Assembly (NCBI RefSeq): GCF_030269305.1
Contig: NZ_BSTC01000023.1
Span: 1-64,000, forward strand
Reading direction: 5' to 3'
DNA length: 64,000 bases
Source: Kineosporia sp. NBRC 101731
GTDB lineage: Bacteria; Actinomycetota; Actinomycetes; Actinomycetales; Kineosporiaceae
The translations under genes and the position numbers were made by a program. This document shows, one piece after another, positions 1 through 64,000 of this stretch (position 1 is its first letter; every line of letters begins with the position of its first letter). Below the pieces are notes generated by a model that saw only the letters and a program-made list of their open reading frames with translations, was not told the DNA's origin and searched no databases.

Positions 1-46
1 ACTGCACTGGTTACGGTGTGGGAGAGTAGGACATCGCCGGACAAAA
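1..46 (+). rRNA. rrf: 5S ribosomal RNA, 3' end (partial)
   Basis: The first bases match the conserved 3' strand of bacterial 5S rRNA: the GGTGTGGGAGAGTAGGAC block followed by a CGCCGGACA end. Only the 3' part is inside the window; the rest of the rRNA operon lies upstream. The exact 3' end is uncertain by a few bases. Confidence 0.9.
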
Positions 47-55
47 ATTGAAGAC

Positions 56-117
56 AGTAATGGCGGCCCCCGCCCGACGAAGAAACTTTCGATCGGGCGG
101 CGCGGGCCGCCATTACT
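56..117 (+). terminator. rRNA operon terminator hairpin
   Basis: A long GC-rich stem-loop directly after the 5S rRNA. The outer arms 56-68 and 105-117 are perfect reverse complements, and inner arms CCGCCCGA / TCGGGCGG extend the stem. There is no long T-run, which is usual for actinobacterial hairpin terminators. Confidence 0.85.
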
Positions 118-204
118 GCGTTTGCGGGCCGGTTCGGGGCGACCACAGCGCGAGGGGAGGTTTACTTCGTCCGCCAGCAGGTCGTCCACAACCCCCCACC
201 CCTT

Positions 205-254
205 GTTCGTGATCATGCAAAGTGTCCCCGGGGACACTTTGCATGATCACGAAC
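205..254. repeat. 50-bp perfect palindrome containing CGTGATCATGCAAA
   Basis: Bases 205-229 and 230-254 are exact reverse complements with no loop spacer. It lies in the 300-bp gene-free stretch between the rRNA terminator and the ERCC4 gene. The motif CGTGATCATGCAAA recurs in both arms of the element at 25974-26092. Probably a bidirectional terminator or a dispersed genomic palindrome; the rest of this gap shows nothing gene-like. Confidence 0.8.
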
Positions 255-352
255 GAAGAAGGGGAGAGGAGGGAGGGGAGAGACGGCGGGGTTCCTTGTC
301 TTCCAGCAAGTTTTGATGAGGTAGTACCGGCTTCACCCGGTAGCGTGAAGCT

Positions 353-1333
353 GTGGAGTTGGTGATCGCCCGTAACCCCGACCCGGACAGCCGCTTGCCC
401 TACCTGCTACGTCTTCCCCTGGGCGAGGGACTGGTGTTCGCCACGAAAGATACGTGGCCTCGTACCAGTGGGCTGTACTGCCACCCGTTACCGCTGGAAG
501 CCTGGCCGCTCGACGGCACTCTGGACGAGGTCGAGAAGGTGAAGCTGCGGGTCTGTGACCGGCGGGGAGCAGCCATCGACATCGTCGCCGACCGTGCCCG
601 CGAGAGCCGCACCCAGATCGTGTTCACCCACGCCCGTGGCCGGCAGATGGTGTTCTGGCAGTCACCGCGCACGCGCAAGCAGTCCCGGCCCGATGTGCGT
701 ACCCCGACAGCCCGCGCGGCCGGGATCAGCGAACTCGAGATCCTGGTCGACGCCCACGAGAAGTACCCGTACAAGTTCCCGCAGCAGGCGGTCACGACTA
801 CCCGGCAGGCACTCACCTGCGGCGACTATGCCATCACGCTGAACGACCGGCTGATCGCGGCGGTCGAGCGCAAGACGATGGCCGATCTGATCGGAAGCCT
901 GACCGGCGGACGCCTCCGGTACGCCCTTGCCGACCTGGCCGCACTCCCGCGGGCTGCGGTGGTGGTCGAGGAACCCTACTCGAAGGTCTTTGCCCAGGAC
1001 CGGGTGCGGCCGGCGCTGGTGGCCGACGGCATCGCGGAGCTGCAGATCGCCTGGCCCGGTGTGCCGATCGTCTTCTGCGACACCCGGAAACTGGCCGAGG
1101 AATGGACGTATCGCTGGCTCAGCGCAGCCCGGGTCTGGGCCGAGCAAGAGGCTGCCCTGAACCCGGGACCCGCGCCGGAATCGGAACGGGAATCGCAGTC
1201 TGATGAGCCGGAGCCGTCCACGAAGGCACTGCGCGCCTGGGCCCGTGGCCAGGGGATGGACGTACCCGATCGAGGCCGGCTGCGCCCCGAGGTCCTGGCC
1301 GCGTGGCTTGCCGCCCGGAGCCCGGCGCCCTGA
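353..1333 (+). CDS. ERCC4-type nuclease with C-terminal Lsr2-like DNA-binding domain
   Basis: A 326-residue protein. The middle carries ERCC4 (XPF/Mus81-family) nuclease motifs: an acidic block VDAHEKYPY at about 132-140, GDY at 157-159 and ERK at 172-174, matching the GDY...ERK metal-site signature. The last 40 residues (ALRAWARGQGMDVPDRGR, then a short helix ending near 322) resemble the Lsr2 C-terminal domain, which binds the minor groove of AT-rich DNA. An acidic linker (about 275-290) separates the two. This layout implies a nuclease directed to DNA by a xenogeneic-silencer-type module; that role is inferred. The start is GTG 353 with a poor ribosome site; GTG 362 is an alternative. It stands alone after the rRNA operon. 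Confidence 0.8.
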   Translation: MELVIARNPDPDSRLPYLLRLPLGEGLVFATKDTWPRTSGLYCHPLPLEAWPLDGTLDEVEKVKLRVCDRRGAAIDIVADRARESRTQIVFTHARGRQMVFWQSPRTRKQSRPDVRTPTARAAGISELEILVDAHEKYPYKFPQQAVTTTRQALTCGDYAITLNDRLIAAVERKTMADLIGSLTGGRLRYALADLAALPRAAVVVEEPYSKVFAQDRVRPALVADGIAELQIAWPGVPIVFCDTRKLAEEWTYRWLSAARVWAEQEAALNPGPAPESERESQSDEPEPSTKALRAWARGQGMDVPDRGRLRPEVLAAWLAARSPAP

Positions 1334-1385
1334 CCAGGACGAAATTCCGGAGACCGGACGCCCGGGCGACCAGTAGCGTTGATCC

Positions 1386-1931
1386 GTGACCGAATTGCAC
1401 ACCTCCAGGCTGATACTCCGTGACGTCGCGCGCACTGATGCTGCCAACGTGCACGGTTACGCAAGTGACCCCGAGGTCTGCCGGTACGTGGCCTGGGGTC
1501 CGAACACCCCTGAGGACAGTGAGGCGTTCGTGCGGCAGGAGCTCGCCGTGCTGGCTGATCCGGGGCGCACCTCGTTCAACAAGCTGGTGACGATCGCCGA
1601 GACGGGTGAGGTGATCGGCGCGGTCGAGTTGCGCATCCTCAGCACGGCGCACCGACGGGGCGAGTTCGGGTATGTGCTGCGCCGTGACGAGTGGGGCAAG
1701 GGCTATGCCACCGAGGCGTCGCGGGCCTTGGTGCGCTGGGGCTTCGAGCGCTTCGGCCTCGAAAGGATCTCGGCGACCTGCGATCCGGAGAACAAGGCCT
1801 CGGAGAACGTGCTGCAGAAGGTCGGTCTGCAGTACGAAGGGCGCATGCGTCGTCACCTGAAGGTCCGCGACCGCTGGCGGGACTCGCTGATGTTCGCGAT
1901 CCTGTCAGACGACGACCAGCCGGCCGGCTGA
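1386..1931 (+). CDS. GNAT family N-acetyltransferase (RimJ/RimL-like)
   Basis: A 181-residue protein with the usual length and fold signature of RimJ/RimL-type acetyltransferases, which move acetyl from acetyl-CoA to an amine on a protein N-terminus or small molecule. It opens with the family's TSRLILRD strand, has YVLRRDEWGKGYATEA, where the R-x-x-G-x-G/A-type acetyl-CoA loop falls, and closes with the typical CDPENKASENVLQKVG helix (N and S that orient the substrate side) followed by YEGRMRRHL. The start is GTG 1386. The substrate cannot be told. A hairpin at 1946-1992 follows the stop. Confidence 0.88.
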   Translation: MTELHTSRLILRDVARTDAANVHGYASDPEVCRYVAWGPNTPEDSEAFVRQELAVLADPGRTSFNKLVTIAETGEVIGAVELRILSTAHRRGEFGYVLRRDEWGKGYATEASRALVRWGFERFGLERISATCDPENKASENVLQKVGLQYEGRMRRHLKVRDRWRDSLMFAILSDDDQPAG

Positions 1932-1945
1932 GCCGACCGGCTGAG

Positions 1946-1992
1946 GATCGGGGAAGTTCCGTGCGGTCACAGCGCACGGAACTTCCCCGATC
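1946..1992. terminator. Hairpin terminator, copy 1 of a twin element
   Basis: Arms 1946-1965 (GATCGGGGAAGTTCCGTGCG) and 1973-1992 are perfect reverse complements over 20 bp with a 7-nt loop. It sits 15 bp after the acetyltransferase stop. An almost identical hairpin is found at 2991-3037. Confidence 0.8.
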
Positions 1993-2045
1993 AGGTTTAT
2001 CCACACCCCGTCCCGGAGCCTCTCCGGGACCGGCATCCTGAAGAG

Positions 2046-3014
2046 ATGCGGGAGCCGTGGGTTGCCCTGAGCGAGATTCAGCAGGGGGTGGTGGCCCGGT
2101 CGCAGTTGCTCGGCCAGGGCCTGTCCGCCCGACAAGTTCGGCGCCATGTCGACAACGGTCGATGGCAGGTGTTGTGGCCCGGTGTGTACGTCACTCATTC
2201 GGGGCCGGTGCCCGAACTGACGAGAGTGTGGGGCGCTGTCCTGTACGGCGGGCCCGGTGCGGTGGCCGGACCGCATGCGACGCTCGGGCTGGCCCGCCTC
2301 TGGCCTGGACATCGCGGCCCTATCGATGTTTGCGTGCCCCATGAACGCCGAGTACAGGCACGCGCGGGCCTGACGATTCATCGAGTGCGTGACCTGGCCC
2401 GGCGCGCACGACGCACGCTGAACCCGCCTCAGCTGCGCATCGAGCACGCGGTGCTCGACGTCGCGGATGCGGCCGCTTCCCCGGAAACTGTCTGCGACGT
2501 TGTGCTGAGAACGCTGCAGCGTCGGCTCGTCACGACTTCGCTGGTCGCAGATGGACTGGCCGCACGCCCACGGCATCGGTGGCGCCGGCTCGTCACCGAG
2601 TTGCTCGCGGAGTTCGCCGACGGAGTCCACTCCCCACTGGAGCGCCGATATCTACGGGAGGTGGAACGCGCCCATCGGCTGCCCCGAGGCGTGCGCAATC
2701 AGCTCGAACTCAGCATCGACGGTCGGCGGCGGTATCGCGACGTGCGCTATGAGAAGTGGCTGCTGGTGGTGGAACTGGACGGCCGGGAGGCGCATCCGGT
2801 GGACGAAGCATTCAGGGACCTGCGCCGGGACAACGCTGTGGTCGCCGGGGGAGAGGTGGTGTTGCGTTATGGATGGCGTGATGTCACGGCCCACTCCTGT
2901 GAGGTGGCGGCTCAGGTAGCCGCCGTCCTGGCGGTGGCCGGCTGGCGAGGAAGCCCGTCCCTCTGTGGTGCCTCGTGCCGGGTCAGGCAAGATCGGGGAA
3001 GATCGGTGCGGTGA
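2046..3014 (+). CDS. AbiEi-like N-terminus / DUF559-type nuclease-fold protein
   Basis: A 322-residue protein of a kind common in actinobacteria. Residues about 1-80 look like the winged-helix domain of type IV AbiEi antitoxins (VARSQLLGQGLSARQVRRHV, then WPGVYVTH). The C-terminal 100 residues look like a DUF559/very-short-patch-repair-like endonuclease fold: a strand with YRDVRYEKWLLVVELDGREAH and a downstream RDLRRDN helix, supplying D/E residues in the expected spacing. The role is unknown; no AbiEii partner is adjacent, so it is not a standard toxin-antitoxin pair. ATG 2046 is preceded by GAAGAG. The stop codon lies in the loop of the hairpin at 2991-3037, so the last residues are encoded by the hairpin arm. 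Confidence 0.7.
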   Translation: MREPWVALSEIQQGVVARSQLLGQGLSARQVRRHVDNGRWQVLWPGVYVTHSGPVPELTRVWGAVLYGGPGAVAGPHATLGLARLWPGHRGPIDVCVPHERRVQARAGLTIHRVRDLARRARRTLNPPQLRIEHAVLDVADAAASPETVCDVVLRTLQRRLVTTSLVADGLAARPRHRWRRLVTELLAEFADGVHSPLERRYLREVERAHRLPRGVRNQLELSIDGRRRYRDVRYEKWLLVVELDGREAHPVDEAFRDLRRDNAVVAGGEVVLRYGWRDVTAHSCEVAAQVAAVLAVAGWRGSPSLCGASCRVRQDRGRSVR

Positions 3015-3037
3015 TAGCGCACGGATCTTCCCCGATC
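2991..3037. terminator. Hairpin terminator, copy 2 of a twin element
   Basis: Arms 2991-3010 and 3018-3037 pair with one mismatch and share almost the whole arm sequence with the hairpin at 1946-1992. The 5' arm is translated as the end of the preceding gene, whose TGA falls in the loop. It separates that gene from the convergent GntR gene. Confidence 0.8.
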
Positions 3038-3064
3038 CGTCTGCTGATCCGCCGGGAGCGCTGA

Positions 3065-3757
3065 TCACGTCAGCGGCGGCGGCACGGTCGAGCTCTCGAT
3101 GATCGAGAACCCCCGCCCGCGCAGCCGCCGCTTCTCGTCGGCCAGATGGGTGAGCAGTCGGTCGCGGGTGCCGCGGGAGTGGGAGACCACCAGCCGGGAG
3201 GCGAGTTCCGGGTCCCGGGCGACCATCGCGTCCACCATGCGCAGGTGTTCGTCGCGGGCCTGCAGACGCGACTGGGCGGTGCGGACCTCCAGCCAGCGGG
3301 TGCGGCTGAGGCGGGTGAGCACGTCGCGCATGCCGTCGGCCAGGAAGGCATTGCGGGACAGCCGGGCCAGCGCCACGTGGAAGTCGCCGCCGTCGCGCAG
3401 ACCGGTCTCCTCGTCGTCGTTGTCACGGTGGGCCGCGGCGAGATCGCGCAGGGCGTCGAGCTCTTCGGCCTCGGCGCGCTCGACGGCCAGCACCACGGCC
3501 GCGGACTCCACCGCCTCGCGGTACTCCATCACCGCGCGTACCTCGGCCAGGTCGATGGGCGTGACCTGCCATCCCCGGCCCTCGCGCCGGGTGAGGCCCT
3601 CGTTGGCCAGGCTCATCAGAGCGGCCCGGATCGGGGTGCGCGAGGCGTTCAGCATCGATTCCAGCCCGCGCTCGCTCAGCTTCTCACCGGGCATGAGCTC
3701 CAGCGACAGGATGGCTGCGCGCAGGGTCGTGTAGGGCGTGGCGTCGGCTGTTGCCAC
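3065..3757 (-). CDS. GntR family regulator, FadR/FCD subfamily
   Basis: A 230-residue regulator: a winged-helix domain in residues 1-75 (YTTLRAAILSLELMPGEKLSE, then the recognition-helix segment SRTPIRAALMSLANEGL) and an all-helical FCD ligand domain with the usual metal-binding-type D/H residues (DGGDFHVALARL and later H residues). FCD regulators typically sense small organic acids. The chosen start is GTG 3757, because AGGAG lies 6 nt upstream; reading further upstream to ATG 3790 would translate the operator. It is divergent from the MFS gene at 3819, which it probably represses together with itself. Confidence 0.9.
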   Translation of the reverse strand: MATADATPYTTLRAAILSLELMPGEKLSERGLESMLNASRTPIRAALMSLANEGLTRREGRGWQVTPIDLAEVRAVMEYREAVESAAVVLAVERAEAEELDALRDLAAAHRDNDDEETGLRDGGDFHVALARLSRNAFLADGMRDVLTRLSRTRWLEVRTAQSRLQARDEHLRMVDAMVARDPELASRLVVSHSRGTRDRLLTHLADEKRRLRGRGFSIIESSTVPPPLT

Positions 3758-3768
3758 GGCGAACTCCT

Positions 3769-3780
3769 TTGGTATACCAA
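3769..3780. promoter_or_regulatory. Candidate GntR operator TTGGTATACCAA
   Basis: A perfect 12-bp palindrome between the GntR start (3757) and the MFS start (3819). Its TGGT...ACCA form is typical of FadR/FCD-type operators, and its position would let one repressor close both promoters. Binding is inferred. Confidence 0.6.
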
Positions 3781-3818
3781 TTGGGTACACCTAAACGGTA
3801 CCGCAAGAAGGAGCTCCG

Positions 3819-5132
3819 ATGGCCACCCCTCTGCCCACCGAGACCGTGCCCCGCGCTGCCTGGCGCATGCTCGGTCTCGGCGTGGCCGCGCAGGCCGCCG
3901 GAACGCTGCTGGTCAGCACGCCCGCCTACCTGATTCCTCTGCTGCACGTCGAACGCGGGCTACCCCTGGCCCAGGCCGGACTGCTCGCCGCCGCACCCAC
4001 TTTCGGGCTGGTGCTCACGCTGGTGCTGTGGGGCGCCCTGGCCGACCGGGTGGGCGAGCGCTGGGTGATCGCCGGCGGTCTGGCGCTGACCGCGGTGTTC
4101 GCCCTGGCCGCGGCCCCGGTGAACGGGCTGTGGTCGCTGGCGGCACTGCTGGTGCTGGCGGGGGCCGCGTCGGGGAGTACGAACTCGAGCACCGGCAAGG
4201 TCGTCGTGGGCTGGTTCCCGCGCTCGCGACGGGGGCTGGCGATGGGCATCCGGCAGATGTCGCAACCGTTGGGTGTGGCCGTGGCCGCGCTGGTCGTGCC
4301 GCCCCTGGCCGGGCGGTACGGCACCTGGGCCCCGCTGACGCTGGCGGGGGTGCTGACGGGGGTGCTGGCGGTGGCGTGTGCGGTGGGGATCGCGAATGCG
4401 CCGAATCCGGTGCGTCAGCAGAGATCTTTCGAGCAGAGGACGATGCCGGCACCCGTCAGCGGGCGGGAACCGAGCGGAAATGCGTCCTCAAGCAAGAAAA
4501 CCCAGCTGCACCCACCCGCGTCCACCGTCGACGAGAACCGGGACCTGCTCGCCAACCCCTACCGGAACAGCCGTTTCCTGACGCGGATCCACCTGGTGTC
4601 GATCCTGCTGGTGGTGCCGCAGTTCACGCTGTCGACCTTCGGGCTGGTCTGGCTGACCGCCGGGCAGGGCTGGAACGCGACGGCCGCGGGGGTGCTGATC
4701 GCCGCGGCGCAGTTCTCCGGGGCGATCGGGCGGATCCTGATCGGCTCGGTGAGCGACCGGGTGGGCAGCCGGGTCGGAGTGCTGCGGGTGGTTGCGGTGA
4801 GTGGGTTCGTGGTGATGCTGGCGCTGGCGGCAAGTGGTTCTCTGGACCGGGGTTTCGTGACCGGGGCGGCGATGGTCGCGGCGACGGCGGTGAGTGTGGC
4901 CGACAACGGTCTGGCCTTCACCTCGGTCGCGGAGGCGGCGGGGCCCGCCTGGTCGGGACGGGCTCTGGGCCTGCAGAACACGGGTCAGTTCGCGGCGGCC
5001 TCCCTGGTCGGGCCGGCCGTCGGAGGGCTGATCGCGCTGGTCGGCTATCCGGTGGCCTTCGCGGTGGTCGCGTTGGCCCCGTTGCTGTCGATCCCGGTGG
5101 TGCCGGCCCAGGACCAGCACCGGGCCGGTTGA
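3819..5132 (+). CDS. MFS transporter
   Basis: A 437-residue integral membrane protein with about 12 hydrophobic segments in two halves separated by a hydrophilic loop (about residues 195-240). After helix 2 it has the MFS loop motif in the form WGALADRVGERWV, with a second copy in the other half (GSVSDRVGSRVGVLRV). It would export or import a small molecule by proton coupling; the substrate is unknown. AAGGAG precedes ATG 3819. The divergent GntR regulator and the palindrome between them suggest that the substrate is also the regulator's ligand. Confidence 0.9.
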   Translation: MATPLPTETVPRAAWRMLGLGVAAQAAGTLLVSTPAYLIPLLHVERGLPLAQAGLLAAAPTFGLVLTLVLWGALADRVGERWVIAGGLALTAVFALAAAPVNGLWSLAALLVLAGAASGSTNSSTGKVVVGWFPRSRRGLAMGIRQMSQPLGVAVAALVVPPLAGRYGTWAPLTLAGVLTGVLAVACAVGIANAPNPVRQQRSFEQRTMPAPVSGREPSGNASSSKKTQLHPPASTVDENRDLLANPYRNSRFLTRIHLVSILLVVPQFTLSTFGLVWLTAGQGWNATAAGVLIAAAQFSGAIGRILIGSVSDRVGSRVGVLRVVAVSGFVVMLALAASGSLDRGFVTGAAMVAATAVSVADNGLAFTSVAEAAGPAWSGRALGLQNTGQFAAASLVGPAVGGLIALVGYPVAFAVVALAPLLSIPVVPAQDQHRAG

Positions 5133-5179
5133 CGCATTTCTTCAAGGTTCTGCCCGGCCGGTGCCCTAGCTTGGGGCGC

Positions 5180-5572
5180 ATGGCAGAGATACGGAGCGAT
5201 TTCGAGGTCACCAGCTGGGACGCGGAGGTCTACCTGGAGCCTTCGGAGGGTGAAACCGGGCCGTCGATGAGTCAGGCCCTGGTCGGGAAGACCTTCACCG
5301 GGGTGATGGCCGGCACCAGTGTGGCGCGTGTGCTCACGGCGGGGGCGGCGACCGGACAGGGGTACATCGCCAGCGAGCGCTTCGAGGGCACGATCGACGG
5401 CCGCGCGGGCACTCTCGTCTATCAGCACGGCGGGATCATGGACGGCGACGACGGTTCTACTTTCGGCACCCTGATCCCGGGTTGTGGCACGGGTGAACTC
5501 GAGGGACTACGGGGCTCGATCCGCTTCTGGCACGACGACCAGGGTGCCACGGTGACGTTGCTCCTCGAGTGA
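5180..5572 (+). CDS. DUF3224 domain protein
   Basis: A 130-residue cytosolic protein recognisable as DUF3224: the N-terminal strand FEVTSWDAEVYLEP, a central MSQALVGKTFTGVMAG, and the C-terminal run ending in a GTGELEGLRGSIRF strand, consistent with an allene-oxide-cyclase-like small barrel. The function of this family is not established. The start is ATG 5180. It is a single gene 47 bp after the MFS transporter and may be read through from it. Confidence 0.8.
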   Translation: MAEIRSDFEVTSWDAEVYLEPSEGETGPSMSQALVGKTFTGVMAGTSVARVLTAGAATGQGYIASERFEGTIDGRAGTLVYQHGGIMDGDDGSTFGTLIPGCGTGELEGLRGSIRFWHDDQGATVTLLLE

Positions 5573-5618
5573 TGCCTGATTGGTCCCCGACTGATCCTGA
5601 CGTGTTTAGGCTGACCGC

Positions 5619-6341
5619 ATGCTGGTGCGTCGCGCGTACGTCGAGAATGCCGATCCGGAACGGTGGCCCTACACGATTCCGGCGGTCGGGGACCTGGCCG
5701 AACACGGCCTGACGTTCCGGAAACCGATCACGTTTCTGGTGGGGGAGAACGGCTCGGGCAAGTCCACGGTGGCGGAGGCGCTCGCGGAGGCGTTCGGGCT
5801 GGATCCGTACGGTGGCAAGGCGGGGACGAAATATGCCAGCAGCCGGGAGAAGTCACAGCTCGGTCAGGTGCTGAAGCTGACCACGTCGCTGGCCGGGCAG
5901 AACATGATGAAGGGCCCGCGCAAGGAGCGCAGCGGATTCTTCCTGCGGGCGGAGACCGCGATGACGATGATGTCGACCTACAGCGACGTGCCGGGGTACT
6001 GGTCCGGGCAGACCGACGAGATGAGCCACGGTGAAGGCTTTCTCACCGTACTCGAGGCAATGTTCGCCCGGAAGGGCTTCTATGTGCTCGACGAGCCGGA
6101 GTCCGCGTTGTCGTTCAACTCGTCACTGCGGCTCGTCGAGCTGTTCCACCGGCTGGGGCGAGCAGGTGCCCAGGTGGTCTGCGCCACGCACTCGCCGATC
6201 CTGGCCTCGACGCCGGGAGCGGCGATCTACGAGTTCAGTGCGAACGGCCTCACCGAGGTGGCCTGGGACGACCTGATGGTGGTCGACCACTGGCGGCGGT
6301 ACCTGAATGATCCGCAGGCGTACCTGAGACACCTGCTCTAG
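5619..6341 (+). CDS. ABC-type AAA ATPase (stand-alone ATP-binding protein)
   Basis: A 240-residue ATPase of the ABC/SMC-like AAA type. Walker A is GENGSGKST at about residues 42-50, a short signature SHGE sits at about 136-139, Walker B is FYVLDEPESAL at about 153-163, and an H-switch THSP follows near 190. It has neither a transporter partner nor a long coiled coil, so it resembles the small stand-alone ATPases (AAA_15/AAA_21-like) that occur singly or with defence nucleases. No nuclease gene adjoins it. The start is ATG 5619. Confidence 0.82.
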   Translation: MLVRRAYVENADPERWPYTIPAVGDLAEHGLTFRKPITFLVGENGSGKSTVAEALAEAFGLDPYGGKAGTKYASSREKSQLGQVLKLTTSLAGQNMMKGPRKERSGFFLRAETAMTMMSTYSDVPGYWSGQTDEMSHGEGFLTVLEAMFARKGFYVLDEPESALSFNSSLRLVELFHRLGRAGAQVVCATHSPILASTPGAAIYEFSANGLTEVAWDDLMVVDHWRRYLNDPQAYLRHLL

Positions 6342-6357
6342 ATGGCTCCAGGTGGTT

Positions 6358-7098
6358 CTAGGGAGCACCCTGCCAGGTGATGGGCCGGTCGAGCGTCTCC
6401 GGGTGTTTTCTCTGCGCGTAGACCAGGTACTCCTGCACGTGCTCACCCATCGCCTCGGACGCCTCGTCGGGCCGGGACCCGGCGATCGCCTCGTAGATGC
6501 GGTGATGCGCGCGCAGCACGACCTGGCGGCGCCGCTGCGGTTGCTCGGTGCTGCGGGTGACGTCCATGGAGCCGGCCATCGCCTCGACCAGGAACCCGAA
6601 CAGCGAATTGTCGCTGGCCCAGGCGATGCCCTGGTGGAAGCGCCGGTTCGAGTCCAGGTAGGCCTCCGTGTCGTGCAGGCCCGCCTCCATGTCGACGAGC
6701 GTCTGTTCCAGTCCGGCCAGCCCTTCGGGCGTGATGCGCTCGGCCGCCAGCCGGGCCATCAGGGGCTCGAAGGCCGAACGGGCCTCGGCCACGACCCGGT
6801 ACCGGGCGCTGTCGAACTGCAGCACCAGGGCCAGGGTGGTGGCCAGGTTCTCGGCCGTCGGCTTCTGGATGACGGGCCCGCCACCCGGGCCGGGTTTGAA
6901 CGAGAGCACCCCCTGCAACTCGAGGAATCTCAGGGATTCCCGCAGCGTGCCGCGACCGGCGTCGTACGAGTCCATCATCAGGCGCTCCGGCGGGAGTTTC
7001 TCCCCAGGGCCCAGCCCCTGCTGTTCGATGTCCCGCACGATGCGCTGCGCCAGGAGCAGCGCAGTCTTCTGCGGCTTCGTCGAATTGCTGTTCACCAC
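6358..7098 (-). CDS. GntR family regulator, FadR/FCD subfamily
   Basis: A 246-residue FadR-type repressor: winged-helix N-terminus (PPERLMMDSYDAGRGTLRES recognition segment) and an FCD domain with the metal/ligand residues in SNRRFHQGIAW and later H-containing helices. The start is the first of two GTG codons at 7098, preceded by GGAG 11 nt away. The upstream DNA contains TTGGTAT (7101-7107), half of the palindrome seen before the other GntR gene. It is convergent with the ATPase at 5619 and divergent from the hydrolase at 7265. Confidence 0.88.
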   Translation of the reverse strand: MVNSNSTKPQKTALLLAQRIVRDIEQQGLGPGEKLPPERLMMDSYDAGRGTLRESLRFLELQGVLSFKPGPGGGPVIQKPTAENLATTLALVLQFDSARYRVVAEARSAFEPLMARLAAERITPEGLAGLEQTLVDMEAGLHDTEAYLDSNRRFHQGIAWASDNSLFGFLVEAMAGSMDVTRSTEQPQRRRQVVLRAHHRIYEAIAGSRPDEASEAMGEHVQEYLVYAQRKHPETLDRPITWQGAP

Positions 7099-7264
7099 GA
7101 TTGGTATGGGCTCCTTCCCCGATCGGTGGATCGTACTGCTTCCGTACCGATTGCCGGTTCTGGGTGCATGGTGCAGATTCCGTGCGGTGCGCCCCTGTAC
7201 TGGCGAAAATGACTGAACCGACGGCCACCTCGCGCCGGACGGAGCGGTGCTCTAGAACCGGTGG

Positions 7265-7969
7265 ATGAACGGGATCGGCTACGACAACCTCAGCGGGCGG
7301 CCACCGGGGGCGCTGCTGACCGCACTGACCCGGATGTCGCGTCGCGTGCGCTCGGTGCAGGACCAGGTGGTGCCGTTCGCCCGGGCCTGGGGCGAACGCA
7401 ACGCCCGGGAACTGGCCCAGGGGACCGGGCCGTTGTGGGTGGCTCTGGGCGACAGTATGACGCAGGGGATCGGTGCGCCCGCACCCGAGCTCGGGTACAT
7501 CGGGCAGCCGGCTGCTGACCGGCCTGATTTTCGGCTGCTCAACCTGTCTTTCAGCGGGGCCCGGACGCACGACGTGATCGGCAGGCAGTGGCCCGCCGCG
7601 CTCGAGGTAGCGCGTGCGCACGATCTGCCGATCGGCCTGGTCACCCTGCTCATCGGCTCGAACGACTTGCTGCGGGCCGATTTCCGGGCAGCCCTGCGGA
7701 CCGACTTCCCGCGGTTGCTGGACCTGCTGCCGCCCGGTTCGGTGGTGGGCACCCTGCCGAACCCACGCCCAGCGGCCCACCGGCTGAACGCGGCCGTCGA
7801 CGCCGCCGCCTGCGCGGGCCGGGTACGGGTGGCTGAGCTACGGCATACGGGTACCGGCTGGGCCTGGCGCGGGCGGCTCGCGCCCGATCTCTTCCGTCCG
7901 AACGAGCACGGGTACGCGGTGCTGGCGGGGGCGTTCGCGCGGGCGATCAGAGGTCTTCCGGGGCCGTGA
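7265..7969 (+). CDS. SGNH/GDSL-family hydrolase
   Basis: A 234-residue protein with the SGNH blocks: block I ALGDSMTQG (catalytic Ser near residue 61), block II Gly in LSFSGART, block III IGSND, and block V D-x-x-R-P-N-E-H near the C-terminus carrying the Asp-His pair. Such enzymes are lipases, esterases or deacetylases. No signal peptide is visible, so it is probably cytosolic. The block III-V spacing is shorter than usual and the protein is compact. The start is ATG 7265. Confidence 0.82.
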   Translation: MNGIGYDNLSGRPPGALLTALTRMSRRVRSVQDQVVPFARAWGERNARELAQGTGPLWVALGDSMTQGIGAPAPELGYIGQPAADRPDFRLLNLSFSGARTHDVIGRQWPAALEVARAHDLPIGLVTLLIGSNDLLRADFRAALRTDFPRLLDLLPPGSVVGTLPNPRPAAHRLNAAVDAAACAGRVRVAELRHTGTGWAWRGRLAPDLFRPNEHGYAVLAGAFARAIRGLPGP

Positions 7970-8044
7970 CAAGACTGTCGGTGCGGCCCCCTACTGTGGG
8001 GGCCGATCGAGCGGGACACGTGGTTTTTCCGGAAGGGTGAACAT

Positions 8045-10945
8045 ATGGGTGGCGGTGGCTGGCCCCTGCTGCGCCGGGCGCCGGGGCGCATGCTGCGCAG
8101 CGGTTCACTCGCGGTGATGATCACGGTGAGTGTGGCCCTGCTGGCCGGGCTGGTGGCGGCCGGGCCGTTGTTCGGCCGGGCGACCGCGGCCGGTTCGCTG
8201 GAGCGCAAGCTCGCGACCGTGCCGTCGAACACCCAGCTCACCCGCCAGGCAGCGCTCGGGGTCACGGTGCTCGGGCCGTTCGCGTCGGCGGCCGAACCCC
8301 GGGTCACGAACATGGTGGACGAGGTGCCCTGGCTGGGCGAGCCGATCACCTCGACCTGGGCGTCGGCGTGGCAGCTCGACGACGCGCAGCCGACGCCGTT
8401 CCTGGCCGTCGGCCAGAGGCGACGCGAAGCCGTGCTCTGGTACCGCACCGGCGCGGTCGAGGCGCTCGACGTGGTCCAGGGCAAGCGTGGGGCCCAGGGC
8501 ATCTGGCTGCCCGACAACGTGGCGACGAGCCTGCGTCTGGAACCGGGCGACACGTTCCGCGCCGGAAAGACCATCCAGGGCGGAGACATCCTGGGCTGTG
8601 CCGGTAACGGCACCGTGGCGCAGGTGCCGGGGATACCGGCCAACACCTCGGCCCCGGTGAAGCTGGCGGGCACCTACCGCACCGGCGCCGACGGCGCGCT
8701 GCCCACCGGTTCGTACTTCTCGTCCATCGCGTCCCTGTTACCGGGCGACCCGCTGGGCTGCCCGACGCCGGCCACGCTGATGATCGGCGACCGGGAGAGC
8801 GTCGAGACCGCGCTCGCCGCCGCACAGGAGACGCCGACCTGGACGTACTCCGCGTCGCTCGTCCCCGCTGGGCGCACCCCGCAGCACCTGGAACAGGCGG
8901 CCGCCGCGGCGCAGCTGCTGAAGGTGGCAGGGGCCGACCCGAGCAGCGAGCTGACCGGGCTGCTCACGGGCGAAGGGGCGATCGGCCGGGTCGAGACGGC
9001 CCTGCCCGAGCTGCAGACCCAGGCCGAGGCCGATGCCCGCACCGCCGCCGAACAGGGTCGAGGCATTGCCTACGCCGGTGGGGCACTCGGGCTGGCCGCG
9101 GTCGTGGTGGCGTTGCAGGCCCTGGCCCAGCGCCGCCGCCGCGAGACGGAACTGCTGCTCGGCCTGGGCACGCCCGTGCCGGTGGTGATCGGTGCCGGGG
9201 CACTGGAACTGTTGCTGCCGGCCGTGCTCGGCGCGGCCGTCGGCGGGGCCGGGGCCTGGCTGGCGTTCTGGCAGTTCGGTCCGCAGAGCGAACTGGGGCC
9301 CGGCGCCGTGCGGGCCACGGTGCTCGCGGCCGGGTTCGTCGCGGTGCTGACCCTGGTCGCCCATGCCCTGGTGACCCTGCTGCAGACCCGCACGATCGCG
9401 CGGAACCTGGCCGGGCTGAAGGTGTCCCGGGGCGGAGGGCCCTGGCTGCCCCTGCTCACCGGTGCCACCGTGCTGGCGGTGGGCGCCACGCTGAGCCGTG
9501 ACGGCAACAGCTCGTACACCGACCCGCTGGCGGCCGTGCTGCCGATCCTGGTGCTGGCCTGCGGGTGCGCGCTGGTGGTGCGTCTGGCCGTGACGGTCGC
9601 GGGTCTGTTCGGGCGGTGGCGGGCCGGTTCCCCGGCCCGGGCTTCCCGCGGGCGTGCCCCGACGTCGCCCGACCGGCTGGTGCTGCGGGGGCTGCGGAAC
9701 ACCGGGGTGGCGGTGGCCGACCTGGTGGTGGTGCTCGCCATCGGGATCGGCGTGCTGGCCTACGGTCTGGTGTCGGCGAACGCCGTGCACGCCTCCGCGC
9801 TGGACAAGGCCTCGGTGATGGCCGGGGCGAACAGCGCGGCCCGCATTCCGCATTCCTACGACCTCGGTGGGGGAGAGGGCCCCACACCGGATCTGCCCGC
9901 CGGGCGTTCCGTGGTCTGGAGGGCCACTGGTCAGCTGCGGCCCGACTACGTCACGGTCGACGTGCTCGTGGTCGACCCCGCGGGCCTGCGCCGGGCCGCC
10001 AGCTGGGGTGAGGGGCCGGAGCTGGCGGAAGCACGGACCGCGCTAGGCCTTCTGGAGTCAGAGGGGACGGGCGGCTCAGGCGGTGAAGCCTCGGGCCGCA
10101 CAGTTTCGGGCAGCGCCGTTTCGGAGAGCGGTAGCACGAGCGCCGATGCGCGGAACGCGACGGTTCCGGCCGTCCTGGTCGGGGTGGACGCGAACAGCGC
10201 CGGGGCGACGGGCAGCGGCGGCACCGTGCTCATGGGGGCCGACGAGATCAAGATCGGTGTGCGCGGTTCGGTGAAGACATTCCCCGGCACCGGGCGGCCG
10301 ACGATCCTCTTCGACGCAACCTCACTGTTCGCCTCGTTCGACGCCCGCAACCCCAACCTCGACCCGGCGCGGAAGGGGATCAGCGAGAGACAGGGCACGT
10401 TCGCGACCTGGGTGTGGTCCCAGGAGTCGCCCACCTCGCTCGACCGTTATCTGGCGGACCGGAACATCACGGTGACGAGCTCCCGGTCGCTGGAGGAGTC
10501 GCTGGCCACGCCGGTGCTCACGTCCAGCGGCTGGGCGGCGAGCTATCAGGTGGTCCTCGGGGCCGCGGCCGCCGCCCTGGCCGGGCTGTCGGTCGTGGTG
10601 GCCGTGGACCGGCGGGTCGCCCGCGCGGCCCCGGTCGACCTGGTGCTGCGGCGGTTCGGCCTGCGCCGCTCCCGCCTGATCCGTTTGCGGGCCACGGAAC
10701 TCGCGCTCACCTGCCTGGGGGCGCTGGCCGCCCTCGCACCCCCGTTCGCCCTGATGCTCGTGTTGCTACCCCGTCTGGTCGAGCCCGGGCCCGACCTGGC
10801 CCCGGCCATGGGCATCCGGGTGCCGCTCGGGCCACTGGCGCTCAGCGCTCTGGCGGCTGCCGTCGTCACCGTGGTCGCCGTCATGGTCGCCGCCCGGCGC
10901 TCGGCCACCCTGAAACCTGCCGAGGTGCTGCGCGATGACCAGTGA
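8045..10945 (+). CDS. FtsX-like ABC transporter permease
   Basis: A 966-residue membrane protein with an N-terminal anchor at about residues 20-42, a large extracytoplasmic region, a cluster of helices around 340-530, a second extracytoplasmic region, and a final cluster of helices at about 820-960. The last segment ends AARRSATLKPAEVLRDDQ, the standard FtsX/MacB C-terminal coupling motif. The family uses ATP to move lipoproteins, peptides or lipids, or to drive periplasmic proteins mechanically. ATG 8045 follows GGAAGGGTGA. The next gene, an ATPase, overlaps by 11 bp. Confidence 0.9.
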   Translation: MGGGGWPLLRRAPGRMLRSGSLAVMITVSVALLAGLVAAGPLFGRATAAGSLERKLATVPSNTQLTRQAALGVTVLGPFASAAEPRVTNMVDEVPWLGEPITSTWASAWQLDDAQPTPFLAVGQRRREAVLWYRTGAVEALDVVQGKRGAQGIWLPDNVATSLRLEPGDTFRAGKTIQGGDILGCAGNGTVAQVPGIPANTSAPVKLAGTYRTGADGALPTGSYFSSIASLLPGDPLGCPTPATLMIGDRESVETALAAAQETPTWTYSASLVPAGRTPQHLEQAAAAAQLLKVAGADPSSELTGLLTGEGAIGRVETALPELQTQAEADARTAAEQGRGIAYAGGALGLAAVVVALQALAQRRRRETELLLGLGTPVPVVIGAGALELLLPAVLGAAVGGAGAWLAFWQFGPQSELGPGAVRATVLAAGFVAVLTLVAHALVTLLQTRTIARNLAGLKVSRGGGPWLPLLTGATVLAVGATLSRDGNSSYTDPLAAVLPILVLACGCALVVRLAVTVAGLFGRWRAGSPARASRGRAPTSPDRLVLRGLRNTGVAVADLVVVLAIGIGVLAYGLVSANAVHASALDKASVMAGANSAARIPHSYDLGGGEGPTPDLPAGRSVVWRATGQLRPDYVTVDVLVVDPAGLRRAASWGEGPELAEARTALGLLESEGTGGSGGEASGRTVSGSAVSESGSTSADARNATVPAVLVGVDANSAGATGSGGTVLMGADEIKIGVRGSVKTFPGTGRPTILFDATSLFASFDARNPNLDPARKGISERQGTFATWVWSQESPTSLDRYLADRNITVTSSRSLEESLATPVLTSSGWAASYQVVLGAAAAALAGLSVVVAVDRRVARAAPVDLVLRRFGLRRSRLIRLRATELALTCLGALAALAPPFALMLVLLPRLVEPGPDLAPAMGIRVPLGPLALSALAAAVVTVVAVMVAARRSATLKPAEVLRDDQ

Positions 10946-11822
10946 CGACATCACCGCCGGGTTCCGTAGCGTGGTGCGGATCTACCAGGCGGTCTCGGGT
11001 GAGGTGCACGCCCTGCGGGGTGTCGACGTGGACTTCCCGCGCGGCAGCCTGACCGCCATCGCCGGGCCCTCCGGCGGTGGGAAGAGCACACTGCTGTCGA
11101 TCCTGTCCCTGCGCGACCGGGCGAGCGCGGGCACCGTGACGATGTTCGGCACCGACGTCACCCGCGCTCGCGGATCGGTACTGAACGGATTGCGCCGCAA
11201 CGGTATTGCCTGGGTTCCGCAGCGTCCGGCGCACGGGTTGTTCCCGCACCTGACCGCGATGGAAAATCTGCGGCAGGTCGCGCGCACCCGGGGCCGCACG
11301 CAGGGTCTGGCGCCGGGGGCGGTGCTGGAGATGCTGGCCCTGTCGCACCGGGCCGACGCCCGCCCGGCCCGGCTCTCCGGCGGTGAGCAGCAGCGCCTGG
11401 CCGTCGCCGCCGCGCTGACCCACGCCCCCGACCTGGTGGTGGCCGACGAGCCGACCGCCGAGCTGGACGACGACAACGCCGGCCGGGTCATCGCGGCCCT
11501 GAGGTCGATCGCCGCCGCGGGCACCACCTGCGTGCTCTCGACCCACGACTCCCGCGCCCTGCGTCTTCTCCCGCGGGTGCTGCACCTGCGGCACGGGGTG
11601 CTCTCGGCCGAACGCTCGGGCACGGAGCTGCACGAGGAGTCGGGCCGGGCGCGCACCGCCGACGCGGTCATCGACGGCGCCGGGCGACTCCAGCTGCCGC
11701 CCGAGGCCCTCCAGCTCTTCCCGGGCCGGCGGGCGAGGGTGCGCATCGAAGAGGGACGGGTGATTCTGCAGGCGCCGGAGACGGTTGTGCCGGGGGACGG
11801 AGCGGAGGGGGCGTCATGCTGA
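10935..11822 (+). CDS. ABC transporter ATP-binding protein (MacB/LolD-like)
   Basis: A 295-residue ATPase with intact Walker A (GPSGGGKST, about residues 45-53), Q-loop (VPQRPAHG), signature LSGGEQQRL and Walker B (VVADEPTAELDD), followed by the H-loop (STHD). A 60-residue C-terminal tail beyond the core is unusual. It overlaps the permease by 11 bp and the next ATPase by 7 bp, so the three genes form one operon. Confidence 0.92.
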   Translation: MTSDDITAGFRSVVRIYQAVSGEVHALRGVDVDFPRGSLTAIAGPSGGGKSTLLSILSLRDRASAGTVTMFGTDVTRARGSVLNGLRRNGIAWVPQRPAHGLFPHLTAMENLRQVARTRGRTQGLAPGAVLEMLALSHRADARPARLSGGEQQRLAVAAALTHAPDLVVADEPTAELDDDNAGRVIAALRSIAAAGTTCVLSTHDSRALRLLPRVLHLRHGVLSAERSGTELHEESGRARTADAVIDGAGRLQLPPEALQLFPGRRARVRIEEGRVILQAPETVVPGDGAEGASC

Positions 11823-12415
11823 CCGTGGAGAACGTCGGGCACGGGGTGCTCGACGGGGTCGACCTGACGGCCGGGCCCGGCCTGCTGGTCGCGCTGACCG
11901 GGCACTCGGGCTCGGGCAAGTCCACGTTGTGTCATCTGATCGCCGGGTTCGAGCGGCCGGAGCGGGGCCTGGTGCTGCTCGACGGCACCCCCACGGCCGA
12001 CCTGACCGACTGGGCCCGGATCGCGGTCGTGCCGCAGCGCCTGGCCCTGCTGGCCGAGCTCGACGGGGTGGAGAACCTGGTGCTGCCCGCGCTCGCCGCC
12101 GGTCACCCGGCCGCCCCCGACCGGGCCGCCGAGCTGCTCGACCGGCTCGGGGTCGGGGTGCTGGCGGGCCGTCCGGTCGGTGGGGGATCGATCGGGGAAC
12201 AGCAGCGCGTCGCGGTGGCCCGGGCCCTGCTGCCCGGTGCCCAGCTCGTCGTCCTCGACGAGCCGACCGGTCACCAGGACGACGAGAACGCCCGCCGCGT
12301 CATCGATACCGTGCTCGACCAGGTCGGTCAGGGCACGCTGGTCGTCACCTCGACCCACGACCCGAGAATGCTGGAACACGCGTCCCTGACCCTCGCCCTG
12401 GGCACCGGCTCCTGA
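11816..12415 (+). CDS. ABC transporter ATP-binding protein with degenerate signature
   Basis: A 199-residue ATPase core. Walker A is GHSGSGKST and Walker B is VVLDEPTGHQDD with STHD after it, but the signature loop reads GSIGEQQR instead of LSGGQ/E. It overlaps the previous ATPase by 7 bp. Paired with the intact ATPase it could form an asymmetric heterodimer with one weakened site; this is inferred. The gene ends 4 bp before the convergent SMC-like gene. Confidence 0.9.
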   Translation: MLTVENVGHGVLDGVDLTAGPGLLVALTGHSGSGKSTLCHLIAGFERPERGLVLLDGTPTADLTDWARIAVVPQRLALLAELDGVENLVLPALAAGHPAAPDRAAELLDRLGVGVLAGRPVGGGSIGEQQRVAVARALLPGAQLVVLDEPTGHQDDENARRVIDTVLDQVGQGTLVVTSTHDPRMLEHASLTLALGTGS

Positions 12416-12419
12416 GCTA

Positions 12420-15400
12420 CTAGGCCAGGTCGAGCTCGTCCTCCCGCACGTCGATGTTCTTCGACGTCGGGCGGTAGGCGGCCATCCACTCGCGCAGCAT
12501 CTCGACCCGGGAGCGGTTGGCGTCGTCGCCCAGCACGATCGGCGGGTCGTTGTAGGCCACCGCGTCGGACGAGCGTCGCAGCTTGATGTAGAGGTTGGAC
12601 GCCTCGATGGCGTAGCGCTCCATGTCGTCCTGCAGCGCACCGATCACCGTGATGTTGCGGTCGCGGCCGATCCGTTCGAACAGAGCCACGGCCTCGCGGC
12701 GGTGCTGCTTGCCCAGGTTGCGGCCGAGCTCGTCGAGGATGAGCAGCAGCGGCCGGTCGTTACCGCCGGCCAGGGCCGAGGCGCAGACCAGTTTGACGGC
12801 CTTCTCGTCCATCTGCGCGGTGTTGGCCCGCAGGTTGTAGCTGGACATGCGCTGGTTCTCGGCCCGGCGCCAGCGGGGCGTCAGACTCCAGCGCCACGGC
12901 TTGTCCGGCTCGGTCGGCGGCTCCGGCTCCGGGTAGTCCAGCCCGGCGCCGTACCCGCCGTACTCCCGGTCCAGCCGGTCGAACTCGTCCGCGACCAGCT
13001 TCAGCTTGGCCTTGATGCCCTGGGCCAGGACGGAACGGTGGGCGCGGGTGGTCTGCTCGGACTCGGACAGGCCGGCCCGGGCGGCCTCCAGGTCGGCGCG
13101 GCGCTGGGCCCGCTGCTGGTCGATCATCGCCTGGTCGTGCGCGTCCTGCTGCGCGGTGACGTCCAGGTGGGTGCGCAGGGCCCGCATCAGGTCGGGGATG
13201 AGAGGCACCTGGGCCTCCAGGGTGCTGCGCCGCCAGTTCTGCTCGAACACCAGCTCGCGCAGTTCGGCCGGGTAGTCCTGGGCCGCCGTGCTGTCGGGGA
13301 AGCAGCGTCGCAGAACGTCTTCCAGATGGTTGGAGACCAGGTTGTTCCACTCCGTGGTGCTGCGCCGCTGCTCGTCCTCGGGCAGTGTCAGCAGGTGGTC
13401 CCCGGCCTTGCCGGAGGTCGCGCCCCAGGCCACGGCCCGGGCGTCGACGTCGACCGCCTGCAGCTCGGCCTCCAGCTTCTCGGCGATCTCCTCGGACTTC
13501 TTCACCTCGGCCCGGCTGCGGGTCACCTCGCCCCGCAGCGTGTTGATCTTGTCCAGCCGGGTCTGCCGGTCGACGGCGGCCCGGGTGTGCGCGGCCTCCG
13601 CATCCTCCAGCGGGCCGAGCAGTTCCTCCAGGGCTTCCTGCAGCTCACCGGCCTGCTCCCGCAGCCGCTCGATGTCGACCTCGGCGTCCTCGACCTGCTG
13701 GGCCGCCTTGGCGCCCTCCAGCCGGGAACTGGCCGTGACCAGCTTGGCCCGGGCCCGTTCCAGGGCCGTGCCGATCTGCTCGAGCATCTCGACGGTCAGG
13801 GCATGCTGCTCGCGCGCCGCCTTCACCCGGGCGTCCCGCCCGGTCAGCGGGCGCTCGAAGCCGGCCACGACGATCACACCGGCCGTGTCGTCCACGTGCT
13901 GATGCCGTGAACCGGCCCGCGATTCAAGGGCCTTCAGGAAGGTGGCGAGACCGAACTCGTCGGTGGTGCTGCGCGGGAGATCGTCGGACGGCTGACCGTC
14001 GGCCAGCACGATCATCGAGCCCGGTTCACCGGCCAGGGCGTCGCGGGCGGCGTCGGCCTGACCGGCCGGCACCGCGACCGCGTGACGGTAGGGCACCAGC
14101 CGGGGCTCCCAGACCGCCCGCTCCTTCTCGCCCAGATCCAGCACGTCGACCACGCTGGCGACCGGGATCCCGGCCTTCTGCAGCAGTTTCAGCTGCTGCG
14201 CGGCCACGTCATCACCGGCCTCGGCGGCCTTCACCTGCTGCGCGGCCGACGCCACCGCGTCTTCGGCGGCACCGCGGCGGGAGATCACGGCCTCCAGCGC
14301 CTCCTGGGCCGCGGCCACCTCCTCGCGGGCCCGGGCCACGTCCCGGCCGTCGGCCGCGCGGGCCGCCTCTTTCAGGTCACGCAGTTTCGCGCTGAGTTCC
14401 TCGACCTGCCGCAGGTTCATCCGGGCCTGGGTGTCGGCGTTGCTCCGACGCTCCCGCAGCTCGTTGCGTAGCCGCTCGGTCTCCCGGAAGGTCTCCTGCA
14501 GGCCGTCGTCGTTGCCGAGTTCCTCCATCCGGGCCTCGTTCTCGGCCAGCTGCACGCGTGCCTGGGCCTGTCCGCCGCGCACGTCGCCGAGGTTGGTGCG
14601 CAACTGGGCCAGCTGTTCCAGGCCGTCCACCACGTGCCGGGCCGATCGCGAGCGCCAGGCCTCGCGCGCCTCGCCGAGAATGTCCCGGGCCCGGTCGCGG
14701 CGCTTGATCCCGGCCTCGACGCCCTCCATCTCGCGCTGCCAGGTGGACAGGTCGTGCTCGGCCTCGGCCACGTCGGTGCGCCGGGCGTGCTCACCCGAGC
14801 GCAGCGCCTGCTCCTGCTCCAGCTCGCGGTCCAGCCCGGTGAGGGTCGCCACGGCGTCGAACATCCGCCACGGCGACAGCTCGTTCAGGGGCTGGGCCAG
14901 GAGGTTCGCCGCCGGCGACGCGCGCACCGACGTGGACAGGAACGAGACACAGCGCACCTGGCCGCCATACAGCACCCGGGCCAGCCGGCCGGCGTGGAAG
15001 TCGTCCCGCCCGTTGGAGTGCGGCAGCCGGTTCCACAGCGCCTCGACCCCGGCCGCGCGCTCGGCGTCGTTCGCGCCGTAGGGCACGTGCAGCCCGCGCA
15101 CCCAGCGCAGACTCAGGTACGGCGACTTGCGGTTGATCCGCAGCCAGACCGTCAGCGCGCCGGCCTCCAGTTCGTCCTGGGTCTGCGACGCCGGGTCGGC
15201 GAACACCCCGATCACGAAACCGTGGTCGGCATTGGCCCACTTGGCCTCCTGGGCCGCCAGTTCCGCCGTGAACAGCAGCTCAGCCGCACCCGGGGCACCA
15301 CCGGCCAGTCGCCACTGCTCGTCCGCGTGCAGCAGGCTGAGCGCCGCGATGAACGACGACTTCCCCGCGCCGTTGGAGTCTTTCGGTCCCTGCCCGGCCA

Positions 15401-15539
15401 CGGTGATGAGCCCGCCGTTGGTCAGCGGCACCGGGTGCGCCGACAGCCGCGAGATGTCGACCATCTGCACGCCGACCAGCACCCGGGGGCCGACGATGTC
15501 GGTCGGGTCGTTGCGGTCGATCATCGGTGGCGTGCTCAC
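12420..15539 (-). CDS. SMC/MukB-like ATPase of a four-gene condensin-like operon
   Basis: A 1039-residue protein. Walker A (SNGAGKSS, about residues 55-62) is near the N-terminus; a long Arg/Glu/Ala-rich coiled coil runs from about 240 to 430 and 590 to 900, broken by a more globular hinge-like part around 440-580; Walker B (LLILDEL, about 932-938) is near the C-terminus. This is the domain order of SMC, MukB and JetC proteins. A classical LSGGE signature is not seen; ALAGGND precedes Walker B. The start is GTG 15539, which overlaps the upstream gene's TGA by 4 bp. It is the last gene of the operon. Roles in chromosome organisation or plasmid defence are inferred from the family. It is convergent with the ABC operon. 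Confidence 0.85.
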   Translation of the reverse strand: MSTPPMIDRNDPTDIVGPRVLVGVQMVDISRLSAHPVPLTNGGLITVAGQGPKDSNGAGKSSFIAALSLLHADEQWRLAGGAPGAAELLFTAELAAQEAKWANADHGFVIGVFADPASQTQDELEAGALTVWLRINRKSPYLSLRWVRGLHVPYGANDAERAAGVEALWNRLPHSNGRDDFHAGRLARVLYGGQVRCVSFLSTSVRASPAANLLAQPLNELSPWRMFDAVATLTGLDRELEQEQALRSGEHARRTDVAEAEHDLSTWQREMEGVEAGIKRRDRARDILGEAREAWRSRSARHVVDGLEQLAQLRTNLGDVRGGQAQARVQLAENEARMEELGNDDGLQETFRETERLRNELRERRSNADTQARMNLRQVEELSAKLRDLKEAARAADGRDVARAREEVAAAQEALEAVISRRGAAEDAVASAAQQVKAAEAGDDVAAQQLKLLQKAGIPVASVVDVLDLGEKERAVWEPRLVPYRHAVAVPAGQADAARDALAGEPGSMIVLADGQPSDDLPRSTTDEFGLATFLKALESRAGSRHQHVDDTAGVIVVAGFERPLTGRDARVKAAREQHALTVEMLEQIGTALERARAKLVTASSRLEGAKAAQQVEDAEVDIERLREQAGELQEALEELLGPLEDAEAAHTRAAVDRQTRLDKINTLRGEVTRSRAEVKKSEEIAEKLEAELQAVDVDARAVAWGATSGKAGDHLLTLPEDEQRRSTTEWNNLVSNHLEDVLRRCFPDSTAAQDYPAELRELVFEQNWRRSTLEAQVPLIPDLMRALRTHLDVTAQQDAHDQAMIDQQRAQRRADLEAARAGLSESEQTTRAHRSVLAQGIKAKLKLVADEFDRLDREYGGYGAGLDYPEPEPPTEPDKPWRWSLTPRWRRAENQRMSSYNLRANTAQMDEKAVKLVCASALAGGNDRPLLLILDELGRNLGKQHRREAVALFERIGRDRNITVIGALQDDMERYAIEASNLYIKLRRSSDAVAYNDPPIVLGDDANRSRVEMLREWMAAYRPTSKNIDVREDELDLA

Positions 15540-16279
15540 GAGTTCTCCTGCGTTTCAGCTGTTTCAGGTTCAGCGGGACCGGGTTTGAGGACGCCGTCCT
15601 CGGACGGGCGCGCTCGTCTCGCCCGGATCGCGGCGGCCAGGGGGGTGTCCGCACCGGCCGCGAGAATGAGCTCTTCCTGGAGGCGGCGACGGGCCGCGGG
15701 GGTCAGTCGCGCGAGCTGCGGTCCGGGCAGGTAGGACGCTCCCGCGTTGGTGTTGCTGCTCCCGCGGGCCTGGTGCGGACGCCGGTCGGGTGCTATCTGC
15801 ACCAGCCCGGACGCGCGCAGTCGGGCCAGCCCGGTGCGGACCGCGGTGCGCGGGAGCCGGGAGTAGCGGTTCAGTTCCTCCACCGAGGTCGGCTGGTTCG
15901 AGATCCAGGTGTCCTGGTCGATCAGGCCCTGGCTGCGCGGGATCGCCACCGAGTGGATGAGGATCAGCACGAACACGGCCCGGTCGACCAGGGGCAGAGA
16001 CGCCAGCATCTCCTCGGACAGCTCCCGCGCGATGTCGTCGCGGTAGCCCGACGTCCACAGGTGCGGGCCGACCTTGACCAGCGTGCGGCCCAGCGGGTGC
16101 AGCATCTGCTGCAGCGCCCGGCGCAGCGTGGCGTCGCGCAGGGCCAGCATCTGCGACTCGTGCAGCGGTTGCCAGCTGTGCTCGACGGCGGCGTAGGCGG
16201 CCAGCACCTCGTCCCGGTGCCGCTCGGACAGGTCGGCCACGGCCGAGGTGAAGGCGGGATGCATCTCCATCTCGCTCAC
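15536..16279 (-). CDS. Winged-helix partner protein of the SMC-like operon
   Basis: A 247-residue protein of unknown family. Residues about 130-170 (SVEELNRYSRLPRTAVRTGL) read as a winged-helix, and the N-terminal half is helical; the C-terminal 40 residues are low-complexity and acidic/proline-rich. In condensin-type operons the genes before the ATPase encode kleisin and KITE (MukE-like) subunits built from winged helices, so this may be a KITE subunit. GTG 16279 overlaps the upstream stop as GTGA, and its own stop overlaps the SMC start in the same way. Confidence 0.7.
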   Translation of the reverse strand: MSEMEMHPAFTSAVADLSERHRDEVLAAYAAVEHSWQPLHESQMLALRDATLRRALQQMLHPLGRTLVKVGPHLWTSGYRDDIARELSEEMLASLPLVDRAVFVLILIHSVAIPRSQGLIDQDTWISNQPTSVEELNRYSRLPRTAVRTGLARLRASGLVQIAPDRRPHQARGSSNTNAGASYLPGPQLARLTPAARRRLQEELILAAGADTPLAAAIRARRARPSEDGVLKPGPAEPETAETQENS

Positions 16280-16968
16280 GCCGGATCACCCTCTTCCCCA
16301 GGGCGCACCGAGGTGAGGGCCTCACCGACGTGCTCAACCGCGTCCTTCATCTCGGCGTCGGCCTCACCTTCGTGATCAGCCGGCGCCGGGGAAAGGTTCG
16401 CAACATCACGAACAGAGGTCTCGGGCTCTTCGGGAGAGTCCTCCTCGGGCTCTTCCGGGGGCGGCAGGCTGCGGTAGAGCTCACGCAGCACGGTGAGGTC
16501 GGCGTTGACCCAGGTGCCGCAGCGCGGGCCCAGACGCACGACGCGGCGGTCGTCGTCCCACAGCACCCAGCCGCCGCCGTTCAGACGGCGGATCGCGCCG
16601 GTCGCGGCGCGGTTCAGCACCGATTCCTCCCGGTCGCCGAACGTGCGGTAGACCGACAGCACGGTCTCCCAGTCGACCTCCCGTCCCGGCCAGATCGGGG
16701 CCTCCGGATCGGTCCAGCAGCAACGGACGACGGCGGCCAGCATCCGCGCGGTGTCGTTGGGCTGCTCGATCGTGGGCCCGTTGAAACCCATTTCGTCGAG
16801 TACCCAGGGCCCGGCGGTGCCGGGGTGCGCGGGGAGCAGCCAGACCTCGTTGGCCTGGGGCTCGAGCAGACGGAGAAAACCGTCGGGAGCGGGGGTGCCG
16901 GCCTGGTGCCGGGCGGGGCCGAGCGCGCGGGCGCGTGCCCACCACAGGGCGGTGTCAGCGGTGTTCAC
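16276..16968 (-). CDS. Small partner protein of the SMC-like operon (possible MukE-like)
   Basis: A 230-residue protein that I do not recognise by family. Residues about 110-180 contain a helix-turn-helix followed by a hairpin (AATGAIRRLNGGGWVLWDDD, then a strand ending in RLGPRCGTW), a good winged-helix candidate; the tail is very acidic (EEPEEDSPEEPE). The start is GTG 16968 because it overlaps the upstream TGA as GTGA, repeating the pattern of the other two junctions. A MukE/KITE role is inferred only. Confidence 0.68.
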   Translation of the reverse strand: MNTADTALWWARARALGPARHQAGTPAPDGFLRLLEPQANEVWLLPAHPGTAGPWVLDEMGFNGPTIEQPNDTARMLAAVVRCCWTDPEAPIWPGREVDWETVLSVYRTFGDREESVLNRAATGAIRRLNGGGWVLWDDDRRVVRLGPRCGTWVNADLTVLRELYRSLPPPEEPEEDSPEEPETSVRDVANLSPAPADHEGEADAEMKDAVEHVGEALTSVRPGEEGDPA

Positions 16969-18182
16969 GCGTTCCCCGACCCCACGACCCGGCCGAACAT
17001 CCCGCCCGACACCCACGGCACCGCCGCCTCGGGATCGACCCGGAAGCCGTCCGCCCAGGTCAGTTCCGCGTCCACCTCGGGGGAGTGGTGGGAGGCGACC
17101 AGCAGGGAAAGGGTGCGGCGCCCGTCCATCCAGTCCTGTGCGTCGTCGAGCAGCTGCGCCACCCCGACCCGGTCGCGGTGGGCGAGCACCCGGTCGGTGA
17201 ACTCGCGCAGGTCCCCGTCGCCGGCGACCGGGCGGTCGGTGGGGGCGTCGGTGTCACCGGTGGGACGCGGCGGTGGCATCCGGACCGGGCCCGAGCTCGA
17301 GGCGTTCTCCACGGCCAGGGCCATGGTCTGCGGTGAGAACCAGGGGGCGACGGCGTCGAAGACCTGCCCGTCGAGCACCCCGGCCAGAGTCTGTGCGTCG
17401 GAGGTCCGGGCGAAGCTGCGCCAGGTCTCCACCGGCAGCAGACCCAGCGCCCGGGTGGAACCGGCCTGCTCGATCAGCCGGGCCGCGGCGGACTCGCTGG
17501 AGTCGGCGTAGGCGGCCAGGGCGGTGCGCAACTGGGCGCACTCGCGATCGAGTTCGGGCCACCGGTGCAGGGCCTGGGCGTGCACGTCCTCGGCCTGGCT
17601 GATCAGGGCGCGGTTGCCCCACAGCAGCTCGGCGTGCTCGCGTAGTTCCTCGACCGGGCTGGTGGTGGTGAGGCTCGAGAGCTGGTTGGCCATCAGGCGG
17701 AACACGCGCGAGAGCCGGTTCACCGAACCACGGCCGTCGTCGGCCACAGCTCCCGGGGAGCGGATGCTCAGACCTTCCAGAGCCAGCAGCTGGTGCAGCT
17801 CGCCCTGGCCACCGGCGGCGGCCAGGCGGCGCAGGAACAGCAACATCACGTAGGGCGCGAACGCCGCCCGGTGGAATCGCTCGCCCGGATGATCGACGAC
17901 GCGGGTGATGGCGCCGTAGCCCCGCAGGACCTCGAACCGGCGGGTCACGGAGGCGGGATCGTGGCGCCGGCAGGCCGCGACGGCCGACTCCAGGGTCAGG
18001 CCCTCGTTCCCGGCATCGGCGAACGCCGCGAGGATCGCCTCGTCGATGTCGAGCAGGTCGACGTCGTTGATCATCGCGCCGTGCTCACGGGCCAGGACGG
18101 AGAAGACCTGACGGTAGATGCGCAGGACACCGGCCTCGGGAGCCAATTCCTCCAGGGAGAGTGTGGTGGGGCCGTCAGTCAC
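16965..18182 (-). CDS. First gene of the SMC-like operon (possible MukF/JetA-like kleisin)
   Basis: A 405-residue, mostly helical protein. The N-terminal 110 residues are consistent with a winged-helix domain (LTLESAVAACRRHDPASVTR, then LRGYGAITRVVD), the middle (about 120-300) is a helical bundle, and the last 100 residues are more polar. Length, helical content and first place in an operon ending with an SMC-like ATPase match MukF/JetA kleisins, but no diagnostic motif can be named. The start is GTG 18182. Confidence 0.68.
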   Translation of the reverse strand: MTDGPTTLSLEELAPEAGVLRIYRQVFSVLAREHGAMINDVDLLDIDEAILAAFADAGNEGLTLESAVAACRRHDPASVTRRFEVLRGYGAITRVVDHPGERFHRAAFAPYVMLLFLRRLAAAGGQGELHQLLALEGLSIRSPGAVADDGRGSVNRLSRVFRLMANQLSSLTTTSPVEELREHAELLWGNRALISQAEDVHAQALHRWPELDRECAQLRTALAAYADSSESAAARLIEQAGSTRALGLLPVETWRSFARTSDAQTLAGVLDGQVFDAVAPWFSPQTMALAVENASSSGPVRMPPPRPTGDTDAPTDRPVAGDGDLREFTDRVLAHRDRVGVAQLLDDAQDWMDGRRTLSLLVASHHSPEVDAELTWADGFRVDPEAAVPWVSGGMFGRVVGSGNA

Positions 18183-18252
18183 CCGCCGACCCTACGGCAG
18201 GCGGTGGCCGGGCCGGAAAAGCGCGGGATGCGGCGCACGAGGGGGAAGGTCG

Positions 18253-18295
18253 GATCACCGGGCTCCGGAGGGTCGCTTTCCGGGGCCCGGCGATC
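18253..18295. terminator. Hairpin after the small Cys-rich gene
   Basis: Arms 18253-18268 and 18280-18295 (GATC...CCGG / CCGG...GATC) pair with only two interruptions. It lies between the start of the SMC operon and the end of the gene at 18315 and would terminate the latter. Confidence 0.55.
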
Positions 18296-18314
18296 GGACC
18301 GGTGCGGGGAGAGC

Positions 18315-18659
18315 TCAGCGCAGGTTGGGGCGGCGCCGGCGCCGCCAGCCGGTGCGCGGGAAGTCGCAGTCCGCGGCGGAGTGCACCTGCAGGAAGTGGG
18401 CCCCGTCGGTGTGCAGCGGGCAGGCGACCTCGGGGTCGGGAACGACGAGACCGCAGGCGGCCTTGGCACAGGCGCAGCTCGCCTCACGGAACGGGAACAT
18501 GCCGGGGCGCGAGAGGCCGACGTGCCAGACCTGCTCGACGGGGACGGCGGGGGGTGCACCGGGGGGAGAGACGTCGTGCTCGGCGGGCACGGTGATCATC
18601 GAGGTCTTGTTCGTGGTGGTGGCGCGTCGTCGAGCCGGGTAAGGCATGGCCAGAGACAT
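18315..18659 (-). CDS. Small conserved-looking Cys/His-rich protein, unknown function
   Basis: A 114-residue protein. A CACAKAACG cluster and later C and H residues (VACPLHTDGAHF, AADCDFP) could bind a metal. The basic tail WRRRRRPNLR might contact nucleic acid. I do not recognise the family. ATG 18659 follows AAGGG at a good distance; ATG 18647 is an alternative. It is transcribed in the same direction as the SMC operon but is separated from it by a hairpin. Confidence 0.55.
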   Translation of the reverse strand: MSLAMPYPARRRATTTNKTSMITVPAEHDVSPPGAPPAVPVEQVWHVGLSRPGMFPFREASCACAKAACGLVVPDPEVACPLHTDGAHFLQVHSAADCDFPRTGWRRRRRPNLR

Positions 18660-18968
18660 GAATGAACCCTTCGCGCTTGCTGCACTGGGGACCGTCGCCC
18701 GCATTGATCGCTGCGAGCCAGAAGAGCGTTACACCTCGCTTGACTTGGATTTTGTATCAAATTACGGCAGGCCTGACGAAAGACGAACTGAATTTCACCC
18801 TCGGCGACGAGGATGTCACCAGTCGTATGGTTTCGGACTCGGACCGTATGCAGGACGGCGAACTCGCCTGTCCGATGGTTAAGAGAGTCCCAAAATCCCT
18901 GGCCGAGCGGTCCCGCGGCGATCCGGACCGGGGTGCAGCGTCGGTTCGGGTGCCTGCGGTTCGGGTGT
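18660..18968. other. Gene-free stretch between the Cys-rich gene and mftR
   Basis: About 309 bp with no convincing reading frame. It has an AT-richer patch at about 18738-18770 (around GATTTTGTATCAAATTA) that is probably the promoter region of the gene at 18659, but I cannot assign -35 and -10 elements with confidence. The end next to mftR shows no clear hairpin. Confidence 0.5.
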
Positions 18969-19583
18969 CTACTGCTCGAGGCCGGCGAACCCGGTCTGCC
19001 AGGCGGAGAGGGCCCGGTCCAGATAGCTGATGAGATCGGCGTCGCGGCGGGCGACCCACTGGTCGAAGGCGGCCCGGCACACCCCGAGCGCGCTGAACCC
19101 GATGGCCTGGGGGATCAGGTCGTCGGGCTGCTGGCCGAGGCGGCGGGCGGCGAACTCGGCCAGGGCCCCGGCCCAGCTGTCGTAGTGCATCGTCGAGGCG
19201 GCGTTGAGGGCCGGCACGTTGGTGACGACCTCCATGCGGGCCCGCAGGCTGGCGACATCGTCCACCCCGTAGTGGTTGGCCGTCAGCACGGCCTGCTTGA
19301 TCGACTCGGTGAGGGACTGCCCGGCCGGGGCCTCGGAGAGCAGCCGGTGCAGGGTCTGCACCTCGGCGTCGAACTCCGACCAGAGCACGTCGGCCTTGGT
19401 GTCGAAGTAGCGGAAGAACGTGCGCCGGCTGACCCCCGCCCGGTCGGCGATCTGCTCGACCGTGGTGGCCTCGAAACCGTGCTCGGTGAACAGTTCCAGG
19501 GCGATGCGCTCGAGGGCGTTGCGGCTGGTGGCGCGGGGGCGGCCACTGCGGGGTTCAGATCGTGCCGGAGACCCCGTTGACAT
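18969..19583 (-). CDS. mftR: MftR, TetR-family repressor of the mycofactocin locus
   Basis: A 204-residue TetR regulator: HTH in residues about 18-65 (ALELFTEHGFEATTVEQIAD, then AGVSRRTFFRYFDTKADVLW) and a helical ligand domain. It is divergent from mftA, the standard place of MftR, which in mycobacteria represses the cluster and responds to long-chain acyl-CoAs. The start is ATG 19583 with GGGAG 12 nt upstream; the reading frame stays open further upstream into the mftA promoter, but that part is not TetR-like. It probably binds the inverted repeat at 19759-19779. Confidence 0.88.
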   Translation of the reverse strand: MSTGSPARSEPRSGRPRATSRNALERIALELFTEHGFEATTVEQIADRAGVSRRTFFRYFDTKADVLWSEFDAEVQTLHRLLSEAPAGQSLTESIKQAVLTANHYGVDDVASLRARMEVVTNVPALNAASTMHYDSWAGALAEFAARRLGQQPDDLIPQAIGFSALGVCRAAFDQWVARRDADLISYLDRALSAWQTGFAGLEQ

Positions 19584-19610
19584 CTGTGCCGCACACTCCC
19601 TCGTGGTCGT

Positions 19611-19627
19611 GGCACGCCGTACGTGCC
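19611..19627. promoter_or_regulatory. Inverted repeat GGCACG-N5-CGTGCC upstream of mftR
   Basis: Perfect 6-bp arms 28 bp upstream of the mftR start. The GGCACG half is shared with the repeats at 19759 and 35682, so it may be an autoregulatory MftR site. Confidence 0.4.
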
Positions 19628-19751
19628 CTGCGGGGCCATCTAACCACCGGGGTGCTTGGTCAGGGGTGTCACTGCAGGTCCCGGCCCGAGTGGGACGGAA
19701 CCTCTCCGCGCGGGCGGCCGGCCGGACCCCGGAGCCTGCCGTCAGCCACCC

Positions 19752-19780
19752 TTGACGCTTACGGCACGCAGTGTCATAAA
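19752..19780 (+). promoter_or_regulatory. mftA promoter (TTGACG-N17-CATAAA)
   Basis: A -35 box TTGACG at 19752-19757 and a -10 box CATAAA at 19775-19780 are 17 bp apart, the ideal spacing for a housekeeping sigma factor, about 45 bp upstream of the mftA start. The spacer is filled by the inverted repeat at 19759-19779, an arrangement expected for repressor control. Confidence 0.65.
19759..19779. promoter_or_regulatory. Candidate MftR operator in the mftA promoter
   Basis: Half-sites TTACGGCAC and GTGTCATAA around GCA form an imperfect inverted repeat (7 of 9 pairs). The core GGCACG-Y-AGTG-N-CA also occurs at 35682-35702 between the two mftD genes and at no other place I noticed. Its position between -35 and -10 fits a TetR repressor site. 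Confidence 0.65.
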
Positions 19781-19824
19781 CTCGCCCGGACAAAGTCGTT
19801 AACCGTGGACGAGAGGTCGTTTCG

Positions 19825-19944
19825 ATGAACAACACGAGCGCTCCCCAGAACGTCGTCGAGGGTGTCGAGGGCCAGAACGCCACGAACGTCGAGGAACTGC
19901 TGGTCGAAGAGGTCTCCATCGACGGGATGTGCGGCGTCTACTGA
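19825..19944 (+). CDS. mftA: MftA, mycofactocin precursor peptide
   Basis: A 39-residue peptide that ends IDGMCGVY, the invariant C-terminus of MftA. MftC decarboxylates the last Tyr and cross-links it to the Val before it; MftE then releases the Val-Tyr-derived core, which MftD and MftF convert to the redox cofactor. The acidic leader (VEELLVEEV) is the usual MftB-binding stretch. ATG 19825 follows GAGAGG. mftB starts 13 bp downstream. It is too short for routine gene calling. Confidence 0.97.
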   Translation: MNNTSAPQNVVEGVEGQNATNVEELLVEEVSIDGMCGVY

Positions 19945-19957
19945 TCGGCGCGAGGCC

Positions 19958-20308
19958 GTGACGACGCAGACCAACCGCATGTCGGTGCCGCCCCCGGCAC
20001 CGGCCCCGGGCCTCGACCTGGACCTGCTGGACAGAGCGTGGGAGCTGCACCCCAGTGTCTCCGTGCGGCCGGAACCCTTCGGGGCCCTGATGTACCACTT
20101 CGGGAACCGGCGCCTGTCGTTCCTGAAGACCCGTCAACTACTGGACGTCGTCAATGGTCTGGCCGCTGCCCCGGACGCGCGGTCCGCGTGTCTGGCGGCG
20201 GGGGTCGACCCGGCCCAGCTCCCGGTCCTGGGCCGGGCCCTGGCCGCGCTCGCGGCGGGTGACCTGATCCGCCCGAGAACGACCTCGCCCGCGGAGGACA
20301 CCGCATGA
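19958..20308 (+). CDS. mftB: MftB, mycofactocin peptide chaperone (RRE domain)
   Basis: A 116-residue PqqD-like RiPP recognition protein that binds the MftA leader and presents it to MftC. The typical MftB run WELHPSVSVRPEPFGALMY, then HFGNRRLSFL, is present. The start chosen is GTG 19958, 13 bp after mftA; ATG 19979 would remove a short N-terminal tail. The stop overlaps the mftC start as ATGA, so translation is coupled. Confidence 0.93.
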   Translation: MTTQTNRMSVPPPAPAPGLDLDLLDRAWELHPSVSVRPEPFGALMYHFGNRRLSFLKTRQLLDVVNGLAAAPDARSACLAAGVDPAQLPVLGRALAALAAGDLIRPRTTSPAEDTA

Positions 20309-21618
20309 CTGTGCTCGCATCGGCCACCCCGGCCGGTTTCACCCCGAATCCGTCGGGCCCGCCTCCTTCTCCGGGTCGCCTGGTCGACAAGTTCGCCCTC
20401 GGGCTGGACGCGCCGATCTGCCTGACCTGGGAACTGACCTACGCCTGCAACCTCGCCTGCGTGCACTGCCTGTCGAGTTCCGGCCGGCGTGATCCCCGCG
20501 AGCTGTCCACCGCCGAGGCCGAAGCGGTCATCGACGAACTGGAACGGATGCAGGTCTTCTACGTCAACATCGGCGGCGGCGAGCCGACCGTGCGGCCGGA
20601 CTTCTGGCACCTGGTCGACTACGCGACCGAGCACCACGTCGGCGTGAAGTTCTCGACCAACGGCGTACGCATCAACCAGGAAGTCGCGGAGCGTCTGGCG
20701 ACGTCCGACTACGTCGATGTGCAGATCTCGCTCGACGGCGCGACCGCCGAGGTGAACGACCACGTGCGCGGTACCGGCAGCTACGACACCGCGATGCGGG
20801 CCATGCAGAACATGTATGACGCCGGCTTCACCGGGTTCAAGCTGTCCGTCGTGGTCACCCGCCAGAACGTCGACCAGCTCGACGAGTTCAAGGCGATCGC
20901 CGACCGGTACCGGGCCCAGCTGCGGCTGACCCGGCTGCGTCCCTCGGGCCGGGGCGCCGATGTCTGGGACGAGCTGCACCTGCTCGCCCCTCAGCAGAAG
21001 CAGCTGTACGACTGGCTGGTGGCCAACGGCGACCAGGTGCTCACCGGTGACTCGTTCTTCCACCTCGCTGCGTTCGGTGGCGCCCTCCCGGGGCTGAACC
21101 TCTGCGGTGCGGGCCGGGTCGTGTGCCTGATCGACCCGGTGGGCGACGTGTACGCCTGCCCGTTCGCGATCCACGACGAGTTCAAGGCCGGGAACGTCCG
21201 TGACGAGGGCGGTTTCAAGAGCGTCTGGCAGACGTCGGACCTGTTCCGGGAACTGCGTCAGCCGCAGGACGGCGGCGCGTGCACGTCCTGCAGCTTCTTC
21301 GATTCCTGCCGGGGCGGCTGCATGGCGGCCAAGTTCTTCACCGGTCTGCCGCTGGACGGGCCGGACCCCGAGTGCGTGCGCGGTTTCGGTGAGAGCGCGC
21401 TGAGCGCGGTGGAGGGCGTCGTCCCGAAGCCGAGCCTGGACCACTCGCACAAGAACCCGCTGCGCAGTCAGCAGAAGAACACGAAGAAGCCGGTGGCGCT
21501 GACCCTCGGCGTGCGCCCGGCCATCGGGGTGGTCTCCGCCCCACCGGCCCGGGGGTGCGACGAGAACCCGCTCGCCGGGTTCGATCCTGGGATCGAGACC
21601 GGATCGGGCAGGAGCTGA
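20305..21618 (+). CDS. mftC: MftC, mycofactocin radical SAM maturase
   Basis: A 437-residue radical SAM/SPASM enzyme. The CX3CX2C cluster is C48, C52 and C55 (ACNLACVHC), the SAM-binding GGGEPTVRPD follows, and the C-terminal SPASM region has CLIDPVGDVYACPF and CTSCSFFDSCRGGC for auxiliary Fe-S clusters. It performs oxidative decarboxylation of the MftA C-terminal Tyr and the Val-Tyr C-C bond. After the last SPASM Cys there are about 95 residues (the last 65 after HSHKNPLRS), longer than I expect for the family. A hairpin at 21625-21680 follows. Confidence 0.96.
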   Translation: MTVLASATPAGFTPNPSGPPPSPGRLVDKFALGLDAPICLTWELTYACNLACVHCLSSSGRRDPRELSTAEAEAVIDELERMQVFYVNIGGGEPTVRPDFWHLVDYATEHHVGVKFSTNGVRINQEVAERLATSDYVDVQISLDGATAEVNDHVRGTGSYDTAMRAMQNMYDAGFTGFKLSVVVTRQNVDQLDEFKAIADRYRAQLRLTRLRPSGRGADVWDELHLLAPQQKQLYDWLVANGDQVLTGDSFFHLAAFGGALPGLNLCGAGRVVCLIDPVGDVYACPFAIHDEFKAGNVRDEGGFKSVWQTSDLFRELRQPQDGGACTSCSFFDSCRGGCMAAKFFTGLPLDGPDPECVRGFGESALSAVEGVVPKPSLDHSHKNPLRSQQKNTKKPVALTLGVRPAIGVVSAPPARGCDENPLAGFDPGIETGSGRS

Positions 21619-21624
21619 CGGGAC

Positions 21625-21680
21625 GGGGAGGGTTTGCCTGATCACGAAAGATTCTGCTGGTGATCAGGCGATCCCTCCCC
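21625..21680. terminator. Hairpin between mftC and the MoxR gene
   Basis: Arms 21625-21644 and 21661-21680 pair almost perfectly (core TGCCTGATCA / TGATCAGGCG and GGGGAGG / CCTCCCC). It probably ends or attenuates the mftA-mftB-mftC transcript before the MoxR/VWA pair. Confidence 0.7.
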
Positions 21681-21728
21681 GAGGGTCGCGGGGACCCGGC
21701 CACATCGTCCTCCATCGACCCTGAAACC

Positions 21729-22679
21729 ATGGTGACCGTGAGCACTGACACCCCCGACGTAGCGCAGACCCGTCACCGGGTCGCCTCCCACCTGGTCGGC
21801 CGCGAGCACGAGCTCGAGCTGATCCTGTCCGCCGTGGCGGCCGGCCGGGACCTCGTGCTCGAGGGTCCGCCCGGCACCGGCAAGACCACCCTGCTGCGCG
21901 CGATCGCCGACGAGTGGGGCATCCCGCTGTTCTACGTCGAGGGCAACGCCGACCTCACACCGGCCAAACTCATCGGGCACCACAACCCCGCGCGGGTGCT
22001 GAAAGAGGACTACACGGAAGACAATTTCGTGCCCGGTCCGCTGCTCGAGGCAATGCGGCAGGGCGGCTTCCTCTACCTGGAGGAGTTCAACCGGGCCCCC
22101 GACGACACCCTGAACACATTGCTGGCCGCGCTGGCCGAACGACGGATCACGGTGCCGCGGGTGGGGCAGGTGCGGGCCGTGCCGACCTTCCGGCTGATCG
22201 CGTCGATGAACCCGTACGACAACGTCGGCACCACGCGGCTGTCCACGTCGATCACCGACCGGCTGTGCCGTCTGGCGGTCGGCTACCAGGCCGAGGACGC
22301 CGAGATCGGCATCGTCGACCTGCGCACCGAGGCCGGTGGCAAGCTCGGTGACCTGCTGGTGCGCGACGCGGTCTGGGTGAACCGGGCCACACGCCGCCAC
22401 CCGCACCTGCGCCAGGGCAGCAGCGTGCGCGGCGCCATCGACATCGTGCTCGTGGCCAACCAGCTGGCGGCCATGCGCGGCGTCGGCGCGGCAGCCGACG
22501 CCACCACCCGCCTGGACCCTGAGAGTGCCTACCCGCAGGTGGTTCTCGATTCGATGACGGTGGCGCTGTCGGGCCGGATCCACCTCGACGAGGCGGCCGA
22601 CACCACCCCCGAGCGCGTCGTGCGGGAGATCTGGGAAGACCGGTTCATCCTCACCCCGGCCGCGGCCCAGCCGGGTTGA
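21729..22679 (+). CDS. MoxR-type AAA+ ATPase inserted in the mycofactocin cluster
   Basis: A 316-residue MoxR-family ATPase. Walker A is GPPGTGKT (46-53), Walker B is GGFLYLEEFNRA, sensor 1 is in RLIASMNPYDN and the arginine finger is in the STSITDR segment. MoxR proteins act as chaperones that insert cofactors or metals into partner enzymes, usually with a VWA protein, as here (next gene). In the mycofactocin locus it may help activate a mycofactocin-dependent or metal enzyme; this is inferred. ATG 21729 is the chosen start; GTG 21738 is also possible. Confidence 0.88.
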   Translation: MVTVSTDTPDVAQTRHRVASHLVGREHELELILSAVAAGRDLVLEGPPGTGKTTLLRAIADEWGIPLFYVEGNADLTPAKLIGHHNPARVLKEDYTEDNFVPGPLLEAMRQGGFLYLEEFNRAPDDTLNTLLAALAERRITVPRVGQVRAVPTFRLIASMNPYDNVGTTRLSTSITDRLCRLAVGYQAEDAEIGIVDLRTEAGGKLGDLLVRDAVWVNRATRRHPHLRQGSSVRGAIDIVLVANQLAAMRGVGAAADATTRLDPESAYPQVVLDSMTVALSGRIHLDEAADTTPERVVREIWEDRFILTPAAAQPG

Positions 22680-22784
22680 AGAGAAGACGCGGCGGACTCC
22701 CCGGTCGGGAAGCCGGGTGACCCGCGCAGGCCGCGCCCGAAGCGTCCTCTCCGGCGTCGTCCCAAAGCCCTGACCGCCGAGCCG

Positions 22785-23669
22785 ATGGTGTTCAGTATCG
22801 GCGAGAGCGGTGGCGGGCCGGTGCTCCAGGCCCTGGGACGGGGGACGAAGGCGTCGGCGAAGGCCTTCGCCCAGGGTTCCGGAGGGCCGGGGGAGACGGA
22901 CGACGCCGGCAGGGTGGTGCCGCTGGAGCAGGACGGCGATCCGGTGGAGAACGAGGTCAAGCAGCGCGCCCGGCAGATCGCGGCCCGCCTGTCGCTGCAC
23001 CGGCCGCCCCACGGCACCGGGCGCCGGCGCGGTACCGGCGAACTCGTCAGCGTGCGCTACCGCGAGGGTGCCGACGACATCGATCTCGACCGCACGCTGG
23101 AAGTGCTGGCGGAGAAGCCCTTTCCGCAGGACGAGGACATCGTCGTGCGGGAACGGGTGCGCCGTCGGCGGTCGGTCGAGCTGGTGGTGGACGTGTCCGG
23201 TTCGATGCGGGGCGAACGCATCCGCACGGCCGCGGCGACGGTCGGAGCGCTGGCCGGGGAACTGGGCAACGACGACGTGGGCGTGATCGCGTTCTGGTCG
23301 GACTGCTCGATCCTGCTGCCGATGGGCAAACCCTTCCTGGCTCAGACTCTGCTCGACGACCTGCTGAAACTGCCCGCCCGGGGGCTGACCAACGTCGGGT
23401 TCCCGCTGCAGCTGGCGGCGGCCGAGCTGTCACGCCGTCCGAATCCGGAGGCCCGGGTGCTGCTGCTGTCGGACTGCGTGCACAACGCCGGCCCCGACCC
23501 CCGCGGCCCGGCGGCGTTATTGCCCCGGCTCGACGTGCTGCTCGACGCCTCGGGGGAGAAGGACGAGGAACTGGGACGCGAGCTGGCCGCGGTCGGGCGG
23601 GGAAAGATGTTCGTGGTGCGTGACCACCGCCAGGTGGCGCCGGCGCTGTCGTCGATCTTCCGGTCGTAG
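22785..23669 (+). CDS. VWA domain protein (CoxE-like) paired with MoxR
   Basis: A 294-residue protein with a C-terminal von Willebrand A domain: MIDAS motif DVSGS at 136-140, a threonine site in GLTNVGFPL and the acidic LLLSDCVHN. The N-terminal 130 residues are basic and unstructured-looking. MoxR-VWA pairs are typical metal- or cofactor-insertion chaperones (e.g. CoxD/CoxE, NorQ/NorD). It is separated from the MoxR gene by 105 bp without a hairpin and followed by mftE. Confidence 0.85.
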   Translation: MVFSIGESGGGPVLQALGRGTKASAKAFAQGSGGPGETDDAGRVVPLEQDGDPVENEVKQRARQIAARLSLHRPPHGTGRRRGTGELVSVRYREGADDIDLDRTLEVLAEKPFPQDEDIVVRERVRRRRSVELVVDVSGSMRGERIRTAAATVGALAGELGNDDVGVIAFWSDCSILLPMGKPFLAQTLLDDLLKLPARGLTNVGFPLQLAAAELSRRPNPEARVLLLSDCVHNAGPDPRGPAALLPRLDVLLDASGEKDEELGRELAAVGRGKMFVVRDHRQVAPALSSIFRS

Positions 23670-23768
23670 GGGATCCTCCCTTTCCTCCGTTCGTGATCAC
23701 GGAAGGGTTGGGGGTGCTCTCGGACCTGCTGGGTGTCGGGGAAGTGACGCGGCGTAGGGTCTGGATCC

Positions 23769-24476
23769 GTGCCGTACTTCGACCTGGCTGCCATGACCAG
23801 CCCGCAGATCGCCGAGCACGCGGCTGCGGACGGCATCGTCGTCATCCCCATCGGCTCCACCGAACAGCACGGCCCGCACCTGCCGCTGGGCACCGACCGG
23901 GACGTGGCGCTCGCCGTCGCCCGGCGCCTGGCCGAGCGGATGCCGCAGGTCGCGCTCGGGCCGGCCGTCGCCTACGGGTCGAGCGGTGAGCACGCCGGGT
24001 TCGCGGGCACGATCTCGATCGGCCAGGACGCGCTGGAGTTCATGCTGCTGGAGCTGGGCCGGTCGGCGGGGGAGACCTACCGGCGCCAGGTGTTCGTCAA
24101 CGCGCACGGCGGCAACGCGGTGCCGGCGGTGAAGGCCGTGCGGAAGCTGCGGGCCGAGTCGCGCGACGTGCTGCTGTGGATGGCCACCGTGGACGGGGAC
24201 GCGCACGCCGGGCGCACCGAGACCTCGATGCAGCTGGCTCTGCAGCCGCACCTGGTCCACCGGCGCCTGGCCGAGCGGGGCAACACCACGCCGGTGCGGG
24301 AACTGATCGACCGGATGCGGGCCGGCGGGGTGCGGGCCGTCAGCCCCAACGGTGTCCTCGGTGACCCGGAGGGGGCGACTGCCGAGGAGGGTGAACGGCT
24401 GATTCAGCGCCTCGTCGACGGATTGCACACGCAGGTCCTGGCCTGGGACCCGCCCTACGGCAAACTGGGAGCCTAG
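23769..24476 (+). CDS. mftE: MftE, mycofactocin precursor peptidase (creatininase family)
   Basis: A 235-residue creatininase-fold metallopeptidase. The metal site is visible in STEQHGPHLPLGTD (E32, H34, D43) and NAHGGN (about 113-118), with a later Glu. MftE cleaves the modified Val-Tyr unit from MftA to release the AHDP core. GTG 23769 is the chosen start, since the protein begins at the family's usual place. The gene is 10 bp from mftF, so the two are co-transcribed. Confidence 0.94.
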   Translation: MPYFDLAAMTSPQIAEHAAADGIVVIPIGSTEQHGPHLPLGTDRDVALAVARRLAERMPQVALGPAVAYGSSGEHAGFAGTISIGQDALEFMLLELGRSAGETYRRQVFVNAHGGNAVPAVKAVRKLRAESRDVLLWMATVDGDAHAGRTETSMQLALQPHLVHRRLAERGNTTPVRELIDRMRAGGVRAVSPNGVLGDPEGATAEEGERLIQRLVDGLHTQVLAWDPPYGKLGA

Positions 24477-24486
24477 AGTTGGGCCC

Positions 24487-25980
24487 GTGACGACGACGGG
24501 AGTGCCAGTGGGTTTCCGGGTCGAGCTTGACCCGGAGGTGGTGATCAAACCGGACGGAACGGTTTTCGGCGGTTCGCCGGCCCGGCTGTTCCGCCTCAAC
24601 CCGGCCGGCCAGGAAGCGTTCTCGCAGCTGAGATCGGGCGTCGTGGGAAGTCCCGCGGCCTCGGCCCTGGCGCGTCGCTTCGCCGACGCCGGCGTGGTGC
24701 ATCCCGTGCGCCAGGGACTTCCGGACGACGACGGCCGGCGTCCGGGGCGGCAGGGCGTGGTCACGGTGATCGTCCCCGTCCGCGACCGGGCCCCCGAGCT
24801 CGACCGCTGCCTGAGCGGTCTGGCCGCGTCGTCGCAGCAGGCGGTGGCCGAAGTGATCGTGGTGGACGACGCCTCGCTCGACCCGCAGGCCGTCGCCGCG
24901 GTGGCCCGCACGCACGGCGCCCGGCTGCTGGTCCGCACCGTCAACGGTGGCCCGGGCCCGGCCCGCAACCTCGCCCTGGAGTCGGTGAGCACCCCGCTGG
25001 TCGCCTTCCTGGACTCGGACTGCCTGCCGTCCGCCAGCTGGATCGACGACCTGGTGGGGCATTTCGACGACCCTCTGCTGGCCGGGGTGGCTCCCCGGAT
25101 CGTTGCCGGCGGGCATGCGGGCGACACCCTCGCCGAGCGCTTCTCGCAGGCCCGGCCGGTGCTCGACCTGGGCGGACTGCCGGCCCGGGTGGCACCGCTC
25201 AGCCGGGTGTCCTACCTGCCCACCGCGGCCTTGATCCTGCGCCGATCCGCGCTCGAGGAGATCGAGGGGCCAACCGGTTTCGACGAGGATCTGCGGTACG
25301 GCGAAGACGTGGACCTGGTCTGGCGGCTGCTCGAGGCCGGCTGGCGGGTGCGGTACGACCCCACCGTGGAGATCGGCCACGAGGAACCGGCCGGGTGGAA
25401 GTCACTGCTGCGCAGGCGCTTCGCCTACGGCACCTCGGCGGCGAAGCTCGAGGAACGGCATCCGGGCAAGGTGGCGCCGCTGGTGATGGTGGCCGCGCCG
25501 GTCTCGACCGTGACGGCGTTGCTGGCCCGGCGCCCGCTGCTGGCCGCCGCCACGTTCGCGGCCGGCTACGCCGATGCCCACCACGCCCTGACCCAGGCCG
25601 GCACCACCAGCGACGACCTGCTCAAGCCCTTGGCCATCGGCGTGCGCGAGACGTTCTTCGGCATGGGCCGCTGGTCGTCCCAGTTCGCCCTGCCACTCCT
25701 GCCCCTGCTGCTCGCGCTCCCCGGCCGTCACCGCAAGGGCCGCGCGCTCGCGGCGCTGGTCCTGGTGCTGGCCTCCCCGGTCCGCGAATGGCTGAGGCTG
25801 CGTCCGGAGGGTATCGACCCGGTGCGCTGGAGCATCGCCGTGCTGCTCGACGACGCGGCCTACGGCGCGGGGGTCTGGGCCGGCAGCGTCCAGGCCCGCC
25901 ACCTGCGCGCGGTGCGGCCGAGCTGGAAGTGGCGCCTGCTGGGATCGGTCACCTCAACCCCCACCCCCAAACCTTCGTGA
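24487..25980 (+). CDS. mftF: MftF, mycofactocin glycosyltransferase
   Basis: A 497-residue GT2 glycosyltransferase. An N-terminal PqqD-like part (1-90) precedes the GT2 core starting TVIVPVRDRAPELDRCL near residue 93, with the nucleotide site VVDDASLD, the DxD-like DSDCLP and an ED motif in RYGEDVDLVWRLLEAGW. Hydrophobic segments in the C-terminal third suggest membrane association. It adds beta-1,4-linked glucose units to (pre)mycofactocin. GTG 24487 is the start. Its stop abuts the composite hairpin region that separates it from the opposing TPR operon. Confidence 0.94.
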   Translation: MTTTGVPVGFRVELDPEVVIKPDGTVFGGSPARLFRLNPAGQEAFSQLRSGVVGSPAASALARRFADAGVVHPVRQGLPDDDGRRPGRQGVVTVIVPVRDRAPELDRCLSGLAASSQQAVAEVIVVDDASLDPQAVAAVARTHGARLLVRTVNGGPGPARNLALESVSTPLVAFLDSDCLPSASWIDDLVGHFDDPLLAGVAPRIVAGGHAGDTLAERFSQARPVLDLGGLPARVAPLSRVSYLPTAALILRRSALEEIEGPTGFDEDLRYGEDVDLVWRLLEAGWRVRYDPTVEIGHEEPAGWKSLLRRRFAYGTSAAKLEERHPGKVAPLVMVAAPVSTVTALLARRPLLAAATFAAGYADAHHALTQAGTTSDDLLKPLAIGVRETFFGMGRWSSQFALPLLPLLLALPGRHRKGRALAALVLVLASPVREWLRLRPEGIDPVRWSIAVLLDDAAYGAGVWAGSVQARHLRAVRPSWKWRLLGSVTSTPTPKPS

Positions 25981-26092
25981 TCATGCAAAACCTCCCCAGC
26001 GTTCTAGAACTCTGAAGGCGACAGTTCTAGAACTCCGGGGAGTGGGGGCACCTCCCGGCCGAAGGCTGGGGGATTTGCATGATCACGGCGAA
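25974..26092. repeat. Composite inverted-repeat element between mftF and the TPR operon
   Basis: Outer arms TTCGTGATCATGCAAA (from 25974) and TTTGCATGATCACG (to about 26088) enclose two copies of the palindrome GTTCTAGAAC (26001-26010, 26024-26033) and a second hairpin (CTCCCGGCCGAAGGCTGGGGG, about 26052-26072). It separates convergent operons and is probably a bidirectional terminator; the outer arm is the same motif as in the palindrome at 205-254. Confidence 0.75.
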
Positions 26093-26130
26093 GATCTTGG
26101 TTTGTTGATCTCACGCACACGGTCTGGGGG

Positions 26131-28683
26131 TCAGCTGAGCTCTTCGGCCCGGTCGCGGACCTGCTTGGCCTCGTGGTGGCGGCCGAGCTTCTCGTAGACG
26201 TCACCGGCGGCGTTGAGCACCTGGCCGAGGACGTCGGGGTGGTCGGCCAGGATCTCGATCGCCTGCTCCATCAGGGGCAGGGACTCGGCGGGGCGGTCGT
26301 GGTTGAACAGGACCCCGGCGGCCAGCATCAGCGCGCGCCCGCCCGGGACTTCCTCCTCGATCGTGATGAACTCCTGCGCGGCCTGTTTCGCGACCCGCAC
26401 GGCCTCGTCCGGGTGTTCCCCGGCGATCGCCCGGGCCAGGGAGTCGAGCAGGTCGGCGTGCTCGAACGCGGCGGCCGGGTGGTCGTCGGCGGCGGCCTGG
26501 GCGGCGCGTTCGACCGCCTCCCGCAGCACCTCGGCGGCCCGGTCGTCCTCGTCGGCGAGACTCAGTGACCGGCCGTGCATGTGCATGGCCCGCACGAGCC
26601 ACATCGGGTCGTCCTCCTCGAGGTGGCGGGCCGACTCGACCGCACCGGCCATCACCGCGATGCCGTCCTCGTCACCGGCGTCGGTCATCAGCTCGCCCAG
26701 CGCCAGCGCCGCCCGGGTGGCCAGCAGCCAGTCCTCGTCCTGGGAGGCCAGGGCGACCGCGTCGCGGTAGGCCTCCAGTGCGTCCTGGTACTCCTGCATC
26801 GCCACGCAGCCCTGGCCGATGCGGCGCAGGGTCTCGGCCCGCTCGGAGTCGGGGGCGCCGGTCGCGATCTGGCGGCGCAGCACCTCGCGGGCCTCTTCCA
26901 CGCCCTCCTCGGCGCGGCCCAGGGCCTGCAGCAGGGAGCCGAGTTCCAGCCGGGCGCTGAGCTCCTGCGGCAGCTCGGCCAGCGCGGCCTCGCGGATCGC
27001 GATCCGCCAGCGCTCGATGGCCAGGTCGGCCTTGGACGCGTCCTGGGCCAGATGGGCGCCGAGAATCGCGGTGGTCGAGGCCCATTCGCGGGCACCCAGG
27101 CGCAGGCCGATGGCCAGGCTGGCATCGGCGGCGGCCAGGCCGGCGTCGAACTGGTCGTCGGCCCCCAGCAGCTGGGCCTTGGTGCGCAGCAGCGCCGCGC
27201 GCCGGCCGCGACCGCGGCCCTTCTCCAGGTCGGGGTCGGTGAGCGCGGTCTCGGTCAGGGCCAGGGCGGCGTCCAGACCTTCGTTGCCGGCCACCTCGAA
27301 GATGCTCGCGAGAATCTCGTCGCTCTCGCCCGCAGCCTCCAGACGCGCCTTCAGCCCGGCGATCTCGGCGATCTGGGCGGCTGTCAGCGGCTCCCCGCCG
27401 GGGGCGTCGCCGAGCGACTCGACAGCGGTCAGCACCTGGCGGGCCTGGCCGCGCTCGTCCATCGACAGGAGGTCGGAGACCAGGATCAGGCGCCCGTCCA
27501 GGTCGTCCGGCAGCGCGGCGGGCGCGGCGTCGGTGCTGACCCGGGTGGCGCCGATCGGCAGGTCGTACGACGTTCCGGCGAGCTCGTCGTCGGCGGCCAG
27601 GCGGGACTCGTACCAGCCGTTGCCGTTGCGTTCGTCGAACTGCGCGCCGAGGGCGGCGGCCGCCTGACGGGCCGCGTCTTTCAGATCGGTCACGGTCCAG
27701 GGCCCGTCGTGCTCCCCGAGGATCGGGACCAACTGGGCGTCGGAGGCGGCCGCGACGGTCTGGGCGCCGGCCCCCGCGCGCTGCGCCGCACCGAGCAGGA
27801 CCGAGGCCGCGGACAGCGCGTCGAAGTGGGCCTGGGCGTTCAGCCCGTCATGCACCAGCCAGTTCAGGTGCCGTTCGAGGATCTCCAGGCCGCGGGCCTC
27901 GTTGCCGGTGACGGCGCAGAACCGCAGGTGCTGGGCGATCATCGTGAGGTGGTCGGCGTTGGTGCGGGCCATCCGGTAGCCGCGCAGATGCATCTGCCGG
28001 GCCTCGTCCAGCCGGCCCGCGCGCAGCGCCGGCAGCAGGGCCTGGGCGATCGTGTTCTCCGGCTCGTCGCCGCAGGTCATGCCCTGCTCGAGGATCTCGT
28101 CGGCGAGCGCCAGCCCGTCCGCGTCCTTGCCGATGGCGTAGTGGTACTCCGCCTCCTCGGCCCGCACGCAGGTCTCGCAGTGGCTGTAGTTGTCGCGGGG
28201 GGTGCGCTTCAGCTCGCCGAGCCAGGTGCCGGCCTCGTCGAGACGGCCCTGCCCGACGGCAGCCTGGAAACGGGCCTGCAGCACGCCGGAGAGACCGACG
28301 CCCTCCTTCAGGTACTGCTGCTGCATGGCCTCGATCGCCGAGTCCACGTCGGCGATCGAGAACAGCGGGCTGCCCATCAGCGAGCTGACCACGTGTTTGT
28401 GGTACCAGAGCAGGTCGAAACCGCCGACCTGCAGGGGGAACTTCTCCGGGTCGGCGGCGTTGCGGCCCACGCACCAGGCGAACGCCGACAGCTGCGCGTC
28501 GGTGTCGCCGAGCATGCTCGCCGAGGGAAGGAGCCGCAGCCGGGCGGTATAGCCCTGCTCGTCCAGCCCGTGTTCGTCGGCCAGCGCGATCGCCTCGTCG
28601 ATCAGGGCGCGCTCGGCCGGCCCGAAGGGCGTGACGTCGATCTCCTCGAAGAGGGTCTCGATGCGGTCCTCGACGCTGTCCAT
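26131..28683 (-). CDS. Tetratricopeptide-repeat protein, paralogue A
   Basis: An 850-residue, acidic, all-helical protein made of many TPR-like pairs of about 34 residues (e.g. repeats containing ALEAYRDAVALA and VRDRAEELS at the end). TPRs are protein-protein adaptors, and here the operon's first gene is an HSP90, a classic TPR partner. The N-terminal 170 residues (GPAERALIDEAIALADEHG, the block LSAFAWCVGRN, and HCETC) are clearly the same domain as in the next gene, so the two arose by tandem duplication. ATG 28683. It is the last gene of the operon. Confidence 0.85.
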   Translation of the reverse strand: MDSVEDRIETLFEEIDVTPFGPAERALIDEAIALADEHGLDEQGYTARLRLLPSASMLGDTDAQLSAFAWCVGRNAADPEKFPLQVGGFDLLWYHKHVVSSLMGSPLFSIADVDSAIEAMQQQYLKEGVGLSGVLQARFQAAVGQGRLDEAGTWLGELKRTPRDNYSHCETCVRAEEAEYHYAIGKDADGLALADEILEQGMTCGDEPENTIAQALLPALRAGRLDEARQMHLRGYRMARTNADHLTMIAQHLRFCAVTGNEARGLEILERHLNWLVHDGLNAQAHFDALSAASVLLGAAQRAGAGAQTVAAASDAQLVPILGEHDGPWTVTDLKDAARQAAAALGAQFDERNGNGWYESRLAADDELAGTSYDLPIGATRVSTDAAPAALPDDLDGRLILVSDLLSMDERGQARQVLTAVESLGDAPGGEPLTAAQIAEIAGLKARLEAAGESDEILASIFEVAGNEGLDAALALTETALTDPDLEKGRGRGRRAALLRTKAQLLGADDQFDAGLAAADASLAIGLRLGAREWASTTAILGAHLAQDASKADLAIERWRIAIREAALAELPQELSARLELGSLLQALGRAEEGVEEAREVLRRQIATGAPDSERAETLRRIGQGCVAMQEYQDALEAYRDAVALASQDEDWLLATRAALALGELMTDAGDEDGIAVMAGAVESARHLEEDDPMWLVRAMHMHGRSLSLADEDDRAAEVLREAVERAAQAAADDHPAAAFEHADLLDSLARAIAGEHPDEAVRVAKQAAQEFITIEEEVPGGRALMLAAGVLFNHDRPAESLPLMEQAIEILADHPDVLGQVLNAAGDVYEKLGRHHEAKQVRDRAEELS

Positions 28684-28734
28684 TTCCCTGGAAACTCCTT
28701 GACTGTGAAGGTGACGGTGGGTGCTCGGCCGGTA

Positions 28735-31059
28735 TCAGCCGAGGTCGTCGATGAATTGCAGGTCGCCGAAGTGATCCTGCCTTACCCGCCCGACCCGGGC
28801 CGCAGCCGCCCGGGCGGCGGCCGGTCGTTCGAGCCTGTCGTACACCGAGACCAGGCTGATCAGGCACTCCAGCAGCACTTGCGGCCGGTCGTCGAGCAGC
28901 GGCTCGGCCTCCAGCAGCAGGGGCAGGGCCTGAGCGGGGCGGGCGGCGCCGTCGAGCAGGTGGGCGGCCAGCAGCAGGGAGCGCCCGGCCTGCCCGGCGG
29001 CCTGCACGGCGAGGAAGGCCGAGGCGGCCTCACGGGCCAGCCCGACTGCCTCGTCCACCCGCTCCGGCCCGGCGTCGCCGACCGTGCGGGCCAGGGAGTC
29101 GAGGATCTCGGCGTGCTCGTGGACCACGGCCGGGTCGAGGGTGGCGAACGGGTCGGATGCCTCGCGCAGGGCCTCGCGCAGGACCATCTCGGCCTGTTCG
29201 ACCCCGGCGATCTGGGCCAGGGCCTGGCCCAGCAGGTGTTCGGCCCGCACCAGGGTGAGGGGGTTGCCGCGGGTCTGCCGCGCCGATTCCACCACGCCGG
29301 CCAGCACGTTCAGTGAGTCCTGGTCGCGCCGGGCGAAGAGCAGCTCGCCCAGGGCCAGGCCGTAGCGGGTGGTCGCGGCCCAGTCGCCGGCGGTGGAGGC
29401 GAGGGCGACCGCGTCGCGGTAGCTGTCGCGGGCCCCTTCCCGGTCGGCCGGGTCGGACTGGGCGGCCAGGGCCTGACCGAGCAGGAAGTAGGCCTCGGCC
29501 AGCTCACCGGCCGGGGCCCCGGCGGCCCGCAGCAGCGCCAGGGCCTCCTCGATCTCCACCGTGCCCTCGTCCGCCTCGCCGGCGCGGCACAGGGCGGCTC
29601 CCAGTTCGAGCCGGAAGGCACTCTCGCCCGGCAGTTCTCCGGCGGCGGCCTCGCGCACGGCGGTGCGGCAGTATTCGACCGCCGCGTCGTTGTCGCCCAG
29701 GGTGGTGGCCGTCAGCGCCGCCAGGCGCGCGGTGGTGACGGACTGGTCGCGGTCACCGAGGGCGAGGCTGATCTGCAGGGCCTCGGCGGCGCAGGCCAGG
29801 GCCAGCACCGGCTCGTCCGAGGCCAGGCGCTCGGCCTCCGACTTCAGGTGAGCCGCGCGCGTCCGCAATTCGGTCTCCTCGCCCACCGGGGGCCCCGCGC
29901 TGACCTGGGGGGCGGACCGGGTGGCCAGGGGCACGTCGTAGTAGCTGTTCAGCAGGTCCAGGTCGCGCGCGAGCATCCGGGTCTGGAAGTCGTTGCCGTT
30001 GCGGGCGTCGAACTGCGCCGCCAGCCGCCCTGCCCGATCCCGCACGGTGACCGTGAGATCGCGCACGGTCCAGCCGGTTTCGCGTTCGCCGAGAATGCGG
30101 GTGAGGCCGATGGCCGACGCGGTGCGCACGATCTGGTCGCCGGCGCCGGCCCGTACGGCGGCGGCCAGCAGGACCCCGGCCGCCGAGAGCACGTCCAGGT
30201 GGCCCCGTGCGTTCAGGCCGTCGTGGGTCAGCCAGCGCAGGTGCTGCTCGAGGATCTCCAGGCCGCGGGCCTCGTTACCGGTGACGGCACAGAACCGCAG
30301 GTGCTGGGCGATCATCCGGAGGTTGTCCGGGTTGGAACGGGCTTCCCGGTAGCCGCGCAGGTGAGCCCGGCGGGCGTCGTTCAGGCGCCCGGCGCGCAGC
30401 ATCGGCAGCAACGCGTTCGCCAGGGTGTTGGCCGGTTCGCTGGCGCAGACCAGGTCGCGGGTGAGGATCTCGTCGGCCAGCCGCAGCCCGGCCTCGTCGT
30501 GGCCGCACGCGTAGCGGAACTCGGCCTCCTCGGCCCGGGAACAGGCCTCGCAGTGGCTGTACGCGTCGCGCGGGGTGCGCCGCAGGTCGGCCAGCAACTC
30601 GCCCGCCCGTTCCAGACGGCCCTGCCCGGTCGCGGCCTGGAACCGGGCCTGCCAGACCGCGGAGAGCCCCACGCCCGCCAGACGGTAGGCGGACTCCATC
30701 GCCTCGATCGCGAAGTTCACGTCGGCGCGGGAGAACAGCGGGCTGCCCATCAGGGCCCCGACCACGTGCTTGTGGAACCAGAGCAGGTCGAACTCGCCGA
30801 CCCGCAGCGGGAACCGCTGCGGGTCGGCCTGGTGCCGGCCCACGCACCAGGCGAACGCCGACAGCTGCGCGTCGGTGTCACCGGTGCGGTTGGCCGACGC
30901 CAGCAGGCGCAGCCGGGCGGCGTACCCCAGCTCGTCCAGCGTGTACTCGTCGGCCAGCGCGATCGCCGCATCGATCAGGACCCGCTCGGCGGGGCCGGAC
31001 GGGGCGGAGTCGATCTCTGAGAGCAGATCCGCGATCTGCTCCGGCAAACCCCTGTCCAT
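28735..31059 (-). CDS. Tetratricopeptide-repeat protein, paralogue B
   Basis: A 774-residue TPR protein homologous over its whole length to the 850-residue neighbour: same N-terminal GPAERVLIDAAIALADEY, LSAFAWCVGRH and HCEAC blocks and similar repeat array. The start is ATG 31059, which gives an N-terminus parallel to the paralogue (MDRGLPEQIADLL vs MDSVEDRIETLF); the open frame continues upstream into the preceding gene but that part is not protein-like. It is 51 bp upstream of paralogue A. Confidence 0.83.
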   Translation of the reverse strand: MDRGLPEQIADLLSEIDSAPSGPAERVLIDAAIALADEYTLDELGYAARLRLLASANRTGDTDAQLSAFAWCVGRHQADPQRFPLRVGEFDLLWFHKHVVGALMGSPLFSRADVNFAIEAMESAYRLAGVGLSAVWQARFQAATGQGRLERAGELLADLRRTPRDAYSHCEACSRAEEAEFRYACGHDEAGLRLADEILTRDLVCASEPANTLANALLPMLRAGRLNDARRAHLRGYREARSNPDNLRMIAQHLRFCAVTGNEARGLEILEQHLRWLTHDGLNARGHLDVLSAAGVLLAAAVRAGAGDQIVRTASAIGLTRILGERETGWTVRDLTVTVRDRAGRLAAQFDARNGNDFQTRMLARDLDLLNSYYDVPLATRSAPQVSAGPPVGEETELRTRAAHLKSEAERLASDEPVLALACAAEALQISLALGDRDQSVTTARLAALTATTLGDNDAAVEYCRTAVREAAAGELPGESAFRLELGAALCRAGEADEGTVEIEEALALLRAAGAPAGELAEAYFLLGQALAAQSDPADREGARDSYRDAVALASTAGDWAATTRYGLALGELLFARRDQDSLNVLAGVVESARQTRGNPLTLVRAEHLLGQALAQIAGVEQAEMVLREALREASDPFATLDPAVVHEHAEILDSLARTVGDAGPERVDEAVGLAREAASAFLAVQAAGQAGRSLLLAAHLLDGAARPAQALPLLLEAEPLLDDRPQVLLECLISLVSVYDRLERPAAARAAAARVGRVRQDHFGDLQFIDDLG

Positions 31060-31151
31060 GCCCGTGCCGCTCCCGGTGAGTTCGTCGTCGTCGTCGAAGA
31101 AGAGAGCCTGGCCTGTCTGGCGTGGTCTGGCGTGGTCTGGCGTGGTGCGTG

Positions 31152-32294
31152 TTACTCGCTCTTCGGCTTCTCCGCTTCCTTGAACCCGCGCATCTGCTCC
31201 GACAATTCCTCGGCCGCCTTCGCGTCTTCGGTGCGGCCCAGCTGGGCGTAGGTCGCGGCCAGGATGTCGAGGCAGCCCACCAGGTGCTCGGGCTCGGCGG
31301 ACAGTACCGCGGTGGCCCGTTCCAGGAGCGGCACGGCCTCGGCCGGGCGGTCGGCGGAGGTCAGCAGCCGCGCACCCAGGGTGAGCGAACGGCCGGCGTC
31401 GACCTTGCCGCCGATGTTGGAGTACGTGTCGGCGGAGTTCTGTGCGCACTCCACCGCCTCGTCCAGCCGCTCCGGCCAGGCACCGCTGATCAGCACGGCC
31501 AGCCCGTGCAGCACCGCGGCGCGGGCGGCGCTGACGGCAGCGTGCTCGGACGCCGGCGGGGTGGAGGACAGCTGCAGCGCCTCCTTGAGGGTCTCCTCGG
31601 CCCCCTCGACGTCACCGGCCCGGCCGCGGGCCCGGCCCACGCGGTTCAGCGAGTCGATCAGGCCGAGCAGGTCACCGTGCGGCTGACGGGGCGGCTCGAC
31701 GATGACGATCGGCTCACCGGCGGCGGCCTCGGTCAGCGCCAGCCGGTACAGGTCGGCGGCCTCCTGGTAGCGGTGCAACTCCAGGGTGGCCTGCGCGGCG
31801 GTGCGCGAGAGCTGCACGCAGAACCCGTGGGCGCCCAGGTCCAGACCGATACGCAGGGCGTCCTCGGCCGTGTTGAGCATGTCTTCCAGTCGCCCGGCGC
31901 CGGCCAGGATCCAGGCCTTGGCCCGCAGCAGCGCCGCCACCTGGCCCCGGTTCAGGCCCTCGGCGGCCAGCGCATCGTCGACGACCTGGACCACCTTCAG
32001 CGGCTCCATGTCGTCGGGCACCGCGACCACGGGGGTGAGGGCCTCGTCGAGCTCCGGAGGGTTCTCGCGGCGGGCCCGGGCGGCCGCGAGGCGCTCGTTC
32101 TGCTCGTCGGTGAAGGTGGCCTTCAGCAACATGCGGCGCGTCGCGATCAGGTCGAGCAGCTGCCCGGCCAGACCGAACTCCTCGAGGACGAGGAGGCACT
32201 CCACACGGTCGAGAAGGACGTCGGTGTCGATGGACCGGGGGGACTTACCGGCGGGCGGCCCGTCGGTCCGGTTCTGGCTCTGCGTCGTGTTCAT
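31152..32294 (-). CDS. Tetratricopeptide-repeat protein (short)
   Basis: A 380-residue helical TPR protein, the second gene of the HSP90 operon, 3 bp after the HSP90 stop codon. Repeats of TPR length are visible (ALNRGQVAALLRAKAWILAG, ATLELHRYQEAADLYRLAL, the last near KAAEELSEQM). It probably bridges the HSP90 to clients or to the two larger TPR proteins. ATG 32294. Confidence 0.83.
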   Translation of the reverse strand: MNTTQSQNRTDGPPAGKSPRSIDTDVLLDRVECLLVLEEFGLAGQLLDLIATRRMLLKATFTDEQNERLAAARARRENPPELDEALTPVVAVPDDMEPLKVVQVVDDALAAEGLNRGQVAALLRAKAWILAGAGRLEDMLNTAEDALRIGLDLGAHGFCVQLSRTAAQATLELHRYQEAADLYRLALTEAAAGEPIVIVEPPRQPHGDLLGLIDSLNRVGRARGRAGDVEGAEETLKEALQLSSTPPASEHAAVSAARAAVLHGLAVLISGAWPERLDEAVECAQNSADTYSNIGGKVDAGRSLTLGARLLTSADRPAEAVPLLERATAVLSAEPEHLVGCLDILAATYAQLGRTEDAKAAEELSEQMRGFKEAEKPKSE

Positions 32295-32297
32295 TGA

Positions 32298-34226
32298 TCA
32301 GTTCTCCCCGGGGGCATCCGGCATGTCGCCGAGATCAGCGCCCAGCCCGGCACTCAGGTGCACGATGTCGGTCAGAGCGTCGGTGAGCGAGGCCCGCTCG
32401 ACCGCGCGGAGGGGGCGGTGTGCAGCCAGCAGGGCCTGCACATGTACCACCCGTACGGTACGGGCGAGCAGGAGATCATCATCGCTCTCGGCCAGTGCCC
32501 GAACCAGCCGATTACGCCAGTTCAGGCAGAGCTGGCCGGCAGCTCCGACATTCTCACCCTCACCATCTATCTGGTGCTGCGATCTTTGTGAATCCTGAGC
32601 GTCGTCGATGCGTTGCAGGATCGACGCCCACATGCCGCTCCCGGCCTCTTTGGCCCGCTGGCGCTGCAGCCGGCGAAGAACCCCGGCGTCGGCGATGTGC
32701 AGTGCGGGGAGGGTGTCGGGAGCGAACGACCGCACGAGAACCGTGCAGTCGAGATCTTTCAGCGCGGCCTCGGCCCGGGCCTGCAGGCGCTGCGCGGACG
32801 GGCGCTCGGCCAGCGGCGGCACGTCGAGCGAGGCCAGCTCGTCGGTGATCGTGACGGTCTCGACCACCGTGCCGGGGATCAGCTCGGGCAGCCGCCGCAG
32901 GATGTCGGAGTCGTAGACGTAGCCGCCGTTGATCACCGGCGCGTCCGGCCGGGCGATGGCCGCGATCTGGCGGAACTCGTCCACCGTCTCGGCGAAGCGC
33001 AGGGGGGCACCGCGGCGCAGCAGCTCACGGTAGGTGGTCTGGCCGTTGCTGGTCTCGATCGGCAGCCAGGGCACGATGAAGCCGGCCAGCTCGTCGTCGT
33101 GCAGCACCAGCGAGCGCAGCGCCAGGTGGTGCACGCCCAGGAAGGTGCTCAGGCGCACCGGGTCGCGGTTGGCCAGGGTGGCCACCCAGCGGCGCAGCGC
33201 GGCGCCCAGTTCGGCCCGGGTCTCCTCGAGCGCGTCGTCCTGGATCAGCGACTCCCGGCTGGCCGTGGGGCGCAGCCCGGAGGTGTCGACCACGCAGCGG
33301 GCGAAGAACGCCCATTCGGGCAGCAGGTCGTCGGTGCGTTCCGACAGCAGCATGCCGCGCAGGTAGACCCGGGTGGCCTGGCGGGCGCCGGGGGAGGGGG
33401 CGAACGGGAGGACGAACGCGGTGCCCCGGGTGCCGGTGGCGGGCACGTGCAGGGGGATGGCGTCGAGGGGGTCGGCGCCGATCAGCTCGCGCCCCAGCGC
33501 CATCAGCTCGGGGGTGGCGTGGGTGAAGGGCTGTGCGAAGAGCGGTTCGCCGCTGACGATCTGCTCACCGCCGCCGGGCAGGTCGACCCGCACCGGCACC
33601 GGCAGGTAGGCACCGTAACGGGAAGCCAGATCGAGGACGCCGGTGGGCGAGGTCAGCTCGCCGTCACCGGCCCGCGGGCGCAGGCGCACCTGCGTGCCGA
33701 CCGCCAGGCCGCCCGCGGCTTCGACCTCGGACTCCAAAAGCTCTCTGACCGTAAATGTTCCGTCGGCGCTGCCGACCCACTCGACCGGCGGCTCGCCGCC
33801 GGCGCTGCGGGACAGCACCCGGATGTCGTCGCTCACCATGAAGCAGCTGAGCAGGCCGATGCCGAACTGGCCGAGCCGGTCGGTGCGGGGCAGGTCGAGC
33901 ACGTCGCGCTTGGAGCTGCGCCCGACCGTGGCCAGCAGCTCGCCGACCTCCGCCGCGGTCAGGCCGATTCCGTTGTCGGTGAAGACCAGTTCGCCGCCCG
34001 GGGTGTGGGCCGGGGTGATCCGGATGGCTCCCGGAGGCGTCCCCGGCATCCCCTCACGCGCCGTGATCGCATCGACACCGTTCTGCAGCAGTTCGCGCAG
34101 GTAGACCTGTGGGCCGGAGTAGATGCTGCGGCTCAGCAGGTCGACGATTCCCCGCAGGTCGACCTGGAACGGCCGGGAGGCGGGCGGCGTCGCCTCGGCC
34201 GGGGTTGGCTCGGGGATGGCAGGCAC
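32298..34226 (-). CDS. HSP90 family chaperone (HtpG-like)
   Basis: A 642-residue protein with the HSP90 GHKL ATPase at the N-terminus: the ATP-lid asparagine in LRELLQNGVDAI, DNGIG in VFTDNGIGLTAAEV, and GQFGIGLLSCF. The remaining domains are diverged from HtpG and the C-terminus is longer than the minimal form. The start is GTG 34226, at the point where similarity begins; upstream reading is open but Arg/Pro-rich. It is the first gene of an operon with three TPR proteins, an arrangement that suggests a dedicated chaperone-adaptor machine. Clients are unknown. Confidence 0.85.
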   Translation of the reverse strand: MPAIPEPTPAEATPPASRPFQVDLRGIVDLLSRSIYSGPQVYLRELLQNGVDAITAREGMPGTPPGAIRITPAHTPGGELVFTDNGIGLTAAEVGELLATVGRSSKRDVLDLPRTDRLGQFGIGLLSCFMVSDDIRVLSRSAGGEPPVEWVGSADGTFTVRELLESEVEAAGGLAVGTQVRLRPRAGDGELTSPTGVLDLASRYGAYLPVPVRVDLPGGGEQIVSGEPLFAQPFTHATPELMALGRELIGADPLDAIPLHVPATGTRGTAFVLPFAPSPGARQATRVYLRGMLLSERTDDLLPEWAFFARCVVDTSGLRPTASRESLIQDDALEETRAELGAALRRWVATLANRDPVRLSTFLGVHHLALRSLVLHDDELAGFIVPWLPIETSNGQTTYRELLRRGAPLRFAETVDEFRQIAAIARPDAPVINGGYVYDSDILRRLPELIPGTVVETVTITDELASLDVPPLAERPSAQRLQARAEAALKDLDCTVLVRSFAPDTLPALHIADAGVLRRLQRQRAKEAGSGMWASILQRIDDAQDSQRSQHQIDGEGENVGAAGQLCLNWRNRLVRALAESDDDLLLARTVRVVHVQALLAAHRPLRAVERASLTDALTDIVHLSAGLGADLGDMPDAPGEN

Positions 34227-34343
34227 CTGCGAAAGCCTAGGGGGTCGCAGGGGTTTGTCCGAAACCGCCGGGGGTGTGAAATCCGCGGGTTTTCTCTCAC
34301 TGATCCGTGACCGGTCCTCACGCAGCGCTCCCGGGCGGTGAAA

Positions 34344-34373
34344 TGCCCCCGGAAACCTGTGCTTCCGGGGGCA
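34344..34373. terminator. Terminator downstream of the first mftD
   Basis: Arms TGCCCCCGGAA (34344-34354) and TTCCGGGGGCA (34363-34373) are perfect, with an 8-nt loop. It lies between the mftD stop (34388) and the HSP90 start (34226), which separates the two transcripts. Confidence 0.75.
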
Positions 34374-34387
34374 CCTCGAGCAGCGGA

Positions 34388-35593
34388 TCAGGCGGGCCCG
34401 ACCGCCTTCGGCGCCGGGGTGGCCCCGAGGGAGCGGGTGAAGCCGGCGGGGACGATCAGGTCGTCGGGGGTCAGGTCGTGGATCGAGGAGTGACCGAGAC
34501 CCAGCACAGCGGAGTCGATACCGCCGCGCAGGATGTCGATGACGTTCTCGACACCGGCCTGGCCGTTGGCCGCGAGGCCCCACAGGTACGCGCGGCCGAT
34601 CATCACGGCCCGGGCGCCCAGGGCGAGCGCCTTGACCACGTCGGAGCCGCGGCGGATGCCGCCGTCGAGGACCACCTCGATGTCGTGCCCGACGGCCTCG
34701 GCGATCGCGGGCAGCGCCCGGATCGACGCCGGGGTGGCGTCCAGGTTGTTACCGCCGTGGTTGGAGACCGAGATCGCGGTGACCCCGGCGTCCACGGCGC
34801 GCCGGGCGTCGTCCACCCGCATGACGCCCTTGAGCATGAACTCCCCGCCCCACTGCTCACGCAGCCAGGCGATGTCGTCCCAGGTGGGCAGCGGGGTGCC
34901 GTACCACTCGCCGTAGGCGCCGAAGAAGGTCGGCGCCGGGCCGCCGTCCGGCGGGGCCAGGTTCGGCGTGGTCAGGTCGGGGATCTTCCGGGTGCGGCCG
35001 AACTGGTACAGCCACTTCGGCCGGATCAGCACCTCGGGGGCGAACCTGATCGCCGTCCTCAGGTCGATCTTCGAGGGGATCTCCGGGGAGCCCCAGTCCC
35101 GGCCCATCGAGAACGACCAGTCGGTGGTCAGGATCAGGCCCTTGGCCCCGGCCGCCCGGGCGCGCTCCATGCGCTGCACCAGGACCTCCCGGGTACCGAC
35201 CCAGTACATCTGGAAGAACGTCTTGTCGTTGACCGCGGCCACGTCCTCGATCGACCGGCTGGCGAACGAGCTCAGCCCCATCGTGATGCCCCGCGCGGCC
35301 GCGGCGCGGGCGACGGCGACCTCACCCTCGGGGTGCACGGCCTGCACCCCGGTCGGGGAGATCATCACCGGCAGGGCCAGGTCCTGACCCATGACCGACG
35401 TGCTCAGCTCGCGGGTCTGCGACAGCCCGGCGACGTGCGGGGCGAAACCGAGCTCGCCGAAGGCGTTCATGTTGTCGTCAACGGTCAGACCGCGCTCGGA
35501 ACCGCCGACCAGCGCCATGTACACGGAGCGGGGAAGCCGCTTCTGGGCACGCCGGTGCGCCTCGGCGACCGTCTCGAACCACGGGTTGGCCAT
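34388..35593 (-). CDS. mftD: MftD, pre-mycofactocin synthase (FMN-dependent oxidase), canonical copy
   Basis: A 401-residue member of the FMN-dependent alpha-hydroxy-acid dehydrogenase family, very close to mycobacterial LldD1/MftD (NPWFETVAEAHRRAQKRLP, GVQAVHPEGEVAVARAAAARG). Active-site residues of the family are kept: Tyr130 in FFQMYW, Asp158 in LTTDWS, Lys255 in FMLKG, His279 in SNHGGNN, and the FMN-phosphate loop DGGIRRGSDVV. MftD oxidises the AHDP core to the dicarbonyl pre-mycofactocin. ATG 35593 follows GAGGAGAG. It is divergent from a second copy. Confidence 0.93.
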   Translation of the reverse strand: MANPWFETVAEAHRRAQKRLPRSVYMALVGGSERGLTVDDNMNAFGELGFAPHVAGLSQTRELSTSVMGQDLALPVMISPTGVQAVHPEGEVAVARAAAARGITMGLSSFASRSIEDVAAVNDKTFFQMYWVGTREVLVQRMERARAAGAKGLILTTDWSFSMGRDWGSPEIPSKIDLRTAIRFAPEVLIRPKWLYQFGRTRKIPDLTTPNLAPPDGGPAPTFFGAYGEWYGTPLPTWDDIAWLREQWGGEFMLKGVMRVDDARRAVDAGVTAISVSNHGGNNLDATPASIRALPAIAEAVGHDIEVVLDGGIRRGSDVVKALALGARAVMIGRAYLWGLAANGQAGVENVIDILRGGIDSAVLGLGHSSIHDLTPDDLIVPAGFTRSLGATPAPKAVGPA

Positions 35594-35681
35594 CTGTGTT
35601 CTCTCCTCTTCGAGAGGCGGAACGGAAAAGCGCTGATCACGTGATCGACCGCTGGAACTGCCCGCCGGACCCGGAACGTCA

Positions 35682-35702
35682 TATTGGCACGTAGTGACAA
35701 TA
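35682..35702. promoter_or_regulatory. Candidate MftR operator between the two mftD genes
   Basis: Half-sites TATTGGCAC and GTGACAATA around GTA match 8 of 9 pairs. It shares GGCACG-Y-AGTG-N-CA with the site in the mftA promoter. It lies in the 164-bp divergent promoter region and could control both mftD genes. Confidence 0.65.
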
Positions 35703-35757
35703 TAGCGGGTGTGATCCTTCACCGGTCGCCCGCAGGCTCTGCCGTTAGGGTTCAGGC

Positions 35758-36933
35758 GTGCTGAACCCCTGGGCTCGCAACCCCTGGTTCGAGAGCGTCG
35801 AGGAGGCCCGGCGCAGGGCCGCCCGGCGCCTGCCCACCCCCGTCTACCAGGCACTTCTCGCCGGTTCCGAGCGCGGGCTCACCCTCCAGGACAATCAGCG
35901 GGCCTTCGCCGAGCTGGGATTCGCCCCGCACGTCGCCGGCCTGGCCCGGACCCGTTCGCTCGGCGTCACCGTGATGGGGCAGCCGCTGTCGATGCCGGTG
36001 CTGATCTCCCCGACCGGTGTGCAGGCCGTGCACCCCGAGGGGGAGATCGCGGTCGCCCGGGCCGCGGCCGCCCGCGGGGTCGCGATGGGGCTCTCGTCGT
36101 TCGCGAGCAAACCGCTCCAGGACGTGGTCGCGGCCAACCCCGCCACGTTCTTCCAGATCAGCTGGACCGGCTCCCGCGACCACCTGAGGGCCGGCGTGGA
36201 GCGGGCCGCCCGGGCCGGTGCCGCCGGGCTCGTCCTCACCCTGAACTGGTCGTTCTCCGAAGGCCGGGACGCCGGGTCACCCCGCATCCCCCTACGGGTC
36301 GACCTGCCCACCGCGATCCGTTCGGCCCCCGCCGTCCTGCGGCGCCCGCGCTGGCTGCTCGACTGGGTGCGCGCCGGGGAGCTGCCCGACCTGAGGGTGC
36401 CCAACCTGGCCGAACCCGGTTCCCCGGTCCCCACGTTCTTCGAGGCCTACGGCGTCTGGAAGCAGACCCCGCCGCCCACGTGGGACGACGTGGCCTGGTT
36501 GCGCTCGCAGTGGGACGGGGAGTTCATGGTCAAGGGGATCACGCGGGTGGACGACGCGCGGCGGGCGCTCGATGCCGGCGCCACGGCGATCTCGGTGTCC
36601 AACCACGGTGGGAACAACCTGGACACCGAGCGGGCCCCGGTGCGCAGCCTGCCCGCCGTCGCTGCGGCGGTCGGGGATCAGGTGGAGGTGCTGCTGGACG
36701 GTGGCGTCCGGCGCGGGTCGGACGTGGTCAAGGCCGTGGCCCTGGGGGCGAGGGCGGTGATGATCGGCCGCGCGTATCTGTGGGGCCTCGCGGCGAACGG
36801 GCAGACCGGGGTGGAGAACGTGCTGGACATCCTGCGCGGCGGCATCGACTCCGCGGTGCTCGGTCTGGGTCGCAGCTCGGTGCGGGAGCTCTCACCCGAC
36901 GACCTGGTGATACCGCCCGGTTTCAGCCCCTGA
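35758..36933 (+). CDS. Second MftD paralogue with altered active site
   Basis: A 391-residue paralogue of MftD, similar along its whole length (NPWFESVEEARRRAARRLP, ISPTGVQAVHPEGEIAVAR, DGGVRRGSDVVKAVALGAR). Lys and His of the family are kept (FMVKG, SNHGGNN), but Tyr130 of the other copy is Ser135 here (FFQISW) and Asp158 is Asn163 (LTLNWS). In glycolate oxidase the matching residues (Tyr129, Asp157) are in the active site, so it may act on another substrate, be slow, or partner the first copy. GTG 35758; the intervening region carries the candidate operator. Confidence 0.9.
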   Translation: MLNPWARNPWFESVEEARRRAARRLPTPVYQALLAGSERGLTLQDNQRAFAELGFAPHVAGLARTRSLGVTVMGQPLSMPVLISPTGVQAVHPEGEIAVARAAAARGVAMGLSSFASKPLQDVVAANPATFFQISWTGSRDHLRAGVERAARAGAAGLVLTLNWSFSEGRDAGSPRIPLRVDLPTAIRSAPAVLRRPRWLLDWVRAGELPDLRVPNLAEPGSPVPTFFEAYGVWKQTPPPTWDDVAWLRSQWDGEFMVKGITRVDDARRALDAGATAISVSNHGGNNLDTERAPVRSLPAVAAAVGDQVEVLLDGGVRRGSDVVKAVALGARAVMIGRAYLWGLAANGQTGVENVLDILRGGIDSAVLGLGRSSVRELSPDDLVIPPGFSP

Positions 36934-36954
36934 GGCCGGCGGGAGCCTCAGGGG
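36927..36954. terminator. Hairpin at the end of the second mftD
   Basis: Arms CCCCTGAGGC (36927-36936) and GCCTCAGGGG (36945-36954) are perfect and include the stop codon. The 3' arm starts four tandem 9-bp units (YCTCAGNGG type) running to 36981, which reach into the end of the convergent USP gene. Confidence 0.65.
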
Positions 36955-36974
36955 TCTCAGGGGTCTCAGTGGTC

Positions 36975-37451
36975 TCAGGGGACGACGGTCACCGGGCAGG
37001 TCGCGTTGCGCACCAGGTGCACGGCCAGGGATCCGACGAAACGATGGCCGGCCTGTTTCGAGGCGCCCACGATGATGGCGTCGGCCCGGCGGTCGGCGGC
37101 GATCTGGTGGAGGGCCTGGAACGGGCTGCCCGTGCACTCGATCAGCTCGGCGTCCAGCGGGGGGCCGGGGTCGTCGGCGAGCATGGTCATCTCCTTGCGC
37201 AGCTCGGCGGCCACCTCGTCCTCCGCCTCCTCGATCGCGGCGGTGCCCGTGCCCGGGGCGAATGCCGTCATCGTGCTGAGCTGCCGCACGTAGACCATGA
37301 TCAGGTACGCGTGGGAGCGCCGGGCCAGGCCGACGGCGTAGGCGCGGGCGCGCAGCGAACTCTCCGAGCCGTCGACGCCGACCAGCATGGTGAGCCGCTT
37401 GGGGGACGCCTCGCCGGGGGCGCCCGGAATGTCCGAGCCAGACATGGGCAC
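36975..37451 (-). CDS. Universal stress protein (UspA family)
   Basis: A 158-residue single-domain USP. It begins with the family strand LTMLVGVDGSESS, contains the helical segment of the alpha/beta fold, and has the ATP-binding loop IIVGASKQAGHRFVGSLAVH, with the C-terminal ATCPVTVV strand. Such proteins bind ATP and help survival in stress. ATG 37451 is used; ATG 37445 is as good. It is convergent with the second mftD. Confidence 0.9.
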   Translation of the reverse strand: MPMSGSDIPGAPGEASPKRLTMLVGVDGSESSLRARAYAVGLARRSHAYLIMVYVRQLSTMTAFAPGTGTAAIEEAEDEVAAELRKEMTMLADDPGPPLDAELIECTGSPFQALHQIAADRRADAIIVGASKQAGHRFVGSLAVHLVRNATCPVTVVP

Positions 37452-37502
37452 AACTCTATCCGGGTGGGCGGGTCAAGAATGTCGTAGGCGCCGGGTACAA
37501 CA

Positions 37503-38975
37503 GTGGGTATGAGAACCAGGCCGGTGATCCTGCATCTGGATCTTGACGCCTTCTTCTCGGCCGTCGAGCAGTTGCACAAGCCCTCACTGCGGGGAAAGCC
37601 GGTCATCGTGGGCGGAACCGGTCGCCGGGGAGTGGTGGCGACCGCATCGTACGAGGCCCGTACGTTCGGGATCGGCTCGGCGATGTCGATCTTCGAGGCC
37701 CGGCGCCGCTGTCCCAATGCCGCCTATCTCACACCGCGCTTCCAGGCCTACCGGGCGGCGTCGAGGGTGGTCATGGCGCATCTGGCCGAGGTGTCGCCGA
37801 TCATCGAGCAGGTGTCGGTCGACGAGGCCTACGTCGATCTGACGCCCACCGCGCCCGGTATCGACGTCGCCGGCGTCACCGAGCTGGCCGAGGGCATCCG
37901 CCGTCGCATCCACGAGAGCACCGGGCTCACCGCGTCCGTCGGGGCCGGCACGAGCAAGCTCATCGCCAAGATCGGGTCCGACCTGAACAAGCCCGACGGC
38001 CTGACCGTGGTCGCGCCCGGCGCCGAGCGGGAGCTGCTCGCCGCGATGCCCGTGCGCAAGCTGCCCGGTATCGGCCCGGCCACCCAGGATCGTCTGCACA
38101 AGTACGGCATGCACACGATCGGCGAGGTGGCCGCCGTGTCCGAGAAGGAGATCGTCGGCATTCTCGGCAAGGCCCACGGCAGTGCCGTGCACCAGCACGC
38201 CCGGGGCATCGACAACCGGGAGCTGGAGCCTGAGCGCGACGCCAAGTCCGTCTCCGCCGAGGAGACGTTCTCCACCGACCTGACCGACCGCCGCGAGCTG
38301 ATGGCCCATGCCCGCCGCATGGCCGGCCGGGTGGTGGGCCGCATCACCCAGGACGGTCTCTGTGCCCGCACCATCACCATCAAGGTGCGCAGCTACGACT
38401 TCAGCACCATCACCCGGTCGTTCACCCTCGACCAGCCCACCGACTCACTGAGCAAGATCATGGCCAGCATCCGCCAGCTCCTCGACGCCGTCGATGTCAG
38501 TGACGGCGTGCGCCTGCTCGGCGTCGGGGTGGCCGGTCTCACCGACTTCGCCCAGACCGACCTGCTGGCAGATCTTTTCGGTGATCAATACGAAGAGGCG
38601 GACGAGTCCGGTCAAGTCGCGGAGCCGGTTGCGGTGGTGGTTTCCGCCAGCGGGCCGGTTCCGGCCGGCCCGCTGCCCCACGATCCCGTCGAGGTTCAGG
38701 AAGTGCACTCGTCCAGGGGTTTTGGCTGGACCGCCGATCTGGACGACGCGCCGCCCGACACCTCTGAGGTGCCGGACTGGCGTCCTGGGCAAGACATCGT
38801 CCATGCCGAGCGGGGGCCGGGATGGGTGCAGGGGGCGGGCCTGGGGCGGGTGACGATTCGCTTCGAGGGGCCCCACACCCCTCCGGGGCCGATCAAGACC
38901 TATCGGGTGAACGATCCGGCCCTGAGCCCGGGAGAGCCGCCCGTCTGGCAGCGGCAGGAGGAGGCGGTCGGCTGA
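37503..38975 (+). CDS. dinB: DNA polymerase IV with C-terminal extension
   Basis: A 490-residue Y-family translesion polymerase. The catalytic acids are in HLDLDAFFSAVEQ (residues about 11-23) and SVDEAYVDL; the helix-hairpin-helix KLPGIGPATQDRLHKYGMHT and the little-finger domain follow to about residue 355. The last 110 residues carry a linker and a small domain (GQDIVHAERGPGWVQGAGLG, then RVTIRFEG) typical of longer actinobacterial Pol IV. The clamp-binding peptide after the little finger is ADLLADLFGD-like. It may start at GTG 37503 or ATG 37509. Confidence 0.93.
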   Translation: MGMRTRPVILHLDLDAFFSAVEQLHKPSLRGKPVIVGGTGRRGVVATASYEARTFGIGSAMSIFEARRRCPNAAYLTPRFQAYRAASRVVMAHLAEVSPIIEQVSVDEAYVDLTPTAPGIDVAGVTELAEGIRRRIHESTGLTASVGAGTSKLIAKIGSDLNKPDGLTVVAPGAERELLAAMPVRKLPGIGPATQDRLHKYGMHTIGEVAAVSEKEIVGILGKAHGSAVHQHARGIDNRELEPERDAKSVSAEETFSTDLTDRRELMAHARRMAGRVVGRITQDGLCARTITIKVRSYDFSTITRSFTLDQPTDSLSKIMASIRQLLDAVDVSDGVRLLGVGVAGLTDFAQTDLLADLFGDQYEEADESGQVAEPVAVVVSASGPVPAGPLPHDPVEVQEVHSSRGFGWTADLDDAPPDTSEVPDWRPGQDIVHAERGPGWVQGAGLGRVTIRFEGPHTPPGPIKTYRVNDPALSPGEPPVWQRQEEAVG

Positions 38976-39100
38976 GAACACCTCGTACGGCGACTTCGGG
39001 CGGCGACTTCATGCCGACGCTCCGGATTCACCGATGAGTTCTGCCCGGCGGCCCGGTCTACCAGGATGTACACGCCGCCCTAGCCGCCTGGAGACCTCCC

Positions 39101-39556
39101 GTGACCACCCCCGAACACCCCGGCCGCATGTTGTTCCTGAACATTCCGGTGGCAGACCTCGAGCGGAGCAAGGCGTTCTTCGCCCAGCTCGGGTTCAGCT
39201 TCGACCCGCACTTCAGCGACGACACCGCCGCCCGCATGCTGATAGGCGAGCAGGCCAGCGTGATGCTGCTGAACCACGAGAAGTTCGCCCAGTTCTCCCG
39301 GCTGCCGATGGGTGACGCCCGCACGCACGCGCTGGCGCTCTACTGCTTCAGCGTGTCGTCCCGCGAGGAGGTCAACACGGTCGCCGAGGCCGCGCTGGCC
39401 GCGGGGGCCGTGGAGGCGGACGGCCTGGAGGACTACGGCTTCATGTGCTCGCGCAGCTTCTTCGACCTCGACGGCCACGGCTGGCAGGTCATGTGGATGG
39501 ACCCGGTGGCGGCCCAGGAGGGTCCCGCGCAGTACGCCGCCTCGATGCCGGCCTGA
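39101..39556 (+). CDS. VOC/glyoxalase superfamily protein
   Basis: A 151-residue VOC protein of the lactoylglutathione-lyase-like type: MLFLNIPVADLERSKAFFAQLGF start, paired beta-alpha-beta modules and the end FFDLDGHGWQVMWMDP. Metal-binding candidates are in the last strand (D, H). The substrate is unknown; these proteins include dioxygenases, resistance proteins and glyoxalases. GTG 39101 is preceded by a weak ribosome site. Confidence 0.85.
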   Translation: MTTPEHPGRMLFLNIPVADLERSKAFFAQLGFSFDPHFSDDTAARMLIGEQASVMLLNHEKFAQFSRLPMGDARTHALALYCFSVSSREEVNTVAEAALAAGAVEADGLEDYGFMCSRSFFDLDGHGWQVMWMDPVAAQEGPAQYAASMPA

Positions 39557-39607
39557 CCCGGCGGAGCTGCTGTCCGGTCCGGGCCACCGGCCCAGTACAT
39601 TGACCGG

Positions 39608-40129
39608 ATGAGCAGCACGGAACGCGAAATCCTCACCTGGGACCTGTTCGGTGAGGCCAGCCGGGAGCTGGCCCGGGACATCGCCGAGAGCGGGTTCCGG
39701 CCCGACATGGTGATCGCTGTGGCCCGGGGCGGGCTGCTGCCGGCCGGGGCGATCTCGTATGCCCTGGGTGTGAAGGCCGCGGGCACCCTCAACGTCGAGT
39801 TCTACAGCGACATCGAGGAGACCCTGCCCGATCCGGTGGTGCTGGAGCCGCTGCTCGACACCGATGCCATCGTCGGCAAGAACCTGCTGGTGGTGGACGA
39901 CGTGGCCGACTCCGGCCGCACGCTCGACCTGGTGCTGGAACTGCTGCGCCGGCATCAGCCCGCGCAGGTGCGCTCGGCCGTGCTCTACACCAAGCCGCGC
40001 ACCATCGTGCAGCCCGACTTCTCCTGGCGCGAGACCGACCGGTGGATCAACTTCCCCTGGTCGACCAAGCCGCCCGTTGTGGCCGGCGCCAAGGTCGGCG
40101 ACGGCGAGCAGGCCCCGGCCGTCCCCTGA
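39608..40129 (+). CDS. Phosphoribosyltransferase (Gpt/Hpt-like)
   Basis: A 173-residue PRTase. The PRPP loop is LLVVDDVADSGRTLDLVLEL (about residues 96-115), and the early strand PDMVIAVARGGLLPAGAISYALG holds the pyrophosphate site. The C-terminus contains FPWSTKPP. This fits purine PRTases such as Gpt (xanthine/guanine salvage), but the base cannot be told. ATG 39608. Confidence 0.85.
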   Translation: MSSTEREILTWDLFGEASRELARDIAESGFRPDMVIAVARGGLLPAGAISYALGVKAAGTLNVEFYSDIEETLPDPVVLEPLLDTDAIVGKNLLVVDDVADSGRTLDLVLELLRRHQPAQVRSAVLYTKPRTIVQPDFSWRETDRWINFPWSTKPPVVAGAKVGDGEQAPAVP

Positions 40130-40211
40130 AGGGGTGGCCCGGGTCAGATCTTCGGTGGAGTGTCCACCGTGTCGCGAGAGACGGTGCGTGATCCTCTGAT
40201 CTCATAGGGTC

Positions 40212-41276
40212 ATGGCGCAGAGATGGGCACAAGACACGACCGCCCGGGCCCTCAGGCCCGTGCTCACGGTGCTCGACCGGCGGATCGAGCGCCTGGCCCG
40301 CAGACGGGCCCGGCAGGTTCTCAGCGAGAACCTCGGTGAGAGCACCGAGGTTCTCGACCTGCGCACCGAGATGCTGCAGCTCCGTACCGAACTGGAGAAG
40401 ATGCGCGCCCAGGCGCGCACCCCCGGTTACGCGGTCGACCTGCTGCTCGGGTCGCAGGGCCGCCGCAGCACGCGCCTCATCAGTGAGGAACGCCTGCGGC
40501 AGCTGGCCTCGCAGATCGCCGAGGCGACGAACGCCCCCGACGCCTACGGGCGCGTGGTGCAGGCCTACCGCACACTGTTCGAACTGGAGCTGCGGGGCGT
40601 GGGACGTCTCGCCGGAGGTGCGCCCAACATCCTCGGCAAGCTCGCCACCACGCCGCTGCTGAACCCACCGAACGGTGAGATCCTGGAGATCGGAACGCTT
40701 TTCGGTCTCTTCTCGGGTGGCATGGCTCGGCAGATCAGCCGCATCGGCCTGAGCTACCAGCTCACCATCATCGACCCGCTCGCCGACGTGCAACTACAGG
40801 TCAAGGAGCTGAAGGCCGACACCTCCGGCTCCCCGGTCACCGAGACCGTGGTGCGCGAGAACCTGTCCCTGGCCGGCGTCGACAGCAAGAGGCTGCGGCT
40901 GGTGCGGGGCTTCTCCGAGGACCCGAAGGTCCAGGCCCAGGTAAGCGACCGCAAGTACGGCGTCATCGTCATCGACGGCGACCACTCGGCCGAGGGCGTC
41001 GCCAACGACCTGCGCTTCGCCGAGAAGATCGTGGCGCCGGGCGGAATCGTGGTGCTCGACGACTACGGCGACAAGAACTGGCCGGGCGTCGAGCAGGCCA
41101 CCAGGGCACACCTGGCCGGTGACACCCGCTTCGAGGTCGCCGGGGTGGTGGCCACCAGCGCCTTCCTGCGGGCCGCCCCGGTCGCCCCGAAGAGCAAGAA
41201 GGCCGCATCGGTCACGATCCCGGAAGCCCGCACGGCCGATCTCACCGAGCTGGAAGGCCAGAAGCAGCAGCGGTGA
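40212..41276 (+). CDS. Class I SAM-dependent methyltransferase
   Basis: A 354-residue protein. After an N-terminal coiled-coil-like part (Leu/Arg/Glu heptads, 1-75) comes a Rossmann methyltransferase domain: motif I EILEIGTLFGLFSGGMA (about residues 158-174), motif II acidic Asp in TIIDPL, VIVIDGDHSAEGVANDL (a Methyltransf_24/CmcI-like signature) and GGIVVLDDYGD. The substrate is unknown. ATG 40212. A Rho-independent terminator follows. Confidence 0.82.
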   Translation: MAQRWAQDTTARALRPVLTVLDRRIERLARRRARQVLSENLGESTEVLDLRTEMLQLRTELEKMRAQARTPGYAVDLLLGSQGRRSTRLISEERLRQLASQIAEATNAPDAYGRVVQAYRTLFELELRGVGRLAGGAPNILGKLATTPLLNPPNGEILEIGTLFGLFSGGMARQISRIGLSYQLTIIDPLADVQLQVKELKADTSGSPVTETVVRENLSLAGVDSKRLRLVRGFSEDPKVQAQVSDRKYGVIVIDGDHSAEGVANDLRFAEKIVAPGGIVVLDDYGDKNWPGVEQATRAHLAGDTRFEVAGVVATSAFLRAAPVAPKSKKAASVTIPEARTADLTELEGQKQQR

Positions 41277-41280
41277 CCAC

Positions 41281-41336
41281 AGAATTGAGGACGCGGATGG
41301 GCACACAGGTGCTCACCGGCGTCCTCAATTCTTTTG
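41281..41336 (+). terminator. Rho-independent terminator
   Basis: Arms AGAATTGAGGACGC (41281-41294) and GCGTCCTCAATTCT (41319-41332) are perfect and are followed by a T-run. It ends the methyltransferase transcript. Confidence 0.88.
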
Positions 41337-41397
41337 GTGCAGTTGGGCGGTCACGATCTCCTGGCCACCCCCCGGCCGCCCGCAGCCACCGGGCCGC

Positions 41398-42264
41398 TCA
41401 GCGGCGCCAGAAGTCGAACTGGTCGCGACCGGGCCGGAAACCGGCGGCCTCGACCACGTCGACCGCCAGCTCGAACTGGGCCCCGACCCGGTACGGCACA
41501 TGCGCGTCACTGCCGAACGACACGGCCTCGCCGCCCTCCTCGTACCACCAGCGCATCAGCTCGACCGACCAGAGCGGGCTGCGGGTGTTGATCTCCAGGG
41601 CCCGGCCACTGGTGGCGAGCGCCCGGAAGACCGTGCGGTACTCCTCCTCGAAGAGCGCCTCGTCGTACGGGCGGGCGCCGGTGGGCCAGTAGCGGCGCGG
41701 GAAGTCGCAGTGCGCCAGCACCTGGAACACGTCGGAGCCCTTGATCAGGTCGAGCAGGCCCTCGAAGTACCGGCGCATCGCATCCTCGGGAGCCACGCCC
41801 AGGGCGAAGACCCGCTCGGGCGACAGGATGCGGCCCTGGTACACGACCGAGTGCAGGGAACCCAGCACCCGCTCGAACACGCCCGAACCCAGCACCTGGG
41901 CCACACTGCCGGCGAAGAGATGCGGCTCACCGGTCTCGATGCCGGTGAGGATCCGCAGCTGTGGGTACTTGTCCCGGCATTCGGCGATCGTGGCCTGGTA
42001 GGCCTCGACGTCGAGCGGTTGTACGCGCTCGCGGTGCGCGAGCGAGATGTTCTGCGTCCCGTTGAGGGGAGGCAGGTCGTCATGACCCCACGCGGTGAAG
42101 TCGACGTGCTCGGTGAACGCGATGGCGGGCAGGCCGAGCTCGACGGCCTTGGCACAGGCCAGTTCCATCGAGCCGTTGCTGCGGGTGTCCCAGCTGAACT
42201 GGGAGTGCACATGATTGTCGGGGGGAAGCATCGCCACGATTGTCTCATCGCTCTTCCATGACAT
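41398..42264 (-). CDS. PHP-domain phosphatase (histidinol-phosphatase-like)
   Basis: A 288-residue PHP-superfamily metal hydrolase. The expected metal ligands are seen: NHVHSQFS near the start, AFTEHVDF, the Glu/His in GIETGEPHLF, LGSLHSV, LAHCDFP and GSDAHVP near the end. It resembles HisJ/HisK histidinol-phosphatases; the surrounding genes are not his genes, so the substrate is unproven. The start is ATG 42264, since similarity begins after it; the open frame continues into the neighbour's leader. Confidence 0.85.
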   Translation of the reverse strand: MSWKSDETIVAMLPPDNHVHSQFSWDTRSNGSMELACAKAVELGLPAIAFTEHVDFTAWGHDDLPPLNGTQNISLAHRERVQPLDVEAYQATIAECRDKYPQLRILTGIETGEPHLFAGSVAQVLGSGVFERVLGSLHSVVYQGRILSPERVFALGVAPEDAMRRYFEGLLDLIKGSDVFQVLAHCDFPRRYWPTGARPYDEALFEEEYRTVFRALATSGRALEINTRSPLWSVELMRWWYEEGGEAVSFGSDAHVPYRVGAQFELAVDVVEAAGFRPGRDQFDFWRR

Positions 42265-42376
42265 GAGCTTGACCGTCCCTTCCCGGTGGCTTGAACTCCC
42301 GGCCCCTAGATTCACGCTTTCTGATACCGCCTGATACCTCCCGATGTCGCGGTCCTGTACGAGAGTGAGAACGACC

Positions 42377-43543
42377 TTGCCCAGCATCAACCTCCGGTCG
42401 GGGCGGGTCCGTGCGGCGCTCGCCGTCACGCTCGGCGCCCTGGTCGTCGTGCCGGTGGCGGTGAACTCGCTCACCCCGGCGGGTGCCTCGACCCCGGTCT
42501 CCGCGGCGGGCCTGAAGATCACGGTGTCCGGTCCGGCCACGGTGACCGCCGCGAAGGCCTACCCGGTCACGGTCACCGGTGACGACCGGGTGTGCGGCGT
42601 GATGGAGGGCACCACCAACCAGATCGACAGGACGAAGCCCTACCGCCTGACGTTCTCGCCGAAGAACCTCTCCGCGGGCCCGCACAAGCTCTCGATCGCC
42701 GCGATCGGCTGCTCCGACACCAACAGTTTCCCGGTCTACGGCAGCGTCACCAAGGCCGTGACGGTGCCGGTGCACGTGGAGAGCTACAGCCGCTGGATCG
42801 CCCCGGCCTCCTCCACCGCCGCCGACCGCAAGCTGGGCCTGAAGGTCACCACCGCGAAGGCCGGCGTCACCGTGAAGCTGATGCGGGGGTCGAAGACCGT
42901 CACGTCACTGGGCAGCCGGTCCACGAAGGCCGCCACCTACAGCTGGAAGCCGGCCGGTGTGGCCAAGGGCGACTACACGCTCGCGGTCACGTCGGGCGGC
43001 AGCACGGTGAGGATGCGTACGAGCATCACGAACGGCTGGGCCCCGATGCAGGCGCCGTTCCCGCGCTGCAAGACCCTGACCTGGCGCTACGACGCGAGCG
43101 GGGAACCGGCCCGCGCCGACGGCATCGAGAAGGACCTGCGCGGCGCCTTCACCCGGGTGTCGAAGGTGACCGGCCTGAAGTTCAAGCAGGTCAAGAGCGG
43201 TGGCACGATCAAGGTCGACTGGGGTGGGTCCGACCGCTTCCCCGACGGCGGCAACGACGCGGCCGGGGTGGGCGGTTCCACGGTGAGCGGGGGCAAGGCC
43301 GTCTCCGGCGGCCTGACCCTGAACACGGCCTCCACCTGGGTGGGTGCGGCCGGCTTCGGTCACGACGCGAACGACTTCCCGGCCCGGGGCGGGCTGATCC
43401 TGCACGAGCTCGGGCACGTCCTCGGCCTGGGGCACGTGACCAGCAAGAAGGCGCTGATGTACCCGGTGTCCAGCAACGGTTCCCCGTCCACGCTGACGGC
43501 GTACGAGAAGGCCGGGCTGAAGGCGCTCTACCCGGCCTGCTGA
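42377..43543 (+). CDS. Secreted metzincin/matrixin-like metalloprotease, copy 1
   Basis: A 388-residue secreted protein. A basic N-terminus and a hydrophobic segment (ALAVTLGALVVVPVAV) with a likely AGAS cleavage site form a signal peptide; the middle has Ig/beta-sandwich-like repeats; the C-terminal domain has the zinc site LHELGHVLGLGH followed by an ALMYPV Met-turn. The start TTG 42377 is chosen because the leader GAGAGTGAGA and TTG-CCC-AGC parallel the paralogue at 44587; ATG 42344 is the longer alternative. It is homologous to the gene at 44587, with a sirtuin gene between them. Confidence 0.82.
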   Translation: MPSINLRSGRVRAALAVTLGALVVVPVAVNSLTPAGASTPVSAAGLKITVSGPATVTAAKAYPVTVTGDDRVCGVMEGTTNQIDRTKPYRLTFSPKNLSAGPHKLSIAAIGCSDTNSFPVYGSVTKAVTVPVHVESYSRWIAPASSTAADRKLGLKVTTAKAGVTVKLMRGSKTVTSLGSRSTKAATYSWKPAGVAKGDYTLAVTSGGSTVRMRTSITNGWAPMQAPFPRCKTLTWRYDASGEPARADGIEKDLRGAFTRVSKVTGLKFKQVKSGGTIKVDWGGSDRFPDGGNDAAGVGGSTVSGGKAVSGGLTLNTASTWVGAAGFGHDANDFPARGGLILHELGHVLGLGHVTSKKALMYPVSSNGSPSTLTAYEKAGLKALYPAC

Positions 43544-43546
43544 TCT

Positions 43547-44428
43547 GTGGTCAGGGCGCAGAATGACGGGGTGGACGACACCCTCCTGAGCCCTGCCTTC
43601 GAGTCCCTCGTCGATCTGGTCTCCGACGGTGGGGCGGTGGTGCTGAGCGGCGCGGGGATCTCCACCGACTCGGGTATCCCGGACTACCGGGGCCCGTCGG
43701 GAGCCCTGCGCCGCCACACCCCGATGACCTTCCAGACCTTCATGAAAGACGCCTCGGCGCGCCATCGGTACTGGGCGCGCAGCTACCTGGGGTGGCGGCA
43801 GATGAAGCGGGCCCGGCCCAACGCCGCGCACCGGGCGGTGGCCGGGCTCCAGGCCCAGGGACTGCTGGAGGGCGTCATCACCCAGAACGTCGACGGTCTG
43901 CACCAGGCCGCCGGTGCGACCGGGGTGATCGAGCTGCACGGTGGCCTCGACCGGGCGCTGTGCCTGAACTGCGGGGCGGCCGTCTCCCGGGCCGACCTCG
44001 ACGTGACTCTGCGGGCGGCCAACCCGGACTTCACCGTGCAGGCCGAGGCGATCAACCCGGACGGCGACGTGGACCTGCCCCAGGAGGCCCTGGACGGATT
44101 CGTCATGGTCGCCTGTGAGCACTGTGGGGAGGGGCCGCTGAAGCCCGACGTGGTGTTCTTCGGCGAGACGGTGCCGCGGCCCCGGGTGGAGGCCTGCTTC
44201 GGGATGGTCGACCGGGCCGGCTCGTTACTCATTCTCGGATCATCACTCAAAGTGATGTCGGGGTTCAGGTTCGTGCTGCACGCGCGCAAGCTGGGTATCC
44301 CTGTGGCGATCGTCAACCAGGGGGAAACCCGGGGCGATACGCACTGCGACATTCGCATTGATGCCCCTTTGGGCGTTCTGGTGCCTGCGCTGGAGCGGAC
44401 CCTGGCGGCAAAGTGCATGATCAAATAG
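43547..44428 (+). CDS. Sir2-family NAD-dependent protein deacetylase
   Basis: A 293-residue sirtuin. NAD-binding GAGISTDSGIPDYRGP is near residue 35, catalytic His in ITQNVDGLH and ELHGGLD, and a zinc ribbon of CLNCG and CEHCG. It removes acyl groups from lysines using NAD. Rv1151c-like sirtuins of actinobacteria have the same length. GTG 43547 starts 3 bp after the protease stop, so it may be translated with it; GTG 43571 is possible. Confidence 0.9.
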   Translation: MVRAQNDGVDDTLLSPAFESLVDLVSDGGAVVLSGAGISTDSGIPDYRGPSGALRRHTPMTFQTFMKDASARHRYWARSYLGWRQMKRARPNAAHRAVAGLQAQGLLEGVITQNVDGLHQAAGATGVIELHGGLDRALCLNCGAAVSRADLDVTLRAANPDFTVQAEAINPDGDVDLPQEALDGFVMVACEHCGEGPLKPDVVFFGETVPRPRVEACFGMVDRAGSLLILGSSLKVMSGFRFVLHARKLGIPVAIVNQGETRGDTHCDIRIDAPLGVLVPALERTLAAKCMIK

Positions 44429-44586
44429 CCCGATCGGTCACTTCGTGCTCGTCCGAGCGGGTAGGTTGACCTCCGCCGACCGGTTGACAGTCGGTGCCCG
44501 ACCTCACCATTCGTAGTCGCTGATCGACGGTCTCGCAGTCACTGAAAGCCTTCCGTCGCCGCCGCTGAAGAGAGCGAGAGACGCAG

Positions 44587-47359
<2,773 letters not shown>

Positions 47360-47370
47360 ACTACCCCTGA

Positions 47371-47417
47371 AGAGGGGACGTTCGCGGGCACCGACCCGTG
47401 GACGTCCCCTCTTTTTC
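47371..47417 (+). terminator. Rho-independent terminator of argG
   Basis: Arms AGAGGGGACG (47371-47380) and CGTCCCCTCT (47403-47412) with extra pairing (GCGGG/CCCGT) and a TTTTT tail. Confidence 0.88.
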
Positions 47418-47502
47418 TGGTCGGGTTGCGCTGAGCAGCCCCGAGGGTTCATGATTCTCCCGTGATCCTTCCTCTCGTGATTGCCGAGATTTCCCCCGCT
47501 CG

Positions 47503-48831
47503 ATGAGCGACCCGGACGCGGCTGGTTCCGCGATCCTCGACCCGATCTGGGCCACGGCCCATCTCGAAGCCCGCCGGGCCGGTGTGCCTTCCACCATGGT
47601 GGATGCGGCTACCGAGCATCGGCTCGCCGGTGACTGGCGTCGTGCTTGTGCGGCCGCTGCGGTTGACGTGCGGCTGGACCTGGCCGACATCCGGAAACGG
47701 CACGGGCCTGACGTTCATCGTCAGATACTGGCTGATCTGCGATGTTTCGCGCCGGACCTGTTGCGGTGGCATCTGCCGCGCAGTCTTCCGGGTGGCGGGC
47801 CGCAGAAGGGCCTGGTGCTGATCCTCGCCGAATACCCCGGCGCCGGAGCGCTGGTCGTGCGGACGCCGGGCGTGCACTGGGCGGCGGGGGAGCGGCTGGT
47901 GCTCGAACTGGCGGAGCCGCCACCGGTGGGCCGACGCGCCGACCGGTGGCGCATCGTCCATCATCGGTATCTGTGGGACGCCGACCGGTCGGGTGAATAT
48001 GCTTCGCTGACAGTAGATTCCGACTCGGTGGTGCAGGCCCAGGATGCGGGTGATTTCGCCGGGGCCTGGCGGCTGGCCGGGATCGACCTGCATCCGGGCG
48101 AAGGATCGCGGATGCTGCGTCATCTGCGGGTGAACCTTCCCCGGTTGCTGGGCCTTCGGGAGACGGTGGCCCTGCGGCCGGGCGCCGGACTGGCCATCGT
48201 TCTGCAACCACGCCGAAAAGGACCGTACGCCTCGGGAGTCGACGCGTACGTCACGTCGGCGATGGCGGCGGCCCGGTTGCCGGTGCTGCCCCGGCCGGCC
48301 TGGTGCCGGCCGCTCGACCACGACCTGGTCCGGCTCGGGCTGGCCACTCCCATGCAGCTGCATCCGCTGGTGCGTCAGGCCTTTCGTGGTGATCCGGTCG
48401 CGGCGGGGGATTCCGTGCAGATCGACTGCCGGGGGCGTGCCCACCGGGTGCGCCGCGAGAACGGCCGGTGGACGGCCCTGGACCACGACGACCGTCAGGA
48501 CGAGGCCGAGCGGTTCCTGATCGGTCTGGGGGCGGTGGTTCTCGGATGTCATCAGGTCATCGCCGAGCTCGAGCACGCCCACGTCGTCGAGAAGGAACGC
48601 TTCGCAGCTGTTCCCCGCTATCGCTCGGCGCTGGCCGGGGTCCTGACCTGGCCGGCGCCCGACGGCCTGTCTCTCCAGGGTTCCGGCACCTTCCGGGCCT
48701 CTCCGGTTGCCCGGGAGACCGAGGCCGGTCGGACGCCCCGTGGACGCCATAACACCAAACCCTTGACCGGGCGTTACCTTCCGAAACTTCGAAAGGGAGC
48801 GTGCTGCGAACCCTCAGACGACGAATGGTGA
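47503..48831 (+). CDS. Unknown protein, first gene of a MoxR/VWA operon
   Basis: A 442-residue cytosolic protein that I do not recognise. It has no signal peptide and no membrane segment; the composition is rich in Arg, Asp and Leu, with Trp/His-rich strands. It overlaps or touches the MoxR ATPase gene downstream, so it may be a substrate, adaptor or scaffold for the ATPase/VWA pair. ATG 47503. Its stop lies at 48831, inside the start region of the next gene. Confidence 0.6.
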   Translation: MSDPDAAGSAILDPIWATAHLEARRAGVPSTMVDAATEHRLAGDWRRACAAAAVDVRLDLADIRKRHGPDVHRQILADLRCFAPDLLRWHLPRSLPGGGPQKGLVLILAEYPGAGALVVRTPGVHWAAGERLVLELAEPPPVGRRADRWRIVHHRYLWDADRSGEYASLTVDSDSVVQAQDAGDFAGAWRLAGIDLHPGEGSRMLRHLRVNLPRLLGLRETVALRPGAGLAIVLQPRRKGPYASGVDAYVTSAMAAARLPVLPRPAWCRPLDHDLVRLGLATPMQLHPLVRQAFRGDPVAAGDSVQIDCRGRAHRVRRENGRWTALDHDDRQDEAERFLIGLGAVVLGCHQVIAELEHAHVVEKERFAAVPRYRSALAGVLTWPAPDGLSLQGSGTFRASPVARETEAGRTPRGRHNTKPLTGRYLPKLRKGACCEPSDDEW

Positions 48832-48836
48832 TGCAG

Positions 48837-50030
48837 ATGAAGACCGCCGATACGTTGATCCGCCTCACCCGGGAAGCCTCCAGTGAACCCGGGACCGATC
48901 CCTACCTCAGCGCCATGGCCCTGGCCGTTCAGGCCGATCTTCCCGTACTGCTCTGGGGCGCGCCGGGAATCGGTAAGACCGCGACCCTGGAACGTCTGGC
49001 CGACGACCTCGGTCTGCCGCTGGAGACCGTGGTCGCGAGCGTCCATGACCCCACCGACTTCAACGGTCTGCCCGTTCCCGGGGCGGACCCGGCCCGGGAC
49101 GGTGTGCCGATGGCGCCGCCGGACTGGGCCGTGCGACTGCACCGGAACCCGGTCGGGGGCCTGCTCTTCCTCGACGAGCTGTCCTCCGCCACCCCGGCCG
49201 TGCAGGCGGCCCTGCTACGGGTGGTGCTGGAGCGGAAGGTGGGCAGCCTCGCCCTTCCCCACCAGGTCCGCGTGGTCGCCGCCGCGAACCCGCCCGAGTG
49301 CGCGGCCAACGGCTGGTCGCTGACCCCGCCGCTGGCCAACCGTTTCGTGCACCTGCCCTGGCGCCACGACCCGGCCGTGGTGGTCCGAGGGCTCGGGGGC
49401 TGCTGGCCGCACATCAGCCCGCCGCAGCTGGATCCCGGCCGGCTGGAGGCCTCCGTGGCCCGGGCCCGGGCGGCCGTGGCCGGATTCCTCACCGTGCGCC
49501 CCGATTACACCCATCGCCTGCCGAAGGACGACGCCGGCCGAGGAGGTGCCTGGCCGTCGCCGCGGACCTGGGAGATGGCGCTGCGGCTGCTGGCTTTCGG
49601 GTACGCGAGCGAGGTCGACCGGGAGACGATCTCGGTGGCGCTGCGCGGAACGGTCGGCGACGGCGCTGCGCTGGAACTGCTGGCCCACCTGGATCGGCAG
49701 GACCTTCCCGACCCGGAAGACGCTCTTCTGATGCCATATTCGTTCGACGTTCCGGAGCGCGGTGACCGGGTGCAGGCGGTGTTGCAGTCGGTGGTCGACG
49801 CGGTGTCGCGGCGCAGCAGTCAGGAACGGTGGATCGCGGCCTGGCGGGTACTGGACCGGGTGGCGCAGGTGCGACCGCTCGACCTGGTGGCCGCGAGCGC
49901 GTTGCAGCTCTCCGCGATGCGGGCACCGAACTGGCCCGCCCCGGTGGAGCTGACCACGATGCGGGGTCTGGCCGACCTGCCCGGTCTGGTGAAGCTGTCG
50001 CGGTCGCGGGAAGAGGCGGGTGCCTCCTGA
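48837..50030 (+). CDS. MoxR-like AAA+ ATPase
   Basis: A 397-residue ATPase. Walker A is GAPGIGKT, Walker B is GGLLFLDELSSA, sensor 1 is in VVAAANPPE and the arginine finger in PPLANRFVHLPW. Start options are GTG 48801, ATG 48825 and ATG 48837; 48837 is chosen because GGTGA lies 5 nt upstream and the protein then begins MKTADTL. Its stop overlaps the next start as TGATG. Confidence 0.85.
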   Translation: MKTADTLIRLTREASSEPGTDPYLSAMALAVQADLPVLLWGAPGIGKTATLERLADDLGLPLETVVASVHDPTDFNGLPVPGADPARDGVPMAPPDWAVRLHRNPVGGLLFLDELSSATPAVQAALLRVVLERKVGSLALPHQVRVVAAANPPECAANGWSLTPPLANRFVHLPWRHDPAVVVRGLGGCWPHISPPQLDPGRLEASVARARAAVAGFLTVRPDYTHRLPKDDAGRGGAWPSPRTWEMALRLLAFGYASEVDRETISVALRGTVGDGAALELLAHLDRQDLPDPEDALLMPYSFDVPERGDRVQAVLQSVVDAVSRRSSQERWIAAWRVLDRVAQVRPLDLVAASALQLSAMRAPNWPAPVELTTMRGLADLPGLVKLSRSREEAGAS

Positions 50031-51316
50031 TGGACCACCAGAAGCTGCTGGCGGCCAGACTTCTGGCCGTCCAGGCCCATCCGTATCTGGCCGGTGCCCT
50101 GTTCGCCATGACCATCGTCCCTGATCGTCAGCTCTTCACCATGGCGGTGGACCGCTACTGGCGCTGCTACGTCTCGCCCTCGTTCGTGGAGACCTGTGAC
50201 GTGGGTGAACTGGCCGGGGCCTGGGTGCACGAGGTGAGTCATCTGCTGCGTGATCACCATGCTCGGGGCGACGACCTCTGGGAGCGTTCACGGGCTGGGC
50301 GCGGCTCGCCCGACCCGTCCGTGACCTACGCCAGGACCCTGGCGGGAGGCTCGTGGCTGGATGCGGACAACCCCGGTCGAGAGCGCCTGCGGATGAACAT
50401 CGCGATGGACTGCGAGATCAACGACGACGAGCAGAGGCAGCCGGGTCCCGGCGGAATCCGGCTACCGGCAGGCAGTCTCGTACCCAGAAAGTTCGAGATG
50501 CCGGAGGGCCGACCGTTCGAGGGTTATCTGCGAGAGCTGCCTGCCACCGTGGTGAACGGCTACCTGGCCTGGCTCGACTGCGGTTCCGGGGCGCACGGAG
50601 GGGATGCGCCCTGGGACCTCGGCCCGGTCGGCGGGCACCCGCTCAGCCCGGCGGAGGCCGAGGTGATCCGCATTCGCACGGCCGAGCAGATCAAGCGTGG
50701 CCGGGGCCGTACCCCCGGTCGCTGGAGCCGATGGGCGGACGAGGTCGGCCGGCCGAAGCAGGACTGGCACCGGATTCTCGGGGCGGCGGTGCGGGCGGGA
50801 CTGGGCAGCGGGGGCGGATCGGGCGACCACACCTTCAACCGGCCCGGGCGCCGGTCGGCGGCCCTGGGCGGGCGGGTTGTGCTGCCCGCCCTGACCCGGC
50901 CCACCCCGGAGGTGGCCGTGGTCATCGACACCTCCGGCTCGGTCAGCGACAACGAGCTCGGCTCCGCCCTGGCCGAGACCGCCGGCATCATCAGCGCGGC
51001 CGGCGGGCGCCGGGTCACCGTCTACAGCTGTGATTCGGCCGTGCAGACGGTGCAGCAGGTGGCCTCGGCCCGGCAAATCACCCTGGCCGGGGGCGGCGGC
51101 ACCGATCTGCGCCGGGGTATCCGCCGGGCCCTGGCGGCCCGGCCCGTCCCCGACGTTCTGGTCATCCTCACCGACGGGCACACCGGCTGGCCGGAGAGCG
51201 CGCCGCAGGTACCGGTCGTCATCGGGGTGTTCGGGCCGGAACCGGCGCTGGGCGACGACGGTGAGTGGCGCCCGAAAAGACCACCGGCGTGGGCCCGGAC
51301 GATCCGGATCGGGTGA
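50030..51316 (+). CDS. DUF2201-like protein: HExxH metallopeptidase-like domain plus VWA
   Basis: A 428-residue protein. The N-terminal half has HEVSH at 67-71 (in AWVHEVSHLLRDHH), a zinc-protease-like motif, and later acidic residues (AMDCEIND). The C-terminal half is a VWA-like domain with MIDAS VIDTSGSVSD at about 302-311, GGGGTDL and LVILTDGHTGW. Such proteins form operons with MoxR ATPases. ATG 50030 overlaps the ATPase stop (TGATG), so they are co-translated. Confidence 0.85.
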   Translation: MDHQKLLAARLLAVQAHPYLAGALFAMTIVPDRQLFTMAVDRYWRCYVSPSFVETCDVGELAGAWVHEVSHLLRDHHARGDDLWERSRAGRGSPDPSVTYARTLAGGSWLDADNPGRERLRMNIAMDCEINDDEQRQPGPGGIRLPAGSLVPRKFEMPEGRPFEGYLRELPATVVNGYLAWLDCGSGAHGGDAPWDLGPVGGHPLSPAEAEVIRIRTAEQIKRGRGRTPGRWSRWADEVGRPKQDWHRILGAAVRAGLGSGGGSGDHTFNRPGRRSAALGGRVVLPALTRPTPEVAVVIDTSGSVSDNELGSALAETAGIISAAGGRRVTVYSCDSAVQTVQQVASARQITLAGGGGTDLRRGIRRALAARPVPDVLVILTDGHTGWPESAPQVPVVIGVFGPEPALGDDGEWRPKRPPAWARTIRIG

Positions 51317-51317
51317 G

Positions 51318-52418
51318 TTACCGGTCGAGCCGCCGGGAGATGTCCGGTACCAGGGTGTCGAGCAGCCAGTTCCCCGAAAGCAGGCTGGGGCGGTCGAGGG
51401 CCTCCCAGTACGGGAGATCGGGATCGGCGGGGAGGACCAGGGAACGGCCGTCGCGGGTGGCGGGAAGGGCGGCGAAGCGCTGGTTCTTGGTGACCGCCTT
51501 GGTCCCGCTCCTGGTCACCGTCCCGTCTCCGTTGCGGGGGACCGCGTCGGGGTTGTCGGAGTAGGTCGCGTCGACGACGATCAGGTCGGCGTCCAGGGTC
51601 GTGAAGTTCTTGGGCGTGAGGCGCATGTCCGTGACGTCTTCCAGCTTGGTCTTGTTCGCCTCGTCGACCAGCGCCGGGTTCACCCGGAACCCCAGATCGA
51701 GAAAGAACTGCATCCGGGCGATGGAGGAGATCTGGGCGAACCAGCTGGTCTCGAGCTTCTGCGCGAGAGAGATCGTCTTCCCGTCGAACTCGGGATGCTC
51801 CCGGGCCACCGAGACCGCTCTCGTCTTCAGGTCGTCCAGTAATTCTTCACCCTGCCGCGGTACCCCCATCGCCCGGGCGACCAGCATGGTCTGCTCCTCC
51901 AGGTCGGGGGAGCCGAACTCGCCCATGCCCTGCGGGGCGCTGATCACCGGAGCGATCTTCGTCAGGCTCTTGTAACGCTCCGGGTCGCGGTCGAGGTCCG
52001 TGTCGATGATGAGGTCAGGGTTCAGCTGGGCGACCAGCCGGCTCTCGTCGTCGTCCGCGTTCATCTGCTGGCTGGGAATGAGCTCCGGCGTGGAATCCAG
52101 GTGCTCGTTCGCCCACGGCCCGCTGCCCCGATTCCCGAACTGTTGCCAGCCCTTCATCGCGACCGGGGTGATCCCCAGCGCCAGCAGGGCGTCCGCGTCC
52201 CCGTACCCCAGCGCCACCACCCGCTCGGGCTGCTTCTCGATCGTGATGTCGCCGTAGAAAGTCTTGACCGTGGCCGGAAACTCGGCGGCCGGTGCCACCG
52301 TCACCGCCGCCGGCCCGGCGTGCCCCTCCACCGGCTTCGCGTCGGACGTGCAGGCGGCGAGAGTCCCGGCCAGGACACCCACGGCGAGAACGACCAGGAC
52401 GCGATATGGGCGATTCAT
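51318..52418 (-). CDS. Iron-siderophore-type substrate-binding lipoprotein
   Basis: A 366-residue periplasmic-binding-protein (FecB/FhuD type). The lipobox LAGTLAAC places the lipidated Cys at 23. The binding fold is shown by PERVVALGYGDADALLALGI and LNPDLIIDTD, then LIVVDATYSDN. It would deliver a ferric siderophore or related ligand to an ABC importer, but no permease or ATPase is next to it. ATG 52418. It is convergent with the DUF2201 gene (1 bp apart). Confidence 0.9.
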   Translation of the reverse strand: MNRPYRVLVVLAVGVLAGTLAACTSDAKPVEGHAGPAAVTVAPAAEFPATVKTFYGDITIEKQPERVVALGYGDADALLALGITPVAMKGWQQFGNRGSGPWANEHLDSTPELIPSQQMNADDDESRLVAQLNPDLIIDTDLDRDPERYKSLTKIAPVISAPQGMGEFGSPDLEEQTMLVARAMGVPRQGEELLDDLKTRAVSVAREHPEFDGKTISLAQKLETSWFAQISSIARMQFFLDLGFRVNPALVDEANKTKLEDVTDMRLTPKNFTTLDADLIVVDATYSDNPDAVPRNGDGTVTRSGTKAVTKNQRFAALPATRDGRSLVLPADPDLPYWEALDRPSLLSGNWLLDTLVPDISRRLDR

Positions 52419-52447
52419 GCCTCGAAGGGTAGTTCAGCGCCGGACCG
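52372..52447. repeat. Duplicated 5' region, intact copy (lipoprotein gene start and upstream)
   Basis: This segment, with the lipoprotein start codon (ATG 52418) and about 29 bp upstream, has a close but decayed copy at 53480-53556. About 10% of positions differ, and one base is missing in the copy. Confidence 0.75.
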
Positions 52448-52473
52448 GTACCAGGGGCCTGTACCCGCGGTGC

Positions 52474-53445
52474 TCACCAGCCGGTCGCGTCCCACAGCTT
52501 GATCGTGCCGTTTTCCCCGGCGGTGGCCAACCGGGTGCCGTCGGGGCTGAACGCCACCCCCGTTTGCCAGCAGGTGTCAGCCGCCAGGGTCACCAGGGAT
52601 CGGCCGGTGACCGGATCCCACACCCGCACCGTCTCGTCGTTGGAACCGGTGGCCAACCGCCGGCCGTCGGGCCGGAACGCGGCCGCGTTCACCTGGTCCT
52701 GATGGCCGTTCAGAGCCGGTCGGGGCTGGTCGGTGACCGGATCCCAGACGGTCACGGTGGCCTCGCCCCGTCTCAGCGTGACGAGCCGTCGGCCGTCCGG
52801 GCTGAACAGCACGGTGGTTACGGAGCCCTGGCCCGGCAGTCGGCGCGGCGGCCCGCCGGGCCACGGCCAGGGCCACAGGGTGACTCCGCCGTCGTGGTCA
52901 CCGGTCGCCAGTTGGGTGCCGTCAGGGCTGAACGTCACCACGTTGCTGCCGCGCTGGGGCTTGGGCGTCGGCTTGCCATGGGCGACGGTGCCGAAGTCCG
53001 ACCGGGGCCACCAGGGCCGTGACCGCCAGTCGGCGGCCTTCCAGACCCGCAGCGAGCCGTCGCCCCAGACCGCTGCCAGCTGGGTGCCCTGTGGGCTGAA
53101 CGCGACCTCGGCCGCGCCCTGCCACGGTTGCCGGGTCCGCACGCCCCTGCTCCCGAGCAGGCCGCCGGTAGCCGGGTTCCACACCCGCACTTTCTTGTCG
53201 GCCGAAGCGGTAGCCAGCAGCCCACCGTCCGGGCTGAACGCGACACTGCTCACGTACAGCCGGGAACTGGCGGCCAGGGTGTGCAGCAGTTGCCCGGTGG
53301 CCGCATCCCACAGTTTCACCGTCTGGTCCCCGGACGCGCTGGCCAGCAGGGTGCCGTCCGGGCTGAAGACCACACTCGTGACGAAAGCGGTGTGCCCGGT
53401 GAGGGTCAGGACCGGGACGGGCTGGGGTTTTCGTCCTTGGGCCAT
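52474..53445 (-). CDS. WD40-repeat protein
   Basis: A 323-residue protein of about seven WD40 blades. Repeats show the standard FSPDGT(R/L)LA, ending KLWDA or RVWD, e.g. VTSVVFSPDGTLLASASGD and VAFSPDGTRLATAGENGTIKLWD at the end. It forms a beta-propeller for protein contacts. The start is ATG 53445, just before the first blade; the open frame continues upstream through a decayed copy of another gene's signal peptide. It is in the same direction as the lipoprotein gene. Confidence 0.85.
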   Translation of the reverse strand: MAQGRKPQPVPVLTLTGHTAFVTSVVFSPDGTLLASASGDQTVKLWDAATGQLLHTLAASSRLYVSSVAFSPDGGLLATASADKKVRVWNPATGGLLGSRGVRTRQPWQGAAEVAFSPQGTQLAAVWGDGSLRVWKAADWRSRPWWPRSDFGTVAHGKPTPKPQRGSNVVTFSPDGTQLATGDHDGGVTLWPWPWPGGPPRRLPGQGSVTTVLFSPDGRRLVTLRRGEATVTVWDPVTDQPRPALNGHQDQVNAAAFRPDGRRLATGSNDETVRVWDPVTGRSLVTLAADTCWQTGVAFSPDGTRLATAGENGTIKLWDATGW

Positions 53446-53479
53446 GGGGTCATTTTGTCCGGCGAATTTCCGAATCTCA

Positions 53480-53556
53480 AGGACACCCACGGCGAGAACG
53501 GCCAGGATGCGATAGGGCGATTCAGGCCTCGAAGGGTAGTTCGGTGCCGGTCCGGG
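53480..53556 (-). pseudogene. Decayed duplicate of the lipoprotein gene 5' end
   Basis: On the minus strand this copy of 52372-52447 encodes PYRILAVLAVGVL, parallel to PYRVLVVLAVGVL of the lipoprotein signal peptide. The start ATG has changed (CAT to CAG on the + strand), and a base is missing upstream of it. It is located directly upstream of the WD40 gene and may supply its promoter. Confidence 0.75.
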
Positions 53557-53569
53557 GCGAGCCGATCGG

Positions 53570-55891
53570 GTGATGCGGCGGGACGGGCTCATGGTCGCGA
53601 CGGTGATGCCGATCGAGCTTGGGATGGACCGGTACTGGAAGGCCTACCTCGGCAGCGGTCTCCTGATCATTGCGGTGTATCTGTTCTTCCCGGAAGGGAT
53701 TCCCCGCGACGTCGTGTACGGGGTGCTGGGCCTGTCCAGCGTGGTGGCCATCGCCGTCGGTATCCGCCTGCACCGGCCGCTGCGGGCCCGGGCCTGGTGG
53801 GCGATGGCGTTCGGCCAGCTGCTCTGGGTCGCCGCCGACACGTTGTTCAGCTGGTACGAAGACGTCGCCCACACTGACGCATTCCCGTCTCCGGCGGACG
53901 TTCCGTACCTGATGGCCTATCCGGTGATGTCCGTGGGCTTCGTGATTCTGTTGCGGGCCCGGCAGCGTCGGCGTGACCTGGCGGAGGTGATCGACAGCGG
54001 GGTGCTGACCGCGAGCCTGGCCCTGGTGTCCTGGGTGGTGCTGGCCGCCCCGATCGCCCGGGCCACCGATCTGCCGCTGCTGGAACGGTTCGTGGGCGTG
54101 GCCTACCCGGCGGCCGACATCCTGCTCCTGGCCGTGCTGATGCGCCTGGTCATCGTGCCCGGCGCCCGCACTCCCGCCTTCCGCATGCTGGTCGGCGCCG
54201 CTTCTGCGCTGCTGGTGGCAGACGCGGGGTACGCGGTGCTCATCGCCAGCACGGGTTACGAGAGCAGCGCCCTGGACCTGTTGTGGCTGAGTTCCTACGT
54301 CTTGTGGGGGACCGCCGCGCTGCATCCCTCGATGCGTCAGCTGTCCGAGCCGAGTGAGCAGAACGCGGTGCCGTTCACACGCCTGCGCCTGGCCCTGCTC
54401 ACCGTCGCGGTCCTGCTGGCCCCGGTGACACTGATCGTGCAGTTGCTCTCGGGAATCTCTCCCAGCGTGTGGGCGGTGGCCCTGGCGTCCATCGTGCTGT
54501 TCAGCCTGGTGGTGATACGCATGAACGCGGCCATTCAGCAGGTCGTCGTCTCCACCGCGCAGCGTGAGCGCCTGCAGGACGACCTCGCCCACCAGGCCGC
54601 CCACGACTCGCTGACCGAACTGGCGAACCGGGGGCGTGCCCTGGAACTGATCGAGGCCGGGCTGCACCGAGGTCAGCGTTCCGGGGGACTGGTGGGCCTG
54701 CTGTTCATCGACCTGGACCACTTCAAGGCGGTCAACGACACCCACGGTCACCGCGCCGGGGACGATGTTCTGCGCGAGACCGCCGTGCGGATGAAGCGTC
54801 TCATCCGCGCCGGCGACACCGTGGGTCGGCTGGGCGGTGACGAGTTCGTGGTGCTCATCGAGTCACTGGCTTCCGAGCGGGACCTGATCGACCTGGCGGA
54901 GCGTCTGGTGGCCAGTATTTCGGCACCGATGGACGCGGCCGGTCAGAGTGTGGTGATCGGCGCCAGTATCGGGGTTGCCATCAACCGGGACGGCGGGACC
55001 GACGCCGCGGGGTTCTTGCACGAGGCCGACGCCGCCGCCTACCGGGCCAAGGCCTCCGGTCGCGGTCGGGTCGAGGTCTTCGACGAGTCCCTGCGCCGCC
55101 AGCTGCACGACCGGGCCGAGCTGGAGCAGGCCATCCGTGACGGCCTGCCCGCCGGCGAGTTCCTGCTGTACTACCAGCCCGTCGTGGACATGGCCACCGC
55201 CGCCCTGCAGGGATACGAGGCGCTCCTGCGATGGGAACGTCCAGGGCACGGCCTCGTGATGCCGGACGCCTTCATCCCCACGGCCGAGCAGTCCACCCTG
55301 ATCTGTCATCTGGGCCGCTGGGTCCTGGACGAGGCCACCCGCCAGTTCGCCCACTGGCTCGCGGAGGGAGAAGCGGGCGCAGAGGACGACCTCACGGTCG
55401 CGGTGAACATCTCGGGTCGCCACCTGGCCAGTGCGAGCATCGTGCCGGACGTGAAGAACGCCTTGCTGACGGCGCACCTGCGCCCGGAACGGCTCGTCCT
55501 GGAGATCACCGAGACCGTGCTGCTCGACGAGCCGGCGGCCGCCCCGCACCTGCGGGCGTTACGGGAGCTGGGGGTGAAGATCAGCATCGACGACTTCGGC
55601 ACCGGCTACACCTCGATCGGTCAGTTGCAGTACCTGAACGCGGACACCCTGAAGATCGACAGGAGCCTCGTGGCCTCCAGCCGTCCGGGCGCCGCCGAGC
55701 TGGTCGAACTCGTCGTCCGCGCCGCCCACGCCTTTGGTCTCAACGTCATCGCCGAGGGTGTCGAACGCGAGGACCAGGTCCCCGCCCTGCAACGCGTGGG
55801 CTGCGACTCGGCCCAGGGCTATTGGTTCGCCCGGCCGCAGGCGACGATGGGCGCCCACCCGTCCCCGGTCGATCCATCGTCGAGGCAGTGA
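53570..55891 (+). CDS. Membrane-anchored GGDEF-EAL cyclic-di-GMP enzyme
   Basis: A 773-residue protein. About nine hydrophobic segments at residues 22-310 form a membrane sensor part. A GGDEF domain follows (RLGGDEFVVLIE) and an EAL domain (YEALLRW, LEITETVLL, DDFGTGYTS, and a terminal GYWFARPQA-like end). Both catalytic motifs are complete, so it could make and degrade c-di-GMP. Start candidates are GTG 53570, ATG 53573 and ATG 53591. Confidence 0.9.
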   Translation: MMRRDGLMVATVMPIELGMDRYWKAYLGSGLLIIAVYLFFPEGIPRDVVYGVLGLSSVVAIAVGIRLHRPLRARAWWAMAFGQLLWVAADTLFSWYEDVAHTDAFPSPADVPYLMAYPVMSVGFVILLRARQRRRDLAEVIDSGVLTASLALVSWVVLAAPIARATDLPLLERFVGVAYPAADILLLAVLMRLVIVPGARTPAFRMLVGAASALLVADAGYAVLIASTGYESSALDLLWLSSYVLWGTAALHPSMRQLSEPSEQNAVPFTRLRLALLTVAVLLAPVTLIVQLLSGISPSVWAVALASIVLFSLVVIRMNAAIQQVVVSTAQRERLQDDLAHQAAHDSLTELANRGRALELIEAGLHRGQRSGGLVGLLFIDLDHFKAVNDTHGHRAGDDVLRETAVRMKRLIRAGDTVGRLGGDEFVVLIESLASERDLIDLAERLVASISAPMDAAGQSVVIGASIGVAINRDGGTDAAGFLHEADAAAYRAKASGRGRVEVFDESLRRQLHDRAELEQAIRDGLPAGEFLLYYQPVVDMATAALQGYEALLRWERPGHGLVMPDAFIPTAEQSTLICHLGRWVLDEATRQFAHWLAEGEAGAEDDLTVAVNISGRHLASASIVPDVKNALLTAHLRPERLVLEITETVLLDEPAAAPHLRALRELGVKISIDDFGTGYTSIGQLQYLNADTLKIDRSLVASSRPGAAELVELVVRAAHAFGLNVIAEGVEREDQVPALQRVGCDSAQGYWFARPQATMGAHPSPVDPSSRQ

Positions 55892-55998
55892 AAAGCGATA
55901 TTGCACACGATGCACTCACAATATCGCTCGCAGGACTGGTAATTTCGCCATCCTCGTCCTTCCTTGATCGCAGGAAGACGACCGGAGGTGGCCCAACA

Positions 55999-56250
55999 TT
56001 GGTAGTGCTGCTGCACCACGAGTACACGGCAACGGCGGTAGAGATCCTGCCTTGGGGAGTATTGGCCAAGACAGCGGACGGAGAAAACATCCTGATAGAC
56101 GTCACTAAAGGTTGCGAAGGATTGTCGGTCGGTGACCAGGTGGGCGTCGTGATCTTGGATGATGCCCGGCGTCCCTTTCGTGGTAGTTGCCTGGCTGCCG
56201 ATGTGGAAATTGGACGGAGCTTGCGCCGAGAGACGGAAGGCGACGTTTAG
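55999..56250 (+). CDS. Small S1-like domain protein
   Basis: An 83-residue protein with an S1/OB-like pattern: VLLHHEYTATAVEILPWGVL, then DGENILIDVTK and the strand GDQVGVVILDDARRPFRGS. A strong GGAGGTG lies 8 nt upstream of TTG 55999 (GTG 56005 is an alternative). The DNA here is less GC-rich than its neighbours. It is followed after 2 bp by a gene whose N-terminus has a similar domain. Confidence 0.6.
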   Translation: MVVLLHHEYTATAVEILPWGVLAKTADGENILIDVTKGCEGLSVGDQVGVVILDDARRPFRGSCLAADVEIGRSLRRETEGDV

Positions 56251-56252
56251 GA

Positions 56253-57128
56253 TTGGTATCTCTGCCCCGAGGCAAGTTTCTTCACGGCACGGTGGTGGCG
56301 CATCGCGATCGTCACGGTATTGACGTGGAGGTCGCATTGCTTCAGCCGGTGGTGCGGGCCTTCATCGATGCCGGGCTGATCGTGGACGGGCGTCGTCTGA
56401 TGGCCGACGAGTTCCCGGCGATCGGCTCGGAGATACAGGCCATCGTCATTGAGGATTATCCCGGCCGGGACGAGCTCCGTCTGGACGCCAGACCTTCCGT
56501 GGTCACGGGTGTTCCGGCTCCGAAGATCGATGCCACCGTCGCGGGAGTCGGCCGACCGGTTCACCATCTGCTCGGCCTTCCTCGGACGCGTGGGCTCATC
56601 GAGTACGTGGAAACACTTCAGGTGCTCATCGGTAGGTCTGCCGTCGTCCACGAGGTACAGGCCGATGTCCCTGAGCATGGACCGGTCTTCGCGGTGATCT
56701 TTACGCGGGCCCCGGAAGCCGGTTGGACGACCGCATTCAGCTACGGTCTGTCGCAGATCTCCGGTGAGCAGGGCCGTAGCCGGGAAATCGCTCTCGTGGT
56801 TCGTTCCGAAGACCCGGATTGGGGCTTCGTACCTGCGCGGGTGGTGAGCGTGCTGCGAGGACGACTTCCCTTCGCCGAGGGCCGCACGCTCGAATACCGG
56901 GAGCCGTGGGCCAGGGACAGCAGAATGAATGGCTTGCTCTTCGCGCCTGCGGCGGGCCACTATCCAGGTCTCGCCGATGTCGCGGGCCGGCCGATCGAGA
57001 TGCTCGGTGCGTATCCCCTTCATGGCTCGGAGCTACGGCTCATCGCCGAGTATGGCGCCGATCGCTTCCTGAAGCTTGTTTCTTCCCCTCTGGATCCGAA
57101 CCGGAACGTCGTCCGAGAAGTGAAATGA
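56253..57128 (+). CDS. SUFU-like (immunity-type) protein with N-terminal S1-like domain
   Basis: A 291-residue protein. The first 95 residues look like an S1/OB domain (GKFLHGTVVAHRDRHGIDVEVA, later GSEIQAIVIEDY), and the rest matches suppressor-of-fused-type proteins: VFAVIFTRAPEAGWTTAFSY, EIALVVRSED and LLFAPAAGHYPGLADVAGR. In bacteria, SUFU proteins often neutralise polymorphic toxins; no toxin gene is seen here. The start TTG 56253 is the earliest one after the upstream stop. It overlaps the next small gene by 4 bp (ATGA). Confidence 0.72.
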   Translation: MVSLPRGKFLHGTVVAHRDRHGIDVEVALLQPVVRAFIDAGLIVDGRRLMADEFPAIGSEIQAIVIEDYPGRDELRLDARPSVVTGVPAPKIDATVAGVGRPVHHLLGLPRTRGLIEYVETLQVLIGRSAVVHEVQADVPEHGPVFAVIFTRAPEAGWTTAFSYGLSQISGEQGRSREIALVVRSEDPDWGFVPARVVSVLRGRLPFAEGRTLEYREPWARDSRMNGLLFAPAAGHYPGLADVAGRPIEMLGAYPLHGSELRLIAEYGADRFLKLVSSPLDPNRNVVREVK

Positions 57129-57304
57129 AGTACGACACCTTCATTGCTACTTCGGTGGGGCGTGTGGACAGGCTCTCGCCCCGGAGCCGAGCCGCGATGT
57201 TCTGGTTGGTCGGATCCGGGCTTCGGGCAGGTCTGAGCGATGCGGAAGGCCTGGGGCAGATTGGGAGCGAGGCGGAGCATGACTGTTCCTCTGGACGATT
57301 CTGA
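57125..57304 (+). CDS. Small protein of unknown function
   Basis: A 59-residue reading frame that begins with an ATGA overlap with the SUFU-like gene and includes RSRAAMFWLVGSGLRAGL. It overlaps the following gene by 26 bp. The overlap start supports that it is translated, but the family is not recognised. Confidence 0.45.
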   Translation: MKYDTFIATSVGRVDRLSPRSRAAMFWLVGSGLRAGLSDAEGLGQIGSEAEHDCSSGRF

Positions 57305-57632
57305 GCTCGAAGAGATCGAGGTGCTGGCTTCGGTAGCCACTCCCGGTCCGTGGTTCGTCCGGTTCCTGGATGACGACTCCGCGATGAATCTGGTTGCGGT
57401 CAGTACGGTTCCGGACACTGGCAAGGGGGAGAGGTGGCCGGATTACGAGAACGGCGAGATGGTCGCGGCCACGTTGGTCCAGCATCCGCGGTACGTGGAT
57501 AGTGCGGATGGGCAGTGGGACGAGAACGCGGCTTTCATCGCGATGGCTCGTGAGGCGGTGCCTCGGTTGGTGGACGAGGTGAGGCGGTTGCGGGGTCTGC
57601 TCGGGGAGGCCGGCGAACGGCTGTCGGGATAG
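57279..57632 (+). CDS. Small hypothetical protein (phage/actinobacterial type)
   Basis: A 117-residue protein. It starts with a short helix ending ATPGPWFV and finishes NAAFIAMAREAVPRLVDEVR, a pattern common in small proteins of actinophages and actinobacteria with unknown function. ATG 57279 follows GGAGC. Its 3' end overlaps the end of the convergent cyclase frame by about 98 bp. Confidence 0.7.
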   Translation: MTVPLDDSELEEIEVLASVATPGPWFVRFLDDDSAMNLVAVSTVPDTGKGERWPDYENGEMVAATLVQHPRYVDSADGQWDENAAFIAMAREAVPRLVDEVRRLRGLLGEAGERLSG

Positions 57633-58335
57633 TGAAACCCGTTACTCCGAGCGGAAATCCGGAGAATGCCGGGCGGGGGGCGTTGGCCGATATCCAGTCG
57701 CCGCGTGTCCGCATCCGGTTCAGGCCGGGGCCGAGGTTGGCCAGGACCACTCCGCCCGCTTTCAGCGCAGCCTGGGTGGCAGTGAACGACGAGTCGGTGT
57801 CGGGGCCGAAGGTGTCGCTGCCCAGCCCTCGGACACGCCGCGCCCGGAACAGCCAGGAGACCACGTCGGCGCTGAAACTGGCCGCCTGAAGGCTGTATTC
57901 GGGGGAGCCGAAGCGCTGGGCGTGGCCGGTCCGGAGCACTACGCAGGCCCCGGGAGGAATCGGACCGCAGCGGCGCTCCCAGGTGCGCACGTCGTCCATC
58001 ATGATCGAACGACCGGGCTCGGGGGCATCGAACACCGCCAGCGGCATGAGTGTCCACGACTCGTCCAGGTCGCTGAGCCGTGCGCCGCCCGGGACGAAGT
58101 GGGCGGGGGCGTCGATGTGGGTGCCCAGATGGGTTCCCAGGCTGGTGATCTGCTCGACCAGATAGCCGGCCTCGGGCACCGTGGCGAACACTCGTGCTGC
58201 GAAGGGTGGGTCGCCGTCGAACACCGGGTTGGTGCCGGACAGCTCGTGCCCGAGGGGCACGCGGGTGGCCGTGCGCGGATCGACCTGGTCGTAGCCGCGG
58301 GGGATCGCGCTGGGGCGGCGCAGGCTTCGGGGCAT
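57535..58335 (-). CDS. Cyclase family protein (kynurenine-formamidase-like)
   Basis: A 266-residue metal-dependent hydrolase. The family signature HLGTHIDAPAHF is clear, with later CVVLRTGH and GSDTFGPD. Such proteins include arylformamidases and polyketide cyclases. The tail after GVTGFTIP is Arg/Pro-rich and may be a read-through end, because it overlaps the gene at 57279. ATG 58335 is the start; it and the divergent MFS gene (58349) are only 13 bp apart, so their promoters overlap the coding starts. Confidence 0.82.
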   Translation of the reverse strand: MPRSLRRPSAIPRGYDQVDPRTATRVPLGHELSGTNPVFDGDPPFAARVFATVPEAGYLVEQITSLGTHLGTHIDAPAHFVPGGARLSDLDESWTLMPLAVFDAPEPGRSIMMDDVRTWERRCGPIPPGACVVLRTGHAQRFGSPEYSLQAASFSADVVSWLFRARRVRGLGSDTFGPDTDSSFTATQAALKAGGVVLANLGPGLNRMRTRGDWISANAPRPAFSGFPLGVTGFTIPTAVRRPPRADPATASPRPPTEAPPHEPSR

Positions 58336-58348
58336 CACGGTGATTAGC

Positions 58349-59593
58349 ATGGCCCAGGAAGTGTCGGCGCAGCGGTGGAAGGAACATGTCTTGGGCGAGC
58401 TCACCCCGGCGCCCGCACCCCTGTGGAAGCTCGACGGGATCCAGTGGCTGCTGACCGCCGGCTCCTTGCTGAACGCCATCGCCTTCTTCTCCGCACTGCC
58501 CTTCGCCTCGCTCTATCTGGACACCGCCACGGATCTGTCCGCGGTCGTCATCGGTGGGGTGGTCGGCGGCATCGCCCTGATCGCCTCGGTCGGCGGGATG
58601 CTCGGGGGGCTGCTGATCGACCGGTTCGGCGCCGTCCCGCTGATGCTGCTCGGATTGATCGGTTATGTCCTGATCTACGCGGGCCTGACCCAGGCGTCCG
58701 CCACCGGTGCGATCGTGGCCCTCCTGCTCGGGCTGGGCGCTGCGCGGCTGCTCGTGGAACCCGGCGGCAAGAAACTGATGTCGCTGGCGGCGGATCCGGA
58801 CGGGCGGATCTTCCGGGTGCGGTACATGGTGCTCTGCGCCGGTGCGATCGTCGGGCCGGCCATCGGCGGGGTGCTCTACACGACCAGTATCACCGCGTTC
58901 TTCGCGGTCCCGGCGGTGTTCTACACCGCGTACCTGGTGTTCGTCCTGCTGTTCCGGGCCCGGCTGACGGCGCTGGAGACCGCGCGGGCCACCACCGGCG
59001 GCCGATTCCCGCTGCGGGAGGCGCTGCGCGACCGGCGGCTGCTGGCGGCCAGTGGCGCCGGCATCGTCATCTTCTTCGTCTTCTCCCAGCTGGATTCGAT
59101 GATCCCGCTGTTCATGGCCCGGGAATGGGGTGATCGGGCGGCGCACCTGTTCGCCGGGCTGTTCATTGCCAATGCCGTGCTGGCCCTGGTGTTCCAGATG
59201 CCGATCGCGTGGCTGTCCGACCGGATGCCCCGGGCGCGGCTGGTCCTGGCCGGGTGCCTCGGTTTCGCCCTGGCGTTCGGGTGTTTCTGGGCCAGTGCCT
59301 CGCTGGGCCTGCCCCTTCTCTACCTCGGCATCGTGCTCTGGACGCTCGGCGAGGGAGTGCTGCTGCCGCTGCCCGACATCGCCGTGCACGAACTGGCCGA
59401 CGACGACCGCAAGGGCACCTATTTCGGCGTGGCCGAGATCCGTTACCTCGGTTTCTTCGCGGGGCCGTTCATCGGCGGGGTGTTGCTGCCGACCGCCGGT
59501 CTCTACTTCACGGTCATGGGGCTGGCCGTCTTCGCCTGCGTCCCCTTGTTGGTCGGAAGGCTGGTTGGACGGCTGCCGCGTCGGGCACGCTGA
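58349..59593 (+). CDS. MFS transporter
   Basis: A 414-residue membrane protein with about 12 hydrophobic segments. The MFS loop after helix 2 is in the form GGLLIDRFGAVPL, and in the second half AWLSDRMPRARLV. This resembles drug/sugar efflux types. The start ATG 58349 is preceded by GTG 58340 (alternative). It is divergent from the cyclase gene, possibly sharing its regulation. Confidence 0.88.
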   Translation: MAQEVSAQRWKEHVLGELTPAPAPLWKLDGIQWLLTAGSLLNAIAFFSALPFASLYLDTATDLSAVVIGGVVGGIALIASVGGMLGGLLIDRFGAVPLMLLGLIGYVLIYAGLTQASATGAIVALLLGLGAARLLVEPGGKKLMSLAADPDGRIFRVRYMVLCAGAIVGPAIGGVLYTTSITAFFAVPAVFYTAYLVFVLLFRARLTALETARATTGGRFPLREALRDRRLLAASGAGIVIFFVFSQLDSMIPLFMAREWGDRAAHLFAGLFIANAVLALVFQMPIAWLSDRMPRARLVLAGCLGFALAFGCFWASASLGLPLLYLGIVLWTLGEGVLLPLPDIAVHELADDDRKGTYFGVAEIRYLGFFAGPFIGGVLLPTAGLYFTVMGLAVFACVPLLVGRLVGRLPRRAR

Positions 59594-59611
59594 CACGGCA
59601 GCCGTCACCGG

Positions 59612-61213
59612 TCAGACGTCGGTCTCGGTCACCGCCGGGGCCTCGATCTTCCGGTCCGGGAGGTCGACGTTGCTGCGCGGCCCGGTGAACCAGTGCTTGA
59701 CCGAGACGTGCCAGCCGATGAACAGGGCGAGCAGCAGGGCGACGAGCACGATGGGCGCGTAGTTGACGGCCGTCCAGGTGAAGCCGTCACCTGGCCAGCC
59801 GTCCGGTGAGAATGGCAGCACGAAGTACACCGAGGTCACGGCGATCTCGGCGACCGCGAGCAGGCTCATCCAGCGGTACTTCGAACCCAGGGTCCACGGA
59901 CCCGGCTGCCACCCGTCGCCGGCCTTCCAGCGCAGGTAGATCGGGATGGCGAAGGCCAGGTACAGGCCGATCACGCCGATCGAGACCACGGCGTAGAAGG
60001 CGGTGGGGGCCCCGGACGGGCTCTCGTACAGTGCGGGCAGGGTCAACACCACGGCCGCACCGGCCCCAGCCAGAACGGCGTTGCGCGGCACTCCCTTGGC
60101 GTCGACCTTCGACCACAGGCCCGAGCCCGGGACGGCCCGGTCGCGGCTGAACGCGAACAGCATCCGCGAGGTCGAGGTCATGCAGGCCGTCGAGCAGTAG
60201 ATCTGGCCGCTCATGCTGATGAACACGACCAGCTTGAACAGGGCCGGGGAGAGCGAGGTGGCCAGCACCGACAGCACGCTGCCGCCGCCGTACGGGTTCA
60301 CCTCCGGATCGAACGAATTGATGACGTCGGTCTCGGTCGCCGCGAAGAGGAAGGCCAGCAGGAGGATCCAGCCACCGATCGCGGAGTACAGGATCGACTG
60401 CCAGATGCCCTTGGCCGCGGCGTTCGCCGCTCCCTGGGTCTCTTCGGAGAGGTGGGCCGAGGCGTCGTACCCGGTGATCGTGTACTGCGTGAGCAAGAAG
60501 CCCAGCGGCAGCACGTAGAACCAGAAGGTGACGTCACCGTCCCCACCGATGCCGGCGTTGTTGATGCGCTCGGTGAACACGAACGACAGGCTCTGGTGCG
60601 AGTCCGGCCCGAACACCAGCACGAGCACCACGATCAGCGCACCGAACACGTGCCACCAGACCGACACGTTGTTGATGACGGCCAGCAGGTGCGAGCTGAA
60701 GATGTTCACCGCCGTGATCAGCAGCATCAGCGCGGCGAACCAGAAGAACTGCTGGTAGAGGTAGTTGCCCCCGAGGAAGCCGGTGGCGTACCCGTCGGAG
60801 AACAGGTCGATGAACGTGTTCAGGTAGATCGCGGCGCCGTACGCGACCGACGCCAGGATCGCGACCAGCCCGACGAGGTTCAGCCAGCCGGTGTAGTAAC
60901 CGGCCTTGGCCCCGCCGAGTTTGGCCGCCCACCAGTAGATCCCGCCGGACGTCGGGTAGGCCGACACCAGCTCGGCCATGCAGAGACCGATGATCAGGAT
61001 GAAGGCCGAGATCACCGGCCAGCCGAGGGAGATGGCGATCGGGCCACCGTTGTTCCAGGCCTGGCCGAAGGTGGTGAAGCACCCGGCCAGGATAGAGATG
61101 ATGCTGAACGAGATGGCGAAGTTCGAGAAGCCGGACCAGGAACGGTGCAGCTCCTGCTTGTAGCCGAGGCTGGCGAGGACGGATTCGTCATCGCTGGGCG
61201 TGCTGTCGGACAT
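59612..61213 (-). CDS. APC-family amino acid permease
   Basis: A 533-residue permease with 12 hydrophobic helices. The N-terminal LASLGYKQELHRSWSGFSNFA and the TM1 break SIISILAGCF, plus ELVSAYPTSGGIYWWAAKLG, are marks of the amino acid/choline (APC, GabP-like) group. The substrate is likely an amino acid or polyamine. ATG 61213 follows GAGGAGT. It is convergent with the MFS gene. Confidence 0.9.
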   Translation of the reverse strand: MSDSTPSDDESVLASLGYKQELHRSWSGFSNFAISFSIISILAGCFTTFGQAWNNGGPIAISLGWPVISAFILIIGLCMAELVSAYPTSGGIYWWAAKLGGAKAGYYTGWLNLVGLVAILASVAYGAAIYLNTFIDLFSDGYATGFLGGNYLYQQFFWFAALMLLITAVNIFSSHLLAVINNVSVWWHVFGALIVVLVLVFGPDSHQSLSFVFTERINNAGIGGDGDVTFWFYVLPLGFLLTQYTITGYDASAHLSEETQGAANAAAKGIWQSILYSAIGGWILLLAFLFAATETDVINSFDPEVNPYGGGSVLSVLATSLSPALFKLVVFISMSGQIYCSTACMTSTSRMLFAFSRDRAVPGSGLWSKVDAKGVPRNAVLAGAGAAVVLTLPALYESPSGAPTAFYAVVSIGVIGLYLAFAIPIYLRWKAGDGWQPGPWTLGSKYRWMSLLAVAEIAVTSVYFVLPFSPDGWPGDGFTWTAVNYAPIVLVALLLALFIGWHVSVKHWFTGPRSNVDLPDRKIEAPAVTETDV

Positions 61214-61250
61214 CGGACTCCTCGAGCGTGAGAAGCGTGCAGAGAGGTAG

Positions 61251-61277
61251 AGGCAGGGCGCCACCTTCGCCCTGCCT
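61251..61277 (-). terminator. Hairpin between the secreted-protein gene and the permease gene
   Basis: Perfect arms AGGCAGGGCG (61251-61260) and CGCCCTGCCT (61268-61277) with a 7-nt loop. It lies downstream of the gene at 61332 and upstream of the permease. Confidence 0.7.
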
Positions 61278-61331
61278 CATTTCCGCCACCAGCACCTAAC
61301 GGTCACAACCGGATGAAGCGCCGAACGGTGA

Positions 61332-61967
61332 TCAGCCCACGGTGGTCTCCGAGGCCTTCACCGTCGTCGACGTGCCCGCGTACACGGCCCGCCAGGTGCG
61401 CTTGCCGATCTTCTTCTTGAGCAGCTGGAACTTCCCGGCCGCGTCGGTGGTGGCCGTGCCCGCGCTCACCCATTTCCCGGTGCTCAGGGCCTTGTACTGG
61501 ATGGTGATCTTCTGCTGGGCGACGGGACCCCAGACCAGGTCCTGCGGGTTGAGGCTCACCCGGTACAGCCGTCCGTAGACGAGCCGCCCCGTGCCCTCCT
61601 GGTACGCGTCCACCCCGATGATCGAGTCCCGTAGCACCCGGAACGTGGCGTTGCACCTGCTCCCGTCCCGGGTGACACGGACGGTGTGCTGGCCCGCGTC
61701 GCGGTTGCGGAAGTCTTCCCGGTCGAAGACCCGTACCGGGGCCTCGTCGGTGACCTTCAGCTGAAGGCCCGCCGAGATCGATCCGGCCGAAACCGACTGC
61801 AATTTCCAGTCCTTGGCGCCGGAAACCGTGAACGTGACCTGATGCGGCTCGTCCGACACGACAGCCTGCGTGGGGGCGACGGTGCAGGTGGCCGCACCGG
61901 CCGGGGTGGCGGGGGCCACGACGGCGGTGGCGGCCAGCAGTACGGCAAAGATGCCTGATTTCTTCAC
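61332..61967 (-). CDS. Secreted protein with beta-sandwich domains, unknown function
   Basis: A 211-residue protein with a signal peptide (MKKSGIFAVLLAATAVVAPA, cleavage near AGAA). The mature part has two Cys (ATCTVAP and SRCNATF) and beta-rich Ig-like stretches; the final domain (KKKIGKRTWRAVYAGT) resembles repeats seen in actinobacterial exported proteins. No enzyme motif is visible. ATG 61967. Confidence 0.75.
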   Translation of the reverse strand: MKKSGIFAVLLAATAVVAPATPAGAATCTVAPTQAVVSDEPHQVTFTVSGAKDWKLQSVSAGSISAGLQLKVTDEAPVRVFDREDFRNRDAGQHTVRVTRDGSRCNATFRVLRDSIIGVDAYQEGTGRLVYGRLYRVSLNPQDLVWGPVAQQKITIQYKALSTGKWVSAGTATTDAAGKFQLLKKKIGKRTWRAVYAGTSTTVKASETTVG

Positions 61968-62090
61968 GTTCGGGATCCTATGAACTCGCTGGGGCTGCCG
62001 GGGTGTAAATGACTGGACCGTTACCTGACCTGCACGTCATGCTCGACCCGAACTTACCGCTGGGGTGAGACATGACTGGGAGGTGGCAAG

Positions 62091-63278
62091 GTGACAGTGC
62101 AGCGTCTGGGAGAGAAGATCTTCAACTGGGCGAGCATCCTGGAGGAGAAGACGCGGGAGCAAGCCGTCCGCGCCTCCCAGATGCCCTTCATCTTCCCGCA
62201 TCTCGCGTTGATGCCCGACGCCCACCTGGGCAAGGGGGCGACCGTCGGCTCGGTCATCCCGACCGACCGGGCGATCATCCCGGCCGCCGTCGGGGTGGAC
62301 ATCGGCTGCGGCATGATCGCGGTGCGCACGCAGTGGAGCGAGGACCAGATCCGGGCCCAGGGCGACCTGAGTGTGCTACGGATCGCGATCGAGCGCGAGA
62401 TACCACTGTCGGCAGGCGGTTACAACACCGAGGCGCGCACGGTCGAGCCGGTGGTCGCGGAGCGTCTGACGGTGCTGGAGACGAAGGCCGAGAAGGCTGG
62501 TTTCGATCCCACCTCCTACACCGGGAAGTGGAAGCGGCAGCTGGGTAGCCTCGGGTCGGGTAACCACTTCATCGAGGTGACGGCGGACGAGACCGGAACC
62601 GTCTGGCTGTTCCTGCACTCGGGTTCGCGGGGCGTGGGAAACCTGATCGCGCAGAAGCACATCAAGGTGGCCCGGGCCCAGATGGAGAAGTGGCACATCA
62701 TCCTGCCCGACCTCGACCTGGCCTACCTGGTGCAGGACACGGACGAGTTCTGGTCGTACATCAACCAGATGCGCTGGGCGCAGGACTTCGCGCTGGCCAA
62801 CCGGGAGGAGATGATGCACCGGCTGATGCTGTGCGTCGCCGACTTCATGGGTGAGCCGGTGCAGGACCTCGAGCTGATCAACTGCCATCACAATTTCACG
62901 CAGCAGGAGAACCACTACGGCAAGAACCTCTGGATCAGCCGGAAGGGTGCGATCCAGGCCGACGAGGGCCGGCCGGGCCTGATCCCGGGGTCGATGGGCA
63001 CGGCCAGCTACGTGGTGACGGGCAAGGGCAACAAGCTCTCGCTCAACTCCTCGCCGCACGGTGCGGGCCGGAACTTCTCCCGTACCGCGGCCCGGAAGAA
63101 GTTCAGCATCGACGACCTGCGGGTCGCGATGAAGGGCATCGAGTACCGGGACACGGACGCGTTCATCGACGAGATCCCGGCAGCGTACAAGGACATCGAC
63201 CAGGTGATGGCCGACGCCGCCGACCTGGTCGAGGTGCAGCACACGCTGCACCAGATCCTGAACGTCAAGGGAGACTGA
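62091..63278 (+). CDS. rtcB: RtcB RNA ligase
   Basis: A 395-residue RNA ligase. All family motifs are present: PDAHLGKGATVG, GVDIGCGM, SLGSGNHF, HSGSRGVGN, CHHNF, GSMGTASY and SPHGAGR (with the guanylylated His). It uses GTP and Mn2+ to join 3'-phosphate or cyclic phosphate ends to 5'-OH RNA for tRNA repair. GTG 62091 follows GGAGGT. No archease or RtcA gene is adjacent. Confidence 0.95.
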   Translation: MTVQRLGEKIFNWASILEEKTREQAVRASQMPFIFPHLALMPDAHLGKGATVGSVIPTDRAIIPAAVGVDIGCGMIAVRTQWSEDQIRAQGDLSVLRIAIEREIPLSAGGYNTEARTVEPVVAERLTVLETKAEKAGFDPTSYTGKWKRQLGSLGSGNHFIEVTADETGTVWLFLHSGSRGVGNLIAQKHIKVARAQMEKWHIILPDLDLAYLVQDTDEFWSYINQMRWAQDFALANREEMMHRLMLCVADFMGEPVQDLELINCHHNFTQQENHYGKNLWISRKGAIQADEGRPGLIPGSMGTASYVVTGKGNKLSLNSSPHGAGRNFSRTAARKKFSIDDLRVAMKGIEYRDTDAFIDEIPAAYKDIDQVMADAADLVEVQHTLHQILNVKGD

Positions 63279-63290
63279 CAAACACCGCAG

Positions 63291-63328
63291 GGTGGACGTC
63301 TGTGCGTACGTGCGCACAGACGTCCACC
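63291..63328. terminator. Bidirectional hairpin between rtcB and the EAL gene
   Basis: Perfect 16-bp arms GGTGGACGTCTGTGCG (63291-63306) and CGCACAGACGTCCACC (63313-63328) around 6 nt. The two flanking genes are convergent. Confidence 0.82.
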
Positions 63329-63349
63329 ATGCGTGTCGGGCAGGGTCTG

Positions 63350-64000
63350 TCAGGCCGGGGTCGTCGGTAGCCGCCGGAGGTCGAGCTCCGGCAGCGGCAC
63401 CGGCTGCCCGTAGAGCGGCCCCTGGCCCTGGTGTACTCCCAGGCCACCCAGCCGGTCGGCCTGCTCCTGGTGATCGACGCCGTCGGCGATCAGGAGCAGA
63501 TCCAGGCCCGGGGTCATGGCGATCGTGCCGGCCAGCACCCGGGCGGCCCGGCTCTGCGGATCGGCCGTGGTCAGCGACTCGTCCAGCACGATCGAGCCGA
63601 TGGGCAGGTGGGTCAGGAGACCCAGCCCGCTCGGACCCGAGCCGAATGCGTCCAGGCCGATGCCCACGCCGAGATCGGTGATGCGGCCGAGAATGCCGGC
63701 CGCAGCGGGCAGGTCGTTCACCGGGCGGGTCTCGGTGAGGTGCAGCACCAGGGCTCGGCCGGGCAGTTCGTGGCGTCGCAGGGTGCGCTCGACCACGATC
63801 GCGAGGCGCTCGTCGGTGATGTACGACGCGTTCAGCGGCACGTGGGCGGTGAGGGTGTCCCAGGCCGGGGCCTTGCGCAGCAGGGCGATGTCGTGGCAGA
63901 TCGCGTCGAAGAGGCGCTCTTCCAGCGCTCTTCGGAGACCGGCGTGCTCGGCGGCGGCCATCAGTGAGTCCGGGGTCATCAGGCCGTGCACCGGGTGGCG
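63350..64000 (-). CDS. EAL-domain protein, 5'-truncated by the window end
   Basis: The C-terminal part of an EAL domain; the frame is open to base 64000 (RHPVHGLMTPDSLMAAAEHAGL continues an EAL-type substrate-loop region), so the N-terminus lies beyond the window. HLTETRP is kept, but the DDFGTG metal site reads LDAFGSG, losing one Asp. It is probably not an active phosphodiesterase and may act as a c-di-GMP receptor or regulator. Confidence 0.82.
   Translation of the reverse strand, partial: RHPVHGLMTPDSLMAAAEHAGLRRALEERLFDAICHDIALLRKAPAWDTLTAHVPLNASYITDERLAIVVERTLRRHELPGRALVLHLTETRPVNDLPAAAGILGRITDLGVGIGLDAFGSGPSGLGLLTHLPIGSIVLDESLTTADPQSRAARVLAGTIAMTPGLDLLLIADGVDHQEQADRLGGLGVHQGQGPLYGQPVPLPELDLRRLPTTPA

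Follow-up and report, generated by a model that had tools for sequence, protein, structure and literature searches.

Background

The closest described system is the MftR operator of M. smegmatis. This operator, Omft, has been footprinted as T-N2-GGCA-N5-TGCC-N2-A at -79 to -53 from mftA, MftR is released by long-chain acyl-CoA, and single-base changes in the palindrome do not stop binding (PMC8728441), so that the sequence is a loose guide. For M. tuberculosis, the same paper cites a ChIP-seq site of Rv0691c upstream of mftA (Minch et al.), whose motif is reportedly contained in Omft (PMC8728441).

Here we analyse the mft genes of Kineosporia sp. NBRC 101731 in the window, that is, the whole stretch of 64,000 nucleotides. 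Compared with Omft (PMC8728441), the Kineosporia locus is alike in its GGCA-N5-TG(C/T)C core, its AT-rich arms, its position just upstream of mftA and the adjoining TIGR03968 mftR; it differs in its distance from mftA (-66 to -46 relative to the ATG) and in the right half, which reads TGTC or TGAC. Beyond what is described for Omft, a second predicted operator belongs to the duplicated mftD genes some way off, and sites resembling it are present at nuo and at an SDR gene. The operator type is thus already known, and it is its reach in Kineosporia that seems new. In the literature searched, which was incomplete, we found nothing on mycofactocin in Kineosporia.

Organisation of the mft loci

The repressor gene mftR, of the TetR family, occupies 18969-19583 on the minus strand (start codon inferred), and its product scores 243 bits with TIGR03968 against a cut-off of 224.9 and carries the MftR C-terminal domain PF17754; both sites discussed below precede mft genes, and a true mftR is present in the genome. 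On the plus strand follow mftA for the precursor peptide (19825-19944; TIGR03969, 54.2 bits, cut-off 25), mftB (19958-20308; TIGR03967, 102.5 bits, cut-off 33), mftC for the radical SAM maturase (20305-21618; TIGR03962, 654 bits, cut-off 265), mftE (23769-24476; TIGR03964, 287.3 bits, cut-off 172) and mftF (24487-25980; TIGR03965, 355.6 bits, cut-off 280). Between mftC and mftE, also on the plus strand, lie the genes of a MoxR/GvpN-like AAA ATPase (21738-22679; AAA_5, 98.7 bits; GvpN model 82.8, below its cut-off of 266.8) and of a VWA-domain protein (22785-23669; VWA_2, 51.9 bits), which occupy this position also in five relatives of the genus and in L130-L133 of f28 g60. Beyond mftF, after an interval of over 8 kb that holds other genes, come two divergent genes for pre-mycofactocin synthase, mftD1 (34388-35593, minus strand; TIGR03966, 714.8 bits, cut-off 470.85) and mftD2 (35758-36933, plus strand; 656 bits), the latter 70% identical to the former by pairwise alignment.

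Two palindromes at the mftA promoter and between the mftD genes

Inspection of the sequence finds both palindromes where an earlier note on this DNA had placed them (no strand assigned). Predicted operator 1, TTACGGCACGCAGTGTCATAA, at 19759-19779, has arms TTACGGCAC/GTGTCATAA with 7 of 9 positions paired; predicted operator 2, TATTGGCACGTAGTGACAATA, at 35682-35702 between the divergent mftD genes, has arms TATTGGCAC/GTGACAATA with 8 of 9 paired. Their half-sites are GGCA-N5-TGTC and GGCA-N5-TGAC, each right half being one base off TGCC, and the outer T-N2/N2-A of the published palindrome is present at site 1, with A and T in its stead at site 2. Operator 1 lies over the presumed mftA promoter, formed by a -35 hexamer TTGACG (19752-19757, plus strand) and a -10-like CATAAA (19775-19780, plus strand), and this TTGACG-N17-CATAAA arrangement is retained upstream of mftA in all six genus genomes. 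The palindrome had been said to fill the 17-bp spacer exactly: the 17-bp distance stands, while the fit is less neat, as operator 1 covers 16 of the 17 bp of the spacer (19758-19774) together with 5 bp of the -10. Operator 2 lies close upstream of both mftD genes, 89 bp from the start codon of mftD1 and 56 bp from that of mftD2.

The string common to both sites, GGCACGYAGTGNCA, occurs four times in the 8.26-Mb genome, compared with once for a control pattern; the other two copies (C1:1431878 and C9:83037) were rejected as operators, both being within ORFs and never scoring above 8 bits with the operator matrix. The looser string GGCAYNNNRTGNCA is not commoner in the genome than its control (39 versus 53), which shows that the bare core is uninformative and that the AT-rich arms matter. 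The strict consensus is matched without mismatch at four places genome-wide, namely at mftA, the mftD pair, the TIGR03971 SDR gene and nuoA. The many copies at unrelated genes, which the earlier note had named as evidence against its reading, are hence unseen at zero mismatches; when up to one mismatch is allowed, the 8 matches in this genome nearly equal the 7 of the control pattern.

A matrix was then built from 42 mftA sites (39 distinct), all from outside the family of the window; 50 mftA loci outside the family were available, of which 8 failed the dyad filter and were omitted (mftA was sought by peptide pattern, which found none in 21 of 79 loci). Over the 64-kb window this matrix places site 1 first with 25.2 bits and site 2 second with 23.3, followed by 12.3 bits for the third, while its maximum on 8 Mb of random sequence is 17.2 bits; among 200 column-permuted matrices, two attain 23.3 bits somewhere in the window. 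The six genus genomes compared, which include that of the window and Kineosporia babensis, all retain both operators with drifted flanks, and the mean pairwise identity at site 2 is 0.93 in the 25-bp core versus 0.35 and 0.31 in the ungapped flanks.

The identity, conservation, position and specificity of the sites can thus be read from the sequence itself, and 19759-19779 and 35682-35702 are very probably MftR-type operators. The name of MftR operator, given to them earlier, holds as a prediction through their resemblance to the operator footprinted in M. smegmatis, the first and second matrix ranks, the conservation in six of six genus genomes and the adjacent true MftR.

A further palindrome upstream of mftR, GGCACG-N5-CGTGCC, had been counted as a third, related site. 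It does exist, at 19611-19627 (no strand assigned), but we judge it not to be an MftR operator: its GGCA...TGCC spacing is 9 instead of 5, no operator-matrix score in the region exceeds -12 bits, and conservation is poor, with a similar repeat, GACACG-N5-CGTGTC, in only one (G009) of the five genus relatives. The different spacing and the missing matrix score indicate that it is not of the same operator type. Degenerate repeats directly upstream of mftR in some relatives were likewise considered as an autoregulatory site and set aside, being too poorly conserved.

Own sites at mftD genes in other actinobacteria

Among mftD genes not directly behind mftC, a site of their own is found at all eight fetched from f26 g58 (13.8-28.9 bits), five of which share their strand with an mftC gene located 2.6-3.5 kb upstream, and at all six fetched from f28 g60 (33.1-34.5 bits). 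All three fetched mftD genes directly behind mftC have the site at the operon head only. Three mftD regions lack a site of their own (G024 twice, G047), and they are a weak negative control, since in two of the three mftD ends an mftC-E-F-D run, where an own site is not expected. For 80 named mftD loci, a site scoring 14 bits or more lies within 450 bp upstream in 10 and at 1.4-3 kb upstream in 24, and 40 are without such a site in the sequence covered. Overall, these patterns suggest as a candidate rule that an mftD gene not directly following mftC tends to have its own MftR operator, which would generalise the proposal that the mftD pair and mftA-mftF belong to one regulon. For Kineosporia this earlier proposal is upheld, at the level of prediction, by the conserved second site and by the own mftD sites in other families.

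Sites at an SDR gene and upstream of nuoA

A TIGR03968 profile search of this genome gives 73 matches at E<=0.001, among them a paralog of MftR, here MftR2 (G000:C11:113346-113972; 148 bits), whose core recognition-helix motif, AGVSRRTFFRYF, is the same as that of MftR. The gene of MftR2 is divergent from that of the sole mycofactocin-coupled SDR (TIGR03971) of the genome, and a site of 17.1-23.4 bits lies between them in six of six genus genomes; the bottom of this range is close to the 17.2-bit maximum of the random sequence, so that the case for the SDR site rests on conservation. The suggestion that mycofactocin-dependent dehydrogenases would be regulon members is thus supported by one conserved predicted site.

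Sites are also present upstream of nuoA (complex I) in all six genus genomes, all of which have MftR, with two sites 53-54 bp apart in five of the six. From the alignment we at first took them for sites of another regulator, a view reversed by their scores of 13.0-31.9 bits with the out-of-family matrix. They are absent from 47 other nuoA regions, namely those of 7 other family genomes (two with MftR), 20 MftR-bearing genomes and 20 MftR-lacking genomes. Rex controls nuo in actinomycetes, and a Rex-like TTGTGAAGTGATTCACG is present in the nuoA upstream region of all six genus genomes; compared with it, the MftR-type sites lie farther upstream. Besides these places, weaker sites are seen in the vicinity of csbD-like genes, of a gene for a membrane protein and of a TetR gene.

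Discussion

We consider it well supported, with a probability of roughly 0.87, that both palindromes are MftR operators through which the mftA operon and the divergent mftD pair are repressed and induced together; the near-identical sites at mftA and at the distant mftD pair suggest that both parts of the divided pathway are probably turned on and off jointly. That MftR binds and represses, what its ligand is, and where the mftD promoters and transcription starts lie is what we infer. An MftR dimer on site 1 would extend over the spacer into the -10 and block transcription of mftA-B-C-(moxR-vwa)-E-F; a dimer on site 2 would repress the two divergent mftD genes simultaneously. MftR would be released by a ligand, which the case of M. 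smegmatis suggests to be a long-chain acyl-CoA, and peptide synthesis and the MftD step would then be induced together despite the gap of more than 8 kb.

With 73 TIGR03968 matches, one of them a paralog bearing AGVSRRTFFRYF, the site could belong to a different TetR protein. The sites might be read mainly by MftR2, or the two paralogs might compete, for example with MftR at mftA and MftR2 at the SDR gene and nuo. This tentative alternative, to which we give distinctly less than even odds, draws on the shared recognition-helix motif in the genome of the window, on the conserved site between the divergent MftR2 and SDR genes, and on the co-occurrence, among 13 family genomes, of MftR2-level matches (143-155 bits) and nuo sites, both confined to the six genus genomes; however, sites of the same type precede mftA in 42 of 50 loci outside the family, the protein known to bind there in M. 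smegmatis is MftR, and we saw no feature that would separate the sites into classes.

It is improbable that an unrelated TetR-type regulator uses the mftD palindrome as its operator and that the likeness to site 1 arose through chance or convergence. Palindromes of the form GGCAC-N3-GTGCC, though less conserved, do lie near genes without a known tie to mycofactocin, but the mftD palindrome ranks second in the window by a matrix from outside the family, and mftD genes not adjacent to mftC carry the site in two other families and several named genera. Still more remote is the idea that these inverted repeats serve as RNA hairpins, terminators or recombination sites, given that the 9-bp arms are short and pair imperfectly around a loop of 3 bases, the lack of a T-run, the location of site 1 over the conserved TTGACG-N17-CATAAA, and the conservation of the letters themselves beyond what pairing alone would keep.

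With MftR operators at mftA and mftD as the preferred reading, it is less certain that the same operator type, via MftR or MftR2, also controls the TIGR03971 SDR gene and the nuo operon. That Kineosporia has placed the mftA operon, the mftD pair, the SDR and nuo on one operator type, with two MftR paralogs and one signal, we regard as an evenly balanced proposal. Among the matches listed by a literature search, which was incomplete and hence no proof of absence from print, no title or opening of an abstract described such a regulon. The predicted set of four promoters bears on the purpose and timing of mycofactocin, and points to one SDR and complex I as its likely partners. If the proposal is true, the ligand of these repressors, perhaps a long-chain acyl-CoA, would induce both the cofactor and a respiratory complex, and cofactor, consumer enzyme and respiratory chain would stand under one signal.

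The mft genes and their predicted operators

The window comes from contig C23 of a draft actinobacterial genome of 8.26 Mb, in which curated models place mftR (18969-19583, reverse strand), mftA (19825-19944, forward strand) and, after mftA and ending at 25980, mftB, mftC, genes for a MoxR-type ATPase and a VWA protein, mftE and mftF. Further on lie mftD1 (34388-35593, reverse strand) and mftD2 (35758-36933, forward strand), a divergent pair whose MftD proteins share 70% identity; both genes (34388-36933) diverge from one predicted operator, an arrangement conserved across the genus. The genes for the MoxR/GvpN-like AAA ATPase and the VWA protein (21738-23669) occupy the mftC-mftE interval in all six genus genomes, the window's own included, and four loci of another group (f28 g60) are like the window in this placement, while in Compostimonas and Herbiconiux moxR and vwa stand immediately 5' of mftD. 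The mftF-mftD1 interval (26131-34583) encodes TPR-repeat proteins and a HATPase-domain protein, again as a block conserved in all six. A six-frame search shows an in-frame TGA in mftD2 of one relative (L008, G008:C19:4214-5362), and a 30-bp perfect palindrome, ATGCAAAGTGTCCCCGGGGACACTTTGCAT, is present at 215-244 of the window.

The operator type itself is already known, since the passages available from PMC8728441 give the MftR footprint 5'-TCCATTCTGGCACTCGATGCCATATAT, the palindrome T-N2-GGCA-N5-TGCC-N2-A and long-chain acyl-CoAs as effectors; those from PMC11778925 and PMC6529628 give no operator. We sought mftA by peptide pattern in 79 loci and found it in 58, of which 50 are outside the window's family. 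Among these 50, 42 (39 distinct) have the dyad GRCA-N5-TGYC or a near match at most 130 bp upstream of mftA, and the 42 sites, none from the window's family, yield a symmetrical matrix of 29 columns. On the 64-kb window this matrix ranks first the palindrome over the mftA promoter (19759-19779, 25.2 bits) and second that between the mftD genes (35682-35702, 23.3 bits), both confirmed where the earlier note had placed them. The third-best match, at 55902, is a weak operator-like TGCACACGATGCA with 12.3 bits, and the remaining matches listed are all below 0 bits. The maximum in 8 Mb of first-order random sequence is 17.2 bits, and 2 of 200 column-permuted matrices attained 23.3 bits somewhere in the window. 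The operator published for M. smegmatis reaches 32.3 bits over its 27 columns, though the training set may include close relatives of this species.

Both sites are conserved in the genus. All six genomes have TTGACG-Y-TTACGRCACGSAGTGTCATAAACTC upstream of mftA and, in the gap that separates the mftD genes, a site of the form TATTGGCACGWRGTGWCAATATAG. Mean pairwise identity is 0.95 in the mftA core (flanks 0.34 and 0.43) and 0.93 in that of mftD (ungapped flanks 0.35 and 0.31). The mftA palindrome had been thought to fill the promoter spacer exactly; it does overlap the spacer (19758-19774), but extends beyond it, so that five bases of the -10 element are also covered. A third palindrome (GGCACG-N5-CGTGCC, 19611-19627), put forward as a related operator, is rejected as an MftR site: its GGCA and TGCC are nine rather than five bases apart, it obtains no matrix score, and a similar repeat is found in just one of five relatives. 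On the whole, it is well supported that the mftA and mftD sites are MftR-type operators.

Sites elsewhere in the genome

A strict pattern, WWWYGNCAYNNNRTGNCRWWW, was derived from the matrix once the places at nuoA and at a dehydrogenase gene had already been seen. With zero mismatches it occurs at four places in the window's genome, namely mftA, the mftD pair, upstream of nuoA, and the gap between the MftR paralog MftR2 and the adjoining mycofactocin-coupled dehydrogenase gene (SDR); at this stringency the spread over many unrelated genes that the earlier note named as refuting is not seen. Two extra zero-mismatch places in relatives match no mft gene (G005:C34:87167, within a predicted ORF, and G007:C15:72807). 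At one mismatch or fewer the control pattern gives 7 matches in the window's genome versus 8 for the operator pattern, so there strict matches alone are informative; the five relatives give 3, 1, 4, 3 and 1 versus 10, 11, 7, 5 and 13. Three relatives also have less conserved GGCAC-N3-GTGCC-type sites (L034, L048 and L049; 17.7-24.0 bits) at apparently one common place, two of them adjoining a csbD-like peptide identified by eye; these perhaps belong to another regulator.

MftR2 and the divergent SDR lie at G000:C11:112387-113972 (L036). MftR2 (113346-113972) reaches 148 bits for TIGR03968, below the cut-off, and is 37% identical to MftR, with AGVSRRTFFRYF identical in both. The SDR scores 381 bits for TIGR03971 (cut-off 300) and is the sole match to this model in the genome at E<=1e-60; TIGR03989 has two matches in the genome, neither reaching its cut-off. 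In all six genus genomes a conserved GTTRCGWCACGCTGTGYCATAAC-like site lies in the gap between the two genes (17.1-23.4 bits, the lower scores being near the random maximum).

Upstream of nuoA, a gene of the complex I operon nuo, at least one operator-like site is found in each of the six genus genomes (L029, L147; G000:C1:1098583 in the window's genome), centred about 400-500 bp before the gene; five have two sites 53-54 bp apart. Scores are 28.8 and 13.0 bits in the window's genome, with a maximum of 31.9 in G005. No site is found upstream of nuoA in seven other family genomes (two with MftR), nor elsewhere in the class in 20 MftR-bearing and 20 MftR-lacking genomes (maximum 8.4 bits), and the nuoA sites, present in 6/6 genus genomes and 0/47 others examined, therefore look genus-specific. 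Nearer nuoA in all six is a Rex-like palindrome. Within the family MftR2 is distributed as the nuo sites are, and sequence does not separate MftR from MftR2 as their putative reader.

Candidate mftD operators in other genomes

A search of 394 genomes from the class finds MftR in 97 (E<=1e-55) and MftD in 99 (E<=1e-140), and we selected 20 regions where mftD is distant from mftR or duplicated. In group f26 g58, where 11 genomes have MftD, all eight fetched regions have an mftD site (13.8-28.9 bits) about 60-190 bp upstream of the MftD N-terminal motif; five of them have mftC on the same strand, 2.6-3.5 kb further upstream, and in the other three it is absent upstream on that strand within the DNA examined. 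All six regions examined, of seven in f28 g60, have a site of 33.1-34.5 bits that lies some 50-75 bp upstream of mftD; the gene is convergent with mftF in the four loci whose neighbourhood is available. At L134, L135 and L136, mftC immediately precedes mftD and the site is at the operon head, 1.4-1.6 kb upstream. No site is present at L137-L139, which come from two genomes lacking MftR at E<=1e-55; these regions are a weak control because mftD ends an mftC-E-F-D run in two of the three.

Among 80 named mftD loci, a site of at least 14 bits lies within 450 bp upstream of mftD in 10 (Kineosporia babensis, Acidiferrimicrobium, Compostimonas, Pseudonocardia, two Amycolatopsis, Herbiconiux solani, Saccharopolyspora, a Subtercola MAG and one other MAG). 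Another 24 have it 1.4-3 kb upstream, the expected place of the mftA promoter, six have it elsewhere, and 40 have no site within the DNA examined.

Proposed regulation

By analogy with the known system, MftR would bind and repress at the predicted operators and respond there to a ligand. Most likely, MftR would occupy the spacer and -10 element of the mftA promoter and also the gap between the mftD genes, and an acyl-CoA-like ligand would free it from both sites.
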